Shown here: in pieces, positions 1 through 64,000 of the stretch
Numbering within the stretch: the stretch's first letter is position 1
Layout: each line of letters starts with the position of its first letter
Assembly (NCBI RefSeq): GCF_006715305.1
Contig: NZ_VFMY01000001.1
Location: 1,922,001-1,986,000 of the forward strand
Source: Arthrobacter sp. SLBN-100
GTDB lineage: Bacteria > Actinomycetota > Actinomycetes > Actinomycetales > Micrococcaceae
Length of the DNA stretch: 64,000 bases
Direction: 5' to 3'
Program-made: the position numbers and the translations under genes
Notes under the pieces: generated by a model
The model's input: the letters and a program-made list of their open reading frames with translations, nothing else
Told to the model about the DNA's origin: nothing
The model's database searches: none

Positions 1-1852
1 GGTTATCGGCAGTGTTCAGCAACCACCCGCCAAAGCGCGTGCCGTTGGATGCAATCACCGGATTGCTGAACGTGTTGCCCTGTTGCTTCAGGATGCCGAT
101 TCCCCACGGACTGGTCACCAGGACCTCGGCCCGCCCGTCGCCGTCGAAGTCAGCCACCGGTCCAATGAGGTTGTCTTCAGTGTTCAGCAACCACCCGCCA
201 AAGCGGGTGCCGTTGGACGCAATCACCGGATTGCTGAAGGTGCTGCCGTGTTGCTTCAGGATGCCGATCCCCCACGGACTGGTCACCAGGACCTCAGCCC
301 GCCCGTCGCCGTCGAAGTCTCCCGCCCGGGCACTCACGCGTTTCATGGCGGTGAGCAGGTGTTTGGCGTCAGGGCGGCGGCCGATGCGTTGCGTGACCGG
401 ACGGGAAGGGGCGGCCTGTTGCGGAGTTCCAACCATCCTCAGCAAGGACCGTGCCCGTGCCGGAGTCAGGCGCAGCGGACCCCGGCCGGTGGCGATGCCC
501 TGCACAGCGGCCAGGGCACCAAGCACGATGGGAGATGCGCTGGAGGTTCCGGAGAATCCCGCGGTGTACCGGCGCTTCGGATCGCCTCCCTGAAGATCTC
601 CGTAGCCGGCCGAAACCACTTCACGGCCCCAGCCCTGGGCATCAACCCGGCTACCGTAGTTGGAGTAGTCCAGCCGCGACCGGTCCGGCCCCCAGGCGCT
701 CCCGTTGAAGCCAGTGGGAGGTGCGCCGGCCCCGACCATCACGGCGCCGCACTGCGGGTTCGCGGTGTTGAACGGGTTGCGCCAGGTGGACGGGAACCCG
801 CTCTGCGGTGTGTTGTAGACGGCGTCATCCAGGTTTTGAAACCCGTTGCCGGCTGCCTCAATGACGATGATGCCCCGGTTGCTGGCTGCACGGATGGCGG
901 CAAACAGGTCCGGCCACCATTCCAGGGCGATCAGTCCCACATCCGAACCCGGATTGGTGTGGTTGGGTCCGCCCAGCTGGCCTTCGAGGAGCAGGAAGTC
1001 CCCGGGCCGCAGCTCCTCTGCAGCTTCGGTAATCGCCGTGGCTGCAGCCTGGCTGGTCCAGGACGACGCCGCCAGCCAGGCATCTGCCGAAATACCCGTG
1101 ATTCCCTTGGCGTCCCGGTCTCCGCCGATGATGCCAAAGACGGCGGTGCCGTGATCGTTGGAGGCGTTGTTTGTTCCGCTGACAACGCCCCCGTTGTTGA
1201 GGAGCAGATCCTCATGGTCGAGCAGCCAGCCATGCTCGCAATCCACGATCCGCAGCCGGGCGCCACGTCCCCCTGCTATGGTCCATGCAAAGCGTGCGTC
1301 CACTCCGGCCGGCGCCGGATCCAGGTAGCCCTGGCGGGGAGTGAAGTCCGGGGTGGTTGCTGCCGGTTCTTCCGTCCTGGAAACCATCGTATTCAGCGGA
1401 GCGGACGTGGCCTGGATGGTGGGCAGCAGGATGGCTGGCCGCACGTATGCTCCTGCCACGCCGTCGCTGCCCCGGAGTTCCTCCGCGATGGATTCCAGCT
1501 CTCCGGATGGGGCTTCGACGCGGAAGAAGGTGTGCAGTTCCTCCTCGTTCCCGGTCCCGGATGTTCCGGGGCTGCCGCCGGCGTTGCCCTCCGGGCTGTC
1601 CTCGGCTGGCCCGGAGGGAGCCCGGCCACTGTCAGCGAAAGCCTGGGGGAAGAGCGGGGCCAGAGCCGCACCATGCGCCCGGAGCACATCCGACAACGCC
1701 CCCGCCACGGAAGAGAGTGCGGGGCCCGACACATCCCGTGACTCGGGAGCAGCCTGGGCGAGCCGGCGCGCGTTCTCCGGTTCCAGCACGACAATCAGTT
1801 CCGGTTCGGAGCGGGGAAGCTCCCTTTGGTCTTCGTTGAGGGGTGTGCTCAC
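1..1852 (-). CDS. S8 subtilisin-like peptidase with FG-GAP repeats, 3' end outside window
   Basis: Reading leftward from a GTG at 1852 preceded by GGGAG, the frame stays open to the window edge (more than 617 residues). The catalytic triad of family S8 is visible: Asp about 204 (RIVDCEHGW), His about 234 (NDHGTAVFG) and Ser about 437 (GTSSASP), with the oxyanion Asn in EAAGNG near 336. The C-terminal part carries at least two near-identical 56-residue FG-GAP-type repeats (DFDGDGRAEVLVTS), a calcium-binding beta-propeller blade motif. No signal peptide or membrane segment is seen at the N-terminus, unusual for an FG-GAP subtilisin. A long acidic linker lies at residues 75-105. It belongs to the SARP-box hydrolase island. 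It is called partial only because it leaves the window. Confidence 0.9.
   Translation of the reverse strand, partial: MSTPLNEDQRELPRSEPELIVVLEPENARRLAQAAPESRDVSGPALSSVAGALSDVLRAHGAALAPLFPQAFADSGRAPSGPAEDSPEGNAGGSPGTSGTGNEEELHTFFRVEAPSGELESIAEELRGSDGVAGAYVRPAILLPTIQATSAPLNTMVSRTEEPAATTPDFTPRQGYLDPAPAGVDARFAWTIAGGRGARLRIVDCEHGWLLDHEDLLLNNGGVVSGTNNASNDHGTAVFGIIGGDRDAKGITGISADAWLAASSWTSQAAATAITEAAEELRPGDFLLLEGQLGGPNHTNPGSDVGLIALEWWPDLFAAIRAASNRGIIVIEAAGNGFQNLDDAVYNTPQSGFPSTWRNPFNTANPQCGAVMVGAGAPPTGFNGSAWGPDRSRLDYSNYGSRVDAQGWGREVVSAGYGDLQGGDPKRRYTAGFSGTSSASPIVLGALAAVQGIATGRGPLRLTPARARSLLRMVGTPQQAAPSRPVTQRIGRRPDAKHLLTAMKRVSARAGDFDGDGRAEVLVTSPWGIGILKQHGSTFSNPVIASNGTRFGGWLLNTEDNLIGPVADFDGDGRAEVLVTSPWGIGILKQQGNTFSNPVIASNGTRFGGWLLNTADN
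10..320 (-). repeat. 168-bp tandem repeat encoding FG-GAP blades
   Basis: Two adjacent copies with a 168-bp period (56 codons) are nearly identical at the DNA level, from the CAGTGTTCAGCAACC boundary at 10 and again at 178. They encode consecutive FG-GAP blades of the S8 peptidase. The near-identity suggests recent duplication or gene conversion. The array probably continues left of the window. Confidence 0.85.
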
Positions 1853-1913
1853 AGCGTTTTCTCCCGTCCGTTCGGCTATGCCAACTGCTACGGCACCAGA
1901 GTGCACAGGAGCG

Positions 1914-1931
1914 CGTTACCGCGCCGTTACG
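1914..1931 (-). promoter_or_regulatory. SARP-type direct repeat before the S8 peptidase
   Basis: On the minus strand the heptamers TAACGGC and TAACGCG are separated by 4 bp, giving an 11-bp period. This matches the known geometry of SARP operators and lies 62 bp upstream of the S8 start codon. It is like the sites at 3344, 3394, 5968, 6019 and 14726. Confidence 0.65.
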
Positions 1932-2013
1932 GGGAAACCCGCCGTGGAAAGCCCGACGGCGGCCGTGCGGCACACAGCCGCGCGCACCCGCCCGGGGCGC
2001 GGGCCGCCGTCGT

Positions 2014-2059
2014 GCCTTCCTGCGTTCCTGCCTTCCTGCGTTCCTGCCTTCCTGACTTC
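2014..2059. repeat. 16-bp minisatellite, about 2.9 copies
   Basis: The unit GCCTTCCTGCGTTCCT is repeated almost three times in the intergenic space between the small motif protein and the S8 peptidase. No coding role is seen. It could vary in copy number and alter promoter spacing. Confidence 0.8.
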
Positions 2060-2073
2060 CCGGACAGGCCTGC

Positions 2074-2454
2074 TCAGATGCCCGAAAGGAGTTTCACTAT
2101 GGGTTGTCCCAACGGGCCCAGCCATGTGATCAGGCTTTGGATGGGTCCGGCGAGCCCGGCAAGGGCACCCGCCGCACTTGCGATTTCCGTTAGTTTCCTC
2201 AGGGGGCCTGCCACCTTGTCCGGCTCGGGATGGGCGCGGCTGATTTCCTGGTCAATCTCCTTCAGGTGCCCTGACATTGCCGCGAGCTGGCTGCCGGAAA
2301 CGTTCGATGCGGCAACGCCTCGTTCCAGTTCCTGCACCGCTGCACGCAGGGCGCCAGCCTGGACCATCCCGCTGTGCTGACCCCCGCGGATGTATTGGTT
2401 TCCTTCGACATTGTTGACCACGCCGCCGGTTTGATTGTTGATGTTGAATCCCAC
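2074..2454 (-). CDS. Small protein with N-terminal NQ/G-rich motif and hydrophobic tail
   Basis: A 126-residue protein with three parts. Residues 6-21 form a motif NQTGGVVNNVEGNQY, matched at 9 of 16 positions by residues 135-150 of the neighbouring FHA protein. A central helical region (about 35-90) follows. The last 35 residues are hydrophobic and glycine-rich and could insert into a membrane. No enzyme motif is seen. The repeated G/N/Q motif resembles short amyloid-type signalling motifs that let partner proteins co-assemble. This is an inference from pattern, not homology. The gene follows the FHA gene by 29 bp and is probably in its operon. Confidence 0.75.
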   Translation of the reverse strand: MGFNINNQTGGVVNNVEGNQYIRGGQHSGMVQAGALRAAVQELERGVAASNVSGSQLAAMSGHLKEIDQEISRAHPEPDKVAGPLRKLTEIASAAGALAGLAGPIQSLITWLGPLGQPIVKLLSGI

Positions 2455-2483
2455 CCTGATCGTTCTCCTGACTCGTTACCCGC

Positions 2484-3269
2484 TTACGGGCCTCCCGGAC
2501 GCGGCAACGGGAATTCCCGGTCCACTCTCTTGCGCCGGGACGTGGCCACCACATGAAGGACAATGCCGATGATCATGAAGAGTTGGCCCCCGCCTACGAT
2601 GTAAATACCGATGATGTAGCCGCGAAATGCGGCAGGAATAGCCCCGCCGGTGTAAGTGGGCATACCCTCCATAAACTGGAGGAAATTGGCTCCGACAATC
2701 ACGAGTCCGGCGATGGTCAGGCCTAAACCAACCCAGATCAGCCAGCGGGCCCAGGTTTTTGTGGCGGCAATGTCCCGGAGGAAGCTTTCGCGTTCCTGCC
2801 GGACATGGCTGACGTAGGCGGTGTATTGATTGCCTGCCACGTTGCTGATGTTTCCCGCATGCTGGTTCTCTATGTCGTATCGCCCCTGGATGTGCTCGGC
2901 GCGCGGGAGCGGCCGGTCTGCGCGCTGAAGCGGAAGGACGGCTGTGGGCTGCGCTTTTTCGGGCACACCCTGATACTCGAACCGGGCACCGCCAAAGGCA
3001 ACGACGTCACCCGAGTGCAGGACCACCTGTCCGGATGCGGGCCGTCCGTTCACCGTTGTTCCGGCACTGGATCCAAGATCCTGGACGGACACGCGCCCAC
3101 TGCTGTCCACGGTTAGTGACGCGTGCACCCTGCTCACGGTTGGTTCCGAAAGCACGAGGTCATTGGTATGGCTCCGGCCCACAGTCTTAAAACCGTGCGT
3201 CAACTCGTAGTCGCCGCCCAGGCTGCCGCGCGGCCCGAGGGCGATGAGTCGGGAAACGATGGCGTCCAC
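2484..3269 (-). CDS. FHA-domain protein with two C-terminal membrane helices
   Basis: 261 residues. The N-terminal 100 residues are a forkhead-associated domain, which reads phosphothreonine: GRS at 31-33, SRVHA at 46-50 and the TTVNG turn at 71-75 are visible. A linker holds the motif ENQHAGNISNVAGNQY (135-150), shared with the small protein encoded next. Two transmembrane helices lie near 176-198 and 219-242, followed by a basic tail. The protein could tether a phospho-dependent signal to the membrane and recruit the small protein through the shared motif (inference). It diverges from the SARP gene across a region holding two SARP-type repeats, one facing each way. Confidence 0.88.
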   Translation of the reverse strand: MDAIVSRLIALGPRGSLGGDYELTHGFKTVGRSHTNDLVLSEPTVSRVHASLTVDSSGRVSVQDLGSSAGTTVNGRPASGQVVLHSGDVVAFGGARFEYQGVPEKAQPTAVLPLQRADRPLPRAEHIQGRYDIENQHAGNISNVAGNQYTAYVSHVRQERESFLRDIAATKTWARWLIWVGLGLTIAGLVIVGANFLQFMEGMPTYTGGAIPAAFRGYIIGIYIVGGGQLFMIIGIVLHVVATSRRKRVDREFPLPRPGGP

Positions 3270-3343
3270 TGTGTGGGTTTCCTTTGGGACTGATAACTCT
3301 TCCCTGTGTTTGTCCGCAGGTGGGCATCAGTTTAGGGATGCGG

Positions 3344-3361
3344 CGTTACAGCGGCGTGACC
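3344..3361 (-). promoter_or_regulatory. SARP-type direct repeat facing the FHA gene
   Basis: On the minus strand TCACGCC, 4 bp, TAACGCC: two heptamers at an 11-bp period, 75 bp upstream of the FHA start. It lies in the divergent region with the opposing site at 3394. Confidence 0.65.
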
Positions 3362-3393
3362 GGACCTTTCCGGCTGGTTGCCTTGGTCAACGG

Positions 3394-3411
3394 TAACGCG
3401 GCAATAACGCG
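3394..3411 (+). promoter_or_regulatory. SARP-type direct repeat facing the SARP gene
   Basis: A perfect pair TAACGCG-GCAA-TAACGCG with 11-bp period, 66 bp upstream of the SARP start codon. Its position suggests autoregulation. Confidence 0.7.
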
Positions 3412-3476
3412 GTGGGATGTGAACTCCCACTTACAGCCTCCGATCTCAGGGGTGAGTAAGGGGAGAGGACCATTCC

Positions 3477-4256
3477 ATGAATGTGGGAAGAAACGGTGAG
3501 CCTGGCGGCGGGGCCGCCCTTGACCTTCGGCTCCTGGGCGACTTCCGGCTGGGGCATGGCGAATCGACAGTGGAACTGGCCCCTCGTGCCGAGCATCTGC
3601 TGGCCTTCCTGGCGTTGCGCAACAATATGACCCGGACAGCAGTCGCCGCCCAGTTGTGGCCGGATCTTGACGAAGCCCAGGCACGGGGGTGCCTCCGCTC
3701 AACGTTGTGGAGGCTGCCGAGGCCGGACGGGCTAACGCTGGTGGTCGCGTCCGGTGACAGGCTCTACCTGACCACCTTCGTGCAGGTGGATGTGACCCGG
3801 TTACGCGAAGGGCTGGATCAGTGGTTGCCGGGTGACTCCCCGCCGGTGCAAATCGGCCCGCTCAGCGGAGATCTGTTGCCGGGCTGGTACGACGACTGGC
3901 TGGTGATCGACCGCGAGCGCCAGCGCCAGGTCCGGCTCCATGCCCTGGAGCGAATGTCCGCCTGGTACGTGGGCGCAGAGAGGTTTGACAGGGCGATCGA
4001 GGCAGCCTTGCAGGCGATTGCCGGAGATCCGCTGCGGGAGAGCGCGCACCGTTGCCTCATCCAGGCCCATCTGGCCGAAGGCAATATCAGCGAGGCCCGC
4101 CGGCAGGTGGATATCTACAGGAGCCTCCTGGCCGAGGCCGGCATCCCCGCGCAGCTCTCGGCGCGCATGCACGAACTCATGCGGCCGGCCCGCGTCATGC
4201 ACACGTCTGCAGTGGCCCCGCTGGTGAGAGGCCCCAAGTGTGAAGTCGCATTTTGA
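3477..4256 (+). CDS. SARP-family transcriptional activator
   Basis: 259 residues. The N-terminal part (about 15-105) fits an OmpR-type winged helix, with typical LLGDFRL and FLALRN segments. The rest (about 110-250) is a bacterial transcriptional activation domain (BTAD) with TPR-like helices. There is no NB-ARC or other extension, so this is a small, stand-alone SARP. Such proteins activate transcription by binding heptamer direct repeats at 11-bp spacing next to the -35 region. Repeats of this kind occur before this gene and before several others in 1-15 kb, so it is the likely regulator of the hydrolase island. The start ATG follows GGGGAGAGG. The end overlaps the flavoprotein gene by 17 bp. 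Confidence 0.9.
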   Translation: MNVGRNGEPGGGAALDLRLLGDFRLGHGESTVELAPRAEHLLAFLALRNNMTRTAVAAQLWPDLDEAQARGCLRSTLWRLPRPDGLTLVVASGDRLYLTTFVQVDVTRLREGLDQWLPGDSPPVQIGPLSGDLLPGWYDDWLVIDRERQRQVRLHALERMSAWYVGAERFDRAIEAALQAIAGDPLRESAHRCLIQAHLAEGNISEARRQVDIYRSLLAEAGIPAQLSARMHELMRPARVMHTSAVAPLVRGPKCEVAF

Positions 4257-5178
4257 GGTTGCGATCATCGGGGGCGGACCAGCCGGCCTGGCCGCCGCCC
4301 AGGTGCTCGGCAGGCAGCGCCGGCGCGTAATCCTGGTAGACAGCCGCCAAGGGCGCAACGCCGCAGCCTCGAAGGTGCACATGGTGTTGGGCCGGGAAGG
4401 AACGACGCCGTCAGGGCTGGTTCTCGCGGGCCGCCAGGAACTCGCGGGGTTACCTACCGTTTCCATCCTGCCGGTTGAGGCCATCAAGGTTCTCGTGGCG
4501 GACGGGAAAATCCTCGTGTGGGCAACAGCGCGTGAGATTACGGCGGACTTCCTCATCCTGGCTACCGGCGTTGTTGACCAGCTCCCACCGATCCCGGGCA
4601 TCGACGCCGCCTTCGGCAAATGCCTGTTTCATTGTCCGCTCTGTCACGGATTGGAGGCCACGGATCAACGGCTGGTGGTGTTGGGCAACAGCGAACACGC
4701 GGCCTTCATGGCCGCTTACGTGCAGGACCGCATCAGCCGTGATGTACAGCTGTGCAGCAACGGTGAGCCGCGCTTCTCACGCGGGACCAGAACCCGGCTC
4801 CACCGGAACGGCATCCGGATCATCGAGGACGAAGTGGCGGGCATCCGGGCCCATGCCGGCGGTTTGACGCTGACGCTTGGAACAGCCTCATCGATGACTT
4901 ATCGCGCTGGCTTTCTCTCCTCCACGCACCGGCAGCGGTCGCCTTTCGGCCAAGCACTCGGGTGCAGCCTGACTGACGATGGCCGCGTTCGCGTGGACCA
5001 TTTCCAGCGCACGTCGGTGCCGCTCGTTTTCGCGGTTGGCGACATGGCCAAGGTGGGGCCGGCCACGGGAAACATGACCTTTGTAGCCACGGCAATCGCC
5101 AGCGGCGTGACTGCTGCAGCGTTCCTGGACGAGGACATCTTCGCGAGGAACTGGGACAGCCAGGACACCTCCCAGTAG
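4240..5178 (+). CDS. Thioredoxin-reductase-like FAD/NAD(P) oxidoreductase
   Basis: 312 residues with a GTG start inside the end of the SARP gene, so the two are translationally coupled. FAD-binding GGGPAGLAAA is at 11-20, the redox pair CPLC at 132-135, and the C-terminal FAD motif GDMAKVG precedes a final helix. Length and layout fit the low-molecular-weight thioredoxin reductase family, but the CPLCHG variant is typical of divergent members whose partner is unknown. Coupling to the SARP suggests a redox input or product of the regulon; that link is inference. Confidence 0.85.
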   Translation: MKSHFEVAIIGGGPAGLAAAQVLGRQRRRVILVDSRQGRNAAASKVHMVLGREGTTPSGLVLAGRQELAGLPTVSILPVEAIKVLVADGKILVWATAREITADFLILATGVVDQLPPIPGIDAAFGKCLFHCPLCHGLEATDQRLVVLGNSEHAAFMAAYVQDRISRDVQLCSNGEPRFSRGTRTRLHRNGIRIIEDEVAGIRAHAGGLTLTLGTASSMTYRAGFLSSTHRQRSPFGQALGCSLTDDGRVRVDHFQRTSVPLVFAVGDMAKVGPATGNMTFVATAIASGVTAAAFLDEDIFARNWDSQDTSQ

Positions 5179-5216
5179 GGAATCTGTTCTGCTCTCACCC
5201 ACCGGCCAGCGGCAGT

Positions 5217-5408
5217 TCAGAGATCAAATTCATTACCCTTTACACCGGCAAGAAAGGCTCGCCACTCCTCGGCGGAGAATACAATCCGGGCTGCAGGATC
5301 CGCGGAATTCCGTACATACACTTTCCCCGTTGGCGGTGCCAGCGCCACCTCAACGCAGCAACTGTTGGCGCAATGGGAAGAGCGCTCGAAGGTCAGTTCA
5401 CCATCCAC
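5217..5408 (-). CDS. DUF397 protein
   Basis: From a GTG at 5408, preceded by AGGAG, the product is 63 residues. It has the family pattern RSS..C..CCVEVA, VYVRNSADP and EEWRAFLAGVKGNEFDL. DUF397 proteins in actinobacteria commonly pair with XRE-type regulators in development and toxin-antitoxin-like circuits. No such partner is adjacent here. A TTG at 5456 would add 16 residues but has no good ribosome site. Confidence 0.85.
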   Translation of the reverse strand: MDGELTFERSSHCANSCCVEVALAPPTGKVYVRNSADPAARIVFSAEEWRAFLAGVKGNEFDL

Positions 5409-5522
5409 TTCTACTCCTCTGGTTCGTTGGTGTGGCCCTATGGGTGGCCCGGCCAAGGTTTTTTCCCCGTCCGGGCCCTGGTTGAGCTGCCGCCACCCGC
5501 AGCGGGCACAGCGTTCAGCCGA

Positions 5523-5888
5523 TTACGGGAAGCACTTGCTGGCGATTTGTTCGCCGGCGACGTACAGCTTGACGCAGACACCCGTGGGGATTCCCCACTT
5601 GGTGCGGGTACTCAAGCAGGCCTTGACTGCGGTGCCATTCGGGAGGTCAAACGGCACCGGAAGACAGACATTGCCGATTCCCAGTGGAAGCCTCAGGCAA
5701 ACCCTGTTGTTGCCGGAAGTCACTGAAATGCATTGCGCGCGGAGTTCGAGTTCCCCGCCGTCCATGGCGGAGAGATCAGCCGTCGCCTGCAGGTTCCGGC
5801 CCTCGAACGGTTGCCTTGAGGCTTCAAGTGTGGCCGTGACCGCCTGCTCGTCGAACCCGGAGTACTCGTCGTTCGTTTCGTTTGCCAT
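5523..5888 (-). CDS. Conserved hypothetical cysteine-rich beta protein
   Basis: 121 residues with start ATG at 5888. The C-terminal 70 residues alternate hydrophobic and small residues, with paired cysteines (NRVCLRL, GNVCLPVP, KACLS, GVCVKLYV, SKCF), suggesting a beta-sandwich. No catalytic motif or signal peptide is seen and I cannot name the family. A SARP-type repeat (5968) points at it, which places it in the island regulon. DUF397 follows after a gap of about 110 bp. Confidence 0.7.
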   Translation of the reverse strand: MANETNDEYSGFDEQAVTATLEASRQPFEGRNLQATADLSAMDGGELELRAQCISVTSGNNRVCLRLPLGIGNVCLPVPFDLPNGTAVKACLSTRTKWGIPTGVCVKLYVAGEQIASKCFP

Positions 5889-5967
5889 GGTTCTCCCCTT
5901 AGCGATTTGTGGTTAGCGATTTTTGGGCGGATCCGGATTGACCCGTTCCTGCATGGTTCCAACCGCT

Positions 5968-5985
5968 CGTCACCGGAGCGTCACG
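5968..5985 (-). promoter_or_regulatory. SARP-type direct repeat facing the cysteine-rich protein
   Basis: CGTCACC-GGAG-CGTCACG on the plus strand, so CGTGACG and GGTGACG on the minus strand, with 11-bp period. It is 80 bp upstream of the 5888 start. Confidence 0.6.
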
Positions 5986-6018
5986 CTGACCGTGCTGGTT
6001 CACAATGCGGTGCTGCGG

Positions 6019-6036
6019 TGACGCCAATGTGACGGG
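6019..6036 (+). promoter_or_regulatory. SARP-type direct repeat facing the M36-M28-S1-CHAT operon
   Basis: TGACGCC-AATG-TGACGGG, 11-bp period, about 107 bp upstream of the M36 peptidase start. Confidence 0.65.
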
Positions 6037-6142
6037 GGCGCGTCAGACTCGTCTCGATTGTTCCGTCCCTTATGGTGCGGGCCACTCAACTGCAGGACAC
6101 TGGTGTGGCCGGAGCGTTCCGGCCACCGGACGGAGGTGGACC

Positions 6143-8227
6143 ATGATCCCGGACGATTACCACGCCCTCTATGACCGCGGCGTTCAGGCTGCACGCAGCG
6201 CCGAACTGCCGGCCGTGGAGATGCCTACCGCCGGGCGGGAGGAGTTGGCTGCTGACGTCCCAGACTTGATCATTGAGGAGGATGAAACCACAGGACTCCC
6301 CAACCGGGTGATCAGCCGGCAGCCCGCCGGCAGGTTGTCAGAACCGGGGCCCGAGGACCCGGCCGAAGCGGCGCGGCAGTTCATCCACCGCAGACGTGCC
6401 GTCTGGAACATGGCAGAAGAAGACGCTTCCAGTGTGCAGGTGCGCTCGGTCAGCCGCACCGGCCTCAAGACAGCGCAGTTGTACCAGAGCATGGACGGCG
6501 TCGAAGTCTTCGATTCCGAGATGACAGTCGCGCTGGACGAGGGGAACGGCGTGATCTCCTTGGCGGGCCAGTTCTTCCCGGGCGTCGGCGCCGCGATGCG
6601 GGAGTCCCGCAGGGCGCAGGCGCGGACACCGGAGGATGCGATCGCCCGGGCAGCGTTCGACCTCACGCGGGTGATTTACCAGGCAGCTGACTTCGTGGCC
6701 GCAGAAAGGCAACCCGAGGATGGCCCGTACCAGTCCTACGAGTTCAGGGCCGGCGAGAACGATCCACGGCCCAGGTTCGAGCGGCCCGCCAGGCTCAAGG
6801 ACGTGATGTTCCCGCTGGGAAACCAGCAGTTCGCAACAGGCCATTACGTTGAGCTGTGGATCGCCGGTTTTCCGGCATTCAGCTACGTCATCGACTCGGT
6901 GGACACCCCCTATGTCCTTTTCCGCAAGAACCTCGCCAGCGAGAGCGCACCGTTCACCTACCGGGTGCACAACACCGGCGATGCTCTATTCCGGCCCCAT
7001 GACGGCCCGGCCCCCGGCTCCCCCCACCCCACGGGGGCACCTGACGGTTTCCAGGCAGAACCTGTTGAGGAGCGCTTGGTCCAGCTGGAGAGCCTGCCGG
7101 GCCGGGATCCCTGGCTCCCGCCGGGTGCTACCACAACGCGGGGGAACAACTGCGTGGCCTACGCGGACTTGCAGGGACCAACGGGGCTGGGCGCGAGTGA
7201 TGTATTGGGAAAGATTTCCGCACCCGGGACCTTCGATTACACCTACGACCACTCCCGCGATGCCAGCGAGGCAACAAATCTCCAGAACAGCCTCGTGGGC
7301 ATGTTCTTCCATGTGAACTGGCTCCACGACCGCTGGTATGAGGCCGGCTTTGACGAGGCGGCCGGAAATGCCCAGGCCGATAACTTCGGCCGCGGCGGTG
7401 CCGGCGGAGATCCCCTGCTCGCGGAAGGCAGCGACTTCAGCGGCACCGACAACGCGAACATGTCCACCCCTGCAGACGGGGCCAGCCCCAGGATGCAGAT
7501 GTTCGAGTTCCTCGGCCCGCAGCCGGACAAGCCCACCCGGACCAGCAACCATGAGGCACTGATCACTTTCCATGAGATGGGCCACTACATCACCAACCGG
7601 CTGGTAGGGAACGCCACTGGCCTGACCAACCAGCAAGGCCGCGCCATGGGCGAGGGGTGGGGCGACTTCTTCGCCATCAGCATGACCTCGCAGCCCGCGG
7701 ACGACTTCACCGGCGGAGCCTTCCCGGTAGGCGGCTGGACTGACCTCACACCCACCTTCAATGACAACTACTACTACTCCATCCGGCGGTACCCCTACAG
7801 CGCAGACATGTCGAAGAACCCGCTGACCTTCCGCCATATCAGCGCCGGACAGATGCTCCCGGTTGGCGCGCCCATCAGTCCGAACGCCGGCGGGCCGAAC
7901 AGTGCCGTGCACAACGCCGGAGAGATCTGGTGCGCAGCACTCTGGGAGGTCTTCGTGAACCTGGTGGCGAAGCACGGTCACGAAGAAGCCGAGCGGCTGG
8001 TTCTGCTGGATGTTGTAGGCGGCCTCAAATTGACGCCGTCCCGCCCCACCTTCTTGCACGCCCGCGACGCGATCATCTCCGCGGCCGCCGCCCTCAATCC
8101 GGATGACCTGCCCGAGATATGGGCAGGCTTCGCCAAACGTGGAATGGGAGCAGGGGCAGTTGCGCCCGCGCAGAACTCCACCGATCTGACCGGGGTCACT
8201 GAGAGCTTTGCCGCACCGGAGAACTAG
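6143..8227 (+). CDS. M36 fungalysin-like metallopeptidase
   Basis: 694 residues from the ATG at 6143, which follows GGAGGTGG; the open frame extends further upstream but without a ribosome site. The first ~250 residues look like a fungalysin/thermolysin propeptide and pro-region. The zinc site HEMGH is at about 477-481 and the third ligand lies in EGWGDFF near 504, both typical of M36. Fungalysins are normally secreted, but no signal peptide or lipobox is seen here, so the product may stay in the cytoplasm as a zymogen. It is the first gene of a run of five hydrolase genes with short gaps (41, 35, 47 and 37 bp), probably one operon. Confidence 0.92.
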   Translation: MIPDDYHALYDRGVQAARSAELPAVEMPTAGREELAADVPDLIIEEDETTGLPNRVISRQPAGRLSEPGPEDPAEAARQFIHRRRAVWNMAEEDASSVQVRSVSRTGLKTAQLYQSMDGVEVFDSEMTVALDEGNGVISLAGQFFPGVGAAMRESRRAQARTPEDAIARAAFDLTRVIYQAADFVAAERQPEDGPYQSYEFRAGENDPRPRFERPARLKDVMFPLGNQQFATGHYVELWIAGFPAFSYVIDSVDTPYVLFRKNLASESAPFTYRVHNTGDALFRPHDGPAPGSPHPTGAPDGFQAEPVEERLVQLESLPGRDPWLPPGATTTRGNNCVAYADLQGPTGLGASDVLGKISAPGTFDYTYDHSRDASEATNLQNSLVGMFFHVNWLHDRWYEAGFDEAAGNAQADNFGRGGAGGDPLLAEGSDFSGTDNANMSTPADGASPRMQMFEFLGPQPDKPTRTSNHEALITFHEMGHYITNRLVGNATGLTNQQGRAMGEGWGDFFAISMTSQPADDFTGGAFPVGGWTDLTPTFNDNYYYSIRRYPYSADMSKNPLTFRHISAGQMLPVGAPISPNAGGPNSAVHNAGEIWCAALWEVFVNLVAKHGHEEAERLVLLDVVGGLKLTPSRPTFLHARDAIISAAAALNPDDLPEIWAGFAKRGMGAGAVAPAQNSTDLTGVTESFAAPEN

Positions 8228-8268
8228 CAGGTTCACATGACCTGCAATAACGCCCAACGGGGAGAGCC

Positions 8269-9210
8269 ATGAATGGACAGGTGCCCGCTTCAGGTTGCCG
8301 CGGCCGGGCAGCAGGACGGCCGCGGCCAGTCCTGCTGCCGCGGACAGAGGCCGCCCCGCTCCGCGGCGCCGAAATGGCGACGACGACGGCCCTGGCCGAC
8401 GGCGTCTCGGCAGACACATACCTTGAGGTCCTCAAAGAGCTCACCGCGCACCCCACGCGTCATTCGTTCTCGCCGTCCTACCGCGACGCGGCACAAAGGG
8501 CTGGTGAACGGCTTACTGCGCTCGGCTATGCCACCCGCGAAGAGCCGGTCTCCTTCGGTGGCCGCCAGACCCTCAACGTCATCGCTGAGAAGCCCGGCAC
8601 GGCCGCCGCAGATGAGCGGCGGCTCGTGTACGTCGTCGCGCATCTGGACTCGATCAACGAGGCCGGCGGAACCAATGCACCAGCACCCGGGGCGGATGAC
8701 AACGCCTCGGGTGCGGCCGGAGTCCTGGAAATCGCCCGCCTTTTGGCCGCCACCACCGCGCGGCACGACCTGCGCCTGGTCCTGTTCGGTGGCGAGGAAC
8801 AAGGGCTGCACGGGAGCCGCGTCCACGTTGCGGGCCTGCCTGCAGCCGAAAGGTCGAGGATCAGCATGGCCGTCAACATGGACATGATCAGCCGGCTCAA
8901 CACCGCGGCACCATCTGTGCTGCTTGAGGGCGCGGCAGTTTCCCAACACGTGATCGACGCACTGGCACAGGCCGCCCATGACACGTCCGACCTGGAGGTG
9001 TTCGTCTCGCTTGAGCCCTTCGCCTCTGACCATGTGTCCTTCATTAACGCCGGCCTGCCTGCCGTGCTGACCATCGAAGGCGAGGACCAGTTGAATACCG
9101 ATGAGCACACCCCCAGGGACACCCTCGAAGGACTGGAATTGTCAGTGGCAGCGAGCATCCTCCGGATGAACACCGCTGCCGTGGCGGCCGAGCTTGGCGC
9201 GTCAGTTTGA
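8269..9210 (+). CDS. M28 family zinc aminopeptidase
   Basis: 313 residues; ATG preceded by GGGGAG. The dinuclear-zinc motifs of M28 are present: HLDS (about 125), GADDNASG (about 142), GGEEQGLHGS (about 174), VNMDMI (about 203) and SDHVSF (about 254). The family removes N-terminal amino acids from peptides, so it could finish digestion begun by the endopeptidases around it. The first 30 residues are Arg/Pro-rich with no hydrophobic signal segment. It is the second gene of the five-hydrolase run. Confidence 0.92.
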   Translation: MNGQVPASGCRGRAAGRPRPVLLPRTEAAPLRGAEMATTTALADGVSADTYLEVLKELTAHPTRHSFSPSYRDAAQRAGERLTALGYATREEPVSFGGRQTLNVIAEKPGTAAADERRLVYVVAHLDSINEAGGTNAPAPGADDNASGAAGVLEIARLLAATTARHDLRLVLFGGEEQGLHGSRVHVAGLPAAERSRISMAVNMDMISRLNTAAPSVLLEGAAVSQHVIDALAQAAHDTSDLEVFVSLEPFASDHVSFINAGLPAVLTIEGEDQLNTDEHTPRDTLEGLELSVAASILRMNTAAVAAELGASV

Positions 9211-9245
9211 AGGCTCCGTCCTGACATCGATCGAAAGGCAAGCAA

Positions 9246-11297
9246 GTGGAGGATCTCATCGGCCGCCTTCGGGCCGCCAACGCCCGGATCGAAAGCCGGG
9301 ATGGCCAGCTGGGCGAGGAAATGCTCGAACGCCGTGCGGCCACACCGTCCGTTCCAGGAGGGGCCGTGGGTGACTTTGAATTGGCGCAGCCAGGCCGTGG
9401 CCCACAACTGGAAATTGGCGGACAGACGGTGGACCGGTTTGAGTTCGCGCAGGAGACCATCGTGTTGAGGACCGGGCGGCCGGTGCTGGCCGTAGTGGAT
9501 GATGAGGCGCAACTCGTGTTCTCCGACCCCGAAAGCAGCGTTTGGGAATCACGGCTGCGGGACGCATCAGGGCACCTGCAGGCTGCTGCCCGTGCCGTGG
9601 GCCGGATCGAGGTTGAAGGGCACAGCCTGGCCTGGCTCGGCACTGGCTGGCTGGTGCAGCCCGATGTGGTGGTGACGAACCGCCACGTGGCGGCGGAGTT
9701 CGGGCGCCACGACGGCACCTCTTTTGTGTTCAAGCAAGGCATTGCCGGCACCCGGATGGAGGCCTCGATCGACTTCCTGGAAGAAATCGGCAGCACCAGG
9801 GAGCGCACTTTCCGGCTGAACCGCATCCTGCATATCGAGGATTCGGCTGGCCCCGATCTGGCGTTCATCCGCCTCACCCCGACCAGGGGGAGCTCGCTGG
9901 CAAGGCCGATCGGGCTGTCCAGCCATGAAGATGAGAACGAAATGGTCGCTGTGATCGGGTACCCGGCCCGCGACAGTCGAATCCCGGACCAGCAACTGAT
10001 GGACGAAATCTTCGGGAACGTCTACAACAAGAAGCGGCTGGCGCCCGGACAGTTGATCGGGTCCGATCCGACGTCGGTCCGCCACGACTGTTCGACCCTT
10101 GGCGGCAACTCCGGGTCAGTAGTGCTGTCGCTCTCAACTGGCAAGGCGGTGGGCCTGCACTTCGCCGGCCGGTTCCTCCAGGGCAATTTCGCGGTACCGG
10201 GCACCGTTGTGGCGGAGCGCCTGGACAAGGTCCTCAGTGGGCGGCGCCTGCCGGTCCGGGTTGATCAGCAGGTTCCGGACAGTCCGGCGTCCACAGCTCA
10301 CCTGGCGTCGCCGGACCCCCGTACGGAGACCAAATTCTCGTTCGTGGTTCCACTGCGGGTGACAGTAGAGGCCGGGAACCCTTATCCCGATGGCGAAGGC
10401 CAACGCGGCCGGGCGGCCGGCGCGTCTTCACAAACCAGCGACGGGGACGAGGACGTATTCACCGAGGCAGTTGCCGCGGACTACAACGACCGGCTGGGCT
10501 ACGAGGAGGCCTTCCTGGGCACTCCCGTGCCCCTGCCGTCGTTGACCACGCGCCGGGAGGATGCCCTGGGCTTCACCGTGAACGGAAAAACCGAGGACGT
10601 GCTGCGGTACGAACACTTCGCCGTGATGATGAGCAGGAGCCGGCGGCTGTGCTTGTTCAGTGCCGTCAACATTGACGGGCTGCAGTCCATATCGCTGCCC
10701 CGCACGGGCTGGCGCACGGACCCGCGCATTCCACTCGAAGCACAGATCCACAAGGAGTGCTACGGGGCCGAGCCTAAGTTTTCGCGCGGCCATATGACAC
10801 GGCGGGAAGACCCGGTATGGGGTCCCCAGGCGTCCGCAGCGAAAGCAAACGCGGACTCGATGCACGTCACCAATGCCGTGCCCCAGATGCAGCCGTTCAA
10901 CGGCGGCGTCTGGCTCGAGCTCGAAAATTACGCCCTGCAGAACGCACGCAAAGATGACATGAGGATTTCCGTTTTCACCGGTCCGTTCCTGGCAGAGGAG
11001 GACCCCGTCAGGTTCGGCGTACGGATCCCCACCGAGTTCTGGAAGGTCATAGCGTTCATCCATGACGGGACGGGCCAACTCTGCGCCACCGGCTACACCA
11101 TGTCCCAGCAGGATTTCCTGCGGGAAGAGGAATTTGTCTTCGGCAAGCATAAGACTGCGCAACAGTCTGTTGCTTCCATTGAGCAGCGCACGGGCGTCTC
11201 GTTCGGGGCCCTCACCGCACTGGACCCCTTCGAGGACACCGAAGGCCTGTTCACCGAACTGACGGATCTCCGGCAGATCCGGTTCGTGGGACGCTAG
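9246..11297 (+). CDS. Trypsin-like (S1) peptidase fused to DNA/RNA non-specific endonuclease
   Basis: 683 residues from a GTG after GAAAGG. An N-terminal region of about 110 residues has no recognised domain. A trypsin-like domain follows with His about 147 (TNRHVAAE), Asp about 204 (DLAFIRL) and Ser about 289 (GGNSGS). The C-terminal ~270 residues match the NUC1/EndA endonuclease family: RGHM with catalytic His near 516, the metal-binding Asn region TNAVPQ near 541, and FNGGVWLELE. Both active sites appear intact, so one chain could cut protein and nucleic acid. No signal peptide is seen. This fusion is the strongest hint that the island attacks the cell's own contents. Confidence 0.9.
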   Translation: MEDLIGRLRAANARIESRDGQLGEEMLERRAATPSVPGGAVGDFELAQPGRGPQLEIGGQTVDRFEFAQETIVLRTGRPVLAVVDDEAQLVFSDPESSVWESRLRDASGHLQAAARAVGRIEVEGHSLAWLGTGWLVQPDVVVTNRHVAAEFGRHDGTSFVFKQGIAGTRMEASIDFLEEIGSTRERTFRLNRILHIEDSAGPDLAFIRLTPTRGSSLARPIGLSSHEDENEMVAVIGYPARDSRIPDQQLMDEIFGNVYNKKRLAPGQLIGSDPTSVRHDCSTLGGNSGSVVLSLSTGKAVGLHFAGRFLQGNFAVPGTVVAERLDKVLSGRRLPVRVDQQVPDSPASTAHLASPDPRTETKFSFVVPLRVTVEAGNPYPDGEGQRGRAAGASSQTSDGDEDVFTEAVAADYNDRLGYEEAFLGTPVPLPSLTTRREDALGFTVNGKTEDVLRYEHFAVMMSRSRRLCLFSAVNIDGLQSISLPRTGWRTDPRIPLEAQIHKECYGAEPKFSRGHMTRREDPVWGPQASAAKANADSMHVTNAVPQMQPFNGGVWLELENYALQNARKDDMRISVFTGPFLAEEDPVRFGVRIPTEFWKVIAFIHDGTGQLCATGYTMSQQDFLREEEFVFGKHKTAQQSVASIEQRTGVSFGALTALDPFEDTEGLFTELTDLRQIRFVGR

Positions 11298-11344
11298 GGC
11301 CCCTGGCACGGGCGTCCCGAAACCGGACAGCGGAGGCTGCGCGC

Positions 11345-13309
11345 ATGAACCCCCAACTAACTATCGAGCAACTGGCGTGGCTGGCCGCCGAGGACCTCCG
11401 CCAGGACCTTCTCAATATCGCCGCCAGCACGTACCTCCGTGCCACCATCGAGGACGCAGCGAAGGAAGACGCCCTGCTGGCCGCAGCGTTTGCAGAACTC
11501 CAACAAAAGCCCGCCGATGCGGGACTCCTGAAATCGTTCGCAACGGCGCTTGCAGAGGTTTTAAGGAAGGATGCAGGCCTAGCGGAACGCCTCGAAAACT
11601 GGGCCCGGCAGAGTATGCCGCCCCGCTACAGCGGCGACATCGAGGCTGAAGCAGCTCCGGCGGAGGCAACCCCAGACGCCGCGGCCCCGCTGCCGCCGTC
11701 GAACGCGGCGCAAGCCTGGCTCAACGCCGAACTTGAAGACGCGGACGCAGCCCAACCCCTGCTGGTGGGCGAAACGTACACCCTGGCGATCAGCCTCGAC
11801 CAAGCGGCAAAAAACACGGTCATTGCCAGCGGCGCCCCGGTCAACCTCCTGTTTCCCCCAGGAACTGAGGAGCTGACCATCACGGTGCAGCTCGACAGTG
11901 ACCACTTTGAGGTCCGCGAACGGAGCCTCCCCCTGCACTTCCGCCGGAGTGTGGCAGGCGGCAAGGCCGCATTCCACATCGTTCCGCGCACGGCCGGCCG
12001 GCACAACCTGGTGGCCACCGTGCATCACGCCGGGAACTTCCTTCAGCAACTGACAATAACCATTGACGTAGGGGCCGTTGCTGACCGGCCTCTGACGTCG
12101 TCGTCGCAGGGGCGGCCCATGGCGGATGCCGCGTCGCTGCAACCACGCGACATCGGTTTCGCCATCGAACCGGCACCTGGCGGAGGTTACAACTGCACCG
12201 CGTGGGGGGCGACGGCGGCCCGCGTCTACCTGCCTATCGAGGAGCAGGAACTTGCCTCCGCGATAGACCAGGTGCGGCGCGCACTTCTGGACGTCGTCGG
12301 AAAGCAAAAATTCCGTACCCAGCTGGACATTCCACCCGAGGACCGGGATGGCGCCCTGCGCATCCTCGCCAAGGAAGGGTTCCGTCTCTATCAGAAGATC
12401 TTCTACCATCCCGCCGGCGGCGCGGACGCCCGGCGCCTCGGCGATTGGCTGCGCCAACAGACCACCGGCAGGGACGAGGTACTTAAGATCCAGCTTTTAA
12501 CCCGCAACTTTCCAGTGCCCTGGGGACTTCTCTACATCGACGACGAGTGGAAGGCCGGCGGGACGGATTGGCGGCGGTTCCTGGGCATGAGCCACATCAT
12601 TGAGCAGATCCCGCTTCAAACGGCGATGACGACGCTCAGCGGTGTGATCGACAGCGGGCCAACGGGTTTGTCCGTGAGCGTGAACTTCAACGAGAGCATC
12701 GATGAGCAGATGCACGCCGATTTCGTGGCCCGACAGGTGCAGTACTGGGGCGCTGCTGCCGACTTCAGGCCGCCCATCAACCTGGTAAGCCGCACGAAAC
12801 GCGCCGAATTGGTCGGTGCGCTCAAGGACGCAGCTAGCCCCGATCAGATTCTTTACCTGTTCTGCCATGCGGTGGCGGCGGGCCTGACTGGTGATGGCCC
12901 GGACGCCTCATGCCTGGTGCTCTCCGGCGATGAACGCATTACGCTGGGGGACCTGAACCTGGAAGCACCCACCACGGTGCAACTTGCAGGCAGCCCGTTG
13001 GTATTCATCAACGCCTGTGAATCCGCAGAACTCTCACCTCTTTTCTACGACGGGTTCGTGCCCTACTTCATGGCAAAAGGCGCCCGCGGAGTCATCGGAA
13101 CCGAGTGCAAAACGCCGGCCCTGTTCGCGGCCGAGTGGGCCAAATCATTCTTTGACCAGTTCCTGGAAGGCGGCTCCCTGGGCGAGGTTTTCCTCCGGAT
13201 GAGGCGCGAATTCTTCGAGCAGCACGGCAACCCGCTGGGCCTGATCTACGGCATCCACTGCGACGGCGACACGCGGGTCCACCCGGCCATGAGCCGCGCA
13301 GGTCACTGA
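11345..13309 (+). CDS. CHAT-domain cysteine peptidase
   Basis: 654 residues. The C-terminal third is a CHAT (caspase HetF-associated with TPR) domain with His near 507 (FCHAVA) and Cys near 558 (NACES), the expected dyad. The N-terminal 90 residues are helical and could be a small effector-associated or adaptor domain. A linker rich in Ala/Pro and a probable beta-sandwich (about 140-240) follow. CHAT peptidases are separase-like, usually highly specific, and known in bacterial death and antiphage systems (for example gasdermin-cleaving and CRISPR-linked members). Here it sits 47 bp after the peptidase-nuclease gene. Confidence 0.9.
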   Translation: MNPQLTIEQLAWLAAEDLRQDLLNIAASTYLRATIEDAAKEDALLAAAFAELQQKPADAGLLKSFATALAEVLRKDAGLAERLENWARQSMPPRYSGDIEAEAAPAEATPDAAAPLPPSNAAQAWLNAELEDADAAQPLLVGETYTLAISLDQAAKNTVIASGAPVNLLFPPGTEELTITVQLDSDHFEVRERSLPLHFRRSVAGGKAAFHIVPRTAGRHNLVATVHHAGNFLQQLTITIDVGAVADRPLTSSSQGRPMADAASLQPRDIGFAIEPAPGGGYNCTAWGATAARVYLPIEEQELASAIDQVRRALLDVVGKQKFRTQLDIPPEDRDGALRILAKEGFRLYQKIFYHPAGGADARRLGDWLRQQTTGRDEVLKIQLLTRNFPVPWGLLYIDDEWKAGGTDWRRFLGMSHIIEQIPLQTAMTTLSGVIDSGPTGLSVSVNFNESIDEQMHADFVARQVQYWGAAADFRPPINLVSRTKRAELVGALKDAASPDQILYLFCHAVAAGLTGDGPDASCLVLSGDERITLGDLNLEAPTTVQLAGSPLVFINACESAELSPLFYDGFVPYFMAKGARGVIGTECKTPALFAAEWAKSFFDQFLEGGSLGEVFLRMRREFFEQHGNPLGLIYGIHCDGDTRVHPAMSRAGH

Positions 13310-13346
13310 ATCCGCATCCTCTACCAACGCCCAGGAAGGACACCCC

Positions 13347-14684
13347 ATGGTAATCAGGCACATCCCGGACCACCCGGACCTGACGTATCACCTCATCCGC
13401 TACGACAAACACGGCACTGAAATCCCGGAAGACGCAAACACGTGGGGCAGCGAAGCCGTACGCGCTGACCTGGAGTCCCCTGAAACTGGCATCACTGACG
13501 TTTTCCTCCTCAGCCACGGTTGGAACTCCGATGCCGAGGGCGCCATGGCCCAGTACGACGCCTGGGTGTCCATGACCAGGGACACCAGGCCGGCCGACAT
13601 TGGACGCCCCTTCCGTCCCCTCATCGTTGGATTGCACTGGCCGAGCAAGGCGTGGGGCAATGACACGATAGTAGCGACCGGACGTGACGGACTGCTGGGA
13701 GCCGAAGCGCCGCCGTCGGACGCTATCACCGTGGACGATGCAGTGGACAGGTACGCCGACCTCCTGTCCGACACGCCGGACGCCCGGGCCGCCCTCCGCA
13801 CCATCTTTGAAGCCGCCGCCGATTCCGGCGCGGATGAACACCTGACCGCTCAGCTGCAGACCGCCTACCAGACACTGTCCCGTGAACTGCAACTCGGTGA
13901 ACTCCCTGATGATGACCACGCGCCCGCCGAGGCCTGGGACGCTGAGAGTGTGTTCCAGCAGGCGCTTGAAGACACCAGCGCCGCCTCGGGCCTCCTCGGC
14001 GGCGGCGCCTCATCAAGCCGGCTAAAGGACGCAGTTCTCGCGCCGTTCCGTCAGCTGTCATTCTGGATGATGAAGGCCCGTGCCCTGGCGTTCGGTGAGA
14101 CCGGCGCCGCGCACCTGCTTCGTCAACTTCAGGACGCAGCGGACCAGGACGTGCGCTTCCACCTGATGGGACACAGTTTCGGTTGCATCGTGGTCAGCGC
14201 AGCGGTGGCAGGCGCGGAGGGGGCGCCTGAAGTCCGCCCGGTGGATTCACTGTTCCTGGTGCAGGGTGCCCTGTCCCTTTGGGCCTACGCCCGGGCCGTG
14301 CCGGACGAGGTTGAGCCGGGCCACTTCCACCGTATTTTGCGGGAAGAGCTGGTACGCGGCCCCATTGTGACCACCCGGTCCACCTTCGACTACGCGGTGG
14401 GGCGCTTCTATCCGCTCGGCGCCGGAATTGCCGGGCAGGTCCTCCTCGCGGATCTTCCCCGCTATGGCGGCCTGGGCGCCTTCGGTATTCAGGGTGTACA
14501 GGACGCGAAAAACCATGAAATAGGCGATGAGAACACCGACTACCAATTACATGCCGGCGGGGTCTACAACATCGATGCGTCCACGGTGATCAACAGGGTC
14601 AGTGGTCCAGGCGGCGCACACAGCGACATTTCCCACCCTGCCGTTGCGGCCCTGGCATGGCAGGCTGCACTAGCCAGCGCCTGA
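13347..14684 (+). CDS. Alpha/beta hydrolase (lipase/esterase-like)
   Basis: 445 residues; ATG preceded by AAGGA. The oxyanion segment LLSHGWNSD is near 51-59. The nucleophile elbow GHSFGC has Ser near 276, and a candidate catalytic His lies in SDISHPAV near the C-terminus. A long insertion (about 125-250) separates the first strands from the elbow and may be a lid. No signal peptide is visible. A phospholipase or ester hydrolase role is plausible but the substrate is unknown. It is last in the run starting at 6143. Confidence 0.85.
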   Translation: MVIRHIPDHPDLTYHLIRYDKHGTEIPEDANTWGSEAVRADLESPETGITDVFLLSHGWNSDAEGAMAQYDAWVSMTRDTRPADIGRPFRPLIVGLHWPSKAWGNDTIVATGRDGLLGAEAPPSDAITVDDAVDRYADLLSDTPDARAALRTIFEAAADSGADEHLTAQLQTAYQTLSRELQLGELPDDDHAPAEAWDAESVFQQALEDTSAASGLLGGGASSSRLKDAVLAPFRQLSFWMMKARALAFGETGAAHLLRQLQDAADQDVRFHLMGHSFGCIVVSAAVAGAEGAPEVRPVDSLFLVQGALSLWAYARAVPDEVEPGHFHRILREELVRGPIVTTRSTFDYAVGRFYPLGAGIAGQVLLADLPRYGGLGAFGIQGVQDAKNHEIGDENTDYQLHAGGVYNIDASTVINRVSGPGGAHSDISHPAVAALAWQAALASA

Positions 14685-14725
14685 CTTCCGGGCATCCTTA
14701 CTGAAAGCCGCCTCCACGGCGGCCG

Positions 14726-14754
14726 TAACGCCGGAGTAACGGCCCAATAACGCC
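14726..14754 (+). promoter_or_regulatory. Triple SARP-type direct repeat before the M12-caspase operon
   Basis: Three heptamers at exact 11-bp period: TAACGCC (14726), TAACGGC (14737), TAACGCC (14748), with 4-bp spacers. This is the longest and cleanest of the island's repeats and lies 68 bp upstream of the M12 start. Confidence 0.75.
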
Positions 14755-14821
14755 AAACGGCGTACGAATGGGGTGACTCGTCACCCCGGGGCTGGCAACG
14801 GCAGGCACAAAGGAGAAAGAG

Positions 14822-15511
14822 ATGGCCGAGAAGAACCAAAGTCACTACTGCTCAATTCCGTCAGCACCGGCACACTCCAGCAAAGAAAAAGCGGCGGTGC
14901 TGAATGAAGCAAAGTGGCCGGAAGGCGCCACCATCAAGGTAGGTTTCCTGGGCGGAGATGTTGACCTTCAACGGCGCGTGCAGGACGTTGCCCAAGAGTG
15001 GACCGGACCCCAGATGGCACGGCTGCAGCTGAACTTCGTGGATGGCTCCACAGCGGATATACGGATCGCCTTCGAACAGGGCAACGGCTCATGGTCCTAT
15101 CTCGGCACCGAAGCGCAGCAAATTTCCGCCGCAGACCCCACCATGAATTACGGCTGGCTGAGGCCGGACTCAACAGACGACGAACTCCGACGTGTTGTTT
15201 TGCACGAGTTCGGCCATGCACTCGGCTTGATCCACGAGCATCAAAATCCGGACAAACCGATCGCCTGGAACAAAGCAGCCGTCATTGCCGACCTCTCAAA
15301 ACCTCCGAACTCCTGGACCCCGGAGGTGATCGAGAACAACATTTTCAAGACGTACGACAAGTCCGACGTCGACACTACCGCCACCGACCCTGCGTCGATC
15401 ATGATGTACCCGATTCCCGCCTCGTGGACCACGGACGGGTTCTCGGCCGGGCTCAACAAGGACCTATCCACTACGGACAAGGATTTCGTCCGAACCGCGT
15501 ACCCGTGGTGA
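14822..15511 (+). CDS. Astacin-like M12 zinc metallopeptidase
   Basis: 229 residues; ATG preceded by AAAGGAGAAAG. The long zinc signature HEFGHALGLIHEHQNP begins near 127. A Met-turn SIMMYP follows about 65 residues later, as in astacin/metzincin peptidases. The chain is short, almost only the catalytic domain, and lacks a recognisable signal peptide or propeptide. It is the first gene of a group with the caspase-like gene (21-bp gap) behind a triple SARP-type repeat. Confidence 0.92.
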   Translation: MAEKNQSHYCSIPSAPAHSSKEKAAVLNEAKWPEGATIKVGFLGGDVDLQRRVQDVAQEWTGPQMARLQLNFVDGSTADIRIAFEQGNGSWSYLGTEAQQISAADPTMNYGWLRPDSTDDELRRVVLHEFGHALGLIHEHQNPDKPIAWNKAAVIADLSKPPNSWTPEVIENNIFKTYDKSDVDTTATDPASIMMYPIPASWTTDGFSAGLNKDLSTTDKDFVRTAYPW

Positions 15512-15532
15512 TGTGAAGGCGGGAGCTCAATC

Positions 15533-18076
15533 ATGGCCGACTACGCTGTCGTCGTTGGCGTGGCACAGTACCCGGAACTTTCTGCCGCGGGCATTGCCTC
15601 CGACCTGGATGGACCCAACAATGACGCCACAGCGGTAGTGGAGTGGCTGCTGGACCCGGGTGGCGGCGGGCTGCCACCCGGCAATGTGAAGGTCATCAGG
15701 TCCTGTGACTACGTCCCGCCGGACCCGTACGATCCGCAACCGGCCGAAGCCGAAGTGGAACGTGCGCTGAGGTGGGTCGAGGCGCAAACCCGCAATGCAT
15801 CCGGACACAGGCTTTACCTTTACTTTTCCGGGCATGGATTTTCCCCCGTCGCACAAGAGGGAGCGCTCTTCACCGCCGAGGCCACCCAGGTGAGCATGTC
15901 CTACGTCTACGCCCACGGCTGGCTGAAATGGTTCCGCACCGCTCAACGTTTCGAAGAATTTGTCCTGTGGATGGACTGCTGCATGAACTACCAGCAGTCC
16001 ATCCCTGTCCGCCCGGTTAACATGCGTCCACAAATCGGGACTGGAACCCCCGGCCCGGAATTCGTGGCTACGGCGGCCGAAACCAAGAGCGCCATCGAAG
16101 GCAAGATGACCGACGGCCTGGTGCACGGCGTGTTCACCTGGACCCTGCTTCAGGGCTTACGCGGAGGCGCCGCAGATTATCGGGGGCGGGTCACGGCTGA
16201 AGGCCTGAAGAATTTCCTGCACACCGTGATGCCGGAGTTTCTCCCTGAACCTGTCAAGGCAGCCAACTCCGTTGATTTGCAGGCATCCGTGCGTACGGGT
16301 GGGGACATCCTCTTCGCGCGTTTCCCGGCTCGGCCAAAGTATCCCGTGCGCCTCACCTTTCCTGCAGCCGCCGCCGGGGAGCTCCTGAAGATCTGGGCGG
16401 GAAGCCCCCATAAACCTGTTGTCGAGGCAATCCTGACGGGCGCGGAATGGACCGGTGAATTGGTTCGAGGCCTCTACGTAGCGGAGGTCGCTGCGGCAGG
16501 ACTGCGTCACGGCTTCCAGGTCACAGGGACCGGCAGCGTGACTTGTGCTGTCAGTGATCGAGGCAACGCCGTCATCGAACCACCCGCCGAGGGGCAGTTC
16601 ACACTGGACGTCGTGGCACAGAATGCCGCCGCCACCATCACGGTCATGGACCACAACTTCACAAAGATTTACACGTCCACCGGGGAGCTGCACGAGCGCG
16701 ACGTCCCCGGTGTCTACAAAGTGCGAACCCAGATCGGACGGGAGATGGGGACCATAAAGGAGGAAATCCTCCTCCTCGACTGGGATACGGCGCGGGACAG
16801 CATGGCGGCACGGGCGCTGCCATCCCCCGCCCCGATCCCGGGAAGCGCCTTCACGCATGAGTCCCACGTCCGGCAGTTCGCCGAGGCCGCTGCAGGCAGG
16901 GGGATGTTCGCGGACAGGAAAGCCGGCAACGCTCAAATCTCGGTGCTCTCGCGGTATTGGACAGAGGAACCGCTGACCAGTGTCCCGGCCCCTTCGTTGC
17001 ATCCGATGCAGGGGCTCGATATCTTCCGGTTTGATGGACAGCTTCTGGCGCACATGGCTGCGGAATGCACCTTTGACGACAAATCCCCGGTGGACCGCGT
17101 GGCCGTGTGGGAACAGAACGTCGAGCCTGGCGTTTACTTCCTGCGGATCACGCCCCCATCCGGCGCGCAACTGGAAGCAAGCATCGTTGCCGCTCCCAGC
17201 TGGCTGACACAGCTGGCCATCAAGCGTCCGACGCCGATTGCCGGGCAGTCGAAAAGCAGCAGGCTGATGCCAACAGGCGATGCAGCCATCTTCATGCGTG
17301 ACATCTGGAAACCGCCGGGGACGTCCGGGCAGGAAGCCGTCCGGGAGTTGTACGCGCTGGCCTCTACAGATGACCGGGAGCTCCCGCAGGCCGGGCAGGA
17401 CGCTGTGATCGAGGCCGCGAGGATTGCCTTCACGCAAGGGCGCAACCTGCTCGGCGGTGCACGGGGCACCAAACTGCAAAAACTGCTGCTGGAAGAGTTT
17501 GATGACCCTATTGCCGGAATCATCGGCGGACACCTGCTGCTCATGGCCATGGACACTGCCACCGAACCAGACCCGGCACTTGAGGAGGTCTTCGCTGCCG
17601 CCGTAGCAAGGCTGCGGGGGCTGGTCCGGTCCTGGCATCCCGACGTCGAGGCTCTGGCCTTGCGGTCCGCTGATCCCGCTGCACGTCCGGACAAGCCCTT
17701 CACCGCGGCTCCCATGTTCAGCCGCAGCTGGCAGATCATCGTCGAGGCCAGTTACGACAACCCTGATCTCGTTCCCGCCAGCCTTTGGTCGCGGGTTCAC
17801 GCGAACCGGAGCATTGGCCCGTATTTCGCCTGGGCCACCGACGAGGCCAGCCGCTCAGCGCACGCCCAACAACTTGGCCTGTGGAATGCAGCGCACGGAC
17901 CGCGAAGCACGCGATCCAGTGGGCGCCGGCCACCGGCCGCCATGCCGAACCCTGCCGGCACGGCCGCACCCCGCATGCCAGAGGCATTGCGGGAGGACGC
18001 GCGCCGGCTTGGCATACCAGCGGTCGCAGCGGAGAGTATCTGGCGCGGGACGGTCTCAGGCGAACCGGGACAATAG
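15533..18076 (+). CDS. Caspase-family (peptidase C14-like) multidomain protein
   Basis: 847 residues; ATG preceded by GGCGGGAG. The N-terminal ~260 residues form a caspase-like domain: VVVGVAQY first strand, His101 in FSGHG, and the MDCC motif with candidate catalytic Cys150 (Cys149 adjacent). The remaining ~580 residues hold beta-rich segments (about 270-420) and a helical C-terminal half with no recognised family, perhaps sensor or substrate-binding modules. It ends in a Pro/Ala/Arg-rich tail. Bacterial caspase homologues often execute death programmes. Here it is coupled to the M12 peptidase and to an unknown protein starting 5 bp downstream. Confidence 0.9.
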   Translation: MADYAVVVGVAQYPELSAAGIASDLDGPNNDATAVVEWLLDPGGGGLPPGNVKVIRSCDYVPPDPYDPQPAEAEVERALRWVEAQTRNASGHRLYLYFSGHGFSPVAQEGALFTAEATQVSMSYVYAHGWLKWFRTAQRFEEFVLWMDCCMNYQQSIPVRPVNMRPQIGTGTPGPEFVATAAETKSAIEGKMTDGLVHGVFTWTLLQGLRGGAADYRGRVTAEGLKNFLHTVMPEFLPEPVKAANSVDLQASVRTGGDILFARFPARPKYPVRLTFPAAAAGELLKIWAGSPHKPVVEAILTGAEWTGELVRGLYVAEVAAAGLRHGFQVTGTGSVTCAVSDRGNAVIEPPAEGQFTLDVVAQNAAATITVMDHNFTKIYTSTGELHERDVPGVYKVRTQIGREMGTIKEEILLLDWDTARDSMAARALPSPAPIPGSAFTHESHVRQFAEAAAGRGMFADRKAGNAQISVLSRYWTEEPLTSVPAPSLHPMQGLDIFRFDGQLLAHMAAECTFDDKSPVDRVAVWEQNVEPGVYFLRITPPSGAQLEASIVAAPSWLTQLAIKRPTPIAGQSKSSRLMPTGDAAIFMRDIWKPPGTSGQEAVRELYALASTDDRELPQAGQDAVIEAARIAFTQGRNLLGGARGTKLQKLLLEEFDDPIAGIIGGHLLLMAMDTATEPDPALEEVFAAAVARLRGLVRSWHPDVEALALRSADPAARPDKPFTAAPMFSRSWQIIVEASYDNPDLVPASLWSRVHANRSIGPYFAWATDEASRSAHAQQLGLWNAAHGPRSTRSSGRRPPAAMPNPAGTAAPRMPEALREDARRLGIPAVAAESIWRGTVSGEPGQ

Positions 18077-18081
18077 AGCGC

Positions 18082-18726
18082 GTGTACGAGTTTGAGATCA
18101 CCAAGGGCGTGTCAGTCTCGTTTCAGCGTTACCCCTACCCCGGAGCCGGTTCCCTGTCCGCCTTGCCCTCCAGCCATGGCGCCCTGCCGATTCACGTCTC
18201 CGGGCCTGCGCAGCTTGAGGTGCCCTCCCCGCCAAACGAGGCATTCTGGATTGCTCTTCTGGGTAGTTCCAGCGGTGCGGCCTCAGACGTTGCACTGCTG
18301 GCATACGGCCGAAAGGGAACGCCGGTGGATGTCCTCACCGGAATGCCCGCCGCAACACCCACTGGGCGGGTGACTTTGCCCCCGCATCAATTCATTGCAG
18401 GCATTCGCCAGGGAACCGGAACCTGGTGGGCCTTCGCACGTGATCCGTCCGCCCCTGCCCCGGTCACCGCCGCCGTCGATCTCTTTGTCCGGACCTGGTC
18501 CGGCCCGAGTGCGGCCACTGCCCGGCCGGCATCCCCCACTCCCCAGCACATGCCGGGACAAAAATCCCCGGACCATGGACTGGCGCCGCCCTCCGTAGCC
18601 GCTGTTGCTGAAAACCGCACCTTACGGATCGTCTTCACTGACGAAGCCCACTTCAGTTCGATGAGCGGCCGGCAGGTTGCCCCGCTGAGTCATGATCCAG
18701 GCCTTAGGGATAGACGACTCCCCTGA
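18082..18726 (+). CDS. Hypothetical protein coupled to the caspase-like gene
   Basis: A GTG at 18082, 5 bp after the caspase stop, gives 214 residues; the upstream part of the open frame overlaps the caspase gene and is unlikely to be translated. The first ~130 residues look beta-rich (VYEFEITKGV, WWAFARDP). The last third is Pro/Ser/Ala-rich with a final segment RTLRIVFTDEAH. No catalytic motif is seen. Tight coupling suggests it binds or regulates the caspase-like protein (inference). Confidence 0.7.
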   Translation: MYEFEITKGVSVSFQRYPYPGAGSLSALPSSHGALPIHVSGPAQLEVPSPPNEAFWIALLGSSSGAASDVALLAYGRKGTPVDVLTGMPAATPTGRVTLPPHQFIAGIRQGTGTWWAFARDPSAPAPVTAAVDLFVRTWSGPSAATARPASPTPQHMPGQKSPDHGLAPPSVAAVAENRTLRIVFTDEAHFSSMSGRQVAPLSHDPGLRDRRLP

Positions 18727-18792
18727 GAACCCCAGCACCGTTGACCACTCCACCCTGCGACGCGCAGATCCGGTTTCGACGCGGACGTTCCT

Positions 18793-18820
18793 TGGCGCAC
18801 CCCATATTTCGGGTGCGCCA
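18793..18820 (+). terminator. Hairpin after the caspase operon
   Basis: A perfect 10-bp stem TGGCGCACCC / GGGTGCGCCA with loop CATATTTC, 67 bp after the last gene of the island. No U-tract follows. It shares its loop type with the hairpin at 46850. It could be a terminator or a dispersed repeat. Confidence 0.55.
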
Positions 18821-18896
18821 GCGCAGATGTGGTTCGGGACTGAATACGCGCGTCGACAGAACTTCTCCACATAGCCGTAGATACCCCTCCCGCCGG

Positions 18897-19892
18897 ATGA
18901 TGCCTAGCTGGCAACTTGGCTTTATGCCGGATCTGCCACCACTCCTGTTGTCCCGTGACCGCCTCCTGCACGGGCTGACCCCGAATGAGCTCGCCAAGCG
19001 CGTGAAGGCGGGCGCGCTGGTCCGCGTTCGGCACGGCGTCTACGTTGACGGGGCGGCTTGGAAAAGTCTGTTGCCGTGGGAGCAGTACCGCCTCCGCGTC
19101 CAGGCAGCCGGCGAAACGTTCGAGAAACCCACCGTCTTCGCCCGGCAGTCTGCCGCGAGCGTGTGGGGAATACCCTTCGTTGGCCTGCACCACCCGGTCC
19201 AGGCCCTCACTTTGAAGAACGACGGCGGACGCTCACGTGCCGGAGTCCGCCGCCACTTTGCGGCGGCGGCAGGCCTGAAGGTCGCCAGGCGCGACGGCCT
19301 GCTGGTGACCGACCGCATACGCACCGTCCTGGACCTTGCAGCCTTCACTCCATTCGCAGAAGCTGTAGTACCCATAGACCACGTGCTTCGGCCGGACAGA
19401 GCCCGGCGGCTGCCTGCCGTAACCAAGGCTGAACTGGAGGCAGGCATCGGATCGAACTATTCCGCTGCCGCCGGGCGGAGGATCCGGGCGGTGATCGGAT
19501 TTGCCGATCCTGCTTCGGGGTCAGCCGGGGAATCGTGGAGCCGCGCATTGATCCATCTGGCCGGCTTCGAAGCCCCGGTTCTTCAACAGGAGATTTACGA
19601 TGCTGCAGGCCTGGTGGGCTACACGGACTTCCAGTGGAAGCAGGCCAAGGTAGTTGGCGAGTTTGATGGCGAAGAGAAGTACGTCAAACCCGAATACCTC
19701 AAGGGCCAAACCGCGTCTCAAGCTGTTGTGGCCGAAAAGAATCGCGAAAACCGGATCCGGGCCACGGGACTGGGCGTGGTCCGCTGGGACTGGGCCGATC
19801 TCACGGCAGGGACGCTGGAACATAAGTTGGCAGCGGCCGGTGTGCCCCGCCGTCGTACGCGTTCTGCACTTATCGACGCGCAAACCCGATAG
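18897..19892 (+). CDS. AbiEi-like antitoxin/regulator, no toxin partner
   Basis: 331 residues from ATG 18897; ATG 18924 is an equally possible start and neither has a strong ribosome site. The N-terminus (LLSRDRLLHGLTPNELAKRV, then GALVRVRHGVYV) is the winged-helix of type IV AbiEi-like antitoxin-domain proteins common in Micrococcaceae. The C-terminal half has a DUF559/endonuclease-like look (KVVGEFDGEEKY, LGVVRWDWADL). No AbiEii nucleotidyltransferase toxin is adjacent, so it is probably one of the many solo copies. Confidence 0.8.
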   Translation: MMPSWQLGFMPDLPPLLLSRDRLLHGLTPNELAKRVKAGALVRVRHGVYVDGAAWKSLLPWEQYRLRVQAAGETFEKPTVFARQSAASVWGIPFVGLHHPVQALTLKNDGGRSRAGVRRHFAAAAGLKVARRDGLLVTDRIRTVLDLAAFTPFAEAVVPIDHVLRPDRARRLPAVTKAELEAGIGSNYSAAAGRRIRAVIGFADPASGSAGESWSRALIHLAGFEAPVLQQEIYDAAGLVGYTDFQWKQAKVVGEFDGEEKYVKPEYLKGQTASQAVVAEKNRENRIRATGLGVVRWDWADLTAGTLEHKLAAAGVPRRRTRSALIDAQTR

Positions 19893-19946
19893 TGACGCGC
19901 ACATTCCCTGGCGCGACGGGTATTTGAGGGTCGGCACGGAATATGC

Positions 19947-20006
19947 GCAGCGCAGACCGGTGCAGCGCAGACCGGTGCAGCGGAGACCGGGGCAGCGCAG
20001 GCCGGG
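19947..20006 (+). repeat. 15-bp tandem repeat, four copies
   Basis: Unit GCAGCGCAGACCGGT at 19947, 19962, 19977 and 19992; the last two copies have point changes, and a partial fifth follows. It is intergenic, between the AbiEi-like gene and DUF2795. The unit is a multiple of 3 but no convincing gene covers it. Confidence 0.85.
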
Positions 20007-20178
20007 GCAGCCCTGGTCATCTCTGCCACTGCTCTCCATGTCGGCCTCAACGGCCGGCGGTGGCAGCCGCACCCTTTCCCCGCCGGAACGTCCGGCCTAC
20101 GATGAACTCCTGCGCGGCTCCGCATGCCGGGAGAGTAGCCGCGGACATCAGAACTGGCACCAGAAAGGAACCGACACC

Positions 20179-20379
20179 ATGGCCGAAACACCCAACCCGA
20201 TCCAGATTCAAAAGTTCCTCGGCGGCGTGGACTATCCCGCCAGCCGCGAGGCGTTGGTATCCAAAGCAAAGGACTCGGGCGCTGACAGCAACGTGATTAA
20301 GGCCCTCGAGGCCATCCCGGACCGGGAATACGACAGCCCAACGGCCGTAAGCTCCGCGGTTTCCGGCAACAAATCCTAG
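20179..20379 (+). CDS. DUF2795 small protein
   Basis: 66 residues; ATG preceded by AGAAAGGAA. The pattern IQKFLGGVDYPASREALVSKA with VIKALEAIPDREYDSPTAVSSAV is typical of DUF2795, a short helical family of actinobacteria and other phyla with no settled function. The longer open frame that includes it reads through the 15-bp repeat and the antitoxin gene and is not real. Confidence 0.88.
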   Translation: MAETPNPIQIQKFLGGVDYPASREALVSKAKDSGADSNVIKALEAIPDREYDSPTAVSSAVSGNKS

Positions 20380-20766
20380 ATAGGCCCGGCCGGGAAAAGT
20401 TCATCGGCAAGCCGTCCACGGCTTCCAGTCCCGTGGACCAGGATCTTGGGTCCGCATTTTTCGTCGTCGTCACATGGCAACGGGTAGTGCCAGCCAAAAA
20501 TAACGAGTACCGGAAGCCCCCTGCCACGCTGGTTTTGCCTCTTATCCCCGGCATATACTGGCCGAGCTTCATGTGGCCTTAATAGCATCGGAAACATCTC
20601 ACGGTTCGGTACGGGACGCCGGCGACCGGCAGAACGCAGGCGCGCAGCTTCCCGGATCGACATACACCGGCTCCGCCGGTCGCGGAATCCCGCAGGCGCC
20701 GAGGCGTCAATGAATCCGGCCATCATCGTGCTCGGCAGGCGATGGCGAGCCGGAGGATGGATGGTC
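20380..20766. other. Intergenic region, no gene seen
   Basis: 387 bp between DUF2795 and the secreted protein. It contains a GC-rich region with a short hairpin CACCGGCTCCGCCGGT near 20670 but no convincing open frame, operator or known RNA. It presumably carries the promoter of the secreted protein. Confidence 0.5.
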
Positions 20767-21786
20767 ATGAGACGATTCTTGGCAGTGGTATCTGGTATTG
20801 CGTTGACCTGGGCGCTCATGCCTGCACTGAGTTCCGGTGCTGCTCCGGCTGTGGCCGGCCCGTGCATGGGTGCACCTGCCGCCGAAGGCACCACGTACAA
20901 CGAAACCCGGCAGTTCGTGGACACCCAGGCGTGGTGGATGCCGGACACTGACCAGGCCAACAACTCCATCACCAATACCGGCCATGCCCACCTGGGGGCG
21001 TGCATCCCTGAACGTGAAACGATTAGTTCGGGTAACCTCACGGTGAATGTGCGGGTGATCCTCCATGACAATCCGGGCACGGCGGATTACGTCGCTATGG
21101 TGTTCAAAACCTCCGACACCGAAAAGACTGTTCAGAAGTGCTACCTACGGGCTGCAGCAACGAACTTCACGTGTCCCGGCCCGTCCCGCACAGGCAAGGG
21201 CGACTTCACCTGTACCGGAACCTGTGAGCGCTGGCTGACGTTCTCGCGGCCAATCTCTGCGTTCAACCATTCAGGCTTGCAGGACGTGCGTTTTCGTGGG
21301 TTTATCCCGGAACCGGACGGCAAGGTCATGCAAACCAACTTCAACTGGCAAGTCGGCATCCAAAACGGCAAGTCCCCCTCCGACGTGTCGAGGGATGCGT
21401 TCCTGCGGGGCAAGGGATGGTACACCCACGCCAAGTATTGCGAGGCCTCCGTCCGTAGCGTTGCCCTTCCAGACAGTCCGGTGTCAGGTGTCTGGACTCC
21501 GGTACTGGGCCTGACCAGTCGCACCGATGGCTCGCTCCCGGCGACGCGCTCATTCATCTCGATCGACCCGGACTTCCACGCCGTTCCGTCCAACGCCGGA
21601 GCCGTACTTTGGGACTCTGCAGGTCCATACGGCGCCGAGCCCTTCGGGTCCGCCCCCATCTCGATCGATACCAGGACCCTGGCCAATGGCGTACACAAAC
21701 TACACCTGCGAACGTCGTGCCGTGACAACAAGCTGGGTTCGACAAACTCCGGGGTGACCGTAATTCCCTTCACAGTGGCCAACTGA
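20767..21786 (+). CDS. Secreted protein of unknown function
   Basis: 339 residues from ATG 20767, ten bases after GGAGG; an ATG at 20761 is too close to that site. A Sec signal peptide is clear: MRRFLAVVSG, a hydrophobic core, and a cleavage region near GAAPAVA-GP. The mature chain has several cysteines (AVAGPCMG, KCYLR, TCPG, TCTGTCERW, KYCEASV, TSCRDN), suggesting disulfides in an extracellular beta protein. No enzyme motif was recognised. It is a single gene with no operon partner. Confidence 0.8.
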   Translation: MRRFLAVVSGIALTWALMPALSSGAAPAVAGPCMGAPAAEGTTYNETRQFVDTQAWWMPDTDQANNSITNTGHAHLGACIPERETISSGNLTVNVRVILHDNPGTADYVAMVFKTSDTEKTVQKCYLRAAATNFTCPGPSRTGKGDFTCTGTCERWLTFSRPISAFNHSGLQDVRFRGFIPEPDGKVMQTNFNWQVGIQNGKSPSDVSRDAFLRGKGWYTHAKYCEASVRSVALPDSPVSGVWTPVLGLTSRTDGSLPATRSFISIDPDFHAVPSNAGAVLWDSAGPYGAEPFGSAPISIDTRTLANGVHKLHLRTSCRDNKLGSTNSGVTVIPFTVAN

Positions 21787-21849
21787 CAACGGGGGAATCG
21801 ACTGCCGGCCGCCGTCGTCCATTGTTACGGCCCACATAGTCCAGTTGAG

Positions 21850-21868
21850 TTAGGTAAGGTTTACCTTC
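21850..21868 (+). promoter_or_regulatory. DtxR/IdeR-type iron box
   Basis: TTAGGTAAGGTTTACCTTC matches 14 of 19 positions of the iron-box consensus TTAGGTTAGGCTAACCTAA and lies 12 bp before the start codon at 21881. Iron-loaded IdeR/DmdR would block transcription there, so the downstream gene should be induced by iron limitation. Confidence 0.75.
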
Positions 21869-21880
21869 TACTGTGCTCCG

Positions 21881-24475
21881 GTGACCTTACAGACAGAGCT
21901 AGCCGGCGTCTCCTTCGCCGCCACCTTGGCCCGCTTCGGAGACCGCACCGCCGTCAGCACCAACAAAGAGTCGCTGAGCTACCGCGAACTGGCCCGCCGC
22001 GTGGAGGACGTGGCCCGGTCGTTCGGGCCCGGCCGCCTCATCGCGCTGGAAGCCGGGAACACCCTGCCGGCCCTGGTGGCCTATCTCGCGGCCCTGTCGT
22101 CCGGCAATCCGCTGCTGATCCTTCCCAGCGGGGACTCCGCTGCGGAGGCGCTGGTGGCGGCCTATGATCCGGACGTTGTGGTCCGCGCGTCGAACGGCGA
22201 AGCGGCCCTCGACGTGCGCCGCGAGCAAAGCCACCATGATCTGCATCCGGAGCTGGCGCTGCTGCTGAGTACGTCCGGGTCCACCGGTTCGCCCAAGCTG
22301 GTTCGGCTTTCCGCGGACAGCATCCAGGCCAATGCCGCAGCCATCGCCCAATACCTGCAGCTGCGTCCCAGCGACACCGCCGCCACCACGCTCCCCCTCT
22401 CCTATTGCTACGGGATGAGTGTGGTGAACAGCCACCTCCTGACGGGGGCATCCCTGGCGCTGACGGATCTCTCCGTGGTGGACCCGTGCTTCTGGGAACT
22501 CGTCCGCAGCGGGAACGTGACGTCCTTCGCCGCGGTGCCGTACACCTTCGACCTCCTGGACCGCGTGGGCTTCGCGGACATGGATGTGCCCAGCCTCCGG
22601 TACATCACGCAGGCGGGAGGGCGGCTTGCTCCTGACCGCGTGCGCTCCTACGCGGAGCTGGGCCGGCGGCAGGGGTGGGACCTGTTTGTGATGTACGGCC
22701 AGACCGAAGCCACGGCCCGGATGGCGTACCTGCCGCCGGACCAAGCGGCAGAAAGTCCGCATGCCATCGGGGTGCCGGTGCCCGGCGGGTCCTTCCGGCT
22801 TGAGCCCCTTCCCGGACTCGATGCCTCTGAGCTCGTCTACAGCGGACCCAACGTGATGCTGGGGTACGCCGAGCGGCCGGAAGACCTGGCACTGGGACGC
22901 ACCGTCACCGAGCTTCACACCGGGGACCTGGCCCGCCGCGGCCCCGACGGACTCTACGAGATTGTCGGCAGGCGCAGCCGTTTCGTGAAGATCGTGGGGC
23001 TCCGGGTGGACCTGGGGCAGGTTGAACGTCTGCTTGCTGACCTGGGCGTGACTGCGGCCGCTGCCGGTTCCGACCACGAGGTGGTGGCCGCCGTCGAAGG
23101 CGACCACGATCTCGCCCTGATCGCCAAAACCCTGGCGCAGGACCTGGGCCTGCCGCGCGCCGCCGTCCGCCTCGTTCCCGTGGAAGCCATCCCGCGCCTT
23201 GCCAACGGGAAGCCGGACTATCCGGCCGTCGTCGCCCTCGCTGGTGGACAAGAGGACGACGGCGGCCGTCCCGATGCTGCGCCGCATTCCGCGGAAGGTA
23301 CTGCTGACGTCCGGCGCATCTTCTTGGAGGTCCTTGAACAGGACGACGTGGGCGATACGGACACGTTCGTTTCCCTCGGCGGAGATTCCCTGTCCTACGT
23401 CGCGGCGTCCATCCGGCTGGAGCAGGCGCTCGGATACCTTCCCGAGGGCTGGCATCTGATGCCGGTCTGCGAACTTTCGCCTGCGACGCACGCAGCGCCC
23501 GGCCGGGTCCCGCCGTCGGGGAATCCTGTTTCGGTAAAGCCGGTCGGGGCGCCCAGCTGGCGGCGGAAGTTGCTGGCGCCGATGGAGACGGGGATCGTGC
23601 TCCGTGCCGTCGCCATCATCTGCATCGTCTCCACCCACATTGGCTTCTTCCATTGGACAGGCACCGCCCACGTGCTCATGGCCGTGGCCGGCTACAACTT
23701 TGCCCGTTTCCAGCTCTCCGGCGCGCGCACTGCACGGCTGCGGCGGCAGCTGCGCAGCATCGCCCGGATTGTGGTGCCCAGCGTTGCGGTCATCGGCCTC
23801 GCGTTCGCCGTGACGGACAAATATGCCTGGTACAACATATTCCTGCTGAACCCGCTGCTGGGGCCGGAGGGGTGGACCGACTATTCCCGTTTCTGGTTTG
23901 TGGAGATCCTGGTCCACATCCTGATCGGGCTCGCTGCATTGCTGGCGGTCCCTGCTGTTGACCGGGCCGTACGCCGGTGGCCGTGGGCCTTCGGGCTGGC
24001 CCTGGTGGCGGTTGACCTGCCGCTGCTTTTTGGCCTCGTGGAGAGCCGTTATCCCGGCCAGGGCCCGGTGCTGTGGCTGTTCGGGCTGGGCTGGGCTGCC
24101 GCCGCGTCGCGCACGCTGTGGCAGAAAGCGGCCGTGACGGCGGTTGCGCTCCTGATCGTCCCCGAATCCTTCGACAACCCTTACCGGAGTGCGACGATTC
24201 TGGCGGGTTGCCTGATCCTGCTCTGGGTGCCCACCCTGCATGTGCCGCGCGGACTTCACCGGATCACCGCGCTGCTGGCAAGCGCGTCACTGCACATCTA
24301 CGTGACGCACTGGCTGGTGTACCCACTCGTGGATCCGGTGGACAAGGGGCTCGCTGTGCTGGCGTCTCTGGCCTGCGGGGTCCTCTACTGGATGCTGGCC
24401 ACGCGGGCGATGGGCTTCGTTGAAAAGTGGGTGAAGGCGCGGCGCTTGCAGTCCCGCGCCGCCCGCTCCCACTGA
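21881..24475 (+). CDS. Adenylation domain - carrier protein - acyltransferase-3 fusion
   Basis: 864 residues from a GTG. Residues 1 to ~470 form an ANL-superfamily adenylation domain (STSGSTGSPK near 128, YGQTEATAR, HTGDLARRG, GLRVDLGQVE). A carrier domain follows, with the phosphopantetheine Ser near 502 in GGDSLSYV. From ~567 to the end it is an integral membrane acyltransferase-3 domain with about ten helices. Such a chain can activate an acid, load it on itself and hand it to an envelope or secreted acceptor across the membrane. No condensation or thioesterase domain is present, and no other siderophore genes are nearby. The iron box at 21850 predicts expression under iron starvation. No ribosome site is obvious. 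Confidence 0.9.
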   Translation: MTLQTELAGVSFAATLARFGDRTAVSTNKESLSYRELARRVEDVARSFGPGRLIALEAGNTLPALVAYLAALSSGNPLLILPSGDSAAEALVAAYDPDVVVRASNGEAALDVRREQSHHDLHPELALLLSTSGSTGSPKLVRLSADSIQANAAAIAQYLQLRPSDTAATTLPLSYCYGMSVVNSHLLTGASLALTDLSVVDPCFWELVRSGNVTSFAAVPYTFDLLDRVGFADMDVPSLRYITQAGGRLAPDRVRSYAELGRRQGWDLFVMYGQTEATARMAYLPPDQAAESPHAIGVPVPGGSFRLEPLPGLDASELVYSGPNVMLGYAERPEDLALGRTVTELHTGDLARRGPDGLYEIVGRRSRFVKIVGLRVDLGQVERLLADLGVTAAAAGSDHEVVAAVEGDHDLALIAKTLAQDLGLPRAAVRLVPVEAIPRLANGKPDYPAVVALAGGQEDDGGRPDAAPHSAEGTADVRRIFLEVLEQDDVGDTDTFVSLGGDSLSYVAASIRLEQALGYLPEGWHLMPVCELSPATHAAPGRVPPSGNPVSVKPVGAPSWRRKLLAPMETGIVLRAVAIICIVSTHIGFFHWTGTAHVLMAVAGYNFARFQLSGARTARLRRQLRSIARIVVPSVAVIGLAFAVTDKYAWYNIFLLNPLLGPEGWTDYSRFWFVEILVHILIGLAALLAVPAVDRAVRRWPWAFGLALVAVDLPLLFGLVESRYPGQGPVLWLFGLGWAAAASRTLWQKAAVTAVALLIVPESFDNPYRSATILAGCLILLWVPTLHVPRGLHRITALLASASLHIYVTHWLVYPLVDPVDKGLAVLASLACGVLYWMLATRAMGFVEKWVKARRLQSRAARSH

Positions 24476-24552
24476 AGCAAAGGTTCAGTGCAGCTCCGGC
24501 GTTTAGGGCCAGCCTGTTTCGCGCAGCGCCGCACGCCTTCCCCCTTCCCGCC

Positions 24553-24675
24553 GGCCGCCGTCGTGCGCTCCTGCCCGGTTGCTTCCCGCGCCTCAGGACG
24601 CCGCGCCGTGTACGACGGCGTGTCCCGGCTCAGAACCTTTGGGCCCCCGGAAGCAACTGGGGAGGAGCGAACGGA
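24553..24675. repeat. Dispersed inverted-repeat element, copy 1
   Basis: Starts with GGCCGCCGTCGT and contains arms CCCGGTTGCTTCC (24574-24586) and GGAAGCAACTGGG (24649-24661), 12 of 13 complementary, around a CGGCGTGTCC core. It aligns along its length with the element at 27265. It is non-coding and intergenic; a MITE- or REP-like element is likely. Confidence 0.7.
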
Positions 24676-24699
24676 ACTTCGTCGCCGCGCCGCGCTGCG

Positions 24700-24813
24700 C
24701 TAGAAGCGGTTGCGGGGCGGGCGGGTCTGGCCGGCGCGCATCTGCTTCGTTTTCCGCGCCTGCATTATCCGGCTGATGATGGTGGGGAGCAAAGCAAACA
24801 GCAGTTTCTTCAT
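24700..24813 (-). CDS. Small basic protein, 37 residues
   Basis: ATG at 24813, preceded by AAAGGATCGG, opens a 37-residue frame: MKKLLFALLPTIISRIMQ, then a strongly basic tail (ARKTKQMRAG, PPRNRF). A short hydrophobic N-terminal segment plus basic C-terminus suggests a single membrane-anchored peptide facing the cytoplasm. It follows the LEA-like gene by 56 bp on the same strand and may share its transcript. Function unknown. Confidence 0.6.
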   Translation of the reverse strand: MKKLLFALLPTIISRIMQARKTKQMRAGQTRPPRNRF

Positions 24814-24869
24814 GTTCCGATCCTTTGGTTTGGTGGCAGTTTTTCAGGTTCGACCTCAGCGCTGGCCGA

Positions 24870-25673
24870 TCACGGCTGGCTCTCCGCCGCCCGGACCTCG
24901 CTGTAGGGATCATCCGGATTCCTCAAAGGCACACCGGCCGCTTCCGTGCCTGAATAGGCGGGACGGGCAGGCTCCCCGTAAATGGTTTCACCGTAGGTAG
25001 CGGGAGTGGTTGCCCGTTCCTGGTAAACCGGCTCCTCGCCCCACGGAGCAGTTGTTCCCCTGGCCGGTGCCTGCGCAGGCATCGGCGGGACTGCGGGCTC
25101 TGCCGCCGGGGCCCCTGCTTGGAGCCCGCGCGCGAGGCGCCCCGCGAGGAGCCCCGCGCCGGCAGCCAGGAGCAGGAACGTCCCCGGCTTGCGGCGGGCG
25201 AAGGACTGCACCTGATCCAGGAGCTCGCGAGGTTCAGCGCCTTCGATCCAGGAGGCAGCTGAGGACGCCTGCCCGGCAACCCGGCGGACCAGGTCACTGG
25301 CCACTCCCTGTTCCTCCGTGGCATCAGCCATGGTGTGCAACTGGCTGGAGATGGTCCGGATGCCTTCGGCAGCTTTCCGCTGCTGCTCGCCGGACTGGCT
25401 GCTCAGGCCCCACTTCGCCTGCTGCAGCAGATCCTGGGCACTGGACTTTGCTTCGGTTGCGACGTGTCCGGCTTCGAGCTTGGCGGTTTGAGCCACACTG
25501 CGGGCCGCATCAGCCGCCTGCCCGGCGATCTTCGGCGCCTCCTCCTTTACGGCCTCCTTCTTGGTGATGTACGTTTCCGGCTCCGCCGAAGCATCGGTGG
25601 GTGCGGGGTTTCCGTACTGGTCGAGGGAGCTTCCGGCAGAAGCCTCAGGCCACTGGTTTTCCGTCATCGTCAC
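24870..25673 (-). CDS. LEA-like stress protein with one membrane segment
   Basis: 267 residues. The middle (about 35-130) is a long amphipathic Ala/Gln/Lys-rich helix of the LEA or apolipoprotein type (AADAARSVAQTAKLEAG). A membrane segment of about 20 residues follows near 168-188 (LLLAAGAGLLAGRLARG), then a Pro-rich tail. Proteins like this are associated with stress or starvation in actinobacteria; no enzymatic function is seen. A strong palindrome (25717) lies in its promoter region, shared with the divergent ArsR gene. Confidence 0.8.
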   Translation of the reverse strand: MTMTENQWPEASAGSSLDQYGNPAPTDASAEPETYITKKEAVKEEAPKIAGQAADAARSVAQTAKLEAGHVATEAKSSAQDLLQQAKWGLSSQSGEQQRKAAEGIRTISSQLHTMADATEEQGVASDLVRRVAGQASSAASWIEGAEPRELLDQVQSFARRKPGTFLLLAAGAGLLAGRLARGLQAGAPAAEPAVPPMPAQAPARGTTAPWGEEPVYQERATTPATYGETIYGEPARPAYSGTEAAGVPLRNPDDPYSEVRAAESQP

Positions 25674-25716
25674 TCACTTTCCTTGATGCGCAGCTGGACT
25701 CTGGAACCAGCAGGAT

Positions 25717-25742
25717 TAATTAGTAAGTATGGTTACTAATTA
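25717..25742. promoter_or_regulatory. Palindromic operator between LEA-like and ArsR genes
   Basis: TAATTAGTAA-GTATGG-TTACTAATTA: 10-bp perfect arms. The core GTAAGTATGGTTAC resembles sites at 34325, 41394 and 47872. It is placed to serve both divergent genes and is a likely ArsR/SmtB operator. Confidence 0.65.
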
Positions 25743-25802
25743 GATGGTAGGCATACCAGTCGACCGCTGCCAAGGCTGCAGCGCCGATTAGTATGTAAGA
25801 AT

Positions 25803-26170
25803 ATGCGCATGAATGCAGATAACAGTGCTTGTTCGCTCAGTGCCGACAGCCAGTACGTGGAGCTGGCGGTGGAGGTCTTCGCTATGCTGGCCGACGCCAC
25901 CCGGGTGCGCATCATCCTGGCCTTGCGCGACGGCGAGATGGCAGTGGGTGAGCTGGCCGAAGTGGTGGGCAAAACACCGGCCGCAGTGTCCCAGCACCTC
26001 GCCAAGATGCGCCTGGCCCGGATGGTCTCCCCGCGCCAGGACGGCACCAGGGTTTTGTACCGGCTGGAAAACGAGCATGCGCGCCAGCTGGTGGCAGACG
26101 CGATCTTCCAGGCCGAGCACGCTCTCGGCGGAGAGCCGGCGCACCACCGCCGCGACCCGAAGGCGGCATC

Positions 26171-26174
<4 letters not shown>
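25803..26174 (+). CDS. ArsR/SmtB-family metal-responsive repressor
   Basis: 123 residues (alternative ATG at 25809). A winged-helix fold: ALRDGEMAVGELAEVVG, the recognition helix AAVSQHLAKMRLARMV, and a wing with RQDGTRVLYRL. Cysteine is nearly absent (one near the N-terminus). The C-terminal helix has His residues (EHARQ, QAEHAL, PAHHRRD), which suggests an alpha-5 zinc or cobalt site rather than an arsenic site. It overlaps the CDF transporter by 4 bp (ATGA), so it most likely controls metal efflux. Confidence 0.9.
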
Positions 26175-27256
<1,082 letters not shown>

Positions 27257-27264
27257 CGCAAGGC

Positions 27265-27390
27265 GGGGCCGCCGTCGTTCCTTCCCTCCCAGTTGCTTTC
27301 CCGTCCGCAACGGCACCGCGCCGGGAACGGCGGCGTGTCCTCCCCCCGAACCGCAGCGCGGCAGAAGCAACTGGGCGGGAGCGTACGGGG
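27265..27390. repeat. Dispersed inverted-repeat element, copy 2
   Basis: Homologous to the element at 24553: GGCCGCCGTCGT start, arms CCCAGTTGCTT (27288-27298) and AAGCAACTGGG (27365-27375, perfect), core GGCGGCGTGTCC. The two copies flank the LEA/ArsR/CDF group. Confidence 0.7.
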
Positions 27391-27489
27391 TCAGCAGGGC
27401 AACTTTTTCAGAACGAGTGATTCCGCCAAGCCGGACGGCAGCCCGTCCCCTGCCTGCGCCACGAAGGCGACGCGCCATAGGCTGGGCTG

Positions 27490-28236
27490 ATGGTCGATCT
27501 CGCTCCCTTGGTGCCCACTGTGGTGGCCGTGGCCATCCTGATGGCGCTCACCGTTGTGCTGCTCCGGGGCTCCCGCACGCCGTCTTACCTTGCCCCTGCC
27601 CTGGCCATCCTCCGCGGCGCCGCCCAACTCGCCCTCATCAGCCTGGTGCTGGGCGGCATCATCACCGATCCGCTGTGGGTGGCAATCGCGCTGCTGGTGA
27701 TGTTCACCGTGGCTGCCGTCACCGCAACCCGCAGGCTGACCTGGTCCTGGCCGCGGTTTCCGGTGGTGGCAGGGACCATGGCCGGGGGCATCACGGTGAC
27801 GCTCGCCGTCGTCTTCGGCACAGGGGCGATCGAGTTTACGCCGCGGTACGTCCTGGCCGTCGGCGGCATTGTGATCGGCAACTGCATGACCATCGCTGTG
27901 CTGGCAGGGCGCCGGTTTTTCGAAGCCGTCCGGGAACAGTGGGACCAGGTGGAAGGCTGGCTCGCGCTGGGCGCCCCAGCCGGGCGGGCCACGTTAACCC
28001 AGGCGCGCTACTCGGTGCATGCCGCCCTGATCCCGTCCACCGACCAAACGAAAACCACCGGCCTGGTGACCCTGCCCGGCGCGTTCGTGGGCGCGATCTT
28101 CGGCGGCGCGTCCCCCTTGGAGGCCGGACGGTTCCAGGTGGTGGTGCTGGCCTCGATCATGGCGGCAGGCGCCATCACCGCCGTCGGACTGATCCGTTCC
28201 CTGGGCGCGGTAAAGGTGCGGCCGGAACCGTTCTAG
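27490..28236 (+). CDS. UPF0014/FetB-like ABC permease, orphan
   Basis: 248 residues with about seven hydrophobic helices. The family signature is clear: TRRLTWSW, VGGIVIGNCMTIA, KTTGLVTLPGAFVG and GGASPLEAGRFQ. FetB works with the ATPase FetA in iron export and peroxide resistance in enterobacteria. No ATPase gene is adjacent here, so the partner must be encoded elsewhere or the permease acts differently. Confidence 0.85.
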   Translation: MVDLAPLVPTVVAVAILMALTVVLLRGSRTPSYLAPALAILRGAAQLALISLVLGGIITDPLWVAIALLVMFTVAAVTATRRLTWSWPRFPVVAGTMAGGITVTLAVVFGTGAIEFTPRYVLAVGGIVIGNCMTIAVLAGRRFFEAVREQWDQVEGWLALGAPAGRATLTQARYSVHAALIPSTDQTKTTGLVTLPGAFVGAIFGGASPLEAGRFQVVVLASIMAAGAITAVGLIRSLGAVKVRPEPF

Positions 28237-28243
28237 GCCCCGC

Positions 28244-28687
28244 TCACCCGGCGAGCAGCTGCTGCAGCTCGGCGGTCATAGCGTTCACCAGCTCGGGCCT
28301 GCCGTGGAACTGGGCGGGGGTGTTCTGGAAGAGTTCGATGCCCCAGACGCCATCTTCGCGTACCGCCACCATGGTCTGATGCGCGATGGTGGCCGGGGAA
28401 ACGTCCGCCCGGCCCGGCGGCACGAGTCCGGTGACGGCGATCAGCAGCGCGGTGCCGGGCCCCAGCGTCCGCACGTCCCGCACCTTGGCGACGTAGGTGG
28501 CCGTGGCGTGGTCCCTGAAGATGGAAGCCAGGTGCTGGAAGATCTCGTCCGGCCCGGTGGCGGTGCTGCCATCGAACCCGATCTGTAGCCCGCGCTCCCG
28601 GAAGCGCTCCGCCATTGCCCGTGCATCCCGCCGGTTCCAGGCAGCGATCAACCGCTCGTACAGCCTGCGGACTTCTGAATCATCCAT
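28244..28687 (-). CDS. SgcJ/EcaC-type SnoaL-fold protein
   Basis: 147 residues from ATG 28687, five bases after AGGGGG; a GTG at 28693 is possible. The chain has the alpha+beta cone fold of the NTF2/SnoaL superfamily (LYERLIAAWNRRDARAMAERF, FDGSTATGPDEIFQHLASIF). Members of the SgcJ/EcaC group are small enzymes or ligand-binding proteins of mostly unknown reaction. It overlaps the hydrolase gene upstream by 8 bp, so the two are co-transcribed. Confidence 0.8.
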   Translation of the reverse strand: MDDSEVRRLYERLIAAWNRRDARAMAERFRERGLQIGFDGSTATGPDEIFQHLASIFRDHATATYVAKVRDVRTLGPGTALLIAVTGLVPPGRADVSPATIAHQTMVAVREDGVWGIELFQNTPAQFHGRPELVNAMTAELQQLLAG

Positions 28688-29654
28688 CGCCACCCCCTAG
28701 GAACATCCGGATAGTCTCCGCCATCCGCTGTGACTGCGTCCAGTGCAGGTAGTGGTTGCCTTCGAGCGGGACCACCTCGTGGCGCCTGACGTTCTTCAGC
28801 AGGTTCTCTGCCGCCGCTGTCTTGTCGGCTGTGTGCCCAGTCTTCTCGTCGGCGATGAAGGCGAGCACGGGCAGGTCGTCAGGATACGTCACTCCCCGGA
28901 GGGCAACCGAGTTGTTCCCGATCCGGGCCGTTTCATCCACCACGGCGGGGCTGCCGAAGTTCCAGTTCGCCATCATCCGCATGCGCCGCAGCTCGTCATC
29001 GGTGTAGGCGTTGCTGTCCGGATCGACGAGGCCGGGCGCCACCGCGATCACCGCGCGGAGCACCCCGGTGACGGACAGGGCCCGTTGCCAGTTGAACTCC
29101 GGCTGCGGCTCCGGCACCGGCTCGTTCCCCGGCTTCGGGATGGTGGCATCGATGCCGACCACCGCCGACACTTCCGTCCGGTACCGGTTCGCATAGTCAA
29201 GCATGTAGAAACCGGCGATCGAGTGGCCCGCCAGCACGTACGGCTGCTTCACCTGGAGTTTGGCCAGGACCTCGTGGAGTTCGTTGCTGATACTCTCGTT
29301 GGTCCGGGGGCCGGCTTCCGGGTCGCTGTAGCCGTACCCAAACCCTTCCACCACGATGGCGTCGAAGCCGTTGAGTTCACGGATCAACGGCTGGAAATCG
29401 AGGGCAGGAGCCGAAGTTCCCAAGCCGCTCAGGAGGACGATCGGCTGGCCCTCCTGCCCGTTCCGGTACACGTTCAGAGCACCGCTTCCGACGGCGACGC
29501 GCTCGCCGTACGCAGGCGTGCCCGACTTTTCTGTCCGCTCGAGGATCAGGTTGACCGCCGTCGAGAGCAGGATCAGCCCCAGGACGATGAGGGCCGCGAT
29601 CCCGGCGCGGCGCATCCCGCGCCGGGGCTTTTTGGGCCTAGGCAGGCTTGGCAA
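28680..29654 (-). CDS. Membrane-anchored alpha/beta hydrolase
   Basis: 324 residues from a TTG at 29654 (an ATG at 29615 is possible). A basic stretch and one transmembrane helix (about 16-38) anchor the protein. The hydrolase domain follows with oxyanion LLSGLGTS, nucleophile elbow GHSIAG, acid near DDLPVLAF and a C-terminal HYLHW histidine. Substrate unknown. It overlaps the cupin gene by 17 bp. Confidence 0.82.
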   Translation of the reverse strand: MPSLPRPKKPRRGMRRAGIAALIVLGLILLSTAVNLILERTEKSGTPAYGERVAVGSGALNVYRNGQEGQPIVLLSGLGTSAPALDFQPLIRELNGFDAIVVEGFGYGYSDPEAGPRTNESISNELHEVLAKLQVKQPYVLAGHSIAGFYMLDYANRYRTEVSAVVGIDATIPKPGNEPVPEPQPEFNWQRALSVTGVLRAVIAVAPGLVDPDSNAYTDDELRRMRMMANWNFGSPAVVDETARIGNNSVALRGVTYPDDLPVLAFIADEKTGHTADKTAAAENLLKNVRRHEVVPLEGNHYLHWTQSQRMAETIRMFLGGGDG

Positions 29655-30012
29655 AAACAGCCGCGCTCATGATTTCGTACCCCACGAATGGCTGGTCGCC
29701 TTCCACCCAGGCGTCATGGCCGGCCGGAATGGTGTAGGCGTGGCCCGCGCTGACCGTGCTCCGCGTGCCGTCATCCATTTGGACTGTCAGCGTTCCCGCC
29801 GCGCAGATCCCGACGTGGTTGACCTGGCAGGTGTCCGTGTGCACCACGGTCTTGACGGTCTCGGACCACCGCCAGCCCGGCTCAAAAGTGAACCTGCCCA
29901 AAGTGGTGTCTCCGACGTTGACAACGTCGACGGCGGTCTTGGGCGGGCGGCGCCGTTCATCCGGTTCGTCGAATGACTTCGTTTCAAGGGCTTTGACTGC
30001 TTCTCCGGCCAT
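29638..30012 (-). CDS. Cupin-domain protein
   Basis: 124 residues. A single small beta-barrel: HTDTCQVNHVGICAAGTLTVQMDDG followed by GHAYTIPAGHDAWVEGDQP. Possible metal ligands are His residues near 58-65 and 90-98. Its likely job is small-molecule sensing or a minor enzymatic step, linked by overlap to the hydrolase gene downstream. Start ATG at 30012 follows AGGAGAAGG. Confidence 0.83.
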   Translation of the reverse strand: MAGEAVKALETKSFDEPDERRRPPKTAVDVVNVGDTTLGRFTFEPGWRWSETVKTVVHTDTCQVNHVGICAAGTLTVQMDDGTRSTVSAGHAYTIPAGHDAWVEGDQPFVGYEIMSAAVFAKPA

Positions 30013-30293
30013 TTCCTTCTCCTGACAGGGAGTGATTGGAACTATTCATCCGGAACGCCCAGACCGCTCGCGGGGTTGGTTGGGCGGCCAAGGTTAGGGT
30101 CAAGGCCATGCCAACACTGGCACCCAGCGGTATCAGCGTGCGCCCAGGAGCCTGCTCTGTCAATACATTCGCCGGCCCGCGGGCTGGCGAATTAGGTCAA
30201 ACAATTGGGTCTTTTTGATCCAGCGGGGCGGGCCTACGGTAGGAAAACATCGGCCTGCCAACCCGGGCTGCCGAAGTACGGAGGATCTTAGAG

Positions 30294-30578
30294 ATGACAT
30301 CGCACGTCGCAGACTGCAGCGTAACCAACTGTTCCTTCAACGACCATACAAACTGCAACGCCGCCGCCATCACTGTCAGTGGCGCCGAAAACCACGCCCA
30401 GTGCGCAACATTCATCGACACCGGCATGCACGGCGGCCTCCCCAAGGTGCTGGCGGACGTCGGAGCCTGCCAGCGCTCCGAATGCATCCACAACGACCAC
30501 CTGATGTGCCAGGCACCCGAAGTCCATGTTGGTCCCGGCGCGGACAACGCCGACTGCCTCACCTACGCCCACCGTTAA
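30294..30578 (+). CDS. DUF1540 protein with two copies of the cysteine motif
   Basis: 94 residues; ATG preceded by GGAGGATC. Two DUF1540 units are seen: ADCSVTNCSFNDHTNCNA and GACQRSECIHNDHLMCQA, each ending in a further Cys (HAQCATF, NADCLTY). The spacing suggests two small metal (probably zinc) sites. Function unknown; DUF1540 proteins are common beside stress genes in Gram-positive bacteria. Confidence 0.88.
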   Translation: MTSHVADCSVTNCSFNDHTNCNAAAITVSGAENHAQCATFIDTGMHGGLPKVLADVGACQRSECIHNDHLMCQAPEVHVGPGADNADCLTYAHR

Positions 30579-30590
30579 CCTTCCGGACCC

Positions 30591-30687
30591 CCGGTGGGTT
30601 GAACCGGTCGAAACCTCCGCCGGTTGAGCTTGTCGAAACCCCCGGTGGTTGAGCTTGTCGAAACCTCGACAGGCTCAACCACCGGGG
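30591..30687. terminator. REP palindrome cluster acting as bidirectional hairpin
   Basis: Several GGTTGAGCTTGTCGAAACC units lie in tandem. The last forms a stem with 22-nt arms (30640-30661 and 30666-30687, one mismatch, AACC loop), followed by CTTTTG. It lies between convergent DUF1540 and YbdK genes and probably terminates both transcripts. The same unit occurs inside the M20 peptidase gene. Confidence 0.8.
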
Positions 30688-30703
30688 CTTTTGCCTGCAC
30701 GGA

Positions 30704-31876
30704 CTACTCCGCCGGCACCCACACGGTGCAGTCGGCGGCGTCCGCCACCACGGCCTGAAGCTCCCCGGCGCGGTGCAGCACTTCCAGCTGGCGTGAAGCG
30801 CCGGTGCCCACGTAAAGCAGGTCGTCGATCAGTTCCTCCACCCGGCGCAGGTCCCCGATGTCCTCCAGCGCCTCCCGGACGTGGTCCAGCAGCACATTCA
30901 CCACGGCGATGGCGGGTGCGGGTTGGAATGTCAGCGGGTCCAGCAGTTCCCCGCGCAGCCCCCAGCGGCTCGCTTTCCAGCTGGCCAACCGCACAAGCTC
31001 GGTGGGCACGGCCACGGGCGGGACGCCTTCGCGCGATTCCCGTGCGGCCGTCTCCACCAGCCCGCGCGCGATCCCTGCCAGCAGCAGGGCGTTCTGCGGC
31101 CGGAGGCACACATCGGCAATCCGGATCTCAACGGTCGGGTAGTGCCGGGACAGCCTGGCGTCGAAATACACCATCCCTTCATCGAGCAGGACGCCGGTAC
31201 TCACCATGTCATGCACCAGCTGGTGGTACGTCTCCGGCGAGCCGAGGATGTTCAGCGGCCCGGCGGAAGGCCACCGGCTCCAGACCTGCGCGCGATAGCT
31301 GGCATAGCCAGTGTCCTTTCCGTGCCAGAACGGCGAATTCGCACTGAGCGCGCTCAGCACCGGAAGCCAGGTGCGAATGCGGTCCAGCACGGCCACGCCC
31401 TCTTCGTCGGAGTCCACAGAAACGTGGATGTGGCAGCCGCAGGTGAGCTGTTCCCTGGCGGTCAGCCCGTACTCCTCAGTCATGGCCATAAAGCGGCGAA
31501 GCTGCACCGGATGCGGGTCGGACGGCAAGGGGGATGTTCCCAGGGCCGCAGCCCGGACCCCAACCCTCCGCGCCTCGGTGTCCGCCATGGCCCGGCCCAG
31601 GATGAGGTCCGCCTCCAGGGTGGCCATGCTGGCATGCGGAGGGGTGACCACTTCAATCATTTCCTGCTGGAATTCAGCTGTGAGGACGGGTCCTCCGCCG
31701 GGGCCGGCGGGGCGGGTGTACCGCTCCAGCAGTTCACCGGCCAGTGGCTCGGCCTCCCCCGTTTCCGGGCTCACCAGCAGCAGCTCCTCCTCCATACCAA
31801 ACGTACGACGGCGTCCGGCGCCTCCGCTGGTGCCACCAGTTGCCGCCAGGGTGCTTTCCGCTCCAGAGCCGTCCAT
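30704..31876 (-). CDS. YbdK-type carboxylate-amine ligase (glutamate-cysteine ligase 2 family)
   Basis: 390 residues from ATG 31876, which follows AGGAGG at 9 bases; a longer frame to 31930 would overlap the M20 gene. Motifs of the family: FGMEEELLLV, AEFQQEMIEV, LTCGCHIHVSV, and YPTVEIRIADVCLR. YbdK enzymes join glutamate to cysteine weakly in vitro; the true substrate in mycothiol-using actinobacteria is uncertain. It is last in a minus-strand operon with the M20 peptidase 16 bp upstream. Confidence 0.88.
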   Translation of the reverse strand: MDGSGAESTLAATGGTSGGAGRRRTFGMEEELLLVSPETGEAEPLAGELLERYTRPAGPGGGPVLTAEFQQEMIEVVTPPHASMATLEADLILGRAMADTEARRVGVRAAALGTSPLPSDPHPVQLRRFMAMTEEYGLTAREQLTCGCHIHVSVDSDEEGVAVLDRIRTWLPVLSALSANSPFWHGKDTGYASYRAQVWSRWPSAGPLNILGSPETYHQLVHDMVSTGVLLDEGMVYFDARLSRHYPTVEIRIADVCLRPQNALLLAGIARGLVETAARESREGVPPVAVPTELVRLASWKASRWGLRGELLDPLTFQPAPAIAVVNVLLDHVREALEDIGDLRRVEELIDDLLYVGTGASRQLEVLHRAGELQAVVADAADCTVWVPAE

Positions 31877-31892
31877 CGCCGTCGTCCTCCTG

Positions 31893-33497
31893 TCATTCCA
31901 TCCGGGCCAGTTCGTCCCAGAAACATGCAAGCGTGGCCGCGCCGTTCACCAGGACCTCGAGGCTGGCGCTCTCGTCACTGTCATGCCAGTGGTCCTCCAC
32001 CAGGCCCGTTCCGAAAAACAGGACCGGGGCGTCCAGTGACCGGCTGAGCAGCTCGGCCGGCCCGCCGCCCGCATTGCCCATCCTGCCCACAGTGGCGGAG
32101 CGGAAGCCGTTGGCCATGGCCCGTTCCAGCGCCGAAACGGCCGGATGGTCCGGAGTCCGGTACGGTTCCTGGGCCGTCTCGAGGTCCACGCTGAGCGTGT
32201 GCCCGTAGCTTTCTCCTACCGTGTCCTGAACCCATTGCCGGAACTGCTCCGCCACTTTCTCCGCCCGCTGGCCCATTACGGTCCGGAAGCTCAGGTCCAC
32301 GGAGGCCACCGACGGAACGGCGGCGCTGGAAAGTCCGGCAGGATCGCCGGCGATCAATGCCGTGACCTCTACCGCGGGGCGGAGCCACAGGCGTTCCGGA
32401 ACGGTAAACCCCTTCTCGCCGGTGATGCTTCCCGACTCCGAGCGCTCCAGCCAGTCCTGTTCAGTGAACGGCAGGTGTGCGAGCGCCTCCCGAATGTGTT
32501 CCGGGACTGGCGCAACGTCGTCGTAGAATCCGGGGATGGCGATCCGGCCATTTTCGTCATGAAGGCCGGCGAGCAGCCTGCTCAGTTCAAAAGCCGGATT
32601 GGGCGCCGCCCCGGAAACGGCGCCGCTGTGAACGTCCACTTCAGGACCAGTGAGCTCCAGGTGGGCGCTGAGCATCCCGCGAAGGCTCACGCACAACGCC
32701 GGATGGTCCGCGCGGAAGAGCAGGGTATCGGAGAAGAGCACAAAGTCCGCGTTAAGCCTGTCCCCCTGCTCCTCCAGCAGCCTGGCCAGATGCGGCGACC
32801 CGGCTTCCTCCTCCCCCTCCACGAGGTACTTCAGGTTTATTGCGGGCGCACGGGATTGGGCAGGCTGGGTTTGGGCAGGCTCAACCACCGGCCGGGCTTC
32901 GACAGGCTCAACCACAGGCCGGGTTTCGACAGGCCGGGTTTCGACAGGCTCAACCACCCGCTGGTGCAGGTGGGCGCGGAGGGACCAGAGGTGGGCCAAA
33001 ACCTGCCCCTTGGCATCAGAGCTGCCCCGCCCGTACAGCCTGCCGTCCCGCACCGCCGGCTCGAAGGGGGCGGTCTGGTCCCACTGCCCGGGTTTGGCCA
33101 CCCGTACATCGTGGTGGCTGTACACCAAGACGGTGGGGGCGCCGGACGCCTCACACCATTCGGCGTACACGGCGTGGGACTCCCCGGTGGGCAGCACCTC
33201 CACCACCGGAAAGCCCACGTCGCGGAAGGCCGCCGCCAGCCAGTTGGCCGAGCGGAGCAGGTCCTGCGCGTGCTCCGGCACCCCCAGCACGCCGGGCACG
33301 CGCACCCACTCGGCCAACTGCCGCTCCAACTCGCCCCGCTGGGAGCGGACGAAGGCGTGAAAGTCCGTGCCGCCGTCGTTATCCCGGGCGGGGTGACCCC
33401 GGGCGGGGTGACCCGGCGCCGGGTGCTCCGGGGCGGGACGGTCCGACCCGCCGTGATCGGGGCCGTCATGGCCCTCGAGGCCGTGGTACTGCTCCAT
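31893..33497 (-). CDS. M20 family dipeptidase carrying an in-frame REP insertion
   Basis: 534 residues. Metal-ligand motifs are intact: VYSHHDVRV, GRGSSDAKGQ, EGEEEAGSP. The N-terminus has a short tandem of PEHPAPGHPARGHPARD before the catalytic domain. Between the segments RAHLHQ and NLKYLVEG, about 36 residues made of VVEPVETRP-like units come from REP palindromes inserted in frame. The family cleaves dipeptides or N-acyl amino acids with two zinc ions. It starts 3 bp after the upstream gene. Confidence 0.9.
   Translation of the reverse strand: MEQYHGLEGHDGPDHGGSDRPAPEHPAPGHPARGHPARDNDGGTDFHAFVRSQRGELERQLAEWVRVPGVLGVPEHAQDLLRSANWLAAAFRDVGFPVVEVLPTGESHAVYAEWCEASGAPTVLVYSHHDVRVAKPGQWDQTAPFEPAVRDGRLYGRGSSDAKGQVLAHLWSLRAHLHQRVVEPVETRPVETRPVVEPVEARPVVEPAQTQPAQSRAPAINLKYLVEGEEEAGSPHLARLLEEQGDRLNADFVLFSDTLLFRADHPALCVSLRGMLSAHLELTGPEVDVHSGAVSGAAPNPAFELSRLLAGLHDENGRIAIPGFYDDVAPVPEHIREALAHLPFTEQDWLERSESGSITGEKGFTVPERLWLRPAVEVTALIAGDPAGLSSAAVPSVASVDLSFRTVMGQRAEKVAEQFRQWVQDTVGESYGHTLSVDLETAQEPYRTPDHPAVSALERAMANGFRSATVGRMGNAGGGPAELLSRSLDAPVLFFGTGLVEDHWHDSDESASLEVLVNGAATLACFWDELARME
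32855..32962 (-). repeat. REP palindromes inside the M20 peptidase gene
   Basis: At least four degenerate copies of the TTTCGACAGGCTCAACCAC unit in tandem, the same family as the intergenic cluster at 30591. All lie in a frame without stops, so the reading frame is kept and a Val-Val-Glu-Pro-Val-Glu-Thr-Arg-Pro repeat is added to the protein. Confidence 0.85.
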
Positions 33498-33500
33498 GGA

Positions 33501-33854
33501 TCACCGCGGCTGGGCAGGGTTGGTGGGGTCGCCCTGGGACGGCGGGTTGATGGGAGGACCCGGAACGCTGGCCGTCTGCGGGGTGTCCGGCAGGCCGGTG
33601 TTGACCTCAGGCGTGCTGGGCGTCCGCGGTCCCCGAGGCACGGCACCGCCCTGCAGGTCGTGGAGCCTCTTTTCGAGGATCTGCAGGATGGGCAGGCGGT
33701 TGCCGTGTGCCTTCTCGTAGTTGATCAGCTGCGCCACGTCCCCTTCCTCCAGGCCGGAGATCCGGGACGGCAGGGTTCCCACGGGGAGGTGGTCGTAGTC
33801 CGGCAGCGGCAGCTCGCTGTGCTGGGGAACATTGTTCTGGGGTACTTCGTTCAT
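33501..33854 (-). CDS. Small conserved protein with helical hairpin and Pro-rich tail
   Basis: 117 residues; ATG preceded by AAGGAGC. Residues 15-70 (LPLPDYDHLPVGTLPSRI, then LINYEKAHGNRLPILQILEKRL) resemble the helical domain found in actinobacterial lipid-droplet-associated and related proteins (possibly DUF8129); I am not certain of the family name. The C-terminal 45 residues are Pro/Thr-rich and disordered. It is 14 bp after the copper-binding protein gene and in its operon. Confidence 0.75.
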   Translation of the reverse strand: MNEVPQNNVPQHSELPLPDYDHLPVGTLPSRISGLEEGDVAQLINYEKAHGNRLPILQILEKRLHDLQGGAVPRGPRTPSTPEVNTGLPDTPQTASVPGPPINPPSQGDPTNPAQPR

Positions 33855-33868
33855 GGTTGCTCAGCTCC

Positions 33869-34276
33869 TTATGTCAGTGAGGTCAATAGCGCTGCGCACG
33901 CCTGTTCACAGCGCCGGCACGCTTCTGCACAGATCTGGCAGTGGTCATGCATTTCCGCGTGTTTTTCACATTCCTCCGCGCAGGCCTTGCAGGCGGTCCG
34001 GCAGGCTTCCACCAGTGCCCGGGTGATGTTGGCGTCGTACCCGGTGAGACGGGAAAGCACCTTTCCCGCCGTGGCACAGATATCCGCGCAGTCAAGGTCG
34101 GTGCGGATGCACTTGACCAGGTCCGCCACCATGTCCTCGCCAAGACAGGCGTCGGCGCAGCCAGTGCAGGTCTGGGCGCATTCATAACAGGCGCTGATGC
34201 ACTCGGAAAGCTTGGTTACATCGATGCCGCCGAGGTCCTTGGGATGTGTGTCAATCATGGACCGTATATGGGTCAT
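33869..34276 (-). CDS. Four-helix-bundle copper-binding protein (DUF326/Csp-like)
   Basis: 135 residues with about 18 cysteines arranged in CxxxC and CxxC steps along helices (CISACYECAQTCTGCADAC, CIRTDLDCADIC, CRTACKACAEECEKH). This is the pattern of copper storage proteins Csp1/Csp3, which bind many Cu(I) ions within a four-helix bundle. No signal peptide, so cytosolic Csp3-type. First gene of a four-gene operon; a GTAAG-CTTAC palindrome lies 49 bp upstream of the start. Confidence 0.9.
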   Translation of the reverse strand: MTHIRSMIDTHPKDLGGIDVTKLSECISACYECAQTCTGCADACLGEDMVADLVKCIRTDLDCADICATAGKVLSRLTGYDANITRALVEACRTACKACAEECEKHAEMHDHCQICAEACRRCEQACAALLTSLT

Positions 34277-34324
34277 GCCTGGTTCTCCTGTTCCCTGGTT
34301 CTTGTGGATCGCCCAACCCTATTG

Positions 34325-34338
34325 GTAAGTACGCTTAC
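34325..34338. promoter_or_regulatory. Palindromic operator before the copper-binding protein
   Basis: GTAAGTACGCTTAC, arms GTAAG/CTTAC. It matches 12 of 14 positions of the core at 25723 and resembles the sites at 41394 and 47872. Confidence 0.6.
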
Positions 34339-34427
34339 TTGTTTTACGGTACCGGGATGGACGCCGCTGGTACAGGGGTGAGGGTTCTCCTCCCGACCGG
34401 CCAGCGGCGGCACGGCAAACACTCGTG

Positions 34428-35561
34428 TCAGGCGCTGGCCTCGGCCCCCACCGGTTTAGGCTCCTGGAAGCCGTGCGCAAAGACGGATTCGGCCATCTGG
34501 GCGGCGATGGCATCCCAGTGGTACTGCTTCAGCAACTCTCGGGTTTTCGCTTTCAGCCCGCGCGACGGATCCCGCTGGCCGAGCGTCCGGCAGAGTGCCG
34601 CGAACCCCGCGCCGTCATCGCGCAGGTGCACCACAGCCGGAAAATCGGCGACGACGTCCGGCACCCGTGTGGAGACCACCGGCAGTCCGGCGGCCAGGTA
34701 CTCGAGGGTTTTGGTGGGGCTGATGGAGCGGGTGGCCTCATTGAGCGCGAACGGCATCAGGGCCACGTCCAGCCCGGCCATCGCCGCGGGCAGGTCCGAA
34801 TAGCAGGTGTAGCCTTCGTAGCTGATGTTGGGCGCCTGCGGCAGGCTGGCCGGATCGATCTTGGCCACCGGTCCGTACATCCTGATATCCCAGTCCGGAA
34901 GGGCGTGCGCCAGATCGGCGATCAGCGCGAGGTCCAGCCGTTCGTCCAGGACGCCCACGTATCCGGCAACGGGACGCTGCCCCGGAACCCGGGCCTCCGC
35001 CGTCGGGAGCCTGTAATGCTCCGGCTCCACCCCGCTGGGAAAGAGGAGGGCGTCCGTGCGGCCCTGCCGCACCATGGAGCGGTGGAGCGAGCGGCCGCCG
35101 GCAAAAACGACGTCGGCCCTGCGCAGTGCCTGCCGCTGCCTCACCACCAGCTCGGGCGGGGCGTCCTTGAAAGCGGCGAGATCGTCCATTACGTCATAAA
35201 CGAGCGTGGTGGGGTTCAGTGCGAGGGCCAGTTCCAGGGCCAGCGGCGTGTACAGCCACACCACACGGTCCCCGGCAGGCGGCCCCACCAGCTGGGGCAA
35301 CTGTGCGATGTAGTCCGGCAGGACGTCGTCGAAAAATCCCACGTGGTGGCCCTGCTCCGGAATCTCCAGCCAGGCGCGGCGGAGGCCGCCCACCTGAATC
35401 TGGTTCATCCGGTTGGGTCCACTGAACCCTGGCGACGGGGTGAGCGGCTCCTCCACATACCAGGTGGAACAGCGGGAGCCCAGCCGGGAGACGAGGTGCT
35501 GGGGACGCTGCCAGACCCAGTCCCAGCGGAGGTGCGACAAGACAATCAGTTCACTCTGCAC
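34428..35561 (-). CDS. Glycosyltransferase family 4-like
   Basis: 377 residues from a GTG at 35561, overlapping the GH1-like gene by 11 bp. The N-terminus LSHLRWDWVWQRPQHL is typical of a group of actinobacterial GT-B enzymes. The C-terminal half has the donor-binding region (AGYVGVLDER, LMPFALNEATRSISPTKTLEYLAAGLPVVST). It would add a sugar from a nucleotide donor; acceptor unknown. It is the last gene of the six-gene envelope operon. Confidence 0.85.
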   Translation of the reverse strand: MQSELIVLSHLRWDWVWQRPQHLVSRLGSRCSTWYVEEPLTPSPGFSGPNRMNQIQVGGLRRAWLEIPEQGHHVGFFDDVLPDYIAQLPQLVGPPAGDRVVWLYTPLALELALALNPTTLVYDVMDDLAAFKDAPPELVVRQRQALRRADVVFAGGRSLHRSMVRQGRTDALLFPSGVEPEHYRLPTAEARVPGQRPVAGYVGVLDERLDLALIADLAHALPDWDIRMYGPVAKIDPASLPQAPNISYEGYTCYSDLPAAMAGLDVALMPFALNEATRSISPTKTLEYLAAGLPVVSTRVPDVVADFPAVVHLRDDGAGFAALCRTLGQRDPSRGLKAKTRELLKQYHWDAIAAQMAESVFAHGFQEPKPVGAEASA

Positions 35562-36882
35562 TGGCTATCCTCAATTCCATTCGTGTCTCCGTGCGGGGAA
35601 GGCTGTTTCCCTGGTCCGCTTCAGGGGCCGGTATCCACTTCCAGTGGGACATCTGTGACTCATATCCGCGCAGCCACGCGGCAACCGGCTCGCCCAGGCT
35701 GTACGCCGGCAGCTCGGTGGAGGGCGTGCCCGCCGCGGCCTTCGCATAGATTTCGGACATCACGGAGGGCTGCCTCGCAAGCTCCTGGTCCAGCCAGAAC
35801 ACCCCTACGGGGTCGATGTGGCCGTCGTTGCGGAACAGGAGCGAAGCCCAGTCCGTGGAGTCGATCAGCGGGAACCAGCACAGGCCGTCCAGCGGGACCC
35901 CCATCCGCCGGGCCCGTTCACACTGCTCCAGGACATACTTAAACCAGGTGGCGCGGTCCCATACGCGGCCGCGGATGTTGGTTTCGGTGAGCAGGCACGG
36001 AAGCCGGTACCGGTCCCAGTACAGGTAGATCTGCTGCGCCAAGGGCAGGGGGTACGGGGTGTTGGGTTCGCCTGCCTTGTCATCAAAATGCCACTGGCAG
36101 TGCGCGTAATAATCAAGGCCCAGCACATCGATCCGCCCGGGTTCCAGCTCCTGCAGTTTCTCCCCGCCGGCATCCCGCAGCGGCAGTGCCATGGGTCCAT
36201 CAGGGTCATACCCCCTGCCGCCGTGCTTGCCGAGGAAGCTGTCCAGCACCAGGAACCGGCGCTCATTGGCCATGGTGGCGTAGGCACTTCCGTGGGCACC
36301 CTCACCGGTGTGGTGCTCGCACGTGTCCACCCACACGTGCTTGGCGCGCGGCAGCAGGTCTGCGTAAGCCCGGCTGGCCTCCGCCACGGCCGGAAGCACG
36401 TTGAGGATGTGGGCCACGAAGTTGTCCAGGCCCTCGTGGTAAGGCGGCCAGATGGCCTCATGCCCCGTGAGGAACAGGGTGGAGAACGGCTCATTGAAGA
36501 GCGTGTACTCCTCCACCCACGGGTAGCGCCGGGCGAACTCTTCCGTGTACCGGAGGTAGGCCGGGCCGAAGCGCGGGTCCGCGAAGCCGCCCTCCAGCCA
36601 GCGGGGATAGCTGGTGTGGTGGACCAGGTCCACGATGGGCCGGAAGCCGTGGTCGCGAAGATAGTGCAGCACCTTGTCCGTGTCGTGCCAGTCGAGGACC
36701 CCTTCTTCGGCCTCCACCCGGTGCCACCGGACGGGATAGCGCAGCCTTGTGACTCCGCAGCCGGCCAGCAGGCCCAGGTCCTGTTTCCACTGGACATCGT
36801 GGGCAGTGGATTCGAAGATGTCCGTGTCATGCCGCGGAAGATACGTGCTTTCGAAGGCGCCGATGATTTCGATTCCGCTCAT
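35551..36882 (-). CDS. GH1-like glycoside hydrolase
   Basis: 443 residues. A TIM-barrel chain with candidate acid/base Glu in TLFNEPFS and nucleophile Glu in LLTETN, as in clan A glycosidases of the GH1 type. Typical GH1 segments such as RYPVRWHRVE and VDLVHHTSYP are present. No signal peptide, so it acts in the cytoplasm or on an intracellular glycoside. It overlaps neighbours at both ends (4 and 11 bp). Its role beside polymer-biosynthesis genes is unclear; some such proteins may transfer rather than hydrolyse. Confidence 0.8.
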   Translation of the reverse strand: MSGIEIIGAFESTYLPRHDTDIFESTAHDVQWKQDLGLLAGCGVTRLRYPVRWHRVEAEEGVLDWHDTDKVLHYLRDHGFRPIVDLVHHTSYPRWLEGGFADPRFGPAYLRYTEEFARRYPWVEEYTLFNEPFSTLFLTGHEAIWPPYHEGLDNFVAHILNVLPAVAEASRAYADLLPRAKHVWVDTCEHHTGEGAHGSAYATMANERRFLVLDSFLGKHGGRGYDPDGPMALPLRDAGGEKLQELEPGRIDVLGLDYYAHCQWHFDDKAGEPNTPYPLPLAQQIYLYWDRYRLPCLLTETNIRGRVWDRATWFKYVLEQCERARRMGVPLDGLCWFPLIDSTDWASLLFRNDGHIDPVGVFWLDQELARQPSVMSEIYAKAAAGTPSTELPAYSLGEPVAAWLRGYESQMSHWKWIPAPEADQGNSLPRTETRMELRIASAE

Positions 36883-37217
36883 CTGCCGGCGCCTTCACCC
36901 TGCAAAACGGGATTCTTGGCACTTTCCGTTGTTCCGGCGCTTCCTGCAGGGCGGGCGCCGTCGTCCGCATAGCGGGCACCGTCCGTGCTGCCAAGGCGGC
37001 CCGGGCTGCGGGCCAGGTGCTCAAACACCAGGTCCAGCAGTTCCGCCGCCCGCAGGTTCAGGCGCCGGGACTCATCCAGGTCGCGGTCCAGCCGGGCAAC
37101 CTCGGCGCGGAGCTCGGCGATGTCGGTTGCGGCGATGGCCAGCCGCAGGTTGACCTCTTCCAACGGGTCCTCCAGGGGCGTGTGCCCGTGGATGGCGTCT
37201 ATAAGGGGATCATTCAT
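36879..37217 (-). CDS. Small coiled-coil protein
   Basis: 112 residues. Residues 20-75 form an amphipathic helix with heptad character (EVNLRLAIAATDIAELRAEVARL). The tail is Gly/Ala-rich. No catalytic motif. Overlaps of 4 bp with both neighbours show tight translational coupling, so it may be an assembly factor for the enzymes of the operon (inference). Confidence 0.75.
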   Translation of the reverse strand: MNDPLIDAIHGHTPLEDPLEEVNLRLAIAATDIAELRAEVARLDRDLDESRRLNLRAAELLDLVFEHLARSPGRLGSTDGARYADDGARPAGSAGTTESAKNPVLQGEGAGR

Positions 37218-38884
37218 GGCAGTGCCCTCACTTTCAATCGGTTGGAGGAGAGGGCGCCTTCTTCCCGACGCCCGGTTTGCGGTGGAACATCTTCTGCTTC
37301 AAGCCCCAGCCCCGCGAGGCTGGTCTTCAGCGCCGCCAAATCCACGGGGGCGTGGAACAAGCACCCCGGAAACGGTGGTCCGGACTCTTCCGACCTGACT
37401 TCCAGTACGGCCTCAGCCGGTGACTCCTGGTTCCTCAGCAGGTGCCCGATCAGCGTCAGCGTGTTCTCCCGGCCCTGCCCGTTGAGGGAATTCAGCAGCA
37501 GCCGCGCGTACACGTGCAGCGGGCCGCCCTGGTTGGCAAGCTTTGCCAGCGGGGCAGCCTCGCGCAGGGAATTGAGGTTGACTCTTCTACCCCGTAGCGA
37601 GCCCGTGCCGCCGTGAGGGGTATGCAGGTTCTGGATCGCCGGCCGGCTGTAGTCCACGGCCAGCACGTGGTGCCCCCGCTGCGCGAAGTGCCGCGCATCG
37701 GCGCCAAGGCCGCAGCCCAGCTCCAGGATCCGGGAGCCAGGGGGAAGTCCGCCGGCGAATTCCTTCGCCAAAGACGACGGCACGGACCAGGACGACGGCG
37801 TTTGGCCGGCGTCGGGCCCGGCGTCACCGCGGAGCAGCGCCCGGTGGTGGTCCTCCCAGTTCTCCCGGTCACCGTCTAAGCTGCCCAGCCAGTTGTCATA
37901 ACGACGGCGGGCCGCCGGCGGCGTAATGAACCGGAACGCCGGATCAGGGGTCCGCCAGCCGGGGCCATAGATGGCCGAGAGCATCTGCTCCGGCTCCGCC
38001 GGGGCCGGCAGCTCCCTGCCGTTGATGGTGAGGCTGCGGAGGGGGAAAATCTGCACCTTCCCGGCGGGCTCGCGGGCGTGGAACGTGCCATGGAACCAGC
38101 CGTTCACCAGGAAGTAGGTGAAGATGTCCAGGTAGAACCGGTCCGTGCCGTCCGCCGCGGGGAACAGCAGCTGAAGATGCCCCGCTGAGTGCCGCACGGT
38201 TTCGTAGCCTTGGGCGTGAAGGGCACGTTCCAGCTCGAAGCCCTCCAGTGCGATGTCCGACGGGTTTTGATGCCGGCTCAGGTAGGCCAGGTCCACGTCG
38301 TCGTCGCCTGGCATAACGCGGCCGTCCCGGACAGGTCCCAGGAGCGTGCCGCCGGTGACGAACAGCTCCTGGCCGCGGCCGCGCAGCCAGTCCACCAGCC
38401 GGCACGCCTCGTCCAGTGCTTCATCGATGAGGTAGGCGCGCTCCCCGGCGAAGTTGCGCCCGATCCGCCCCCACTTGTTGACGATCTGCGGGATACCCGT
38501 GCCGGCTTCCTCGAGCCGGAACTGGTGCGGTGCATCGTCAAAGGCGACAGTCGCCGTCGTGCTTAACGCTTTTCCGTCCTGCATTACCCTGAGCCGCGCC
38601 CAGCCTGTGAGCCTCCCGGCGAGGGCCGCAGGCCAGTCGATGACGGACATGTCCGGGCCGGGCCTGACGGTTTCGCCGGCGCGGACGTTCCAGATGGGCC
38701 TGCCCTCCAGCAGGATGGACAACGTGGCGTCCGACGGGATGGGCGGCCCCTCCAGCCGGAGCGACCACCTGTCCGCCTGGAGCCGGTGGCTGTGGGCGCC
38801 GGCCGCCTGCGCCTCCGGGGCACGGCCGTCCCGGGTCCCAGGGCTGTGGGTCTCGACGTCCCGGGAATCGATAACCTCCCTCAT
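37214..38884 (-). CDS. LicD-like phosphotransferase fused to a SAM methyltransferase
   Basis: 556 residues. Residues about 140-330 carry the LicD/nucleotidyltransferase-fold signature (FVTGGTLLGPVRDGRVMPGDDDVDLAYL) of enzymes that attach phosphocholine or other phospho-substituents to cell-surface polymers. Residues about 370-480 form a Rossmann methyltransferase with motif I ILELGCGLGADARHF. The N-terminal 120 residues look beta-rich and unassigned. A LicD-methyltransferase fusion beside a CDP-ribitol-type synthase fits decoration of teichoic or related glycopolymer. 4-bp overlaps on both sides. Confidence 0.85.
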   Translation of the reverse strand: MREVIDSRDVETHSPGTRDGRAPEAQAAGAHSHRLQADRWSLRLEGPPIPSDATLSILLEGRPIWNVRAGETVRPGPDMSVIDWPAALAGRLTGWARLRVMQDGKALSTTATVAFDDAPHQFRLEEAGTGIPQIVNKWGRIGRNFAGERAYLIDEALDEACRLVDWLRGRGQELFVTGGTLLGPVRDGRVMPGDDDVDLAYLSRHQNPSDIALEGFELERALHAQGYETVRHSAGHLQLLFPAADGTDRFYLDIFTYFLVNGWFHGTFHAREPAGKVQIFPLRSLTINGRELPAPAEPEQMLSAIYGPGWRTPDPAFRFITPPAARRRYDNWLGSLDGDRENWEDHHRALLRGDAGPDAGQTPSSWSVPSSLAKEFAGGLPPGSRILELGCGLGADARHFAQRGHHVLAVDYSRPAIQNLHTPHGGTGSLRGRRVNLNSLREAAPLAKLANQGGPLHVYARLLLNSLNGQGRENTLTLIGHLLRNQESPAEAVLEVRSEESGPPFPGCLFHAPVDLAALKTSLAGLGLEAEDVPPQTGRREEGALSSNRLKVRALP

Positions 38885-40359
38885 GGTTGCGCCACCAGTT
38901 CGGGATCCCTGGACGGGTCCGTGTATGGCAGGCGGACATCCACCACCTGCCCGGTCATGGCCGAGGCCAGGACCTCGATGCTCGCCTCCGCAACGGCCGC
39001 CGCGGGCAGCAGTGATCCTTCAGCTTCCACCCCAAACGCCCTGGTCCGCATGGGCGTGGCGGTCCGGCTGGGACTGATGCAGTTCACCCGGATGCCGTCC
39101 GTGCTCCATTCATCCGCGAGCGCCTGGGTGAGGTTCACGATGGCCGCCTTGGTGGCGGAGTAGACGGTGTAGTTGGCGCGGCCGCGGGTGTACGAGCTGG
39201 ATGCGAAGAGGGTCAGCGATCCCCTGCTCGCGGCCAGGTACTTCTGCGATTCCTGCGCCACGATGAAGGCCGCCGTGAGGTTGACGTCCACGTCGTGATG
39301 CAGCTGCTCATCGGTCAACTGCGCGAGCGGACCCACACTGAGGACGCCGGCCGTGAGGATCACGTGGTCAATGCGGCCGTAGATGGCGGCCGCATCGGCG
39401 AGGGCCTGCGCCACGCAACGGCGGTCCTCCACATACGTCCCGTTGCCCGTACGGCTCTGCGCGATCACCGAGGCGCCTTCCGCCTCGAGCTGCTGGACCA
39501 GTTCCAGCCCAATGCCCGAACTGGCACCGAACACCATGACCTTGGCCCCGCGGAGCCCGCCGGTATTCCCGCCGGGCAGGACGGTTTTGTGCTTGAGCTG
39601 GAAGAGCTTGTCTGCGAGGTGGATGTCGATTGGCTGGGTGATTTTGATGTTCGCCTCGTCGCCGTCCACCACGAAGATGGGGACGTCGGGGCAGTACTTA
39701 AGGACCACGGAGCAGTCGTCCGTGGCGGAGAATTCCGGGTCCTGGCCGGCCCGTTCGTAGGCCCTGGCGATCACGGGCATCCGGAACGCCTGCGGCGTCT
39801 GGCCGCGCCGCAGCTTGGCCCGGGGCGGCACGGCGCGAATGAAGTTGTCATCATCCACTTCGATGATGGTGTCGGCCGAAGGAATGGCGGTGTCGACGGC
39901 GGCATAAACGTCCAGCGCGCGGATGCAGGCTGTGATGATGTCGCCGTCGAGCAGGGGCCGGACGGCGTCGTGGAAAAGAACGTTGGCGTCCTTGTCCGCA
40001 ATGGAGTCCAGGGCGCGGCAGGAAGTTTCGCTGCGGTCCGCACCGCCGGGAAGGATGGCGGTGACTTTGCTGAACCCGGTGGCTGTTGCCTTGCCGTCCG
40101 GCGTGGACTGCTCTCTGCTGCGGAGCAGCAGTTCCCGGGCTTTGGGAATGTAGCCGGGCGCCATCATCACGATGATCTCGTCCACCAGCCCGGAGTGCTG
40201 GAACAGCTCCACCGTGTGCTCCAGGCTGGTGCGGCCGGCGATGGGGACAAACTGTTTGGGGATGTCCAGGCCCATCCGGGCGCCGATTCCGCCTGCAAGG
40301 ATGACCGCCACGTTGCGGCGCCGGGTGCCGGAGGAGGAAGAGGGCGGTTTCTGGTCCAT
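38881..40359 (-). CDS. Bifunctional cytidylyltransferase / short-chain dehydrogenase (CDP-ribitol type)
   Basis: 492 residues from ATG 40359; the open frame runs further upstream but this ATG starts the conserved domain. Residues 15-240 are an IspD/TarI cytidylyltransferase (LAGGIGARMG, DIPKQF, HDAVRPLL). Residues 250-490 are an SDR reductase (VFGASSGIG, YSATKAA). This domain order is that of ribulose-5-phosphate reductase/CDP-ribitol synthases (Acs1/Bcs1 type), which make CDP-ribitol for teichoic acids or capsules. Exact substrate not proven by sequence alone. Confidence 0.88.
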   Translation of the reverse strand: MDQKPPSSSSGTRRRNVAVILAGGIGARMGLDIPKQFVPIAGRTSLEHTVELFQHSGLVDEIIVMMAPGYIPKARELLLRSREQSTPDGKATATGFSKVTAILPGGADRSETSCRALDSIADKDANVLFHDAVRPLLDGDIITACIRALDVYAAVDTAIPSADTIIEVDDDNFIRAVPPRAKLRRGQTPQAFRMPVIARAYERAGQDPEFSATDDCSVVLKYCPDVPIFVVDGDEANIKITQPIDIHLADKLFQLKHKTVLPGGNTGGLRGAKVMVFGASSGIGLELVQQLEAEGASVIAQSRTGNGTYVEDRRCVAQALADAAAIYGRIDHVILTAGVLSVGPLAQLTDEQLHHDVDVNLTAAFIVAQESQKYLAASRGSLTLFASSSYTRGRANYTVYSATKAAIVNLTQALADEWSTDGIRVNCISPSRTATPMRTRAFGVEAEGSLLPAAAVAEASIEVLASAMTGQVVDVRLPYTDPSRDPELVAQP

Positions 40360-40388
40360 GGCTGGTCCTTTCTTGGAGTGGTGGTTGC

Positions 40389-41306
40389 CTATCGACGGGC
40401 GGTGGGGGTGCCTCCCGTGTTCTCCGTAGCGGACGGGATGCTGATGGAAGCGGACTTGAGCCGCTGCTTTGTCTCCTCCGCCGTGATGTAGGAATTCATG
40501 CGGGGATACTCGCCCACCGGGACCACCGCCGAGACGAATGTCCTGTTGTGGATGCGGACCAGGTTGTAGGAGCGTGCGCCGGCCAGGCCCTGCATCGCAC
40601 CGGACGGCAGGGCCAGATCCTGGTTGTAGCTGGTGGAGGAGGCCACCGCCACCGGAATGTTGGCGAATGTTGAAAAGACTGTGTGATGGGTGTGGCCGGA
40701 AAGGATGCCGATGACGTCGCTGCCCTCCAGCACCTGGGCCAGGTGTTCCTGGTTCCGCAGCTCGGAAAGCACCGCAAGTTCCTGTACCGGCGGGACGGGC
40801 GGGTGGTGCATCACCAGGAGGGTGCCGTCGTCGGCCCTTGTTTCCAGCTCGCCGGCCAACCACTGCAGCTGGCCGTCGGTAATCTCGCCGTGGTGGTGGC
40901 CCGGGGTGGAAGAATCCAGGACCAGGACGCGCAGGCCGCCCAGGTGGTAGCAGCGGTCCACGGGAAGCGTCCCCGGCTCCTCGTCCAGGAGCAACTTCCG
41001 GAAGTTGGCGCGTTGGTCATGGTTGCCCATGGCCCAGATCAGTTGAGCGCCCATCCGCTCTGCGTAGGCCTCGCAGGTGGTGCGCAGCCGGCGGTAGGCC
41101 TCTGCGGTTCCCTTATCTGTAAGGTCGCCCGAGAAGATAATGGCTTCCGGATCCAGGCCGCTTGCCTCGATGGAACTGAGGACCTCCACCAGCCCCGCCT
41201 GGGGATCCAGCTCACCGTACAGCAGCCCCTCTTCCACGAAGTGAGGGTCACTGACGTGGACCAGCACGTGGTTGGGAGTCGAGTACTCGGACCGGATCAC
41301 GTGCAT
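40389..41306 (-). CDS. Calcineurin-like metallophosphoesterase (CpdA-type)
   Basis: 305 residues. All metal-site motifs are present: DPHF, GDLTD, GNHD, HHPP and GHTHH. The layout matches 3',5'-cyclic-nucleotide phosphodiesterases of the CpdA/Rv0805 class, but other phosphoesters are possible. It is the first gene of the envelope operon (29 bp before the cytidylyltransferase). A perfect 16-bp palindrome lies 88 bp upstream. Confidence 0.88.
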   Translation of the reverse strand: MHVIRSEYSTPNHVLVHVSDPHFVEEGLLYGELDPQAGLVEVLSSIEASGLDPEAIIFSGDLTDKGTAEAYRRLRTTCEAYAERMGAQLIWAMGNHDQRANFRKLLLDEEPGTLPVDRCYHLGGLRVLVLDSSTPGHHHGEITDGQLQWLAGELETRADDGTLLVMHHPPVPPVQELAVLSELRNQEHLAQVLEGSDVIGILSGHTHHTVFSTFANIPVAVASSTSYNQDLALPSGAMQGLAGARSYNLVRIHNRTFVSAVVPVGEYPRMNSYITAEETKQRLKSASISIPSATENTGGTPTARR

Positions 41307-41393
41307 GGGAGCCTCTCAGCAGTTCCCCACGTGGACATGACCCAGGCGAGGCGGTGTACTGACGGGCGCTGCTTGCCGTCGAAGGAAGAACAT

Positions 41394-41409
41394 CATAAGC
41401 ATGCTTATG
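41394..41409. promoter_or_regulatory. Perfect palindrome upstream of the envelope operon
   Basis: CATAAGCATGCTTATG, 16 bp, perfectly self-complementary. Core TAAGCATGCTTA resembles the sites at 25717, 34325 and 47872. Confidence 0.6.
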
Positions 41410-41552
41410 AAAGTATGGGAAGACTTGGGTACCCGCACCTTCACTTATCCGCCCGCCGCGAGTAGATTCGGAAGTGTGACGGGGCCCACGCCCGTCCCCG
41501 CGGCCTTCCTGCAGAGGTGGCGGGAGCAGCTGCTGGAGCAGGCCGGCAGCGC

Positions 41553-41837
41553 ATGTTGCAGAACCGGATAGAGCGTGAGATGTCCCCCTCCCACTTCCAG
41601 CAGTTTCTTAACGAAGCCACCACCCCTGACCCTTCGGCCGACCACCCGCTGGGGCCTGATTGCCTCTATGGCCTGTACGTCAGCTGGGCATCCCTGCATG
41701 GTTTCCGGCCGAAACCGGACCAGGCCTTCCGTGCCGGCATGCTCCGGTGCAGCGTGGATCCGGATGATTGCCGGCTGCATATGACCGGACCCGCAGCTGC
41801 CGATTACATCCTCTCCAGCTACCCCGCCGTAGCCTGA
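41553..41837 (+). CDS. Conserved hypothetical protein
   Basis: 94 residues from ATG 41553 (GGAGCAGG upstream); ATG 41580 is an alternative that starts MSPSHFQQFL. The sequence has conserved-looking segments DHPLGPDCLYGLYVSWA, FRAGMLRCSV and MTGPAAADYILSSYP. No catalytic motif or membrane segment. It resembles proteins known to me only as hypothetical in Arthrobacter. Followed by another small gene after 31 bp. Confidence 0.7.
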   Translation: MLQNRIEREMSPSHFQQFLNEATTPDPSADHPLGPDCLYGLYVSWASLHGFRPKPDQAFRAGMLRCSVDPDDCRLHMTGPAAADYILSSYPAVA

Positions 41838-41868
41838 CGGCGGCGCCCGCGGCTGGAAGGGGACCGCC

Positions 41869-42093
41869 ATGGGATTCGACCTGCACGAACCGGAGGAACG
41901 CAGTCAGCTCAACCGCGCGCTGCTGGCCGGTGACATCACTGTTTCTGAGCTCTGGTTGCGGTACTTCAGCATGAGCGGCATGGCTGGCGAGTATGAGGTC
42001 CGGGCCTACGTGGAGGGACTGATCTCTTTGCCTGCCCTCCAGCGCAACCTGCTGGCCATGGCTGTGGAGGAGCTCATGAGCGAGTCGGCTTGA
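41869..42093 (+). CDS. Small helical hypothetical protein
   Basis: 74 residues; ATG preceded by GAAGGGGA. Predicted mostly helical (LNRALLAGDITVSELWLRYFSMSG, EVRAYVEGLISLPALQRNLLAMAVEELM). No known domain. Likely co-transcribed with the gene upstream. Confidence 0.7.
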   Translation: MGFDLHEPEERSQLNRALLAGDITVSELWLRYFSMSGMAGEYEVRAYVEGLISLPALQRNLLAMAVEELMSESA

Positions 42094-42724
42094 GCTGAGG
42101 CGTCGGAGTTAACCCAGCGCCGGCATTTACGTTCCCCGTCCCGCCACGGCGTCCCCGCCGGATCACTGCGGCCATTGAGCACCTGAGGCAGGGCTTTGCG
42201 GCGGGGACAGGTTCTTAGCGACAGCCAGGTTAGGTATAGGGGTTGTCGATGAATCCGCTACTGAGGCATGGGGGTTATCGTTCAATTCCTTAATTAGGTA
42301 TAGGAATTTTGTGCATTCCCCAGAGATAGGTATAGGGGATTGATTGCACATTCTTTCGCTTCAGGTCTACGCTTTGGCATAGCTGGCATTTAGCTGTCGT
42401 TGTTTCTGGGTCGACGCTTGCTTAAACCAGCCGGATACTTCAAATCCCCAGTAGAAACAGCGATGAATATGAAAGCTACGTCCGCTGGCTTAGCAAGGCC
42501 CTCCTCCTCGCCACAAACGTCGCCCCAAGTCTGCCCGGTAACTCCTGAGGTGCTGGGGCCGCCAGCAATTACGGCTGTCAGAGGATCAGCCATTCAGCCG
42601 TTGCCACCCCGGAGACCTGGCTGGACCGGCAGAAACTTTCCGATTGTTCCTCATGGCGGCGATGTAGCAATCGCATGGGACAACGGGTCCAATAATATCT
42701 TTACGCTTGATAGAGGGCGGACTG
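42094..42724. other. AT-richer intergenic region before the GH16 gene
   Basis: 631 bp with visibly lower GC than its surroundings. It contains three AGGTATAGG repeats (42230-42338). A possible 112-codon frame at 42400 lacks a ribosome site and conserved-looking features, so I do not call a gene. The region presumably holds the GH16 promoter and may have come with it. Confidence 0.6.
42230..42338 (+). repeat. Three TTAGGTATAGG direct repeats
   Basis: TTAGGTATAGGGG at 42230, TTAGGTATAGGAA at 42294 and ATAGGTATAGGGG at 42326. The offsets are 64 and 32 bp, near whole helical turns, so all would face the same side of the helix. They may be operator copies for the GH16 gene about 390 bp downstream. 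Confidence 0.7.
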
Positions 42725-43948
42725 ATGTTCTGGCGTAAATGCGCAGCGGTTGCATCATCCATTCTGGTTGGGTCAGCAATCATTACTCCGACAACGGCAA
42801 GTGCCGCAGCGTCGGTCTCGCTGACCATGGACACATACGTACAGGCGAACAAGCCGACTACCAACTTTGGGGCCAGCGTGCGTTTGTCCACAGAGGGCCG
42901 CACGAACATCTGGCGGAACACACTCCTCCGGTTCAAAGTTCAAGTTCCCGCTGGCGAACATGTTGTTTCGGCTAAACTGCGGGCATATTCGGAGGCATCC
43001 ACTACTTCCACTGAGTTCGTGGATGTTTTTACTACGTCTGGCGCCTGGACCGAGAGCGGAGTTACCTGGAATAACGCACCAGCACGCCAGACGTGGCTGG
43101 GGAAGAAAGGCGGGTTCGCTAACGGCTCTTGGGTCGAATGGGATGTTACTAAGGGGGTTAGCTCAAACGGTGGCGAGCAGAACTTCAAGCTGGAAAGTAA
43201 CGCGCAGAAGTGGATCGGGTTCAAGTCCAAGGAATCTCCGGATCCCGCCCTGCGCCCCAGGCTGGTCGTAACCACCGCGCCTGATGCGGTAGCACCTGCC
43301 GAGGCGGCGGTAGCCCTTGGTTGGGGCACGCCTGTGACTGGCGACGAGTTCAATTACACAGGTGCGCCGGATGCCGCGAAGTGGGATGTCTACAACAGCG
43401 CCGGCCACGCGGGCAACGGTATCCGGAGTCCACAGCAGGTTGCCGTGGACGGTTCCAAAATGGTCATGACCGGAACTCCGGATGGCACCACCGCTGGCAT
43501 GGGCGCGAAGTTTGCACGGCAGAAGTACGGGAGGTGGGAGGTCCGCGCGGCCGGGTCCGGCGACAACGAATACCATATGGTATCCATCCTGTGGCCGGAT
43601 AGTGAGAATTGGCCGTGTGACGGCGAAGTCGACTACGCGGAGACGACCGGCGACTGGAACCTCATCCAGTTCTTCCACCACTATGGATGTTCGAACTCGC
43701 AGACGTCGGCATCCAAGACTCTGGACGTTACCCAGTTCCACAACTACGCGGTTGACTGGTCTCCGAATGGGATCGTCGGCTACGTCGATGGCGTGAAGTG
43801 GTTTGAGGACAACAACTCTGCGCACCAGCCTCCCGGCTCGATGCACCAGACGCTACAACTGGACTGGTTCCCAGACAGCACTGCTAACGGCGCTGGCGAG
43901 ATGCGGGTGGATTGGGTTCGCGTCTATGCGGCGGCTGGCACGGCCTAG
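42725..43948 (+). CDS. Secreted GH16 glycoside hydrolase with DNRLRE/CBM96 module
   Basis: 407 residues; ATG preceded by AGAGGG. Sec signal peptide (MFWRKCAAVASSIL, cleavage near ASA). Residues about 35-185 form a DNRLRE beta-sandwich domain (TLLRFKVQVP, WTESGVTWNNAP), a polysaccharide-binding module of CBM96 type. Residues about 195-405 are a GH16 beta-jelly-roll with catalytic EVDYAE near 301. GH16 enzymes cut beta-glucans, agars, carrageenans or alginate-like polymers; the substrate cannot be read here. Base composition is lower in GC than neighbours, consistent with transfer. Confidence 0.9.
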   Translation: MFWRKCAAVASSILVGSAIITPTTASAAASVSLTMDTYVQANKPTTNFGASVRLSTEGRTNIWRNTLLRFKVQVPAGEHVVSAKLRAYSEASTTSTEFVDVFTTSGAWTESGVTWNNAPARQTWLGKKGGFANGSWVEWDVTKGVSSNGGEQNFKLESNAQKWIGFKSKESPDPALRPRLVVTTAPDAVAPAEAAVALGWGTPVTGDEFNYTGAPDAAKWDVYNSAGHAGNGIRSPQQVAVDGSKMVMTGTPDGTTAGMGAKFARQKYGRWEVRAAGSGDNEYHMVSILWPDSENWPCDGEVDYAETTGDWNLIQFFHHYGCSNSQTSASKTLDVTQFHNYAVDWSPNGIVGYVDGVKWFEDNNSAHQPPGSMHQTLQLDWFPDSTANGAGEMRVDWVRVYAAAGTA

Positions 43949-44157
43949 CCCCGGCCATGTCCCGGTCCGAGCGGCTCCGCAAAGCTGCAGCACAAGCACC
44001 GGTTCGGGCGTTCTCCAGGGAAACTGCGGCACTGGTCCGAAACCCTTTCCTTGCGGCTCCTTTCCGCGCTACTGTGGGCACATCCACTGGCCATGCGCCA
44101 TGGGATATTGGGCTCATGCAGCTGGGCCTCTGGGGCATTCCGGAGGAGAACCGCGCA

Positions 44158-45045
44158 GTGAACACCACTAGACGAAACACTTCCAGATGGCGGCGCCGGG
44201 CCGCCCTATCCTCTATCCCGGCAGTGATGGCTCTGACCTCATGTTCAGCCGAAGTCCAGCGCGGCTGGCTTCCCGGCGAACGTGACACCACCGATCACAC
44301 CCCCTTGGTCACAGACCTGTGGGTGAACTCGTGGATTGCCGCAGTGATTATTGGTGTCATCACCTGGGGCCTCATTCTCTGGTGCGTCATCGCCTACCGC
44401 CGCAGGAAAGATACGGTCGGCTTCCCCCGGCAGATGAGCTACAACCTCCCGCTGGAAGTCTTCTACCTGGCCGTACCGCTCATGATTGTGGGGGTCCTGT
44501 TCGTCTTCACCGACCGGGACCAGCGGGCAATGGACGACCGTTTCGAGGACCCGGATGTTGTGATCGATGTCCGCGGCAAGCAATGGGCCTGGGACTTCAA
44601 CTACGTCAAGGAAGACGCCCATGAGGACCCGGGCGTGCAGGCCCACCTGGACGGCAACTGGGGCACGCCGGACCGGCTGCCCACCCTGTACCTGCCGGTG
44701 GGCAAGAAGGTGGAGCTGCAGCTGAACTCCCGCGATGTCCAGCACTCCTTCTGGGTGGTGGAGTTCCTCCAGAAACGGGACTTGTACCCCGGCGAGAACC
44801 AGTACAACAGGTATATCAACATCATTCCCAACCGCACCGGTGAGTTCACCGGCAAATGCGCCGAACTCTGCGGCGAATACCATTCCGAGATGCTTTTCAA
44901 GGTCCGAGTAGTCCCCGAGCAGGAATACAACAGCCACATCGCGGATCTCCGGGCCAAGGGCAACACCGGCATCCGCGGCGATGAATTCGACCGGAATCCG
45001 GCACGACCAGCCCTGGAGCAGGCACAGCAAAGGACGGAACCGTAA
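44158..45045 (+). CDS. ctaC: Cytochrome c oxidase subunit II
   Basis: 295 residues from a GTG at 44158, preceded by GGAGGAG; the open frame extends upstream but the lipobox requires this start. Lipobox LTSC with Cys29, then two transmembrane helices (about 52-76 and 98-116) and an extracytoplasmic cupredoxin domain. The Cu-A motif [12 protein letters not shown] is intact near 234. It accepts electrons from cytochrome c and passes them to heme a in subunit I. The ctaD start overlaps its stop by 1 bp. Confidence 0.95.
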
Positions 45046-46799
45046 TGACCACCACCGGCCGGAACATGGGCTCAACGTCGGCCACCGCCGCACCTTCGGT
45101 GGTTAAACGTCCGAAAGGCAGCATGGTTGTCAGCTGGATCACCTCCACTGACCACAAAACCATCGGGTACATGTACCTGCTCGCCTCATTTGTGTTCTTC
45201 TGCCTGGCAGGCGTCATGGCACTGCTGATCCGCGCCGAGCTGTTCGAACCCGGCCTGCAGATCCTGCAGACCAAGGAGCAGTACAACCAGCTCTTCACGA
45301 TGCACGGCACCGCGATGCTGCTGATGTTCGCCACCCCGCTCTTCGCAGGCTTCACCAACGTCATCATGCCGCTTCAGATCGGTGCGCCAGACGTCGCGTT
45401 CCCGCGCCTGAACGCCCTGGCGTTCTGGTTCTTCCTCTTCGGCTCCATCATTGCAACCTCCGGCTTCATCACCCCGCAGGGTGCCGCCTCCTTCGGCTGG
45501 TTCGCCTACGCGCCGCTGTCCAACACCACCTTCACGCCGGGGCTCGGCGGGGACCTGTGGGTGTTCGGCCTCGCGCTGTCCGGCTTCGGAACCATCCTCG
45601 GCGCCGTCAACTTCATCACCACCATCATCTGCATGCGCGCCCCGGGCCTCACCATGTGGCGGATGCCGATCTTCACCTGGAACGCCCTGGTCACCTCGAT
45701 CCTGGTGCTCATGGCCTTCCCGCCGCTGGCCGCCGCCCTGTTCGCCCTGGGTGCGGACAGGAAGTTCGGCGCGCACATCTATGACCCGGCCAATGGCGGT
45801 GCCATCCTGTGGCAGCACCTGTTCTGGTTCTTCGGCCACCCGGAGGTGTACATCATTGCGCTGCCGTTCTTCGGCATCGTTTCGGAGATTTTCCCGGTCT
45901 TCAGCCGCAAGCCGATCTTCGGCTACAAGGGCCTGGTGTACGCCACGATTGCCATTGCTGCCCTCTCCGTGACGGTATGGGCCCACCACATGTACGTCAC
46001 GGGGGCCGTGCTGCTGCCGTTCTTCGCGTTCATGACCATGCTCATCGCGGTGCCCACCGGCGTGAAGTTCTTCAACTGGATCGGCACCTTGTGGGGCGGC
46101 TCACTCACCTTTGAGACACCCATGCTGTGGAGCCTCGGCTTCCTGATCACCTTCCTCTTCGGCGGCCTCACCGGCATCATCCTGGCCTCGCCGCCGCTGG
46201 ACTTCCACGTCTCGGACACGTACTTCGTGGTGGCACACTTCCACTACGTGGTGTTCGGAACGGTGGTGTTCGCCATGTTCGCCGGCTTCTACTTCTGGTG
46301 GCCCAAGTTCACCGGGACCATGCTGAACGAGCGCCTGGGCAAGATCCACTTCTGGATGCTGTTCCTTGGCTTCCACGGCACCTTCCTCATCCAGCACTGG
46401 CTGGGTGTTGAAGGAATGCCCCGCCGGTACGCGGACTACATGCCCGAGGACGAGTTCACCTTCATGAACCAGTTCTCCACCATCAGTTCCTACCTGCTGG
46501 GGGCGTCCCTGATCCCGTTCTTCTGGAACGTCTACATCACCTGGCGCAGGGGCAACAAGGTCACCGTGGACGATCCGTGGGGCTTCGGCGCCTCGCTGGA
46601 GTGGGCCACGTCCTGCCCTCCCCCGCGGCACAACTTCACGTCGCTGCCGCGGATCCGTTCCGAGCGTCCTGCCCTTGACCTGCACCACCCCGAGCTGAGC
46701 GTGCGGGACAACGTGGCCGCCGACAATCCGGCTGCCGATATTCTGGGCGCCGCCGACATCGGGGAGCGCAACGTCAGGGACCTGAACCCCGACACCTAG
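45045..46799 (+). CDS. ctaD: Cytochrome c oxidase subunit I
   Basis: 584 residues with twelve hydrophobic helices. The heme/Cu-B ligands are seen: HGTAM for heme a, [16 protein letters not shown] for the cross-linked Tyr region, HHMY (Cu-B), and HFHYVV near heme a3. It is the catalytic subunit of the aa3 oxidase. Only ctaC and ctaD are here; subunits III and IV and assembly genes lie elsewhere or are absent. A strong hairpin follows at 46850. Confidence 0.96.
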
Positions 46800-46849
46800 G
46801 TTGGGCACCTGCCTGTAGCTGAGGACGCGCAACCGGTTCCCGGACAAGC

Positions 46850-46893
46850 AAATGGACTGGCGACACCCGTATTTCGGTGTCGCCAGTCCATTT
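46850..46893. terminator. Bidirectional terminator between ctaD and Mn-catalase
   Basis: A perfect 18-bp stem (AAATGGACTGGCGACACC and its complement) with 8-nt loop CGTATTTC, ending in TTT on the plus strand and on the minus strand as well. It lies between converging genes. Confidence 0.88.
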
Positions 46894-46924
46894 GTGTGCA
46901 GCAGGAGGATTTGCGCGTCTTCAG

Positions 46925-47809
46925 CTACTCCTTGTTGAGCTTGTCCTGGACTGTTCCCGCGGCCTTTTCCACTGTGTTGGGCAGCTCGGTGGTGCCGTAG
47001 AAGCGGGAATCGGGGTGCGTGGGCGGCGGCATGGGAACACCAGCCGGGGGCTCTGCCACGTAGCTGAATTCGCCGAGGCCGTCCGGGGTAGGGCCCTTGG
47101 CCCAGGTGCCTTCAGCGGCGGCCTGGCCGTCGGAGAAGTTCCGGTACTGGTACGCGACGTCCCGCATCTCCTTGTTGATGGGGAAGTTGCTCGGGACCGG
47201 GAAGTTCTCGTTGCCTTCTTCCTGCAGCTCGCGGGCGGCAGCAACCCACTGGTTCTGGTGCATGGTGTCCCTGGCAAGCAGGAAGGACAACATATCGCGG
47301 ATGCCGTGATCGTCAGTCATGTGGTACAGCCGGGCCACCTGAAGCCGGCCCTGCATTTCCGCGTTGGCATTGGCCCAGAAGTCGGCGAGCAGGTTGCCGC
47401 TGGCGGTGACGTAGCTGCCCTGCCACGGGTTGCCGTTGCTGTCCACAGGGCGGACCCCGGCGCCGGCCACGATGGCGGACTGCACATCCATGCCGCCGAC
47501 TACGGCAGCCACGGTGGGATCGGACTGGACGGCGTCGTTGGTGATGCCCAGCGGTGCCTTTTCCAGCAGCTGGGCGATCATCGTGGCCAGCATCTCCACG
47601 TGGCCGAATTCCTCGGCGCCGATTCCGAACAGCATGTCCCGGTACTTCCCCGGAATGTGCGCGTTCCAGGCCTGGAAGGAGTACTGCATGGCGACAGTAA
47701 TTTCGCCGTACTGCCCGCCCAGCACTTCCTGGAGCTTGCGGGCGTAGACGGCATCGGGCTTATCCGGGGTGGCTTTGTATTGAAGTTCCTGCTTGTGAAA
47801 GAAAACCAT
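46925..47809 (-). CDS. Manganese catalase
   Basis: 294 residues; ATG preceded by GAGAGGAC. The di-manganese four-helix bundle is recognisable: GGQYGEITVAMQY, GAEEFGHVEM (Glu/His ligands), NANAEMQGRLQ and LLARDTMHQNQW. Converts hydrogen peroxide to water and oxygen without heme. No signal peptide. It follows the DUF2243 gene by 71 bp, with a TCAGCATGCTTA palindrome at the junction. Confidence 0.93.
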   Translation of the reverse strand: MVFFHKQELQYKATPDKPDAVYARKLQEVLGGQYGEITVAMQYSFQAWNAHIPGKYRDMLFGIGAEEFGHVEMLATMIAQLLEKAPLGITNDAVQSDPTVAAVVGGMDVQSAIVAGAGVRPVDSNGNPWQGSYVTASGNLLADFWANANAEMQGRLQVARLYHMTDDHGIRDMLSFLLARDTMHQNQWVAAARELQEEGNENFPVPSNFPINKEMRDVAYQYRNFSDGQAAAEGTWAKGPTPDGLGEFSYVAEPPAGVPMPPPTHPDSRFYGTTELPNTVEKAAGTVQDKLNKE

Positions 47810-47871
47810 GAGTATGTCCTCTCGAGTTCACATGTGGGATGTCGCCGGTCTGCTTCCGGCTGCCGATTTAA

Positions 47872-47883
47872 TCAGCATGCTTA
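47872..47883. promoter_or_regulatory. Near-palindrome upstream of Mn-catalase
   Basis: TCAGCATGCTTA, one mismatch from a perfect palindrome and matching the core of the site at 41394. It overlaps the DUF2243 stop codon and lies 62 bp before the catalase start. Confidence 0.5.
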
Positions 47884-48408
47884 GTATTTTGACCGAGCGG
47901 AGGCGATATGGCCAGACGTTGGACTACCTCGAAACACAAGCCATCCGGCCACGGCCAGGACAACACTGACGGCCAGGAAGCCCAGGTCCCAGGCCAGCGG
48001 CCCGCCCAGGTCGTCCCGCACGTGGTGGATCTGCAGCAGCTGGCGGTTGACCAGGCCCTCCATGATGTTGAAAACGCCCCAGCCGCACAGCACCAGCCCG
48101 GTGTGGAACCGCCAGCGCGAGGACAGCCGCCCCTGCCGGCGGGCGCGGACTGTGAGGATGGCCGCGGCAACTACCAGGACCCACATTGCGCTGTGGAACA
48201 GGCCGTCCGCCAGGGTGTTCAGTTCCAGGCCGGCCACTGTTTTGGTGTTGCCGCCCCCGGTGTGGCTGAGCATGTGGTGCCACTGCAGCAGCTGGTGCAG
48301 GAGGATGCCATCCACAAACCCGCCGATCCCCATGCCGAACAGAAAGGCCTGCGCCCTACTCGGGGCCTTGGCGGGCGCCGTCGGCGTGATGTGGCCTTCC
48401 CGTGACAC
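47881..48408 (-). CDS. DUF2243 membrane protein
   Basis: 175 residues from a GTG. Four hydrophobic helices with conserved-looking His motifs GGFVDGILLHQLLQWHHM and NRQLLQIHHV. These resemble metal- or heme-binding membrane bundles, but DUF2243 has no assigned function. Same strand as, and just upstream of, Mn-catalase, suggesting a role in oxidative stress. Confidence 0.88.
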   Translation of the reverse strand: MSREGHITPTAPAKAPSRAQAFLFGMGIGGFVDGILLHQLLQWHHMLSHTGGGNTKTVAGLELNTLADGLFHSAMWVLVVAAAILTVRARRQGRLSSRWRFHTGLVLCGWGVFNIMEGLVNRQLLQIHHVRDDLGGPLAWDLGFLAVSVVLAVAGWLVFRGSPTSGHIASARSKY

Positions 48409-48631
48409 TCGTCCGTACCCCCTCTTCCGGCGCGCCTTTCACCTTGTCCCCTACCCGCCGTCGGCCGCCCTAAGCACACTGAACCCCCTCTGTGGGGACC
48501 CTTGACAGAAGCCTTGACCAACTCCGGCACCAGGTGGAAACGTAGGGCAGACGGTGCGCCTCAAGCAGCGGGGGTATGTTCCTGGATGGGACGGAACCGC
48601 ACTGCCGGCCACAACCTCTGAGGCGGCACTC

Positions 48632-49780
48632 ATGAGAGCAATGGTTTACCGCGGCCCCTACAAAGTCCGGGTCGAGGAAAAAGACATTCCCAGGATCGAA
48701 CACCCCAACGACGCGATTGTGCGGGTGACCACGGGGGCTATCTGCGGCTCCGACCTGCACCTCTACCACGGCATGATGCCGGACACCCGGGTGGGGATGA
48801 CGTTCGGGCACGAGTTCGTGGGGGTGGTGCACGAGGTTGGCCCCTCGGTGCAGAACCTGGCCGTCGGAGACCGCGTGATGGTCCCCTTCAACGTATACTG
48901 CGGCTCCTGCTACTTCTGCTCCCGCGGCCTCTACTCCAACTGCCACAACGTCAACCCGAACGCGACGGCGGTGGGCGGCATCTACGGCTACTCCCACACC
49001 TGCGGAGGATACGACGGCGGCCAGGCCGAGTTTGTGCGCGTCCCTTTCGCTGATGTGGGGCCCGCCAAAATTCCGGACTGGATGGACGAAGAGGACGCGG
49101 TCCTGCTCACCGATGCGCTCCCTACCGGCTACTTCGGCGCCCAGCTGGGAGACATCAGCCAGGGCGACACGGTGGTGGTGTTCGGCGCCGGACCCGTGGG
49201 GCTTTTCGCGGCCAAGTCCGCCTGGCTGATGGGCGCCGGCCGGGTGGTTGTGATCGACCACCTGGAGTACCGGCTCGAGAAGGCCCGGAGCTTCGCGCAC
49301 GCCGAGACGTACAACTTCGTGGAGTACGACGACATTGTGGTGCACCTGAAGAAGGCCACCGACTACCTCGGCGCCGACGTGGTGATTGACGCGGTGGGCG
49401 CGGAGGCGGACGGCAACTTCCTCCAGCACGTGACCGCCACGAAGCTGAAGCTGCAGGGCGGCTCGCCCGTTGCCCTGAACTGGGCCATCGACGCGGTGCG
49501 CAAGGGCGGGACCGTGTCGGTGGTGGGCGCGTACGGGCCGCTCTTCAGTGCAGTGAAGTTCGGCGACGCGCTGAACAAGGGCCTGACGCTGCGGATGAAC
49601 CAGTGCCCGGTCAAACGGCAGTGGCCGCGGTTGTTCGAACACATCCGGAACGGGTACCTGAAGCCCAGCGACATCGTCACCCACCGCATCCCGCTGGAGC
49701 ACATCGCGGAGGGATACCACATGTTCTCCGCGAAGCTTGATGACTGCATCAAGCCACTCATCGTATCCACCCCGGCCTAA
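48632..49780 (+). CDS. Zinc-dependent alcohol dehydrogenase (formaldehyde dehydrogenase-like)
   Basis: 382 residues from ATG 48632, preceded by GAGGCGG. Catalytic-zinc ligands in CGSDLH and GHEFVG, a four-Cys structural zinc lobe (CGSCYFCSRGLYSNC), and NAD-binding GAGPVG. Length and motifs match glutathione-independent formaldehyde dehydrogenase-like and butanediol dehydrogenase-like MDR enzymes. The substrate is not certain. A small hypothetical gene follows after 39 bp. Confidence 0.88.
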   Translation: MRAMVYRGPYKVRVEEKDIPRIEHPNDAIVRVTTGAICGSDLHLYHGMMPDTRVGMTFGHEFVGVVHEVGPSVQNLAVGDRVMVPFNVYCGSCYFCSRGLYSNCHNVNPNATAVGGIYGYSHTCGGYDGGQAEFVRVPFADVGPAKIPDWMDEEDAVLLTDALPTGYFGAQLGDISQGDTVVVFGAGPVGLFAAKSAWLMGAGRVVVIDHLEYRLEKARSFAHAETYNFVEYDDIVVHLKKATDYLGADVVIDAVGAEADGNFLQHVTATKLKLQGGSPVALNWAIDAVRKGGTVSVVGAYGPLFSAVKFGDALNKGLTLRMNQCPVKRQWPRLFEHIRNGYLKPSDIVTHRIPLEHIAEGYHMFSAKLDDCIKPLIVSTPA

Positions 49781-49819
49781 ACCGGCCCAGGCACTTCGCA
49801 CTGAAGGGAAGAGATCACC

Positions 49820-50431
49820 ATGGCTGTAACACCCGCGCCGTACATTGCCGGCAAGCCTGAGCCCAGGGAGTCCGCGGAGCAGTTGCGTGCCCGGATTCCA
49901 GGCTGGGGCGTGGACCTGGACCCGGCTGACCGCCCCTCGTTCCCGCGGGAACAGCCCGGCATCCAGACCGGCGCGCACTGGGACTTCCCCGAGCGCCAGC
50001 CCGAGGAATGGCCCCGGGAGCGGTCCATCGAGCACGCTTTCCTGACCCCCGTTTTCGGCACATCAACGCCGCCCGCCGGGGTATCGGGGGCCATCCGGAA
50101 GTACGCCTACGCCAGGTTCAGCGAGGGCCGGGCCGCGCACTGGCTGCTGCTGATTGCCGCTGACCGGGTGGACGCGTGGGAACACCACCTGCGTTCGCTG
50201 GCCACGTTGCAGCCGGACAACCCCGTCACCGAGACCGGTGTGCTCAGCGAGTTCTCCCGCCACGGTGTCCGCTCCCGGTTCGGGCAAAAGCGGGCCGATG
50301 TCAACCACCAGTGGATCGATCCCTTCCTGGTGGGCGGGCCGTGGGTGCTGGCCGGGCTGGGTGCCGCTGTTGCCGTCAGGGCGGTGCGGCGGGTTTCAGG
50401 AGCGCGGCGGGTTTCAGGAGCGCGGCAATGA
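49820..50431 (+). CDS. Hypothetical protein with C-terminal membrane segment
   Basis: 203 residues; ATG preceded by GAAGGGAAGAG. Acidic and Pro-rich first half (DPADRPSFPREQPG). A conserved-looking middle (YARFSEGRAAHWLLLIAADRVDAWEHH) follows, and one transmembrane helix near 171-187. It ends in a direct repeat RRVSGA-RRVSGA encoded by an 18-bp duplication. Overlaps the MBL gene by 4 bp. Function unknown. Confidence 0.72.
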   Translation: MAVTPAPYIAGKPEPRESAEQLRARIPGWGVDLDPADRPSFPREQPGIQTGAHWDFPERQPEEWPRERSIEHAFLTPVFGTSTPPAGVSGAIRKYAYARFSEGRAAHWLLLIAADRVDAWEHHLRSLATLQPDNPVTETGVLSEFSRHGVRSRFGQKRADVNHQWIDPFLVGGPWVLAGLGAAVAVRAVRRVSGARRVSGARQ

Positions 50432-51198
50432 CACAGGCTGCCGCCGGCCGGGCTTCGTTCACCGCTGTGGCCGAGGGCGTTCACCGCGTCTCCGAGGCTT
50501 TCGTCAACTTCTACCTGGTGGAAAGCGCCGACGGGCTGACCCTGGTGGACTCCGGGCTGCCGGCCATGTGGAAACCTTTGGAGGACTCCGTTCGGGGGCT
50601 GGGGCACGCGATCGGCGACATCAAGGCCGTGGTCCTCACCCACGCGCACTTCGACCACCTGGGCCTGGCGCACCGGCTGCATTCGGAGTTCAAGGTGCCG
50701 GTCTGGGTCCATGGCGGCGACTCCTTCATCGCCCGCCACCCGTACCGGTACCAGCACGAGAAGTCACGTTTTGTCTTCTCGCTCTCCCACCCGAAGGGCC
50801 TGCCCGTCCTGGCCCGCATGACCAGGGCGGGTGCGCTGCGGGTGAAGGGTGTTGACGAATTGACGCTGTTCCCTGCTGGGTCCGGCACGCTGCCGGTGCC
50901 GGGGTCGCCCGAGGTGGTGTTCTCGCCCGGCCACACGGCGGGGCACTGCGGGCTTTACCTGCGGGACCGGGATGTGCTGTTCAGCGGGGATGCACTCGTG
51001 ACGCTGGACCCGTATTCAGGCCGGACCGGTCCGCGCATCGTAGCCGGAGCCGCCACCATGGACAGCCGCCAGAACCTGGACACCCTCACCCAACTGGCGC
51101 AGACGCGGGCTTCCCTGGTCCTGCCCGGCCACGGCGAGCCGTGGAGCGGCGGCATCGAGGAGGCGGTAGCAGCAGCCCGGCGCGAGGCGGCTTCCTGA
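50428..51198 (+). CDS. MBL-fold metallo-hydrolase
   Basis: 256 residues from ATG 50428 overlapping the previous stop (ATGA). The zinc ligands THAHFDHLG, GHTAGHCG, GDALV and the C-terminal GHGEPW are intact, and the Asp of motif 2 is present. Could be a glyoxalase II, lactonase or similar; no added domain to decide. Third gene of an apparent operon with the dehydrogenase at 48632. Confidence 0.88.
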   Translation: MTQAAAGRASFTAVAEGVHRVSEAFVNFYLVESADGLTLVDSGLPAMWKPLEDSVRGLGHAIGDIKAVVLTHAHFDHLGLAHRLHSEFKVPVWVHGGDSFIARHPYRYQHEKSRFVFSLSHPKGLPVLARMTRAGALRVKGVDELTLFPAGSGTLPVPGSPEVVFSPGHTAGHCGLYLRDRDVLFSGDALVTLDPYSGRTGPRIVAGAATMDSRQNLDTLTQLAQTRASLVLPGHGEPWSGGIEEAVAAARREAAS

Positions 51199-51245
51199 AT
51201 TCCGCATACTTTCGACACCCTGCCGCAAATTCGACGCTCAAATTC

Positions 51246-51276
51246 CCTGGCGCGCCCGTATACCCCGCGCGCCAGG
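51246..51276 (+). terminator. Hairpin after the MBL gene
   Basis: Perfect 10-bp stem CCTGGCGCGC / GCGCGCCAGG with an 11-nt loop. Upstream context TTCGACG...ATTCCCTGGCGC matches that of the hairpin at 18793 and a degenerate copy near 19900. Confidence 0.6.
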
Positions 51277-51446
51277 TAATTAGCGGGTCGGTGGTGCTTC
51301 TGCGCGTCGCCGGCCGCAGCTATGCCGCCGCCCGCCGTCGTGATCCCGTTACTGGTCACAGAAAAAACACTCGGTTGAAACATTTCAGCAACCTCGGCGG
51401 GGCAAGCTTTGCATACGGGGATACAACATGCAGGAGGCACAGCATT

Positions 51447-51671
51447 ATGGAGGCACAAGGAGCACGTACCGCCGAGCTTCGCATCGGCGACCAGATCGAG
51501 GCGTGGCACAACGGCAAGCTTTTCCACCGGGGGCGGGTCACCGACGTCGTTCCGGCTCTGGAACTGTTCTGGATCCTGGACGCCAGGACCGGCGCGCGCA
51601 AGTTGCTGGATCCCGAGGCGCTGGAGATCCGGCACGTGGAGGCGCCGGTGAAGCCGCTGGCCACGGCCTGA
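51447..51671 (+). CDS. Small SH3-like hypothetical protein
   Basis: 74 residues; ATG after AGGAGG. Sequence HNGKLFHRGRVTDVVPALELFWILDARTGARKLLDPEALEI suggests a small beta-barrel (SH3- or KOW-like). No known family assigned. A single gene between the MBL operon and the GAF-ANTAR gene. Confidence 0.7.
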   Translation: MEAQGARTAELRIGDQIEAWHNGKLFHRGRVTDVVPALELFWILDARTGARKLLDPEALEIRHVEAPVKPLATA

Positions 51672-51740
51672 GCTGCTTTCCCGCGGCGGCCGGAAACAGT
51701 AACCTCTGAACCGGAAGAAGGTTTTGGTGAAGGAGGCCGG

Positions 51741-52529
51741 TTGAGCGAGGGAAAGTCCAACGGTGATTGGGAGGACGGCGGAGAGCCGTGGGTCTCCGCC
51801 GGAGAGCGCGAACTGCAGGAGCTGTTGCTCAACAGCGTGGACGTCACCGCGTTCCTCGAGGAACTCGCCGTCCTCGCTGCGTCCACCCTGTCCACGACGT
51901 CGAAGCAGCTACACTGCGGCGTGACGGCGCTAAGGCACCGGAAACCCAGCGTGGTGGCCAGCAGCGATAATCGCGCCCGCTCCTTGGATGAAATCCAGAA
52001 CGCGTTCGACGACGGTCCTTGCCTCACCGCCCTCCGGCGGCACGAAATCGTCCTCGTCCAGGACGTCAGCCGGGAAGTGCGGTGGCCAGAGTATGTTGGC
52101 GTGGCCACTGAGCAGGGCATCGGACTAATCCTTGCCATCCCGCTGGAACTTGCCGGCGAGGCCGAAGCCGTGGTCAACCTCTACGCCGAAAAGCCAGGCA
52201 GCCTCTCTCCTCTGGACATTGACACCGCCCGGAACTTTGTGGCCAATGCGGCAAGATCACTGCGGCTGGCGCTGAAACTGGGAAACCTGCGGGATACCAG
52301 TAATGATTTGGCCGCTGCCATGAAGTCCCGGGCGACGGTGGATATGGCGGTGGGCGTGATCATGGCACAGAACCGCTGTACCCACGACGAGGCCGTTTAT
52401 GAGCTCACCCGCTCTTCCGGTGCGAGGAAGGCCAGGCTCCGCGAGATGGCGGCAACGGTGGTGGGCGCGGTCAGTGGCAAGGGTTCGGAGGCGGCCCGCG
52501 AAAGCATCCAGGCCCTCCTCGAGGAGTAA
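51741..52529 (+). CDS. GAF-ANTAR RNA-binding regulator
   Basis: 262 residues from a TTG after AAGGAGG. A GAF sensor domain covers about 25-180 (LLLNSVDVTAFLEELAVLA, DDGPCLTALR). A C-terminal ANTAR domain (about 205-250; RATVDMAVGVIMAQNRCTHDEAVYEL) binds two-hexaloop RNA terminators. Such proteins relieve premature termination of target operons after ligand binding. Target and ligand are unknown. Confidence 0.88.
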   Translation: MSEGKSNGDWEDGGEPWVSAGERELQELLLNSVDVTAFLEELAVLAASTLSTTSKQLHCGVTALRHRKPSVVASSDNRARSLDEIQNAFDDGPCLTALRRHEIVLVQDVSREVRWPEYVGVATEQGIGLILAIPLELAGEAEAVVNLYAEKPGSLSPLDIDTARNFVANAARSLRLALKLGNLRDTSNDLAAAMKSRATVDMAVGVIMAQNRCTHDEAVYELTRSSGARKARLREMAATVVGAVSGKGSEAARESIQALLEE

Positions 52530-52670
52530 AGGGCCGGGTGCCGCCGGCACGGCGGTGCATAGAATCTTGCCAGGGAAAATATGGCCGACAGCTCCGTGAC
52601 GTCCGGCGTGTCTGGGACCACTGCGGCACTCATTCCGGGCACACACTGGCATTGCGTCTCGTAGGGCCAG

Positions 52671-53005
52671 ATGGATCGGCGTCGTGCCGGGCCGCACTGG
52701 TCTTGCTTCACCGGTGCGCCGACCGTGCTCCAGACATGCTTAGCCGTTCATCAGGCCGCGCAGTGCAAGAACCATCGGGCGTGGCCTGCCATGGGCCTGC
52801 CCGATGTCCTCTACAGCGATCACGGCGCCGATTCCACAAGCACCCACCTTGAACGGGTCTGCCTCGACACCCTCATCCGCCTCATCCATTCCCTCCCCGG
52901 CGTGCCTCAGGGCCGCGGGAAGATTGAGCGGTTCCACCGCAACATAACCTACGGGCTCCTGCCGCATCTGCCCGGCTTCATCCCGCACGGCACCCATGGG
53001 ACCCG
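52671..53005 (+). pseudogene. Decayed IS transposase fragment (DDE/rve type)
   Basis: An open segment encodes LPDVLYSDHGAD, then VPQGRGKIERFHRNIT and LLPHLPGF, matching the catalytic-core end of a Mu/IS481-like integrase transposase (VLYxDHGSDFTS ... GRGKIERFF). The N-terminal domain is missing and the ends fade. It is a remnant, not a working transposase. Inverted repeats could not be identified. Confidence 0.7.
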
Positions 53006-53018
53006 GCAGCAGCGGGTT

Positions 53019-53480
53019 TTAGCGGGAGCGGGCGGTTGTCAGGGCCCATTCGGCGGCCCCGGCGCTGTTGGTGGTGTCGGGGACGGGGACGAAGTCCCCG
53101 CGCAAGGCTTTGAGCGCGGTGCGTTCAATGTCGATTTCCTTGCGGGTCCGCACGCCCATGCGGCGGAATATCTCGATCGGCGGGCACCATCCCTGAAGGG
53201 CGTGCTGGAGCAGGAAGCCCGGGACGATTCCGGCAAGGATCAGCCATTTCCGGGATTTCACGGCGGCAAGGGACACGGCGAGGATGGTCAGGGCGGAGGC
53301 GTTGGCTTCGAGCACGCGTTCGATGTCCCATTCCTTATCCAGGGCGCGCAGGTGCGCACCGATCTCCTGCGGGACAGCGGCGGCCAGCTGCCGGAGCCGT
53401 TCGAGCCGTTCGCGGTCAATTTTTTCCAGCGCACTGTCCGGGGATTGGGCGCGGACATGGTCAGTTTCTCCGCTTGTCAT
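53019..53480 (-). CDS. DUF2892-like membrane protein
   Basis: 153 residues from ATG 53480 (GGAGACC upstream); the open frame runs further but lacks a site. Middle part EWDIERVLEANASAL, two hydrophobic helices with KSRKWL, then LLQHALQGWCPP and GVRTRKEIDIERTALKAL. This is the YgaP-type membrane module often beside rhodaneses in sulfur-handling clusters. Here it is isolated between mobile-element remnants, a few hundred bases from the sulfur module at 54-61 kb. Confidence 0.8.
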   Translation of the reverse strand: MTSGETDHVRAQSPDSALEKIDRERLERLRQLAAAVPQEIGAHLRALDKEWDIERVLEANASALTILAVSLAAVKSRKWLILAGIVPGFLLQHALQGWCPPIEIFRRMGVRTRKEIDIERTALKALRGDFVPVPDTTNSAGAAEWALTTARSR

Positions 53481-53708
53481 GTCTGGTCTCCGGTGATCGG
53501 CGCCCCGGTGGTCCTGCCTGGCAAGGGGTACCTGGCAGCGTCCCTGGCCGGAGAGTGGCTTCAGCCTACTCCCGGTTCGAAGTCCCTGTCCGCTGCAGGC
53601 GGGAAGCGGGTGTGTGGCTGTGCTGAGCATCCGTCTGGCTACGAGCGCACCGAGTGCTCCGATGAGGACGGCGACGGAGATAGCCGCTATGGAAGCCCTG
53701 CGCAGCGG

Positions 53709-53775
53709 AGACGCCTCGTTGTATGCAAATCGGACCGGCTCGGCCGGGACTTACGGCACCTGCCACAAGCTCCCC
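53709..53775 (+). pseudogene. Serine resolvase fragment
   Basis: A short stretch encodes LVVCKSDRLGRDLRHL, which resembles the LVVTKLDRLGR region of Tn3-type resolvase/invertase proteins. Nothing else of the gene is left. Evidence of a former mobile element. Confidence 0.5.
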
Positions 53776-53807
53776 GCACGGCGAATTCAACGGCCGGGCG
53801 CTCTCAG

Positions 53808-54136
53808 CTGGTGGATCTGGAGCTTCCATGGCAGGGTGCTGGGATCGCCGTAGAGTTCGTTATTGAACCAGTTGCCCCAGCGTCCCAGCGCTTGGGCGAA
53901 GAGGACGCCTGGGGCGACGGCGTCCAGGAACGCGACAAAGGACGCACCGGCGCTGCGGCAGCCGATCCAGGCCCCGGCACAGGTCAAGGGCGCCCCAAAT
54001 ACTCAGCCCGCCGTCCCAGATGGCAAAAGCGTTCCAGGGGTTCCGGCCCGGGAGGAAATAGAGTTCCGGGTCGGTGATGACGTGGTAGATCCGTCCGCCG
54101 ATGATTCCGGCCGTGTCGCCGGGCGGCCAATTGCAC
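53808..54136 (-). pseudogene. lgt: Frameshifted prolipoprotein diacylglyceryl transferase fragment
   Basis: Two minus-strand frames together spell a stretch of Lgt: GIIGGRIYHVITDPELYF and [19 protein letters not shown], then after a frameshift [24 protein letters not shown] and [11 protein letters not shown]- and C-terminal parts are missing and the joint near 53990 is out of frame. Not a functional gene; perhaps cargo of a mobile element. Confidence 0.75.
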
Positions 54137-54148
54137 CCGCCGCCCTGA

Positions 54149-55444
54149 TCAGCCTGCCGGGCTACGGGTTATGTGGTCACTGGGGCGCATGCGGAAGACC
54201 ACGATGATGCCGGAGAGCGCAGTCAGGGCGGCAACGATTCCGACGGTTGCCGGGATGCCGTAACCGTCGGCGATGAGTCCGGAGACGAGGGCGCCGACGG
54301 CGAACCCGCCGTCGCGCCATAGCCGGTAGATTCCGACCGAGCGTGCCCGCCACCCGGGGTGGGCGACGTCGCCGATCGCTGCCAGCAGCGTTGGGTAAAC
54401 CATGGCGGTGCCGGCACCGAGCAGGATGACGGCGGCAAGCCAGGTGCCGAAGTCATTTCCAAGCCCGACCAGGCCCAGCGCCAGGGCCTGGACGAGCATA
54501 CCGCCGGCAATCAGGGGTTTACGCCCAATCCGGTCCGAGAGCGCGCCGGTGACCAGCTGCCCGGCGCCCCAGACGGCCGGGTAGACGGCGGCAAGGATGC
54601 CGATGCGCTCGATGCTGAGCCCGGCTGCGGCGAACAGAACAGGGAAAAGGCCCCAAGCGAGGCCGTCGTTAAGGTTGTTCACCATCCCGGCCTGGCTGAC
54701 GGAGGACAGGGACTTGTCCCGGAAGCTGGTCAGGGTGAAGACGGCACGGTTGCTCAGTCCGGCGTGGCTGCCGGCATGGACGGGGACGTGGGCGTCGGCT
54801 TCGGCCTTGGCGTGTTGGTGTGTTTCGCGGATGGTCAGCACGGACATGCCGAGGCCGACGGCGACGAAGGCAGCGCCGAGCAGGAACGGCCCGGGACGGA
54901 GCCCGTAGGTGGCGGCGATGTAGCCGGTGGCCAGTGCGGCGCCTGCGACCCCGAGGTAGCCGGCTGCTTCATTCAGCCCCATCGCCAGGCCGCGGCGTTC
55001 GGGGCCGACGAGGTCCATCTTCATCATGACAGTGGTGGACCAGGTCAGGCCCTGGCTGATGCCGAGCACCACATTGGCTGCCACGATCCAGCCCCAGGAA
55101 GGCCCGAAGATCAGCAGGAGGGGCACGGGGAGGGCGATGAGCCAGCCGACGACGAGAACCGGTTTGCGGCCGTAACGGTCCGAAAGGGTTCCGGCGAAGT
55201 AATTGGTGGCAGCTTTAGCCAGGCCGAAGGCGAGGATGTAGGTCAGGGCCGACGTATACAAGTCGAGGTGGAAGACCTGCGCGGCCAGCAACGGCAGGAC
55301 GGTACGTTCCTGGCCCAAGGTCCCGCCCACGAGGGCGTTAACGGCCACGAGAAGCATGAACTGCGCCAGGTTCTGCCGCAGGCCCAGCGAGATGGAATCC
55401 TTTGCCCCTGGATGCTGCGGGAAAGAGGTGCTGCCGGATTTCAC
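54149..55444 (-). CDS. MFS transporter of the sulfur module
   Basis: 431 residues from a GTG at 55444, preceded by GGAG; a longer frame from 55483 uses a TTG without a ribosome site. Twelve transmembrane helices. MFS motif A is seen as GTLSDRYGRKP after helix 2 and again as GALSDRIGRKP in the second half. The substrate is unknown; its place downstream of the persulfide-dioxygenase-type gene suggests a sulfur anion or thiol-linked compound. A gap of 113 bp separates the genes. Confidence 0.85.
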   Translation of the reverse strand: MKSGSTSFPQHPGAKDSISLGLRQNLAQFMLLVAVNALVGGTLGQERTVLPLLAAQVFHLDLYTSALTYILAFGLAKAATNYFAGTLSDRYGRKPVLVVGWLIALPVPLLLIFGPSWGWIVAANVVLGISQGLTWSTTVMMKMDLVGPERRGLAMGLNEAAGYLGVAGAALATGYIAATYGLRPGPFLLGAAFVAVGLGMSVLTIRETHQHAKAEADAHVPVHAGSHAGLSNRAVFTLTSFRDKSLSSVSQAGMVNNLNDGLAWGLFPVLFAAAGLSIERIGILAAVYPAVWGAGQLVTGALSDRIGRKPLIAGGMLVQALALGLVGLGNDFGTWLAAVILLGAGTAMVYPTLLAAIGDVAHPGWRARSVGIYRLWRDGGFAVGALVSGLIADGYGIPATVGIVAALTALSGIIVVFRMRPSDHITRSPAG

Positions 55445-55557
55445 GGAGGTGCTCCAGGTGTCGTTACGGGAAGGCCGGGGCAAAGCTCAGGCGGCGGCAG
55501 GGATTCGCGTGCCGCCGCCTTTGCCATCATTTCGAGCTACATGCTGCTGTTTTTTGT

Positions 55558-56967
55558 TTAGTTGGTTGACACGGATTCGCGGGCCTGCTGCCAGGCATTC
55601 CAAGCGGCGTAGCTGCCATCGAGTTCGACGACGTTGTACCCGGCACGGCGCAGCGCGCTGGCGGCTACGGAGTTCCGCACCCCGGACTGGCAGTAGGTCA
55701 CGATGGTGCCGTCCGCCGGGAGTTCATCCAGGTGCCACATCAAGCGGCCGCCGCTGAGCTGGTACGAGCCCGGGACATGCCCGGCCTTGTGTTCGCTCTT
55801 GTTGCGGACATCCAGAACCATGGCTGCATCGAAACCCTCGAGTTCCTCCGGCTGGATCAGCTTGGGTGTGAAGGTTGGCAGCCCGTCGATGCCGGTCAGG
55901 TAGCCGGCTACGTTGTCGATGCCCACGCGGACCAGGTGGTCCCACATGTCCTGGGCCTGTTCCTGGTCCTCGGCCAGGAGCACCAGGGGGTTCTTGTCTG
56001 TCTCCGGGTTGACCACCCAGGCGCCGTAGCTGGCCACAGACTTCCCGGCCGGAACGTTCAGGGACCGGACCACCGTGCCCTCGTGGACTTCACTGTTGGA
56101 ACGGGTGTCGATGAACGTCAGCGTGTCCTGCTCCAGTCCGGCGGCAACGATCCCGGTTGACAGCTCGGGCAGCGGGGCGCGTTCACCCATGACGGCCGGG
56201 CCTTCACGGTTTTCCCGCTTCATGCGGCCGAAGTAGGCGTGGGCGTCGGGCTGGCCATCAAGGAGTTCGTCGATGAAGCCCTGCTCGTCGTTGGCTGCCA
56301 GGTAGGGGCCCCACCAGGCGTAGAGGCGCTCGTAGCCCACGGTGGAGGACGGGATGGCGCCGAGGGCCTTGCCGCACGCGCTGCCTGCGCCGTGCGCTGG
56401 GTGGACCTGGACATAGTCCGGGAGGGTAAGGAACTTGTCCCGCAGGCTGGCGAAGAGCTGCTTGGCGCCCACGAAGCGGGTGTCCACGCCGCCGGCGGCC
56501 TCGTCCAGGAGATCGGGGCGGCCCAAGTCGCCGGAGAACACAAAGTCTCCGGAGAGCAGGTAGCCGGGCTTGTCGCTGAACGCGCCGTCGGTGACCAGGA
56601 AGGACAGGTGCTCGGGAGTGTGCCCGGGGGTGTGGACCGCCTTGATGCTGATGTTGCCCAGGGTGATGGTGTCGCCGTCGTACAGCCGCTCGCCGTCGAA
56701 CCCGTACTGCCAGTCCGGCCCGCCCTCACCGGAGACGTAGATTTTGGCGCCGGTGGCGGCGGCAAGTTCGCGGGTCCCGGAGAGGTAGTCGGCGTGGATG
56801 TGGGTCTCGGCCACCGCAACGATCTTCATGCCATTCTTTGCGGCAAGATCCTGGTAGACGGCGATGTCGCGGCGGCCGTCCACCACGATCGCTTCGCCCT
56901 TGGCCTGGCAGCCGATGACGTAGCTGGCCTGGGCGAGGTCTTCGTCGTAAATGCGCTCGATAAGCAT
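55558..56967 (-). CDS. MBL-rhodanese fusion, persulfide dioxygenase/sulfurtransferase (CstB-like)
   Basis: 469 residues. The N-terminal MBL domain (ETHIHADYLSG, HTPGHTPEHLSF, GDFVFSGDLGRPDL) has the iron-binding ligands of persulfide dioxygenases. Two rhodanese domains follow; the last holds the active Cys in YCQSGVRNS, while the first lacks an obvious active Cys. This is the layout of CstB, which oxidises thiol persulfide to thiosulfate. Its promoter has a CstR-type operator at 57032. Confidence 0.9.
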   Translation of the reverse strand: MLIERIYDEDLAQASYVIGCQAKGEAIVVDGRRDIAVYQDLAAKNGMKIVAVAETHIHADYLSGTRELAAATGAKIYVSGEGGPDWQYGFDGERLYDGDTITLGNISIKAVHTPGHTPEHLSFLVTDGAFSDKPGYLLSGDFVFSGDLGRPDLLDEAAGGVDTRFVGAKQLFASLRDKFLTLPDYVQVHPAHGAGSACGKALGAIPSSTVGYERLYAWWGPYLAANDEQGFIDELLDGQPDAHAYFGRMKRENREGPAVMGERAPLPELSTGIVAAGLEQDTLTFIDTRSNSEVHEGTVVRSLNVPAGKSVASYGAWVVNPETDKNPLVLLAEDQEQAQDMWDHLVRVGIDNVAGYLTGIDGLPTFTPKLIQPEELEGFDAAMVLDVRNKSEHKAGHVPGSYQLSGGRLMWHLDELPADGTIVTYCQSGVRNSVAASALRRAGYNVVELDGSYAAWNAWQQARESVSTN

Positions 56968-57031
56968 CTGGTGTTCTCCTTCAGTTGAAAGGGGTGTGGG
57001 GCAGTTTTCTTGCTTCTGACATCAACTATAT

Positions 57032-57047
57032 ATACCCCGGGGGGTAT
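57032..57047. promoter_or_regulatory. CsoR/CstR-type operator before the persulfide dioxygenase
   Basis: ATACCCC-GG-GGGGTAT, perfect inverted repeat, 65 bp upstream of the 56967 start. It matches the sites at 59635, 59656 and 63814. Confidence 0.82.
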
Positions 57048-57087
57048 CGGGCAATGACAGGTATGCGACTGTTTGGAAGGCGCTGGG

Positions 57088-57450
57088 TCAGGCGTGCTGG
57101 TGGCCGGCCTCGGCGCGGAGTTTGTTCATGTCCAGGTTCTTCACGGCCTGGATGACCTCCTCGAGGCCGGCGGCGTTGAGCGCTCCGGGCTGGGAGAAGA
57201 CGAGGGTCTTGTCCTTGAAGGCCATCAGCGTGGGGATGGAGGTAATGTTCGCGGCGGCGGCCAGGGCCTGTTCGGCTTCGGTGTCCACCTTGGCGAAGGT
57301 GATGTCCGGGTGGCGTTCCGCGGCGGCGCCGTAGGTGGGGGCGAACATGCGGCAGGGGCCGCACCATGCCGCCCAGAAGTCAACGAAGACAATCTCATTG
57401 CTTTCCAGGGTCTCGGCGAAGGTTTGCTGGGAAATGTCGGTGGTTGCCAT
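57088..57450 (-). CDS. Thioredoxin
   Basis: 120 residues; ATG preceded by GAAAGGAC. Active site WCGPC near 29-33, then the cis-Pro motif SIPTLMAF. The tail is short and ends GHQHA. As part of the sulfur module it may reduce persulfides on rhodaneses or proteins. It is 52 bp downstream of a rhodanese gene on the same strand. Confidence 0.92.
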   Translation of the reverse strand: MATTDISQQTFAETLESNEIVFVDFWAAWCGPCRMFAPTYGAAAERHPDITFAKVDTEAEQALAAAANITSIPTLMAFKDKTLVFSQPGALNAAGLEEVIQAVKNLDMNKLRAEAGHQHA

Positions 57451-57502
57451 GGTCTTCGTGTCCTTTCGGGCGTCGCTCCGGTTGTGGGTGTGGCGGCAGG
57501 GG

Positions 57503-57799
57503 TCAGGTGGTGGGGAGTCCGGCGCGGGTCCAGGCGGTCATGCCCCCGGCCATGGTGTCAGCGGTGTAGCCGGCGCCGTTGAGGGCATCGGCCACTGCGG
57601 CGCTGCGGTTGCCGCTGCGGCAAACGGCGATCACGGGCACGGCCGGATCCAGCTCGCCCAGGCGGGCCTGCAGTTGGCCCATGGGGATGTGCAGGGCGCC
57701 GGGGATCATGCCTTCGGCGACTTCGAAGTCCTCGCGGACGTCGAGGATCCTGGCGCTTGAACGGCGCTGCTCGGTTTCGGTGATGGTGATTTCAGCCAT
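57503..57799 (-). CDS. Single-domain rhodanese
   Basis: 98 residues from ATG 57799, preceded by AAGGAGA. Motifs ILDVREDFEVAEGMIPGALHIP and the active loop VCRSGNRS with catalytic Cys. A sulfur carrier that passes persulfide sulfur between partners. Second single-domain rhodanese in a row; the upstream one begins at 58191. Confidence 0.92.
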   Translation of the reverse strand: MAEITITETEQRRSSARILDVREDFEVAEGMIPGALHIPMGQLQARLGELDPAVPVIAVCRSGNRSAAVADALNGAGYTADTMAGGMTAWTRAGLPTT

Positions 57800-57849
57800 G
57801 GGATTTCTCCTTCGAAGTGGTTTCGGCTGGTTGTAACGGTGGTGCTTGC

Positions 57850-58191
57850 CTAGCGGACGGGCTCGCCGGCCTGGCGCCAGGCGGCCATGCCGCCGCGCAC
57901 CGAGTAGGCGTCGTATCCCTTGGCGGCGAGGAGCCGGGCGGCAGAGGCGGAGCGCACTCCGGAGGCACACACCGCGATGACCGGGCGGGCCTTCTGGATC
58001 CCTGCCGTGCCGGCCTGCAGCCGGTCCAGGGGAATATGTTTGGCCTGCGGGGCACGGCCGGTCCGCCATTCCTGCGCCGATCTGACGTCGATCAGTGTGG
58101 CGCCGGAGCCCAGGAGTTCCTTGGCCTGCGCTACGGAGATTGTCTTGTAGGGCTTGCTGAAGGCCCTCTTGAGGGAATCGATCAGTCCCAT
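57850..58191 (-). CDS. Single-domain rhodanese with N-terminal amphipathic helix
   Basis: 113 residues; ATG preceded by AGAGGAG. LIDVRSAQEWRTGRAPQAKHIP and active loop VCASGVRS. The first 15 residues (MGLIDSLKRAFSKPY) could form a membrane-associating amphipathic helix. 22 bp downstream of the TauE/SafE exporter, so both may handle the same sulfur species at the membrane. Confidence 0.9.
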   Translation of the reverse strand: MGLIDSLKRAFSKPYKTISVAQAKELLGSGATLIDVRSAQEWRTGRAPQAKHIPLDRLQAGTAGIQKARPVIAVCASGVRSASAARLLAAKGYDAYSVRGGMAAWRQAGEPVR

Positions 58192-58213
58192 GGTGTTCTC
58201 CTCTATGGATGGT

Positions 58214-58972
58214 TCAGGCGGTGACCGTGCCTGCGGTGACCCATGCCGCGACGGCGAAGATGAGTACCGCGAACGAGATGCGGATGTGCTTGTCCTTCAG
58301 TCGGCGGGCCAGTCGGGCGGCGACGACGGAGCCCAGGATGGCGGGGACCGCGAACGCCAGGGTTGTGGTCCAGTCGATGGTGTAGCCGGCGGCGTGGGCG
58401 CTGAAACCGGCGGCGGAGTTGATGACGATGATCGCCAGGGATGTTCCGACGGCCTCTTTCATGCGCAGGCCCAGGAAGATGGTCAGCGCGGGGGTGATGA
58501 GGAAGCCGCCGCCCACGCCGAGCAGTCCGGTGAGGAACCCGACGAGCAGGCCTATGCCCACAGCCTTCGGGACGCAGGACCGGAGAGCGCGGTGCGGTCC
58601 AGTGCTGCAGGACCCCTCGGCTTCGTGGGGCTTCTGGAGCATCCGGATGCCTGCAATCACCATGATCACGGCGAATGCCAGCATCAGGAGATTCGGATCC
58701 AGCAGCCGGCCAACGGCCGCGCCGGCCCAGGCCGCCGGAATCCCGGCAGCCCCCACCAGTGCGATTACCGGCCAGTTCAGGCCCTCTCGGATCCGGGGGA
58801 GCATGGCTGCCAGCGAGGATATGCCCACCACCAGCAGCGAGGTGGGAATCGCCTGGGCAGGGCTCATGCCCACGCCGTACACCAGGGCGGGAACGGCGAT
58901 GATGGACCCGCCGCCGCCCACTATGCCCAGGACGATGCCGACGACGAGCCCCAGACCCAGGGCGGGAATCAT
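58214..58972 (-). CDS. TauE/SafE-family sulfur-anion exporter
   Basis: 252 residues with about eight hydrophobic helices in two related halves; each half has the family glycine motif (GIVGGGGSIIAVPAL and GLLGVGGGFLITPAL). Exports sulfite, sulfoacetate or thiosulfate in other systems. Overlaps the upstream rhodanese-DUF2892 gene by 4 bp. Confidence 0.9.
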   Translation of the reverse strand: MIPALGLGLVVGIVLGIVGGGGSIIAVPALVYGVGMSPAQAIPTSLLVVGISSLAAMLPRIREGLNWPVIALVGAAGIPAAWAGAAVGRLLDPNLLMLAFAVIMVIAGIRMLQKPHEAEGSCSTGPHRALRSCVPKAVGIGLLVGFLTGLLGVGGGFLITPALTIFLGLRMKEAVGTSLAIIVINSAAGFSAHAAGYTIDWTTTLAFAVPAILGSVVAARLARRLKDKHIRISFAVLIFAVAAWVTAGTVTA

Positions 58973-59586
58973 GCCGCGGCATCCTCGTCAGCCTGCTGCA
59001 GGGGAAGCTGCAGGATGGCGCTTTCGCGGGTGGGCTCTTTGGCGGCCTTGTTCCACGGCATGGCCGAGAGGGCCTTGCCCATGGCGCAGGTGTTGGTCGC
59101 AGCCGAGAAGGTCAGCCCGGTGCCGATGGCGCCGGCCAGCATGCGGACCTTCGGGGAGACGAACTTGCCTCCGGCCAGGCCCAGCATCACCAGGGAGCCG
59201 GCGGCCAGGCGGACCTGGCGTTCCAGGTCCCAGCGGTCCTTCCCCTTGACCACGTCGCCGCCGGCAGCAGCGAAGCCGGGAACCCCGCCGGTGAGCACGT
59301 AGGCGGTGTCGAGGCCAACCGTCGCCATGCGCTGGCGGGCCTGCTCGGCCCGTACGCCGGACTGGCAGACCAGGACCACGCGCGAGCCCAGGCGGGCGGC
59401 GAGCTCGTCGGTGTGCTCGGAGAGGAGCGGAAGCGGCACGTTGTAAGAGCCGCGGATGTGCAGGGATTCGAATTCAGCGGCGGAACGCACGTCAATCACC
59501 ACGAGGTCCTGGTGTTCTTTGAACCAGGACTGCAGGGTTTCTGGGGCGAGTGCTGTAACGGCTGAAGACTTGGAAGGGGAAGTCAT
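58969..59586 (-). CDS. Rhodanese fused to DUF2892 membrane hairpin
   Basis: 205 residues from ATG 59586; the frame upstream crosses the operator region and is not translated. Rhodanese domain (VVIDVRSAAEFESLHIRG, active loop VCQSGVRAEQ), then a DUF2892 module with two membrane helices (WDLERQVRLAAG, NTCAMGKALSAMPWNK). Same plan as E. coli YgaP, a membrane sulfurtransferase. First gene of the minus-strand sulfur operon, facing the CstR gene across two operators. Confidence 0.9.
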   Translation of the reverse strand: MTSPSKSSAVTALAPETLQSWFKEHQDLVVIDVRSAAEFESLHIRGSYNVPLPLLSEHTDELAARLGSRVVLVCQSGVRAEQARQRMATVGLDTAYVLTGGVPGFAAAGGDVVKGKDRWDLERQVRLAAGSLVMLGLAGGKFVSPKVRMLAGAIGTGLTFSAATNTCAMGKALSAMPWNKAAKEPTRESAILQLPLQQADEDAAA

Positions 59587-59634
59587 TGATGGCCTCTCGG
59601 AAGGGGTTGGTGGATACCCCACCGAGTATCGCAG

Positions 59635-59968
<334 letters not shown>

Positions 59969-60014
59969 ATAGTCCGCCTGGTCACCGCACCGTCAGCAAC
60001 TTCAGAGGAGCATC

Positions 60015-60431
60015 ATGACGTACACCCTCGCCACCACCGTCCCCCTCCCCTGGGCCGAAGCGCTGGAGCGAACCCGCGAGGCCCTGGCCGCGCAGGGGTT
60101 CGGGGTCCTGACCGAAATCAACGTCCGTTCCACGTTTGAAGCCAAGCTTGGCGCCGAAGCCGCGGACGCCGTCGGGGATTACGTCATCTTGGGTGCCTGC
60201 AACCCCGCGCTGGCGAGCCGCGCCCTCGCCGCTGAACCGGAAATGGGTGCGCTGCTGCCCTGCAACGTGGTGGTGCGGCGCAGCAGCTCGGCGGACTCAA
60301 CCACCGTGGAGGCCATTGATCCGCAGACCATGGTGCAGCTCAGCGAAGCCGCCGCCGTCAAGGAAGTGGCGGACGACGCCGGGACACGCCTTCGGAAGGC
60401 CCTCGCCTCGCTCAGTGGAGCAAGAGAGTAA
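60015..60431 (+). CDS. DUF302 protein
   Basis: 138 residues; ATG preceded by AGAGGAG. Family pattern EALERTREALAAQGFGVLTEINV, YVILGACNPALASRAL, LLPCNVVV. DUF302 proteins are small alpha/beta dimers often beside sulfur and metal genes; function not established. Second gene after the CstR gene. Confidence 0.9.
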   Translation: MTYTLATTVPLPWAEALERTREALAAQGFGVLTEINVRSTFEAKLGAEAADAVGDYVILGACNPALASRALAAEPEMGALLPCNVVVRRSSSADSTTVEAIDPQTMVQLSEAAAVKEVADDAGTRLRKALASLSGARE

Positions 60432-60486
60432 ATCACCCTGGCCATGGTGTAAGCAACGGGACAAGGATGGAAAGGCAGGTCCGGAC

Positions 60487-60738
60487 ATGATGTACGGATG
60501 GTATGGCGACTGGGGTCTCGGCGGGTGGATTGCCATGGCCCTGATGATGCTGCTGTTCTGGGCAGGTGTGGTGACCGTCGTGATCCTGCTGGTCCGCGGC
60601 GGAGGGTCGTGGCACGGACGACCCTCCGGGTCGCCACACGATGAGGCGGAGCGGATCCTGAACGAACGTTTCGCCCGCGGGGAAATTGACGCGACCGAGC
60701 TGAATGAACGCCGGGCTGCTCTCCGACGCAAGCCGTGA
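60487..60738 (+). CDS. SHOCT-domain membrane protein
   Basis: 83 residues from ATG 60487, after AAGGCAGG. An aromatic N-terminus (MMYGWYGDWG), one membrane helix (about 11-37), then a C-terminal SHOCT motif (EAERILNERFARGEIDATELNERRAAL). SHOCT domains are short helical oligomerisation motifs. Overlaps the cupredoxin gene by 4 bp. Confidence 0.88.
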   Translation: MMYGWYGDWGLGGWIAMALMMLLFWAGVVTVVILLVRGGGSWHGRPSGSPHDEAERILNERFARGEIDATELNERRAALRRKP

Positions 60739-61304
60739 AAAAACTCTCCCGCAACGGACAGGTCCTGATCGGTGCCATCGCGGTCCTGCTGCTGACCGCG
60801 TTGTCCATGGCGGCCATCGCGCTACTGGGCGGCGGCACAACTCCCGGCGGTGCAGGGAATCCCGGGACCACCCGCTGCGTGGCGCCGAGCTTCGCCGGCA
60901 CAGTGGTCAACGTCACCGCCACCGACCGGGGAGGGTCCATGATGGGCGGGCCCAAGATGATGCGCGGCAGTATGCGCCTAAGCGCCGACCGGACCACCGT
61001 GGCCCACGGCAAAGTAACCTTCCTGGTCACCAACGCCGGCACCATCCCGCACGAAATGCTCCTCCTCCCGCTGGCCGGCACCCAGAGCGCAGGAACCCGC
61101 CCGGTAGGCCGGGACGGACGGACCGATGAGACCGGCAGCCTGGGCGAGGCCTCCGCTACCTGCGGCGAAGGCGGCGGCGAGGGGGTCCTGCCGTCCGCGG
61201 CCGGATGGGTCACCCTGGACCTGCAACCCGGGCGTTATGAACTGGTCTGTAATCTCCCGGGCCACTACCGGGCAGGGATGTACACCGAACTCACCGTCAC
61301 CTGA
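60735..61304 (+). CDS. Membrane-anchored cupredoxin-like copper protein
   Basis: 189 residues. One N-terminal helix (about 9-32) anchors or exports the protein. The cupredoxin fold follows with a probable type-1 copper site: His106 (GTIPHEM), Cys172 (VCNLPGHYRAGM), His177 and Met182. Met-rich stretches (MMGGPKMM) near 69-76 could bind extra Cu(I). Likely electron carrier or copper buffer outside the cytoplasm. Overlap with the SHOCT gene suggests that both act together. Confidence 0.85.
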   Translation: MKKLSRNGQVLIGAIAVLLLTALSMAAIALLGGGTTPGGAGNPGTTRCVAPSFAGTVVNVTATDRGGSMMGGPKMMRGSMRLSADRTTVAHGKVTFLVTNAGTIPHEMLLLPLAGTQSAGTRPVGRDGRTDETGSLGEASATCGEGGGEGVLPSAAGWVTLDLQPGRYELVCNLPGHYRAGMYTELTVT

Positions 61305-61560
61305 ACGGGAAGTCGAAATGCTGCGTCGGGTAGGCATAAACGATCTCTGATCGTCATGCGGGGCTTGAAAACGCGTCCCGCTTGGCGGGGAACGCCATGG
61401 AGTGCCAGGAGTGATCTGACGCTTTCGCGTCCCAGCCGGCGCGCCAGGGCTGAGGGTCCTGTCCAGGTTCCGGCCCATCCGGTGGTGGCTTCGCTGCTGG
61501 GCACCGCTGAAGCAGTCGCCGGACGCCGGTCAGTCCGGCGCTAACGCCCTCCCCTCCTGC

Positions 61561-62901
61561 TCAGGGACGCTCCTGGTACACGTCCGGGACGCCGTCCTGG
61601 TCCGCATCCAGTTTCTCGGCTTCTTCAGCTGCCCGGTACTGGCGGTTCCTGCTCCGCAGCACGGCCGTGGCAAGCAACGCCGCCAGCAGGGATGCGGTGA
61701 GGATTCCCACCTTGGCGTGGTCATCGTGCGGGCTCCCTTGGCCGAAGCTCAGCTCGGCCACCAGCAGGGACACTGTGAACCCGATGCCGGCCAGGAGCGC
61801 CACCCCGAAGACATCAATCCACGTGAACGATTTGTCCAGCTCTGCCCTGCTGGTTTTCGTCAGGAGCCAGGTGGTGCCCATGATGCCGATCGGCTTGCCG
61901 AGCACCAGCGCAAGTATGATGCCCAGGGCCACCGGATCGGTGAGGGCGGAGCCGAGCCCTTCCCAGCCGCCCACCGCCACGCCGGCGGAGAAGAACGCGA
62001 ACACGGGAACCGCAATGCCTGCCGATATCGGCCGGAACCGGTGTTCGAAAATCTCCGCCAGGCCTGGTCCGGCTTCCGGTCCGCCCGCCTTCTGTGAACG
62101 GATCACGGGGATGGCGAAGCCCAACAGGACGCCGGCCACCGTGGCGTGGATGCCCGACGAATGAACCAGCGCCCATGTGACCACCCCGAGCGGCAGCAGG
62201 ATCAGCCACGCCGCCGCGGTGTGCCGGCCGAAGAAATGGCGGTACTTTTGCGCCAGGAATGCATAGATGGCCAGCGGAATGAGGGCCAGGAGCAGCGGCA
62301 TGATGTGCAGGTCGCTGGAGTAGAAGAACGCGATGATGGTGATGGCGATCAGGTCATCCACCACGGCCAGCGTCAGGAGGAAGATCCGCAGCGCGCTGGG
62401 CAGGTGCGAACCGATGATGGCCAGGACTGCCACCGCGAAGGCGATGTCCGTGGCAGTGGGGATGGCCCAGCCGCGCAAAGTATCCGGGCTGGCGAGGTTG
62501 ATCAGGGCGTAGATGACTGCCGGGGCCAGCACGCCGCCGAACGCGGCAGCCACAGGAACCACGGACTTGTTGAGCTGGCGCAGGTCCCCCGCCACGAACT
62601 CCCGCTTGAGCTCCAGCCCTACCAGGAAAAAGAAGATGGCGAGCAGCCCGTCTGCCGCCCACGCACCAAGGCTCAGCTCAAGATGCCAGGGCTCGTAGCC
62701 AATCTTGAAGTCCCGAAGGGCGAAGTAACTGTCCGACGCCGGCGAGTTGGCCCATACCAGGGCGGCCACAGCCGCGATAACGAGCAGGGCTCCGCCCACC
62801 GTTTCCTTGCGAAGGATCTCCCCGATCCGCAGGGCTTCGGCATAGCTGCCGCGGCCGAAGATGGTGGAGCGGGTGGGACCGGAACGGGGCGTTTGGCTCA
62901 T
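61561..62901 (-). CDS. nhaA: Na+/H+ antiporter NhaA
   Basis: 446 residues with about twelve helices. Family motifs are seen: [26 protein letters not shown] with the two ion-binding Asp near [12 protein letters not shown], and [12 protein letters not shown]. Start ATG preceded by GAGGACG. Exchanges sodium for protons. It is alone here, flanked by a 256-bp region without a gene (61305-61560) on one side and the PAS-ANTAR gene on the other. Confidence 0.94.
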
Positions 62902-62982
62902 GAAGCGTCCTCAAACTTGGCTCGACAAAATCATGCCGACCAGACTTCCCGGCGCACCTTCGATCCATCCTACAGGCGGATG

Positions 62983-63657
62983 CTACCCCGCCCGGCGCCG
63001 CCCACTTCCCACCATCCTGCTGTCCTGGGCAATCGCGGCGACAGCGTCGCTCAAGTAGCGGCGCGTCACCGCAGAGTTTGCCAACTTCACCAGTTCGGCG
63101 GCCACCACCACCAGTTTGACGTTGCGGTGGCTGCTGGTGCTGACCAGCATCTGGAAGGCGTCATCGGAGTTCATGTGCAACTGGCCCATCAGAATGCCCC
63201 GCGCCTGGTCGATGACGCTGCGGGTGGATGTTGCCCCTGCCACCGCTTCCCGGGCCGTCTCCTCGGTTTCCCGCCGAAGGGTGGAGGTGAGATCCACCAT
63301 CACCCCGTCGATGGCAGTGACTTTTCCGGCGGCATCCACGATTCCATCTCCAGCGGTGACCACCCGGCGGGTCCGCCCCCGGGAATCTATGATGCGGTGG
63401 TACATGCAGAAGTAGCCCCCGGTCCTGCAAACCTGCGCAATGATTGCCTGGCAGTGCGGCCTGTCCTCCGGGTGCTTGTGCGAGTACAGCAGTTCCAGGC
63501 TGGGAACCACCTCGCCGCGCTCGTAACCATGCAGCTGGAACAAGCCGTCCGACCATTCAACCTTCCAGCCGCACAGTTCCACATGAAAGGTGCCAGCAAT
63601 GCATGGGTCTTCACCCAGCGCGCTGGAGTATGTGTAGGGGCCGCTGAGTTCAGCCAC
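62983..63657 (-). CDS. PAS-ANTAR RNA-binding regulator
   Basis: 224 residues from a GTG preceded by GGAGG. A PAS domain (about 20-130; WSDGLFQLHGYERGEVVPS, YHRIIDSRGRTRRV) and an ANTAR domain (about 145-200; STRSVIDQARGILMGQLHMNSDDAFQML). Senses a small molecule and binds RNA antiterminator hairpins. Second ANTAR protein in the window. Confidence 0.9.
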   Translation of the reverse strand: MAELSGPYTYSSALGEDPCIAGTFHVELCGWKVEWSDGLFQLHGYERGEVVPSLELLYSHKHPEDRPHCQAIIAQVCRTGGYFCMYHRIIDSRGRTRRVVTAGDGIVDAAGKVTAIDGVMVDLTSTLRRETEETAREAVAGATSTRSVIDQARGILMGQLHMNSDDAFQMLVSTSSHRNVKLVVVAAELVKLANSAVTRRYLSDAVAAIAQDSRMVGSGRRRAG

Positions 63658-63813
63658 AGAGACACCTCCGGTCTAATTTTTCCAGCCTCACCCAGCCAGG
63701 GCAGGCACCATTGCCTTGTGACTCAAGTATGGCCATGATGACGCCCGCCCGCTAGGTGGGGACTTCCCCGTACGGCAAGTACGTGGTTTGCGGAAAGCCG
63801 AAGCCCTTGACGG

Positions 63814-63834
63814 ATATACCCCCTAGGGGTATAT
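63814..63834 (+). promoter_or_regulatory. CsoR/CstR-type operator before the last gene
   Basis: ATATACCCC-CTA-GGGGTATAT, a perfect 9-bp inverted repeat, the strongest copy in the window. It lies 112 bp before the start of the gene that leaves the window. Confidence 0.8.
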
Positions 63835-63945
63835 TTCCAAATGTTGTCAGTGAAGTGGTATGTCCCGGCCGGTGCACCGCACCCGCTTTTCACAGCCGTT
63901 CAACCCCAGCGCCCATTGATCCTTCATCAAGGAATGGAAACTGAC

Positions 63946-64000
63946 ATGCATGACATCGCAAACAGGGACAGCGGGCCCCGCGGCGCCCTCACCGGTGCTG
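63946..64000 (+). CDS. Start of a gene leaving the window
   Basis: ATG preceded by AAGGAAT; the first 18 residues read MHDIANRDSGPRGALTGA and the frame is open to the end. Too short to identify. The operator at 63814 suggests a sulfur- or copper-responsive gene. Confidence 0.55.
   Translation, partial: MHDIANRDSGPRGALTGA

What the first reader, a model, noticed from the sequence alone, without database searches (positions are those of the whole stretch)
1..18726. A multi-protease, nuclease, CHAT and caspase island that looks like a self-digestion system
Within 18.7 kb lie eight hydrolases from different classes: S8, M36, M28, S1+NUC1, CHAT, alpha/beta hydrolase, M12 and caspase-like. All show intact catalytic motifs. 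They accompany an FHA membrane protein, a small motif protein, a SARP activator and a flavoprotein reductase. No transport, maturation or metabolic genes interrupt them. CHAT, caspase-like and trypsin-like peptidases are known effectors in bacterial conflict and programmed-death systems, but this assembly with metallopeptidases and an aminopeptidase under one SARP is not one I can name. A coherent reading is total degradation of cell content on a signal. An alternative is a specialised lytic or developmental programme.
Basis: partly seen in the sequence, partly recalled or inferred. Interest (0 to 1): 0.93.

Follow-up and report, generated by a model that had tools for sequence, protein, structure and literature searches.

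The report
Swappable hydrolase island likely for defence
In the chromosome of a soil bacterium likely of the Arthrobacter group, a 20-kilobase island carries eight genes for predicted protein-, nucleic-acid- and ester-cutting enzymes, most of which fall into gene sets that recur in unrelated bacteria, and the island is predicted to work inside the cell as a triggered suicide or anti-virus defence.

Summary
In detail: eight hydrolase genes of different classes, with intact catalytic motifs, lie side by side. None has an obvious signal peptide.

The island is a mosaic, not one fixed machine. A seven-gene core (SARP, flavoprotein, DUF397, Cys-rich, M36, M28, trypsin-NucA) recurs in two other genomes; four of the seven recur in a third. 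CHAT-alpha/beta-hydrolase is a separate unit, fused in some metagenome homologues. M12-caspase recurs as neighbours on Sinorhizobium and Cupriavidus replicons; M28 and M36 are fused on a Mesorhizobium plasmid. The first 12 genes keep their order at the same site in one related genome (two of them decayed), where the M12-caspase tail is replaced by M12-like, trypsin and STAND-like genes. Four relatives have no island there.

Trypsin-NucA is 'System 3' of Kaur et al. 2020, a published predicted conflict system. Best reading: an expanded, modular version, an intracellular protease/nuclease/lipase effector array predicted to be fired by a proteolytic cascade. Activation, substrates, cell death and phage protection are untested. 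New variant of a known kind.

The parts
1..1852 (-). S8 subtilase with C-terminal FG-GAP repeats, no obvious signal peptide; runs off the window (whole ORF 919 aa)
   Evidence: PF00082 E 5e-11, FG-GAP E 6e-45 on the whole ORF L093:4148-6907; ortholog 1682 bits in G898
2074..2454 (-). 126-aa small protein with NVEGNQY motif, weakly like DUF5955 (below cut-off)
   Evidence: 21.6 bits, cut-off 27.1; motif; decayed in G898
2484..3269 (-). FHA domain protein with NVAGNQY motif and hydrophobic (predicted membrane) segments; candidate sensor or adaptor (inferred)
   Evidence: PF00498 E 2e-19; best 19-mer hydropathy 2.19; decayed in G898
3477..4256 (+). SARP-type regulator (BTAD)
   Evidence: PF03704 E 5.5e-9; conserved beside the core in L005, L077, L096
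4240..5178 (+). Pyr_redox_2 flavoprotein, thioredoxin-reductase-like (CPLC motif, recalled)
   Evidence: PF07992 E 9e-29; conserved in L005 and L096
5217..5408 (-).
   Evidence: PF04149 E 2e-14; conserved in L005 and L096
5523..5888 (-).
   Evidence: no Pfam match; orthologs in L005 and L096
6143..8227 (+). M36 fungalysin with N-terminal propeptide-like region, no obvious signal peptide
   Evidence: PF02128 E 1e-84; NF038112 628 bits from residue 92 of the 740-aa reading, below its cut-off; hydropathy
8374..9210 (+). M28 aminopeptidase, no obvious signal peptide
   Evidence: PF04389 E 3e-36
9246..11297 (+). Trypsin-like peptidase fused to NucA-type (Endonuclease_NS) nuclease
   Evidence: PF13365 E 1e-14, PF01223 E 3e-40; catalytic residues 15 of 15
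11345..13309 (+). CHAT protease with N-terminal five-helix bundle and beta domain
13347..14684 (+). Alpha/beta hydrolase, partner of CHAT
14822..15511 (+). M12/M10-like zincin metallopeptidase (HExxHxxGxxH), partner of caspase
   Evidence: PF00413 E 3e-6, PF01400 E 8e-6; 53-58% identical neighbours of caspase
15533..18076 (+). Caspase-like peptidase with long C-terminal region
   Evidence: PF00656 E 1e-5; PADLOC caspase E 3e-16; long homologues
18082..18726 (+). 214-aa gene following caspase (CT), no family
   Evidence: Homologue in the same place in S. terangae, E 3e-10

Best explanation
This is a chromosomal island of cytoplasm-retained (predicted) hydrolases built from interchangeable gene modules around a trypsin-NucA nuclease core, and it likely works as an inducible conflict system that would kill or shut down the cell, or destroy an invader, by a proteolytic cascade. 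Shown by sequence: the eight hydrolase genes with intact motifs, the lack of obvious signal peptides, the module units (trypsin-NucA; M36 next to M28; CHAT next to alpha/beta hydrolase; M12 next to caspase), their fusion or adjacency elsewhere, and the tail exchanged at one conserved chromosomal site. Inferred: a signal (perhaps through the membrane FHA protein) or SARP induction makes or activates the peptidases; caspase, CHAT and trypsin act as specific initiator proteases that cleave partners in the array; the M36 zymogen and the trypsin-NucA protein are released by that cleavage; nuclease, general peptidases, aminopeptidase and the lipase/esterase-like hydrolase then degrade nucleic acid, protein and possibly membrane ester. 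Target (self or phage) is untested.
Against: No EAD, STAND, MoxR-vWA or other known sensor/switch domain was found in the window proteins scanned. FHA and its small neighbour are decayed in G898 while the enzymes remain open. Trypsin-NucA has no other island gene near it in 6 of 8 named loci, and the whole island was seen only once. Of 14 distant ABH loci read, 6 have an S8 neighbour by eye (L079, L080, L081, L085, L090, L091), but five of one family (L086-L089, L092) showed no conflict-type neighbour. The CHAT genes beside ABH on plasmids are CHAT by annotation only and were not matched by ours. Stand-alone NUC1 proteins of the family also lack obvious signal peptides, so that trait is not diagnostic. 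Neither ABH nor trypsin-NucA was found in viral contigs. No expression, toxicity or phage data exist here.
Confidence: 0.6

Rival explanations
1. A neighbourhood of several independent defence or conflict modules (a defence island) that merely share an insertion site and do not act as one system.
For: Modules occur separately elsewhere; the tail is exchanged in G898; AbiEi-like genes (below Pfam cut-off) sit on either side of the island or alone at the same site.
Confidence: 0.45
2. A developmental or stress autolysis programme (SARP-controlled lysis or recycling of cell content) not aimed at phages.
For: SARP-type regulators and broad digestive enzymes such as M28 and M36 fit nutrient recycling (recalled); no phage-linked copies of ABH or trypsin-NucA found.
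Against: Rare and patchy (CHAT in 3 of 206 genus genomes, the own one included) at a site without island genes in four relatives, unlike a core developmental programme; neighbours of relatives are often conflict genes.
Confidence: 0.2
3. Secreted or injected digestive enzymes (nutrition or competition) leaving the cell without classical signals.
For: M36, M28 and S8 are usually secreted families (recalled); related M36 proteins in L010 and L085 have signal-like N-termini.
Against: No obvious signal peptide in any of the hydrolases; no Baseplate_J match in the own genome, with controls ringing in 3 of 14; caspase, CHAT and FHA act in cells in known systems (recalled).
Confidence: 0.1

Closest known systems
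NucA-trypsin conflict systems, 'System 3' of Kaur, Burroughs, Iyer and Aravind 2020 (PMC7159879)
   Same: Trypsin-like peptidase fused to a NucA/Endonuclease_NS nuclease, further peptidases incl. S8 nearby, rhizobial plasmid relatives (they report mostly alphaproteobacteria), STAND/EAD neighbours in relatives.
   Different: Here in actinobacteria, with M36, M28, CHAT-ABH and M12-caspase added, a SARP, and no EAD1 or STAND in the window. Section 32 does not mention these additions; figure 7B and source data were not seen.
EACC1-caspase two-gene systems, 'System 4' of the same paper
   Same: Caspase-superfamily peptidase as constant component with a variable C-terminus.
   Different: No EACC1 membrane gene 5' of the caspase; an M12 peptidase gene takes that place; NCBIfam NF047832 49.5 bits against a cut-off of 140.
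TPR-CHAT / Csx29 (Craspase) and separase
   Different: No CRISPR effector seen beside it; N-terminal helix bundle and partner hydrolase instead.
DUF397 recruited beside VMAP ternary conflict systems (Kaur 2020, section 23)
   Same: DUF397 gene without an HTH partner seen next to it, by a predicted conflict system.
   Different: Single copy, no VMAP, MoxR or vWA hit here.

Membership tests
NucA-trypsin conflict system (System 3) | NucA/Endonuclease_NS and trypsin domains fused or in one operon | tested here: met
   PF01223 and PF13365 in one protein; 47% identical full-length relatives on rhizobial plasmids
NucA-trypsin conflict system (System 3) | Further peptidases coupled (S8 in some cases) | tested here: met
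   S8, M36, M28, M12, CHAT and caspase genes; S8-small-trypsin-NucA order on two rhizobial plasmids
NucA-trypsin conflict system (System 3) | EAD1 on a trypsin paralog, or a STAND NTPase (optional: the paper says a subset) | tested here: not met
   No EAD or STAND hit in the window proteins scanned; STAND-like ATPase and trypsins present in G898 at the same site. Optional, so not disqualifying
NucA-trypsin conflict system (System 3) | Protects against invaders by a proteolytic cascade | not testable with these tools
   Predicted, not shown, in the passages read; no experiment here
EACC1-caspase system (System 4) | 5' gene with a single-TM EACC1 domain | tested here: not met
   Gene 5' of caspase is M12 with no hydrophobic segment (best 19-mer 0.54)
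VMAP/MoxR-vWA ternary system | MoxR, vWA and VMAP genes | tested here: not met
   No such Pfam hit among the window-region proteins scanned (10, 9, 6), which reach to 27.5 kb but are not every ORF
CHAT peptidases | CHAT fold with His/Cys dyad | tested here: met
Contractile-injection (eCIS) effectors | Contractile baseplate genes in the genome | tested here: not met
   PF04865 0 matches in the own genome; controls ring in 3 of 14. The same tool missed the window's own caspase with PF00656, so this is weak
Secreted digestive peptidases | N-terminal signal peptide | tested here: not met
   Hydropathy scan only, for the start codons chosen, no dedicated predictor: best N-terminal 11-mer at most 1.72 in the hydrolases (caspase) against 2.2 and 3.44 in related M36 with signal-like N-termini

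The most novel reading that the evidence does not exclude
Bacteria assemble a whole-cell 'digestive apoptosis' array by swapping two-gene protease modules: a separase-like CHAT protease with its own lipase, an M12 protease with its caspase, and an aminopeptidase with its fungalysin zymogen, all plugged into a trypsin-nuclease core at a fixed chromosomal slot and fired as a cascade, so that proteases of several catalytic classes activate one another to dismantle a phage-infected cell.
Probability: 0.28. Interest if true: 0.88.

Novelty: new variant of a known kind. Interest (0 to 1): 0.62.

Why it matters
If true, it shows that bacterial conflict systems scale up by combining protease units of different catalytic classes, each with its own partner enzyme, and it gives discrete pairs (CHAT-ABH, M12-caspase, M28-M36) that can be tested one at a time for mutual activation. 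It would also place intracellular M36 and M28 enzymes, normally thought of as secreted digestive proteins, in cell death or immunity. Kaur et al. predicted the NucA-trypsin cascade; no test of it turned up in my paper searches.

Full report
What is there. The window is bases 1922001-1986000 of a 4.6-Mb contig in a two-contig genome. Its left end holds, in order: S8 with FG-GAP repeats (minus, running off the window), a 126-aa protein (minus), an FHA membrane protein (minus), a SARP-type regulator (plus), a flavoprotein (plus), DUF397 (minus), a 121-aa Cys-rich protein (minus), and then M36, M28, trypsin-NucA, CHAT, alpha/beta hydrolase (ABH), M12, caspase and a 214-aa gene (CT), all plus. Gaps between the plus-strand genes from M36 to CT are 5 to about 150 bases with the starts chosen. 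A second SARP-type gene follows S8 outside the window, and a paaABCD-like operon lies left of it (paa names recalled from the sequences). To the right lie an AbiEi-like gene (below cut-off) and DUF2795.

Enzymes look active and intracellular. Catalytic residues of trypsin and nuclease are kept in 15 of 15 aligned sequences, the window's included, those of CHAT in at least 90% of 19, ABH Ser277 and His425 in 23 of 23, and caspase His and Cys in both long homologues. A hydropathy scan found no signal-peptide-like stretch in any hydrolase, while two more distant M36 proteins have one (L010, L085). This is a simple scan, and stand-alone NUC1 proteins of the family also lack one. The M36 proteins of the window, L005, L077 and L096 share the same leaderless start.

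The island is built of modules. (a) Core: SARP, flavoprotein, DUF397, Cys-rich, M36, M28 and trypsin-NucA recur in Pseudarthrobacter sulfonivorans ALL (L005) and in G898; SARP, M36, M28 and trypsin-NucA in G419. M28 and M36 are fused, with a HAD-like stretch, into one 1303-aa protein on Mesorhizobium plasmid pOM4, close to FAD-dependent oxidoreductase genes. (b) CHAT-ABH: adjacent here, in G898, in G837 and in G1111; one protein in P0139, P0142 and P0147 of the 19 aligned CHAT-family members, and in two cut copies, P0144 (ABH start missing) and P0153 (CHAT end missing). On plasmids, ABH homologues stand next to an annotated CHAT gene in Planktothrix, and next to a C25 peptidase with annotated CHAT genes close by in Nostoc and Sinorhizobium terangae; these CHAT genes were not matched by ours. 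(c) M12-caspase: 7 plasmid records match the caspase; the two that cover 80% or more (Cupriavidus campinensis, S. terangae) both have the M12 homologue next to it (match ends 36 and 29 bases apart), and S. terangae also has CT. (d) Trypsin-NucA: 99 plasmid records match, 13 over 80% of the protein; by genus name 61 of the 99 are Rhizobium, Sinorhizobium, Bradyrhizobium, Mesorhizobium or Agrobacterium. The four read lie beside S8, trypsin-like and serine protease genes, or trypsin, M12 and caspase genes (of these only M12 matched the window's).

The whole set is a mosaic. In G898 (contig length equal to that listed for Pseudarthrobacter sp. NS4) the genes from S8 to ABH keep their order at the same site, between the paa genes and a conserved DUF gene; the FHA and small genes are decayed there, and M12-caspase-CT is replaced by an M12-like gene, trypsins and a STAND-like ATPase on the other strand. 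Four relatives with both flanks on one contig, 11.6 to 22.1 kb apart (G057, G021, G037, G040), carry none of the window's island genes there beyond one weak flavoprotein match; the other genomes of the 61 searched were not examined at this site. CHAT is rare: 3 of 206 genus genomes, the own one included. Full-length trypsin-NucA is in 3 of 295 family genomes by query span, the own one included; 53 of 295 match at all at the threshold used. ABH is in 3 of 347 order genomes and 15 of 396 phylum genomes at different thresholds, the own one included. Three contig lengths are shared by the CHAT, ABH and caspase homologue lists and a fourth by ABH and caspase, so the right half also recurs elsewhere; identity of the contigs is inferred from length. 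Trypsin-NucA has no other island gene near it in 6 of 8 named loci, two of them near contig ends.

Link to conflict systems. Kaur et al. 2020 describe NucA plus trypsin, sometimes with S8, as 'System 3', predicted to work by a proteolytic cascade (passages and section 32 read), and DUF397 recruited beside related systems (section 23). Kaur et al. 2021 (passages) name the NucA-trypsin system again. In the loci found here the neighbours include EAD5-trypsin and a STAND-like ATPase with weak Pfam scores (L009), CHAT-SIR2 and nSTAND1 (L104), TIR-NB-ARC about 7 kb from CHAT-ABH (L098) and Trypco2 fused to a CHAT homologue, and genes read by eye as type I restriction-modification about 7 kb from CHAT-ABH (L103). 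Among 14 distant ABH loci an S8 gene is a neighbour by eye in 6, one of which (L090) also has a caspase; five loci of one family (L086-L089, L092) showed no conflict-type neighbour.

Mechanism. Shown: the gene set, its motifs, the modules and their exchange. Inferred: intracellular action, induction by SARP or FHA, activation by mutual cleavage, death or invader destruction. The strongest argument for a single system is the conserved core and the repeated gathering of the same enzyme classes; the strongest argument against is module independence and the decay of the only sensor-like gene in G898. I give about 0.6 to an effector array of the System 3 kind, within which the question of one system or several neighbours stays open (the first rival overlaps with it, so the odds do not add to one).

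Verdict. Real and unusual, partly explained by a published predicted system; new variant of a known kind.

Noticed in passing
L005 1377-3830 (Pseudarthrobacter sulfonivorans ALL): A trypsin-like protease (by eye and a weak match to the window's trypsin) ends in many tandem KF(R/L)DDGG-type repeats and is followed by an ATP-grasp ribosomal peptide maturase (TIGR04187 E 1e-78, below its curated cut-off); it looks like a protease fused to a repeated graspetide-type core, next to the conserved SARP to trypsin-NucA core. One paper search was read as a listing only.
   Followed up: partly
window 2074-3269; L096 around 8600-9500: Small protein and FHA protein share an NVxGNQY motif (2 window hits, about 0.008 expected by a crude estimate); both genes are decayed in G898.
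   Followed up: partly
L093 3250-4038: Second SARP-type regulator just left of the window, downstream of S8.
   Followed up: partly
window 18904-19892; L096 4668-5639; L110 8689-9987: AbiEi-like gene on the right of the island here, on its left in G898, and alone at the same site in G037 (relatives by eye).
   Followed up: no
L119 15433-34856; L120 16222-36131: Two giant adjacent genes (about 7.8 and 12 kb) lie near caspase modules on both Mesorhizobium pOM4 and Sinorhizobium pCB3126_2; their relatedness was not tested.
   Followed up: no
L113 15093-22549: Trypsin-NucA on a Bradyrhizobium plasmid lies near a deazaguanine (dpd/que) cluster and a PLD-like gene.
   Followed up: no
L122 10123-14609 (Paenibacillus pART37): S8, trypsin, S8 and an M12-like gene cluster in a Bacillota plasmid; one S8 and the M12 match those of the window.
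   Followed up: no
window 21881-24475: AMP-binding, carrier and acyltransferase-like domains in one protein, an NRPS-like acyl ligase.
   Followed up: no
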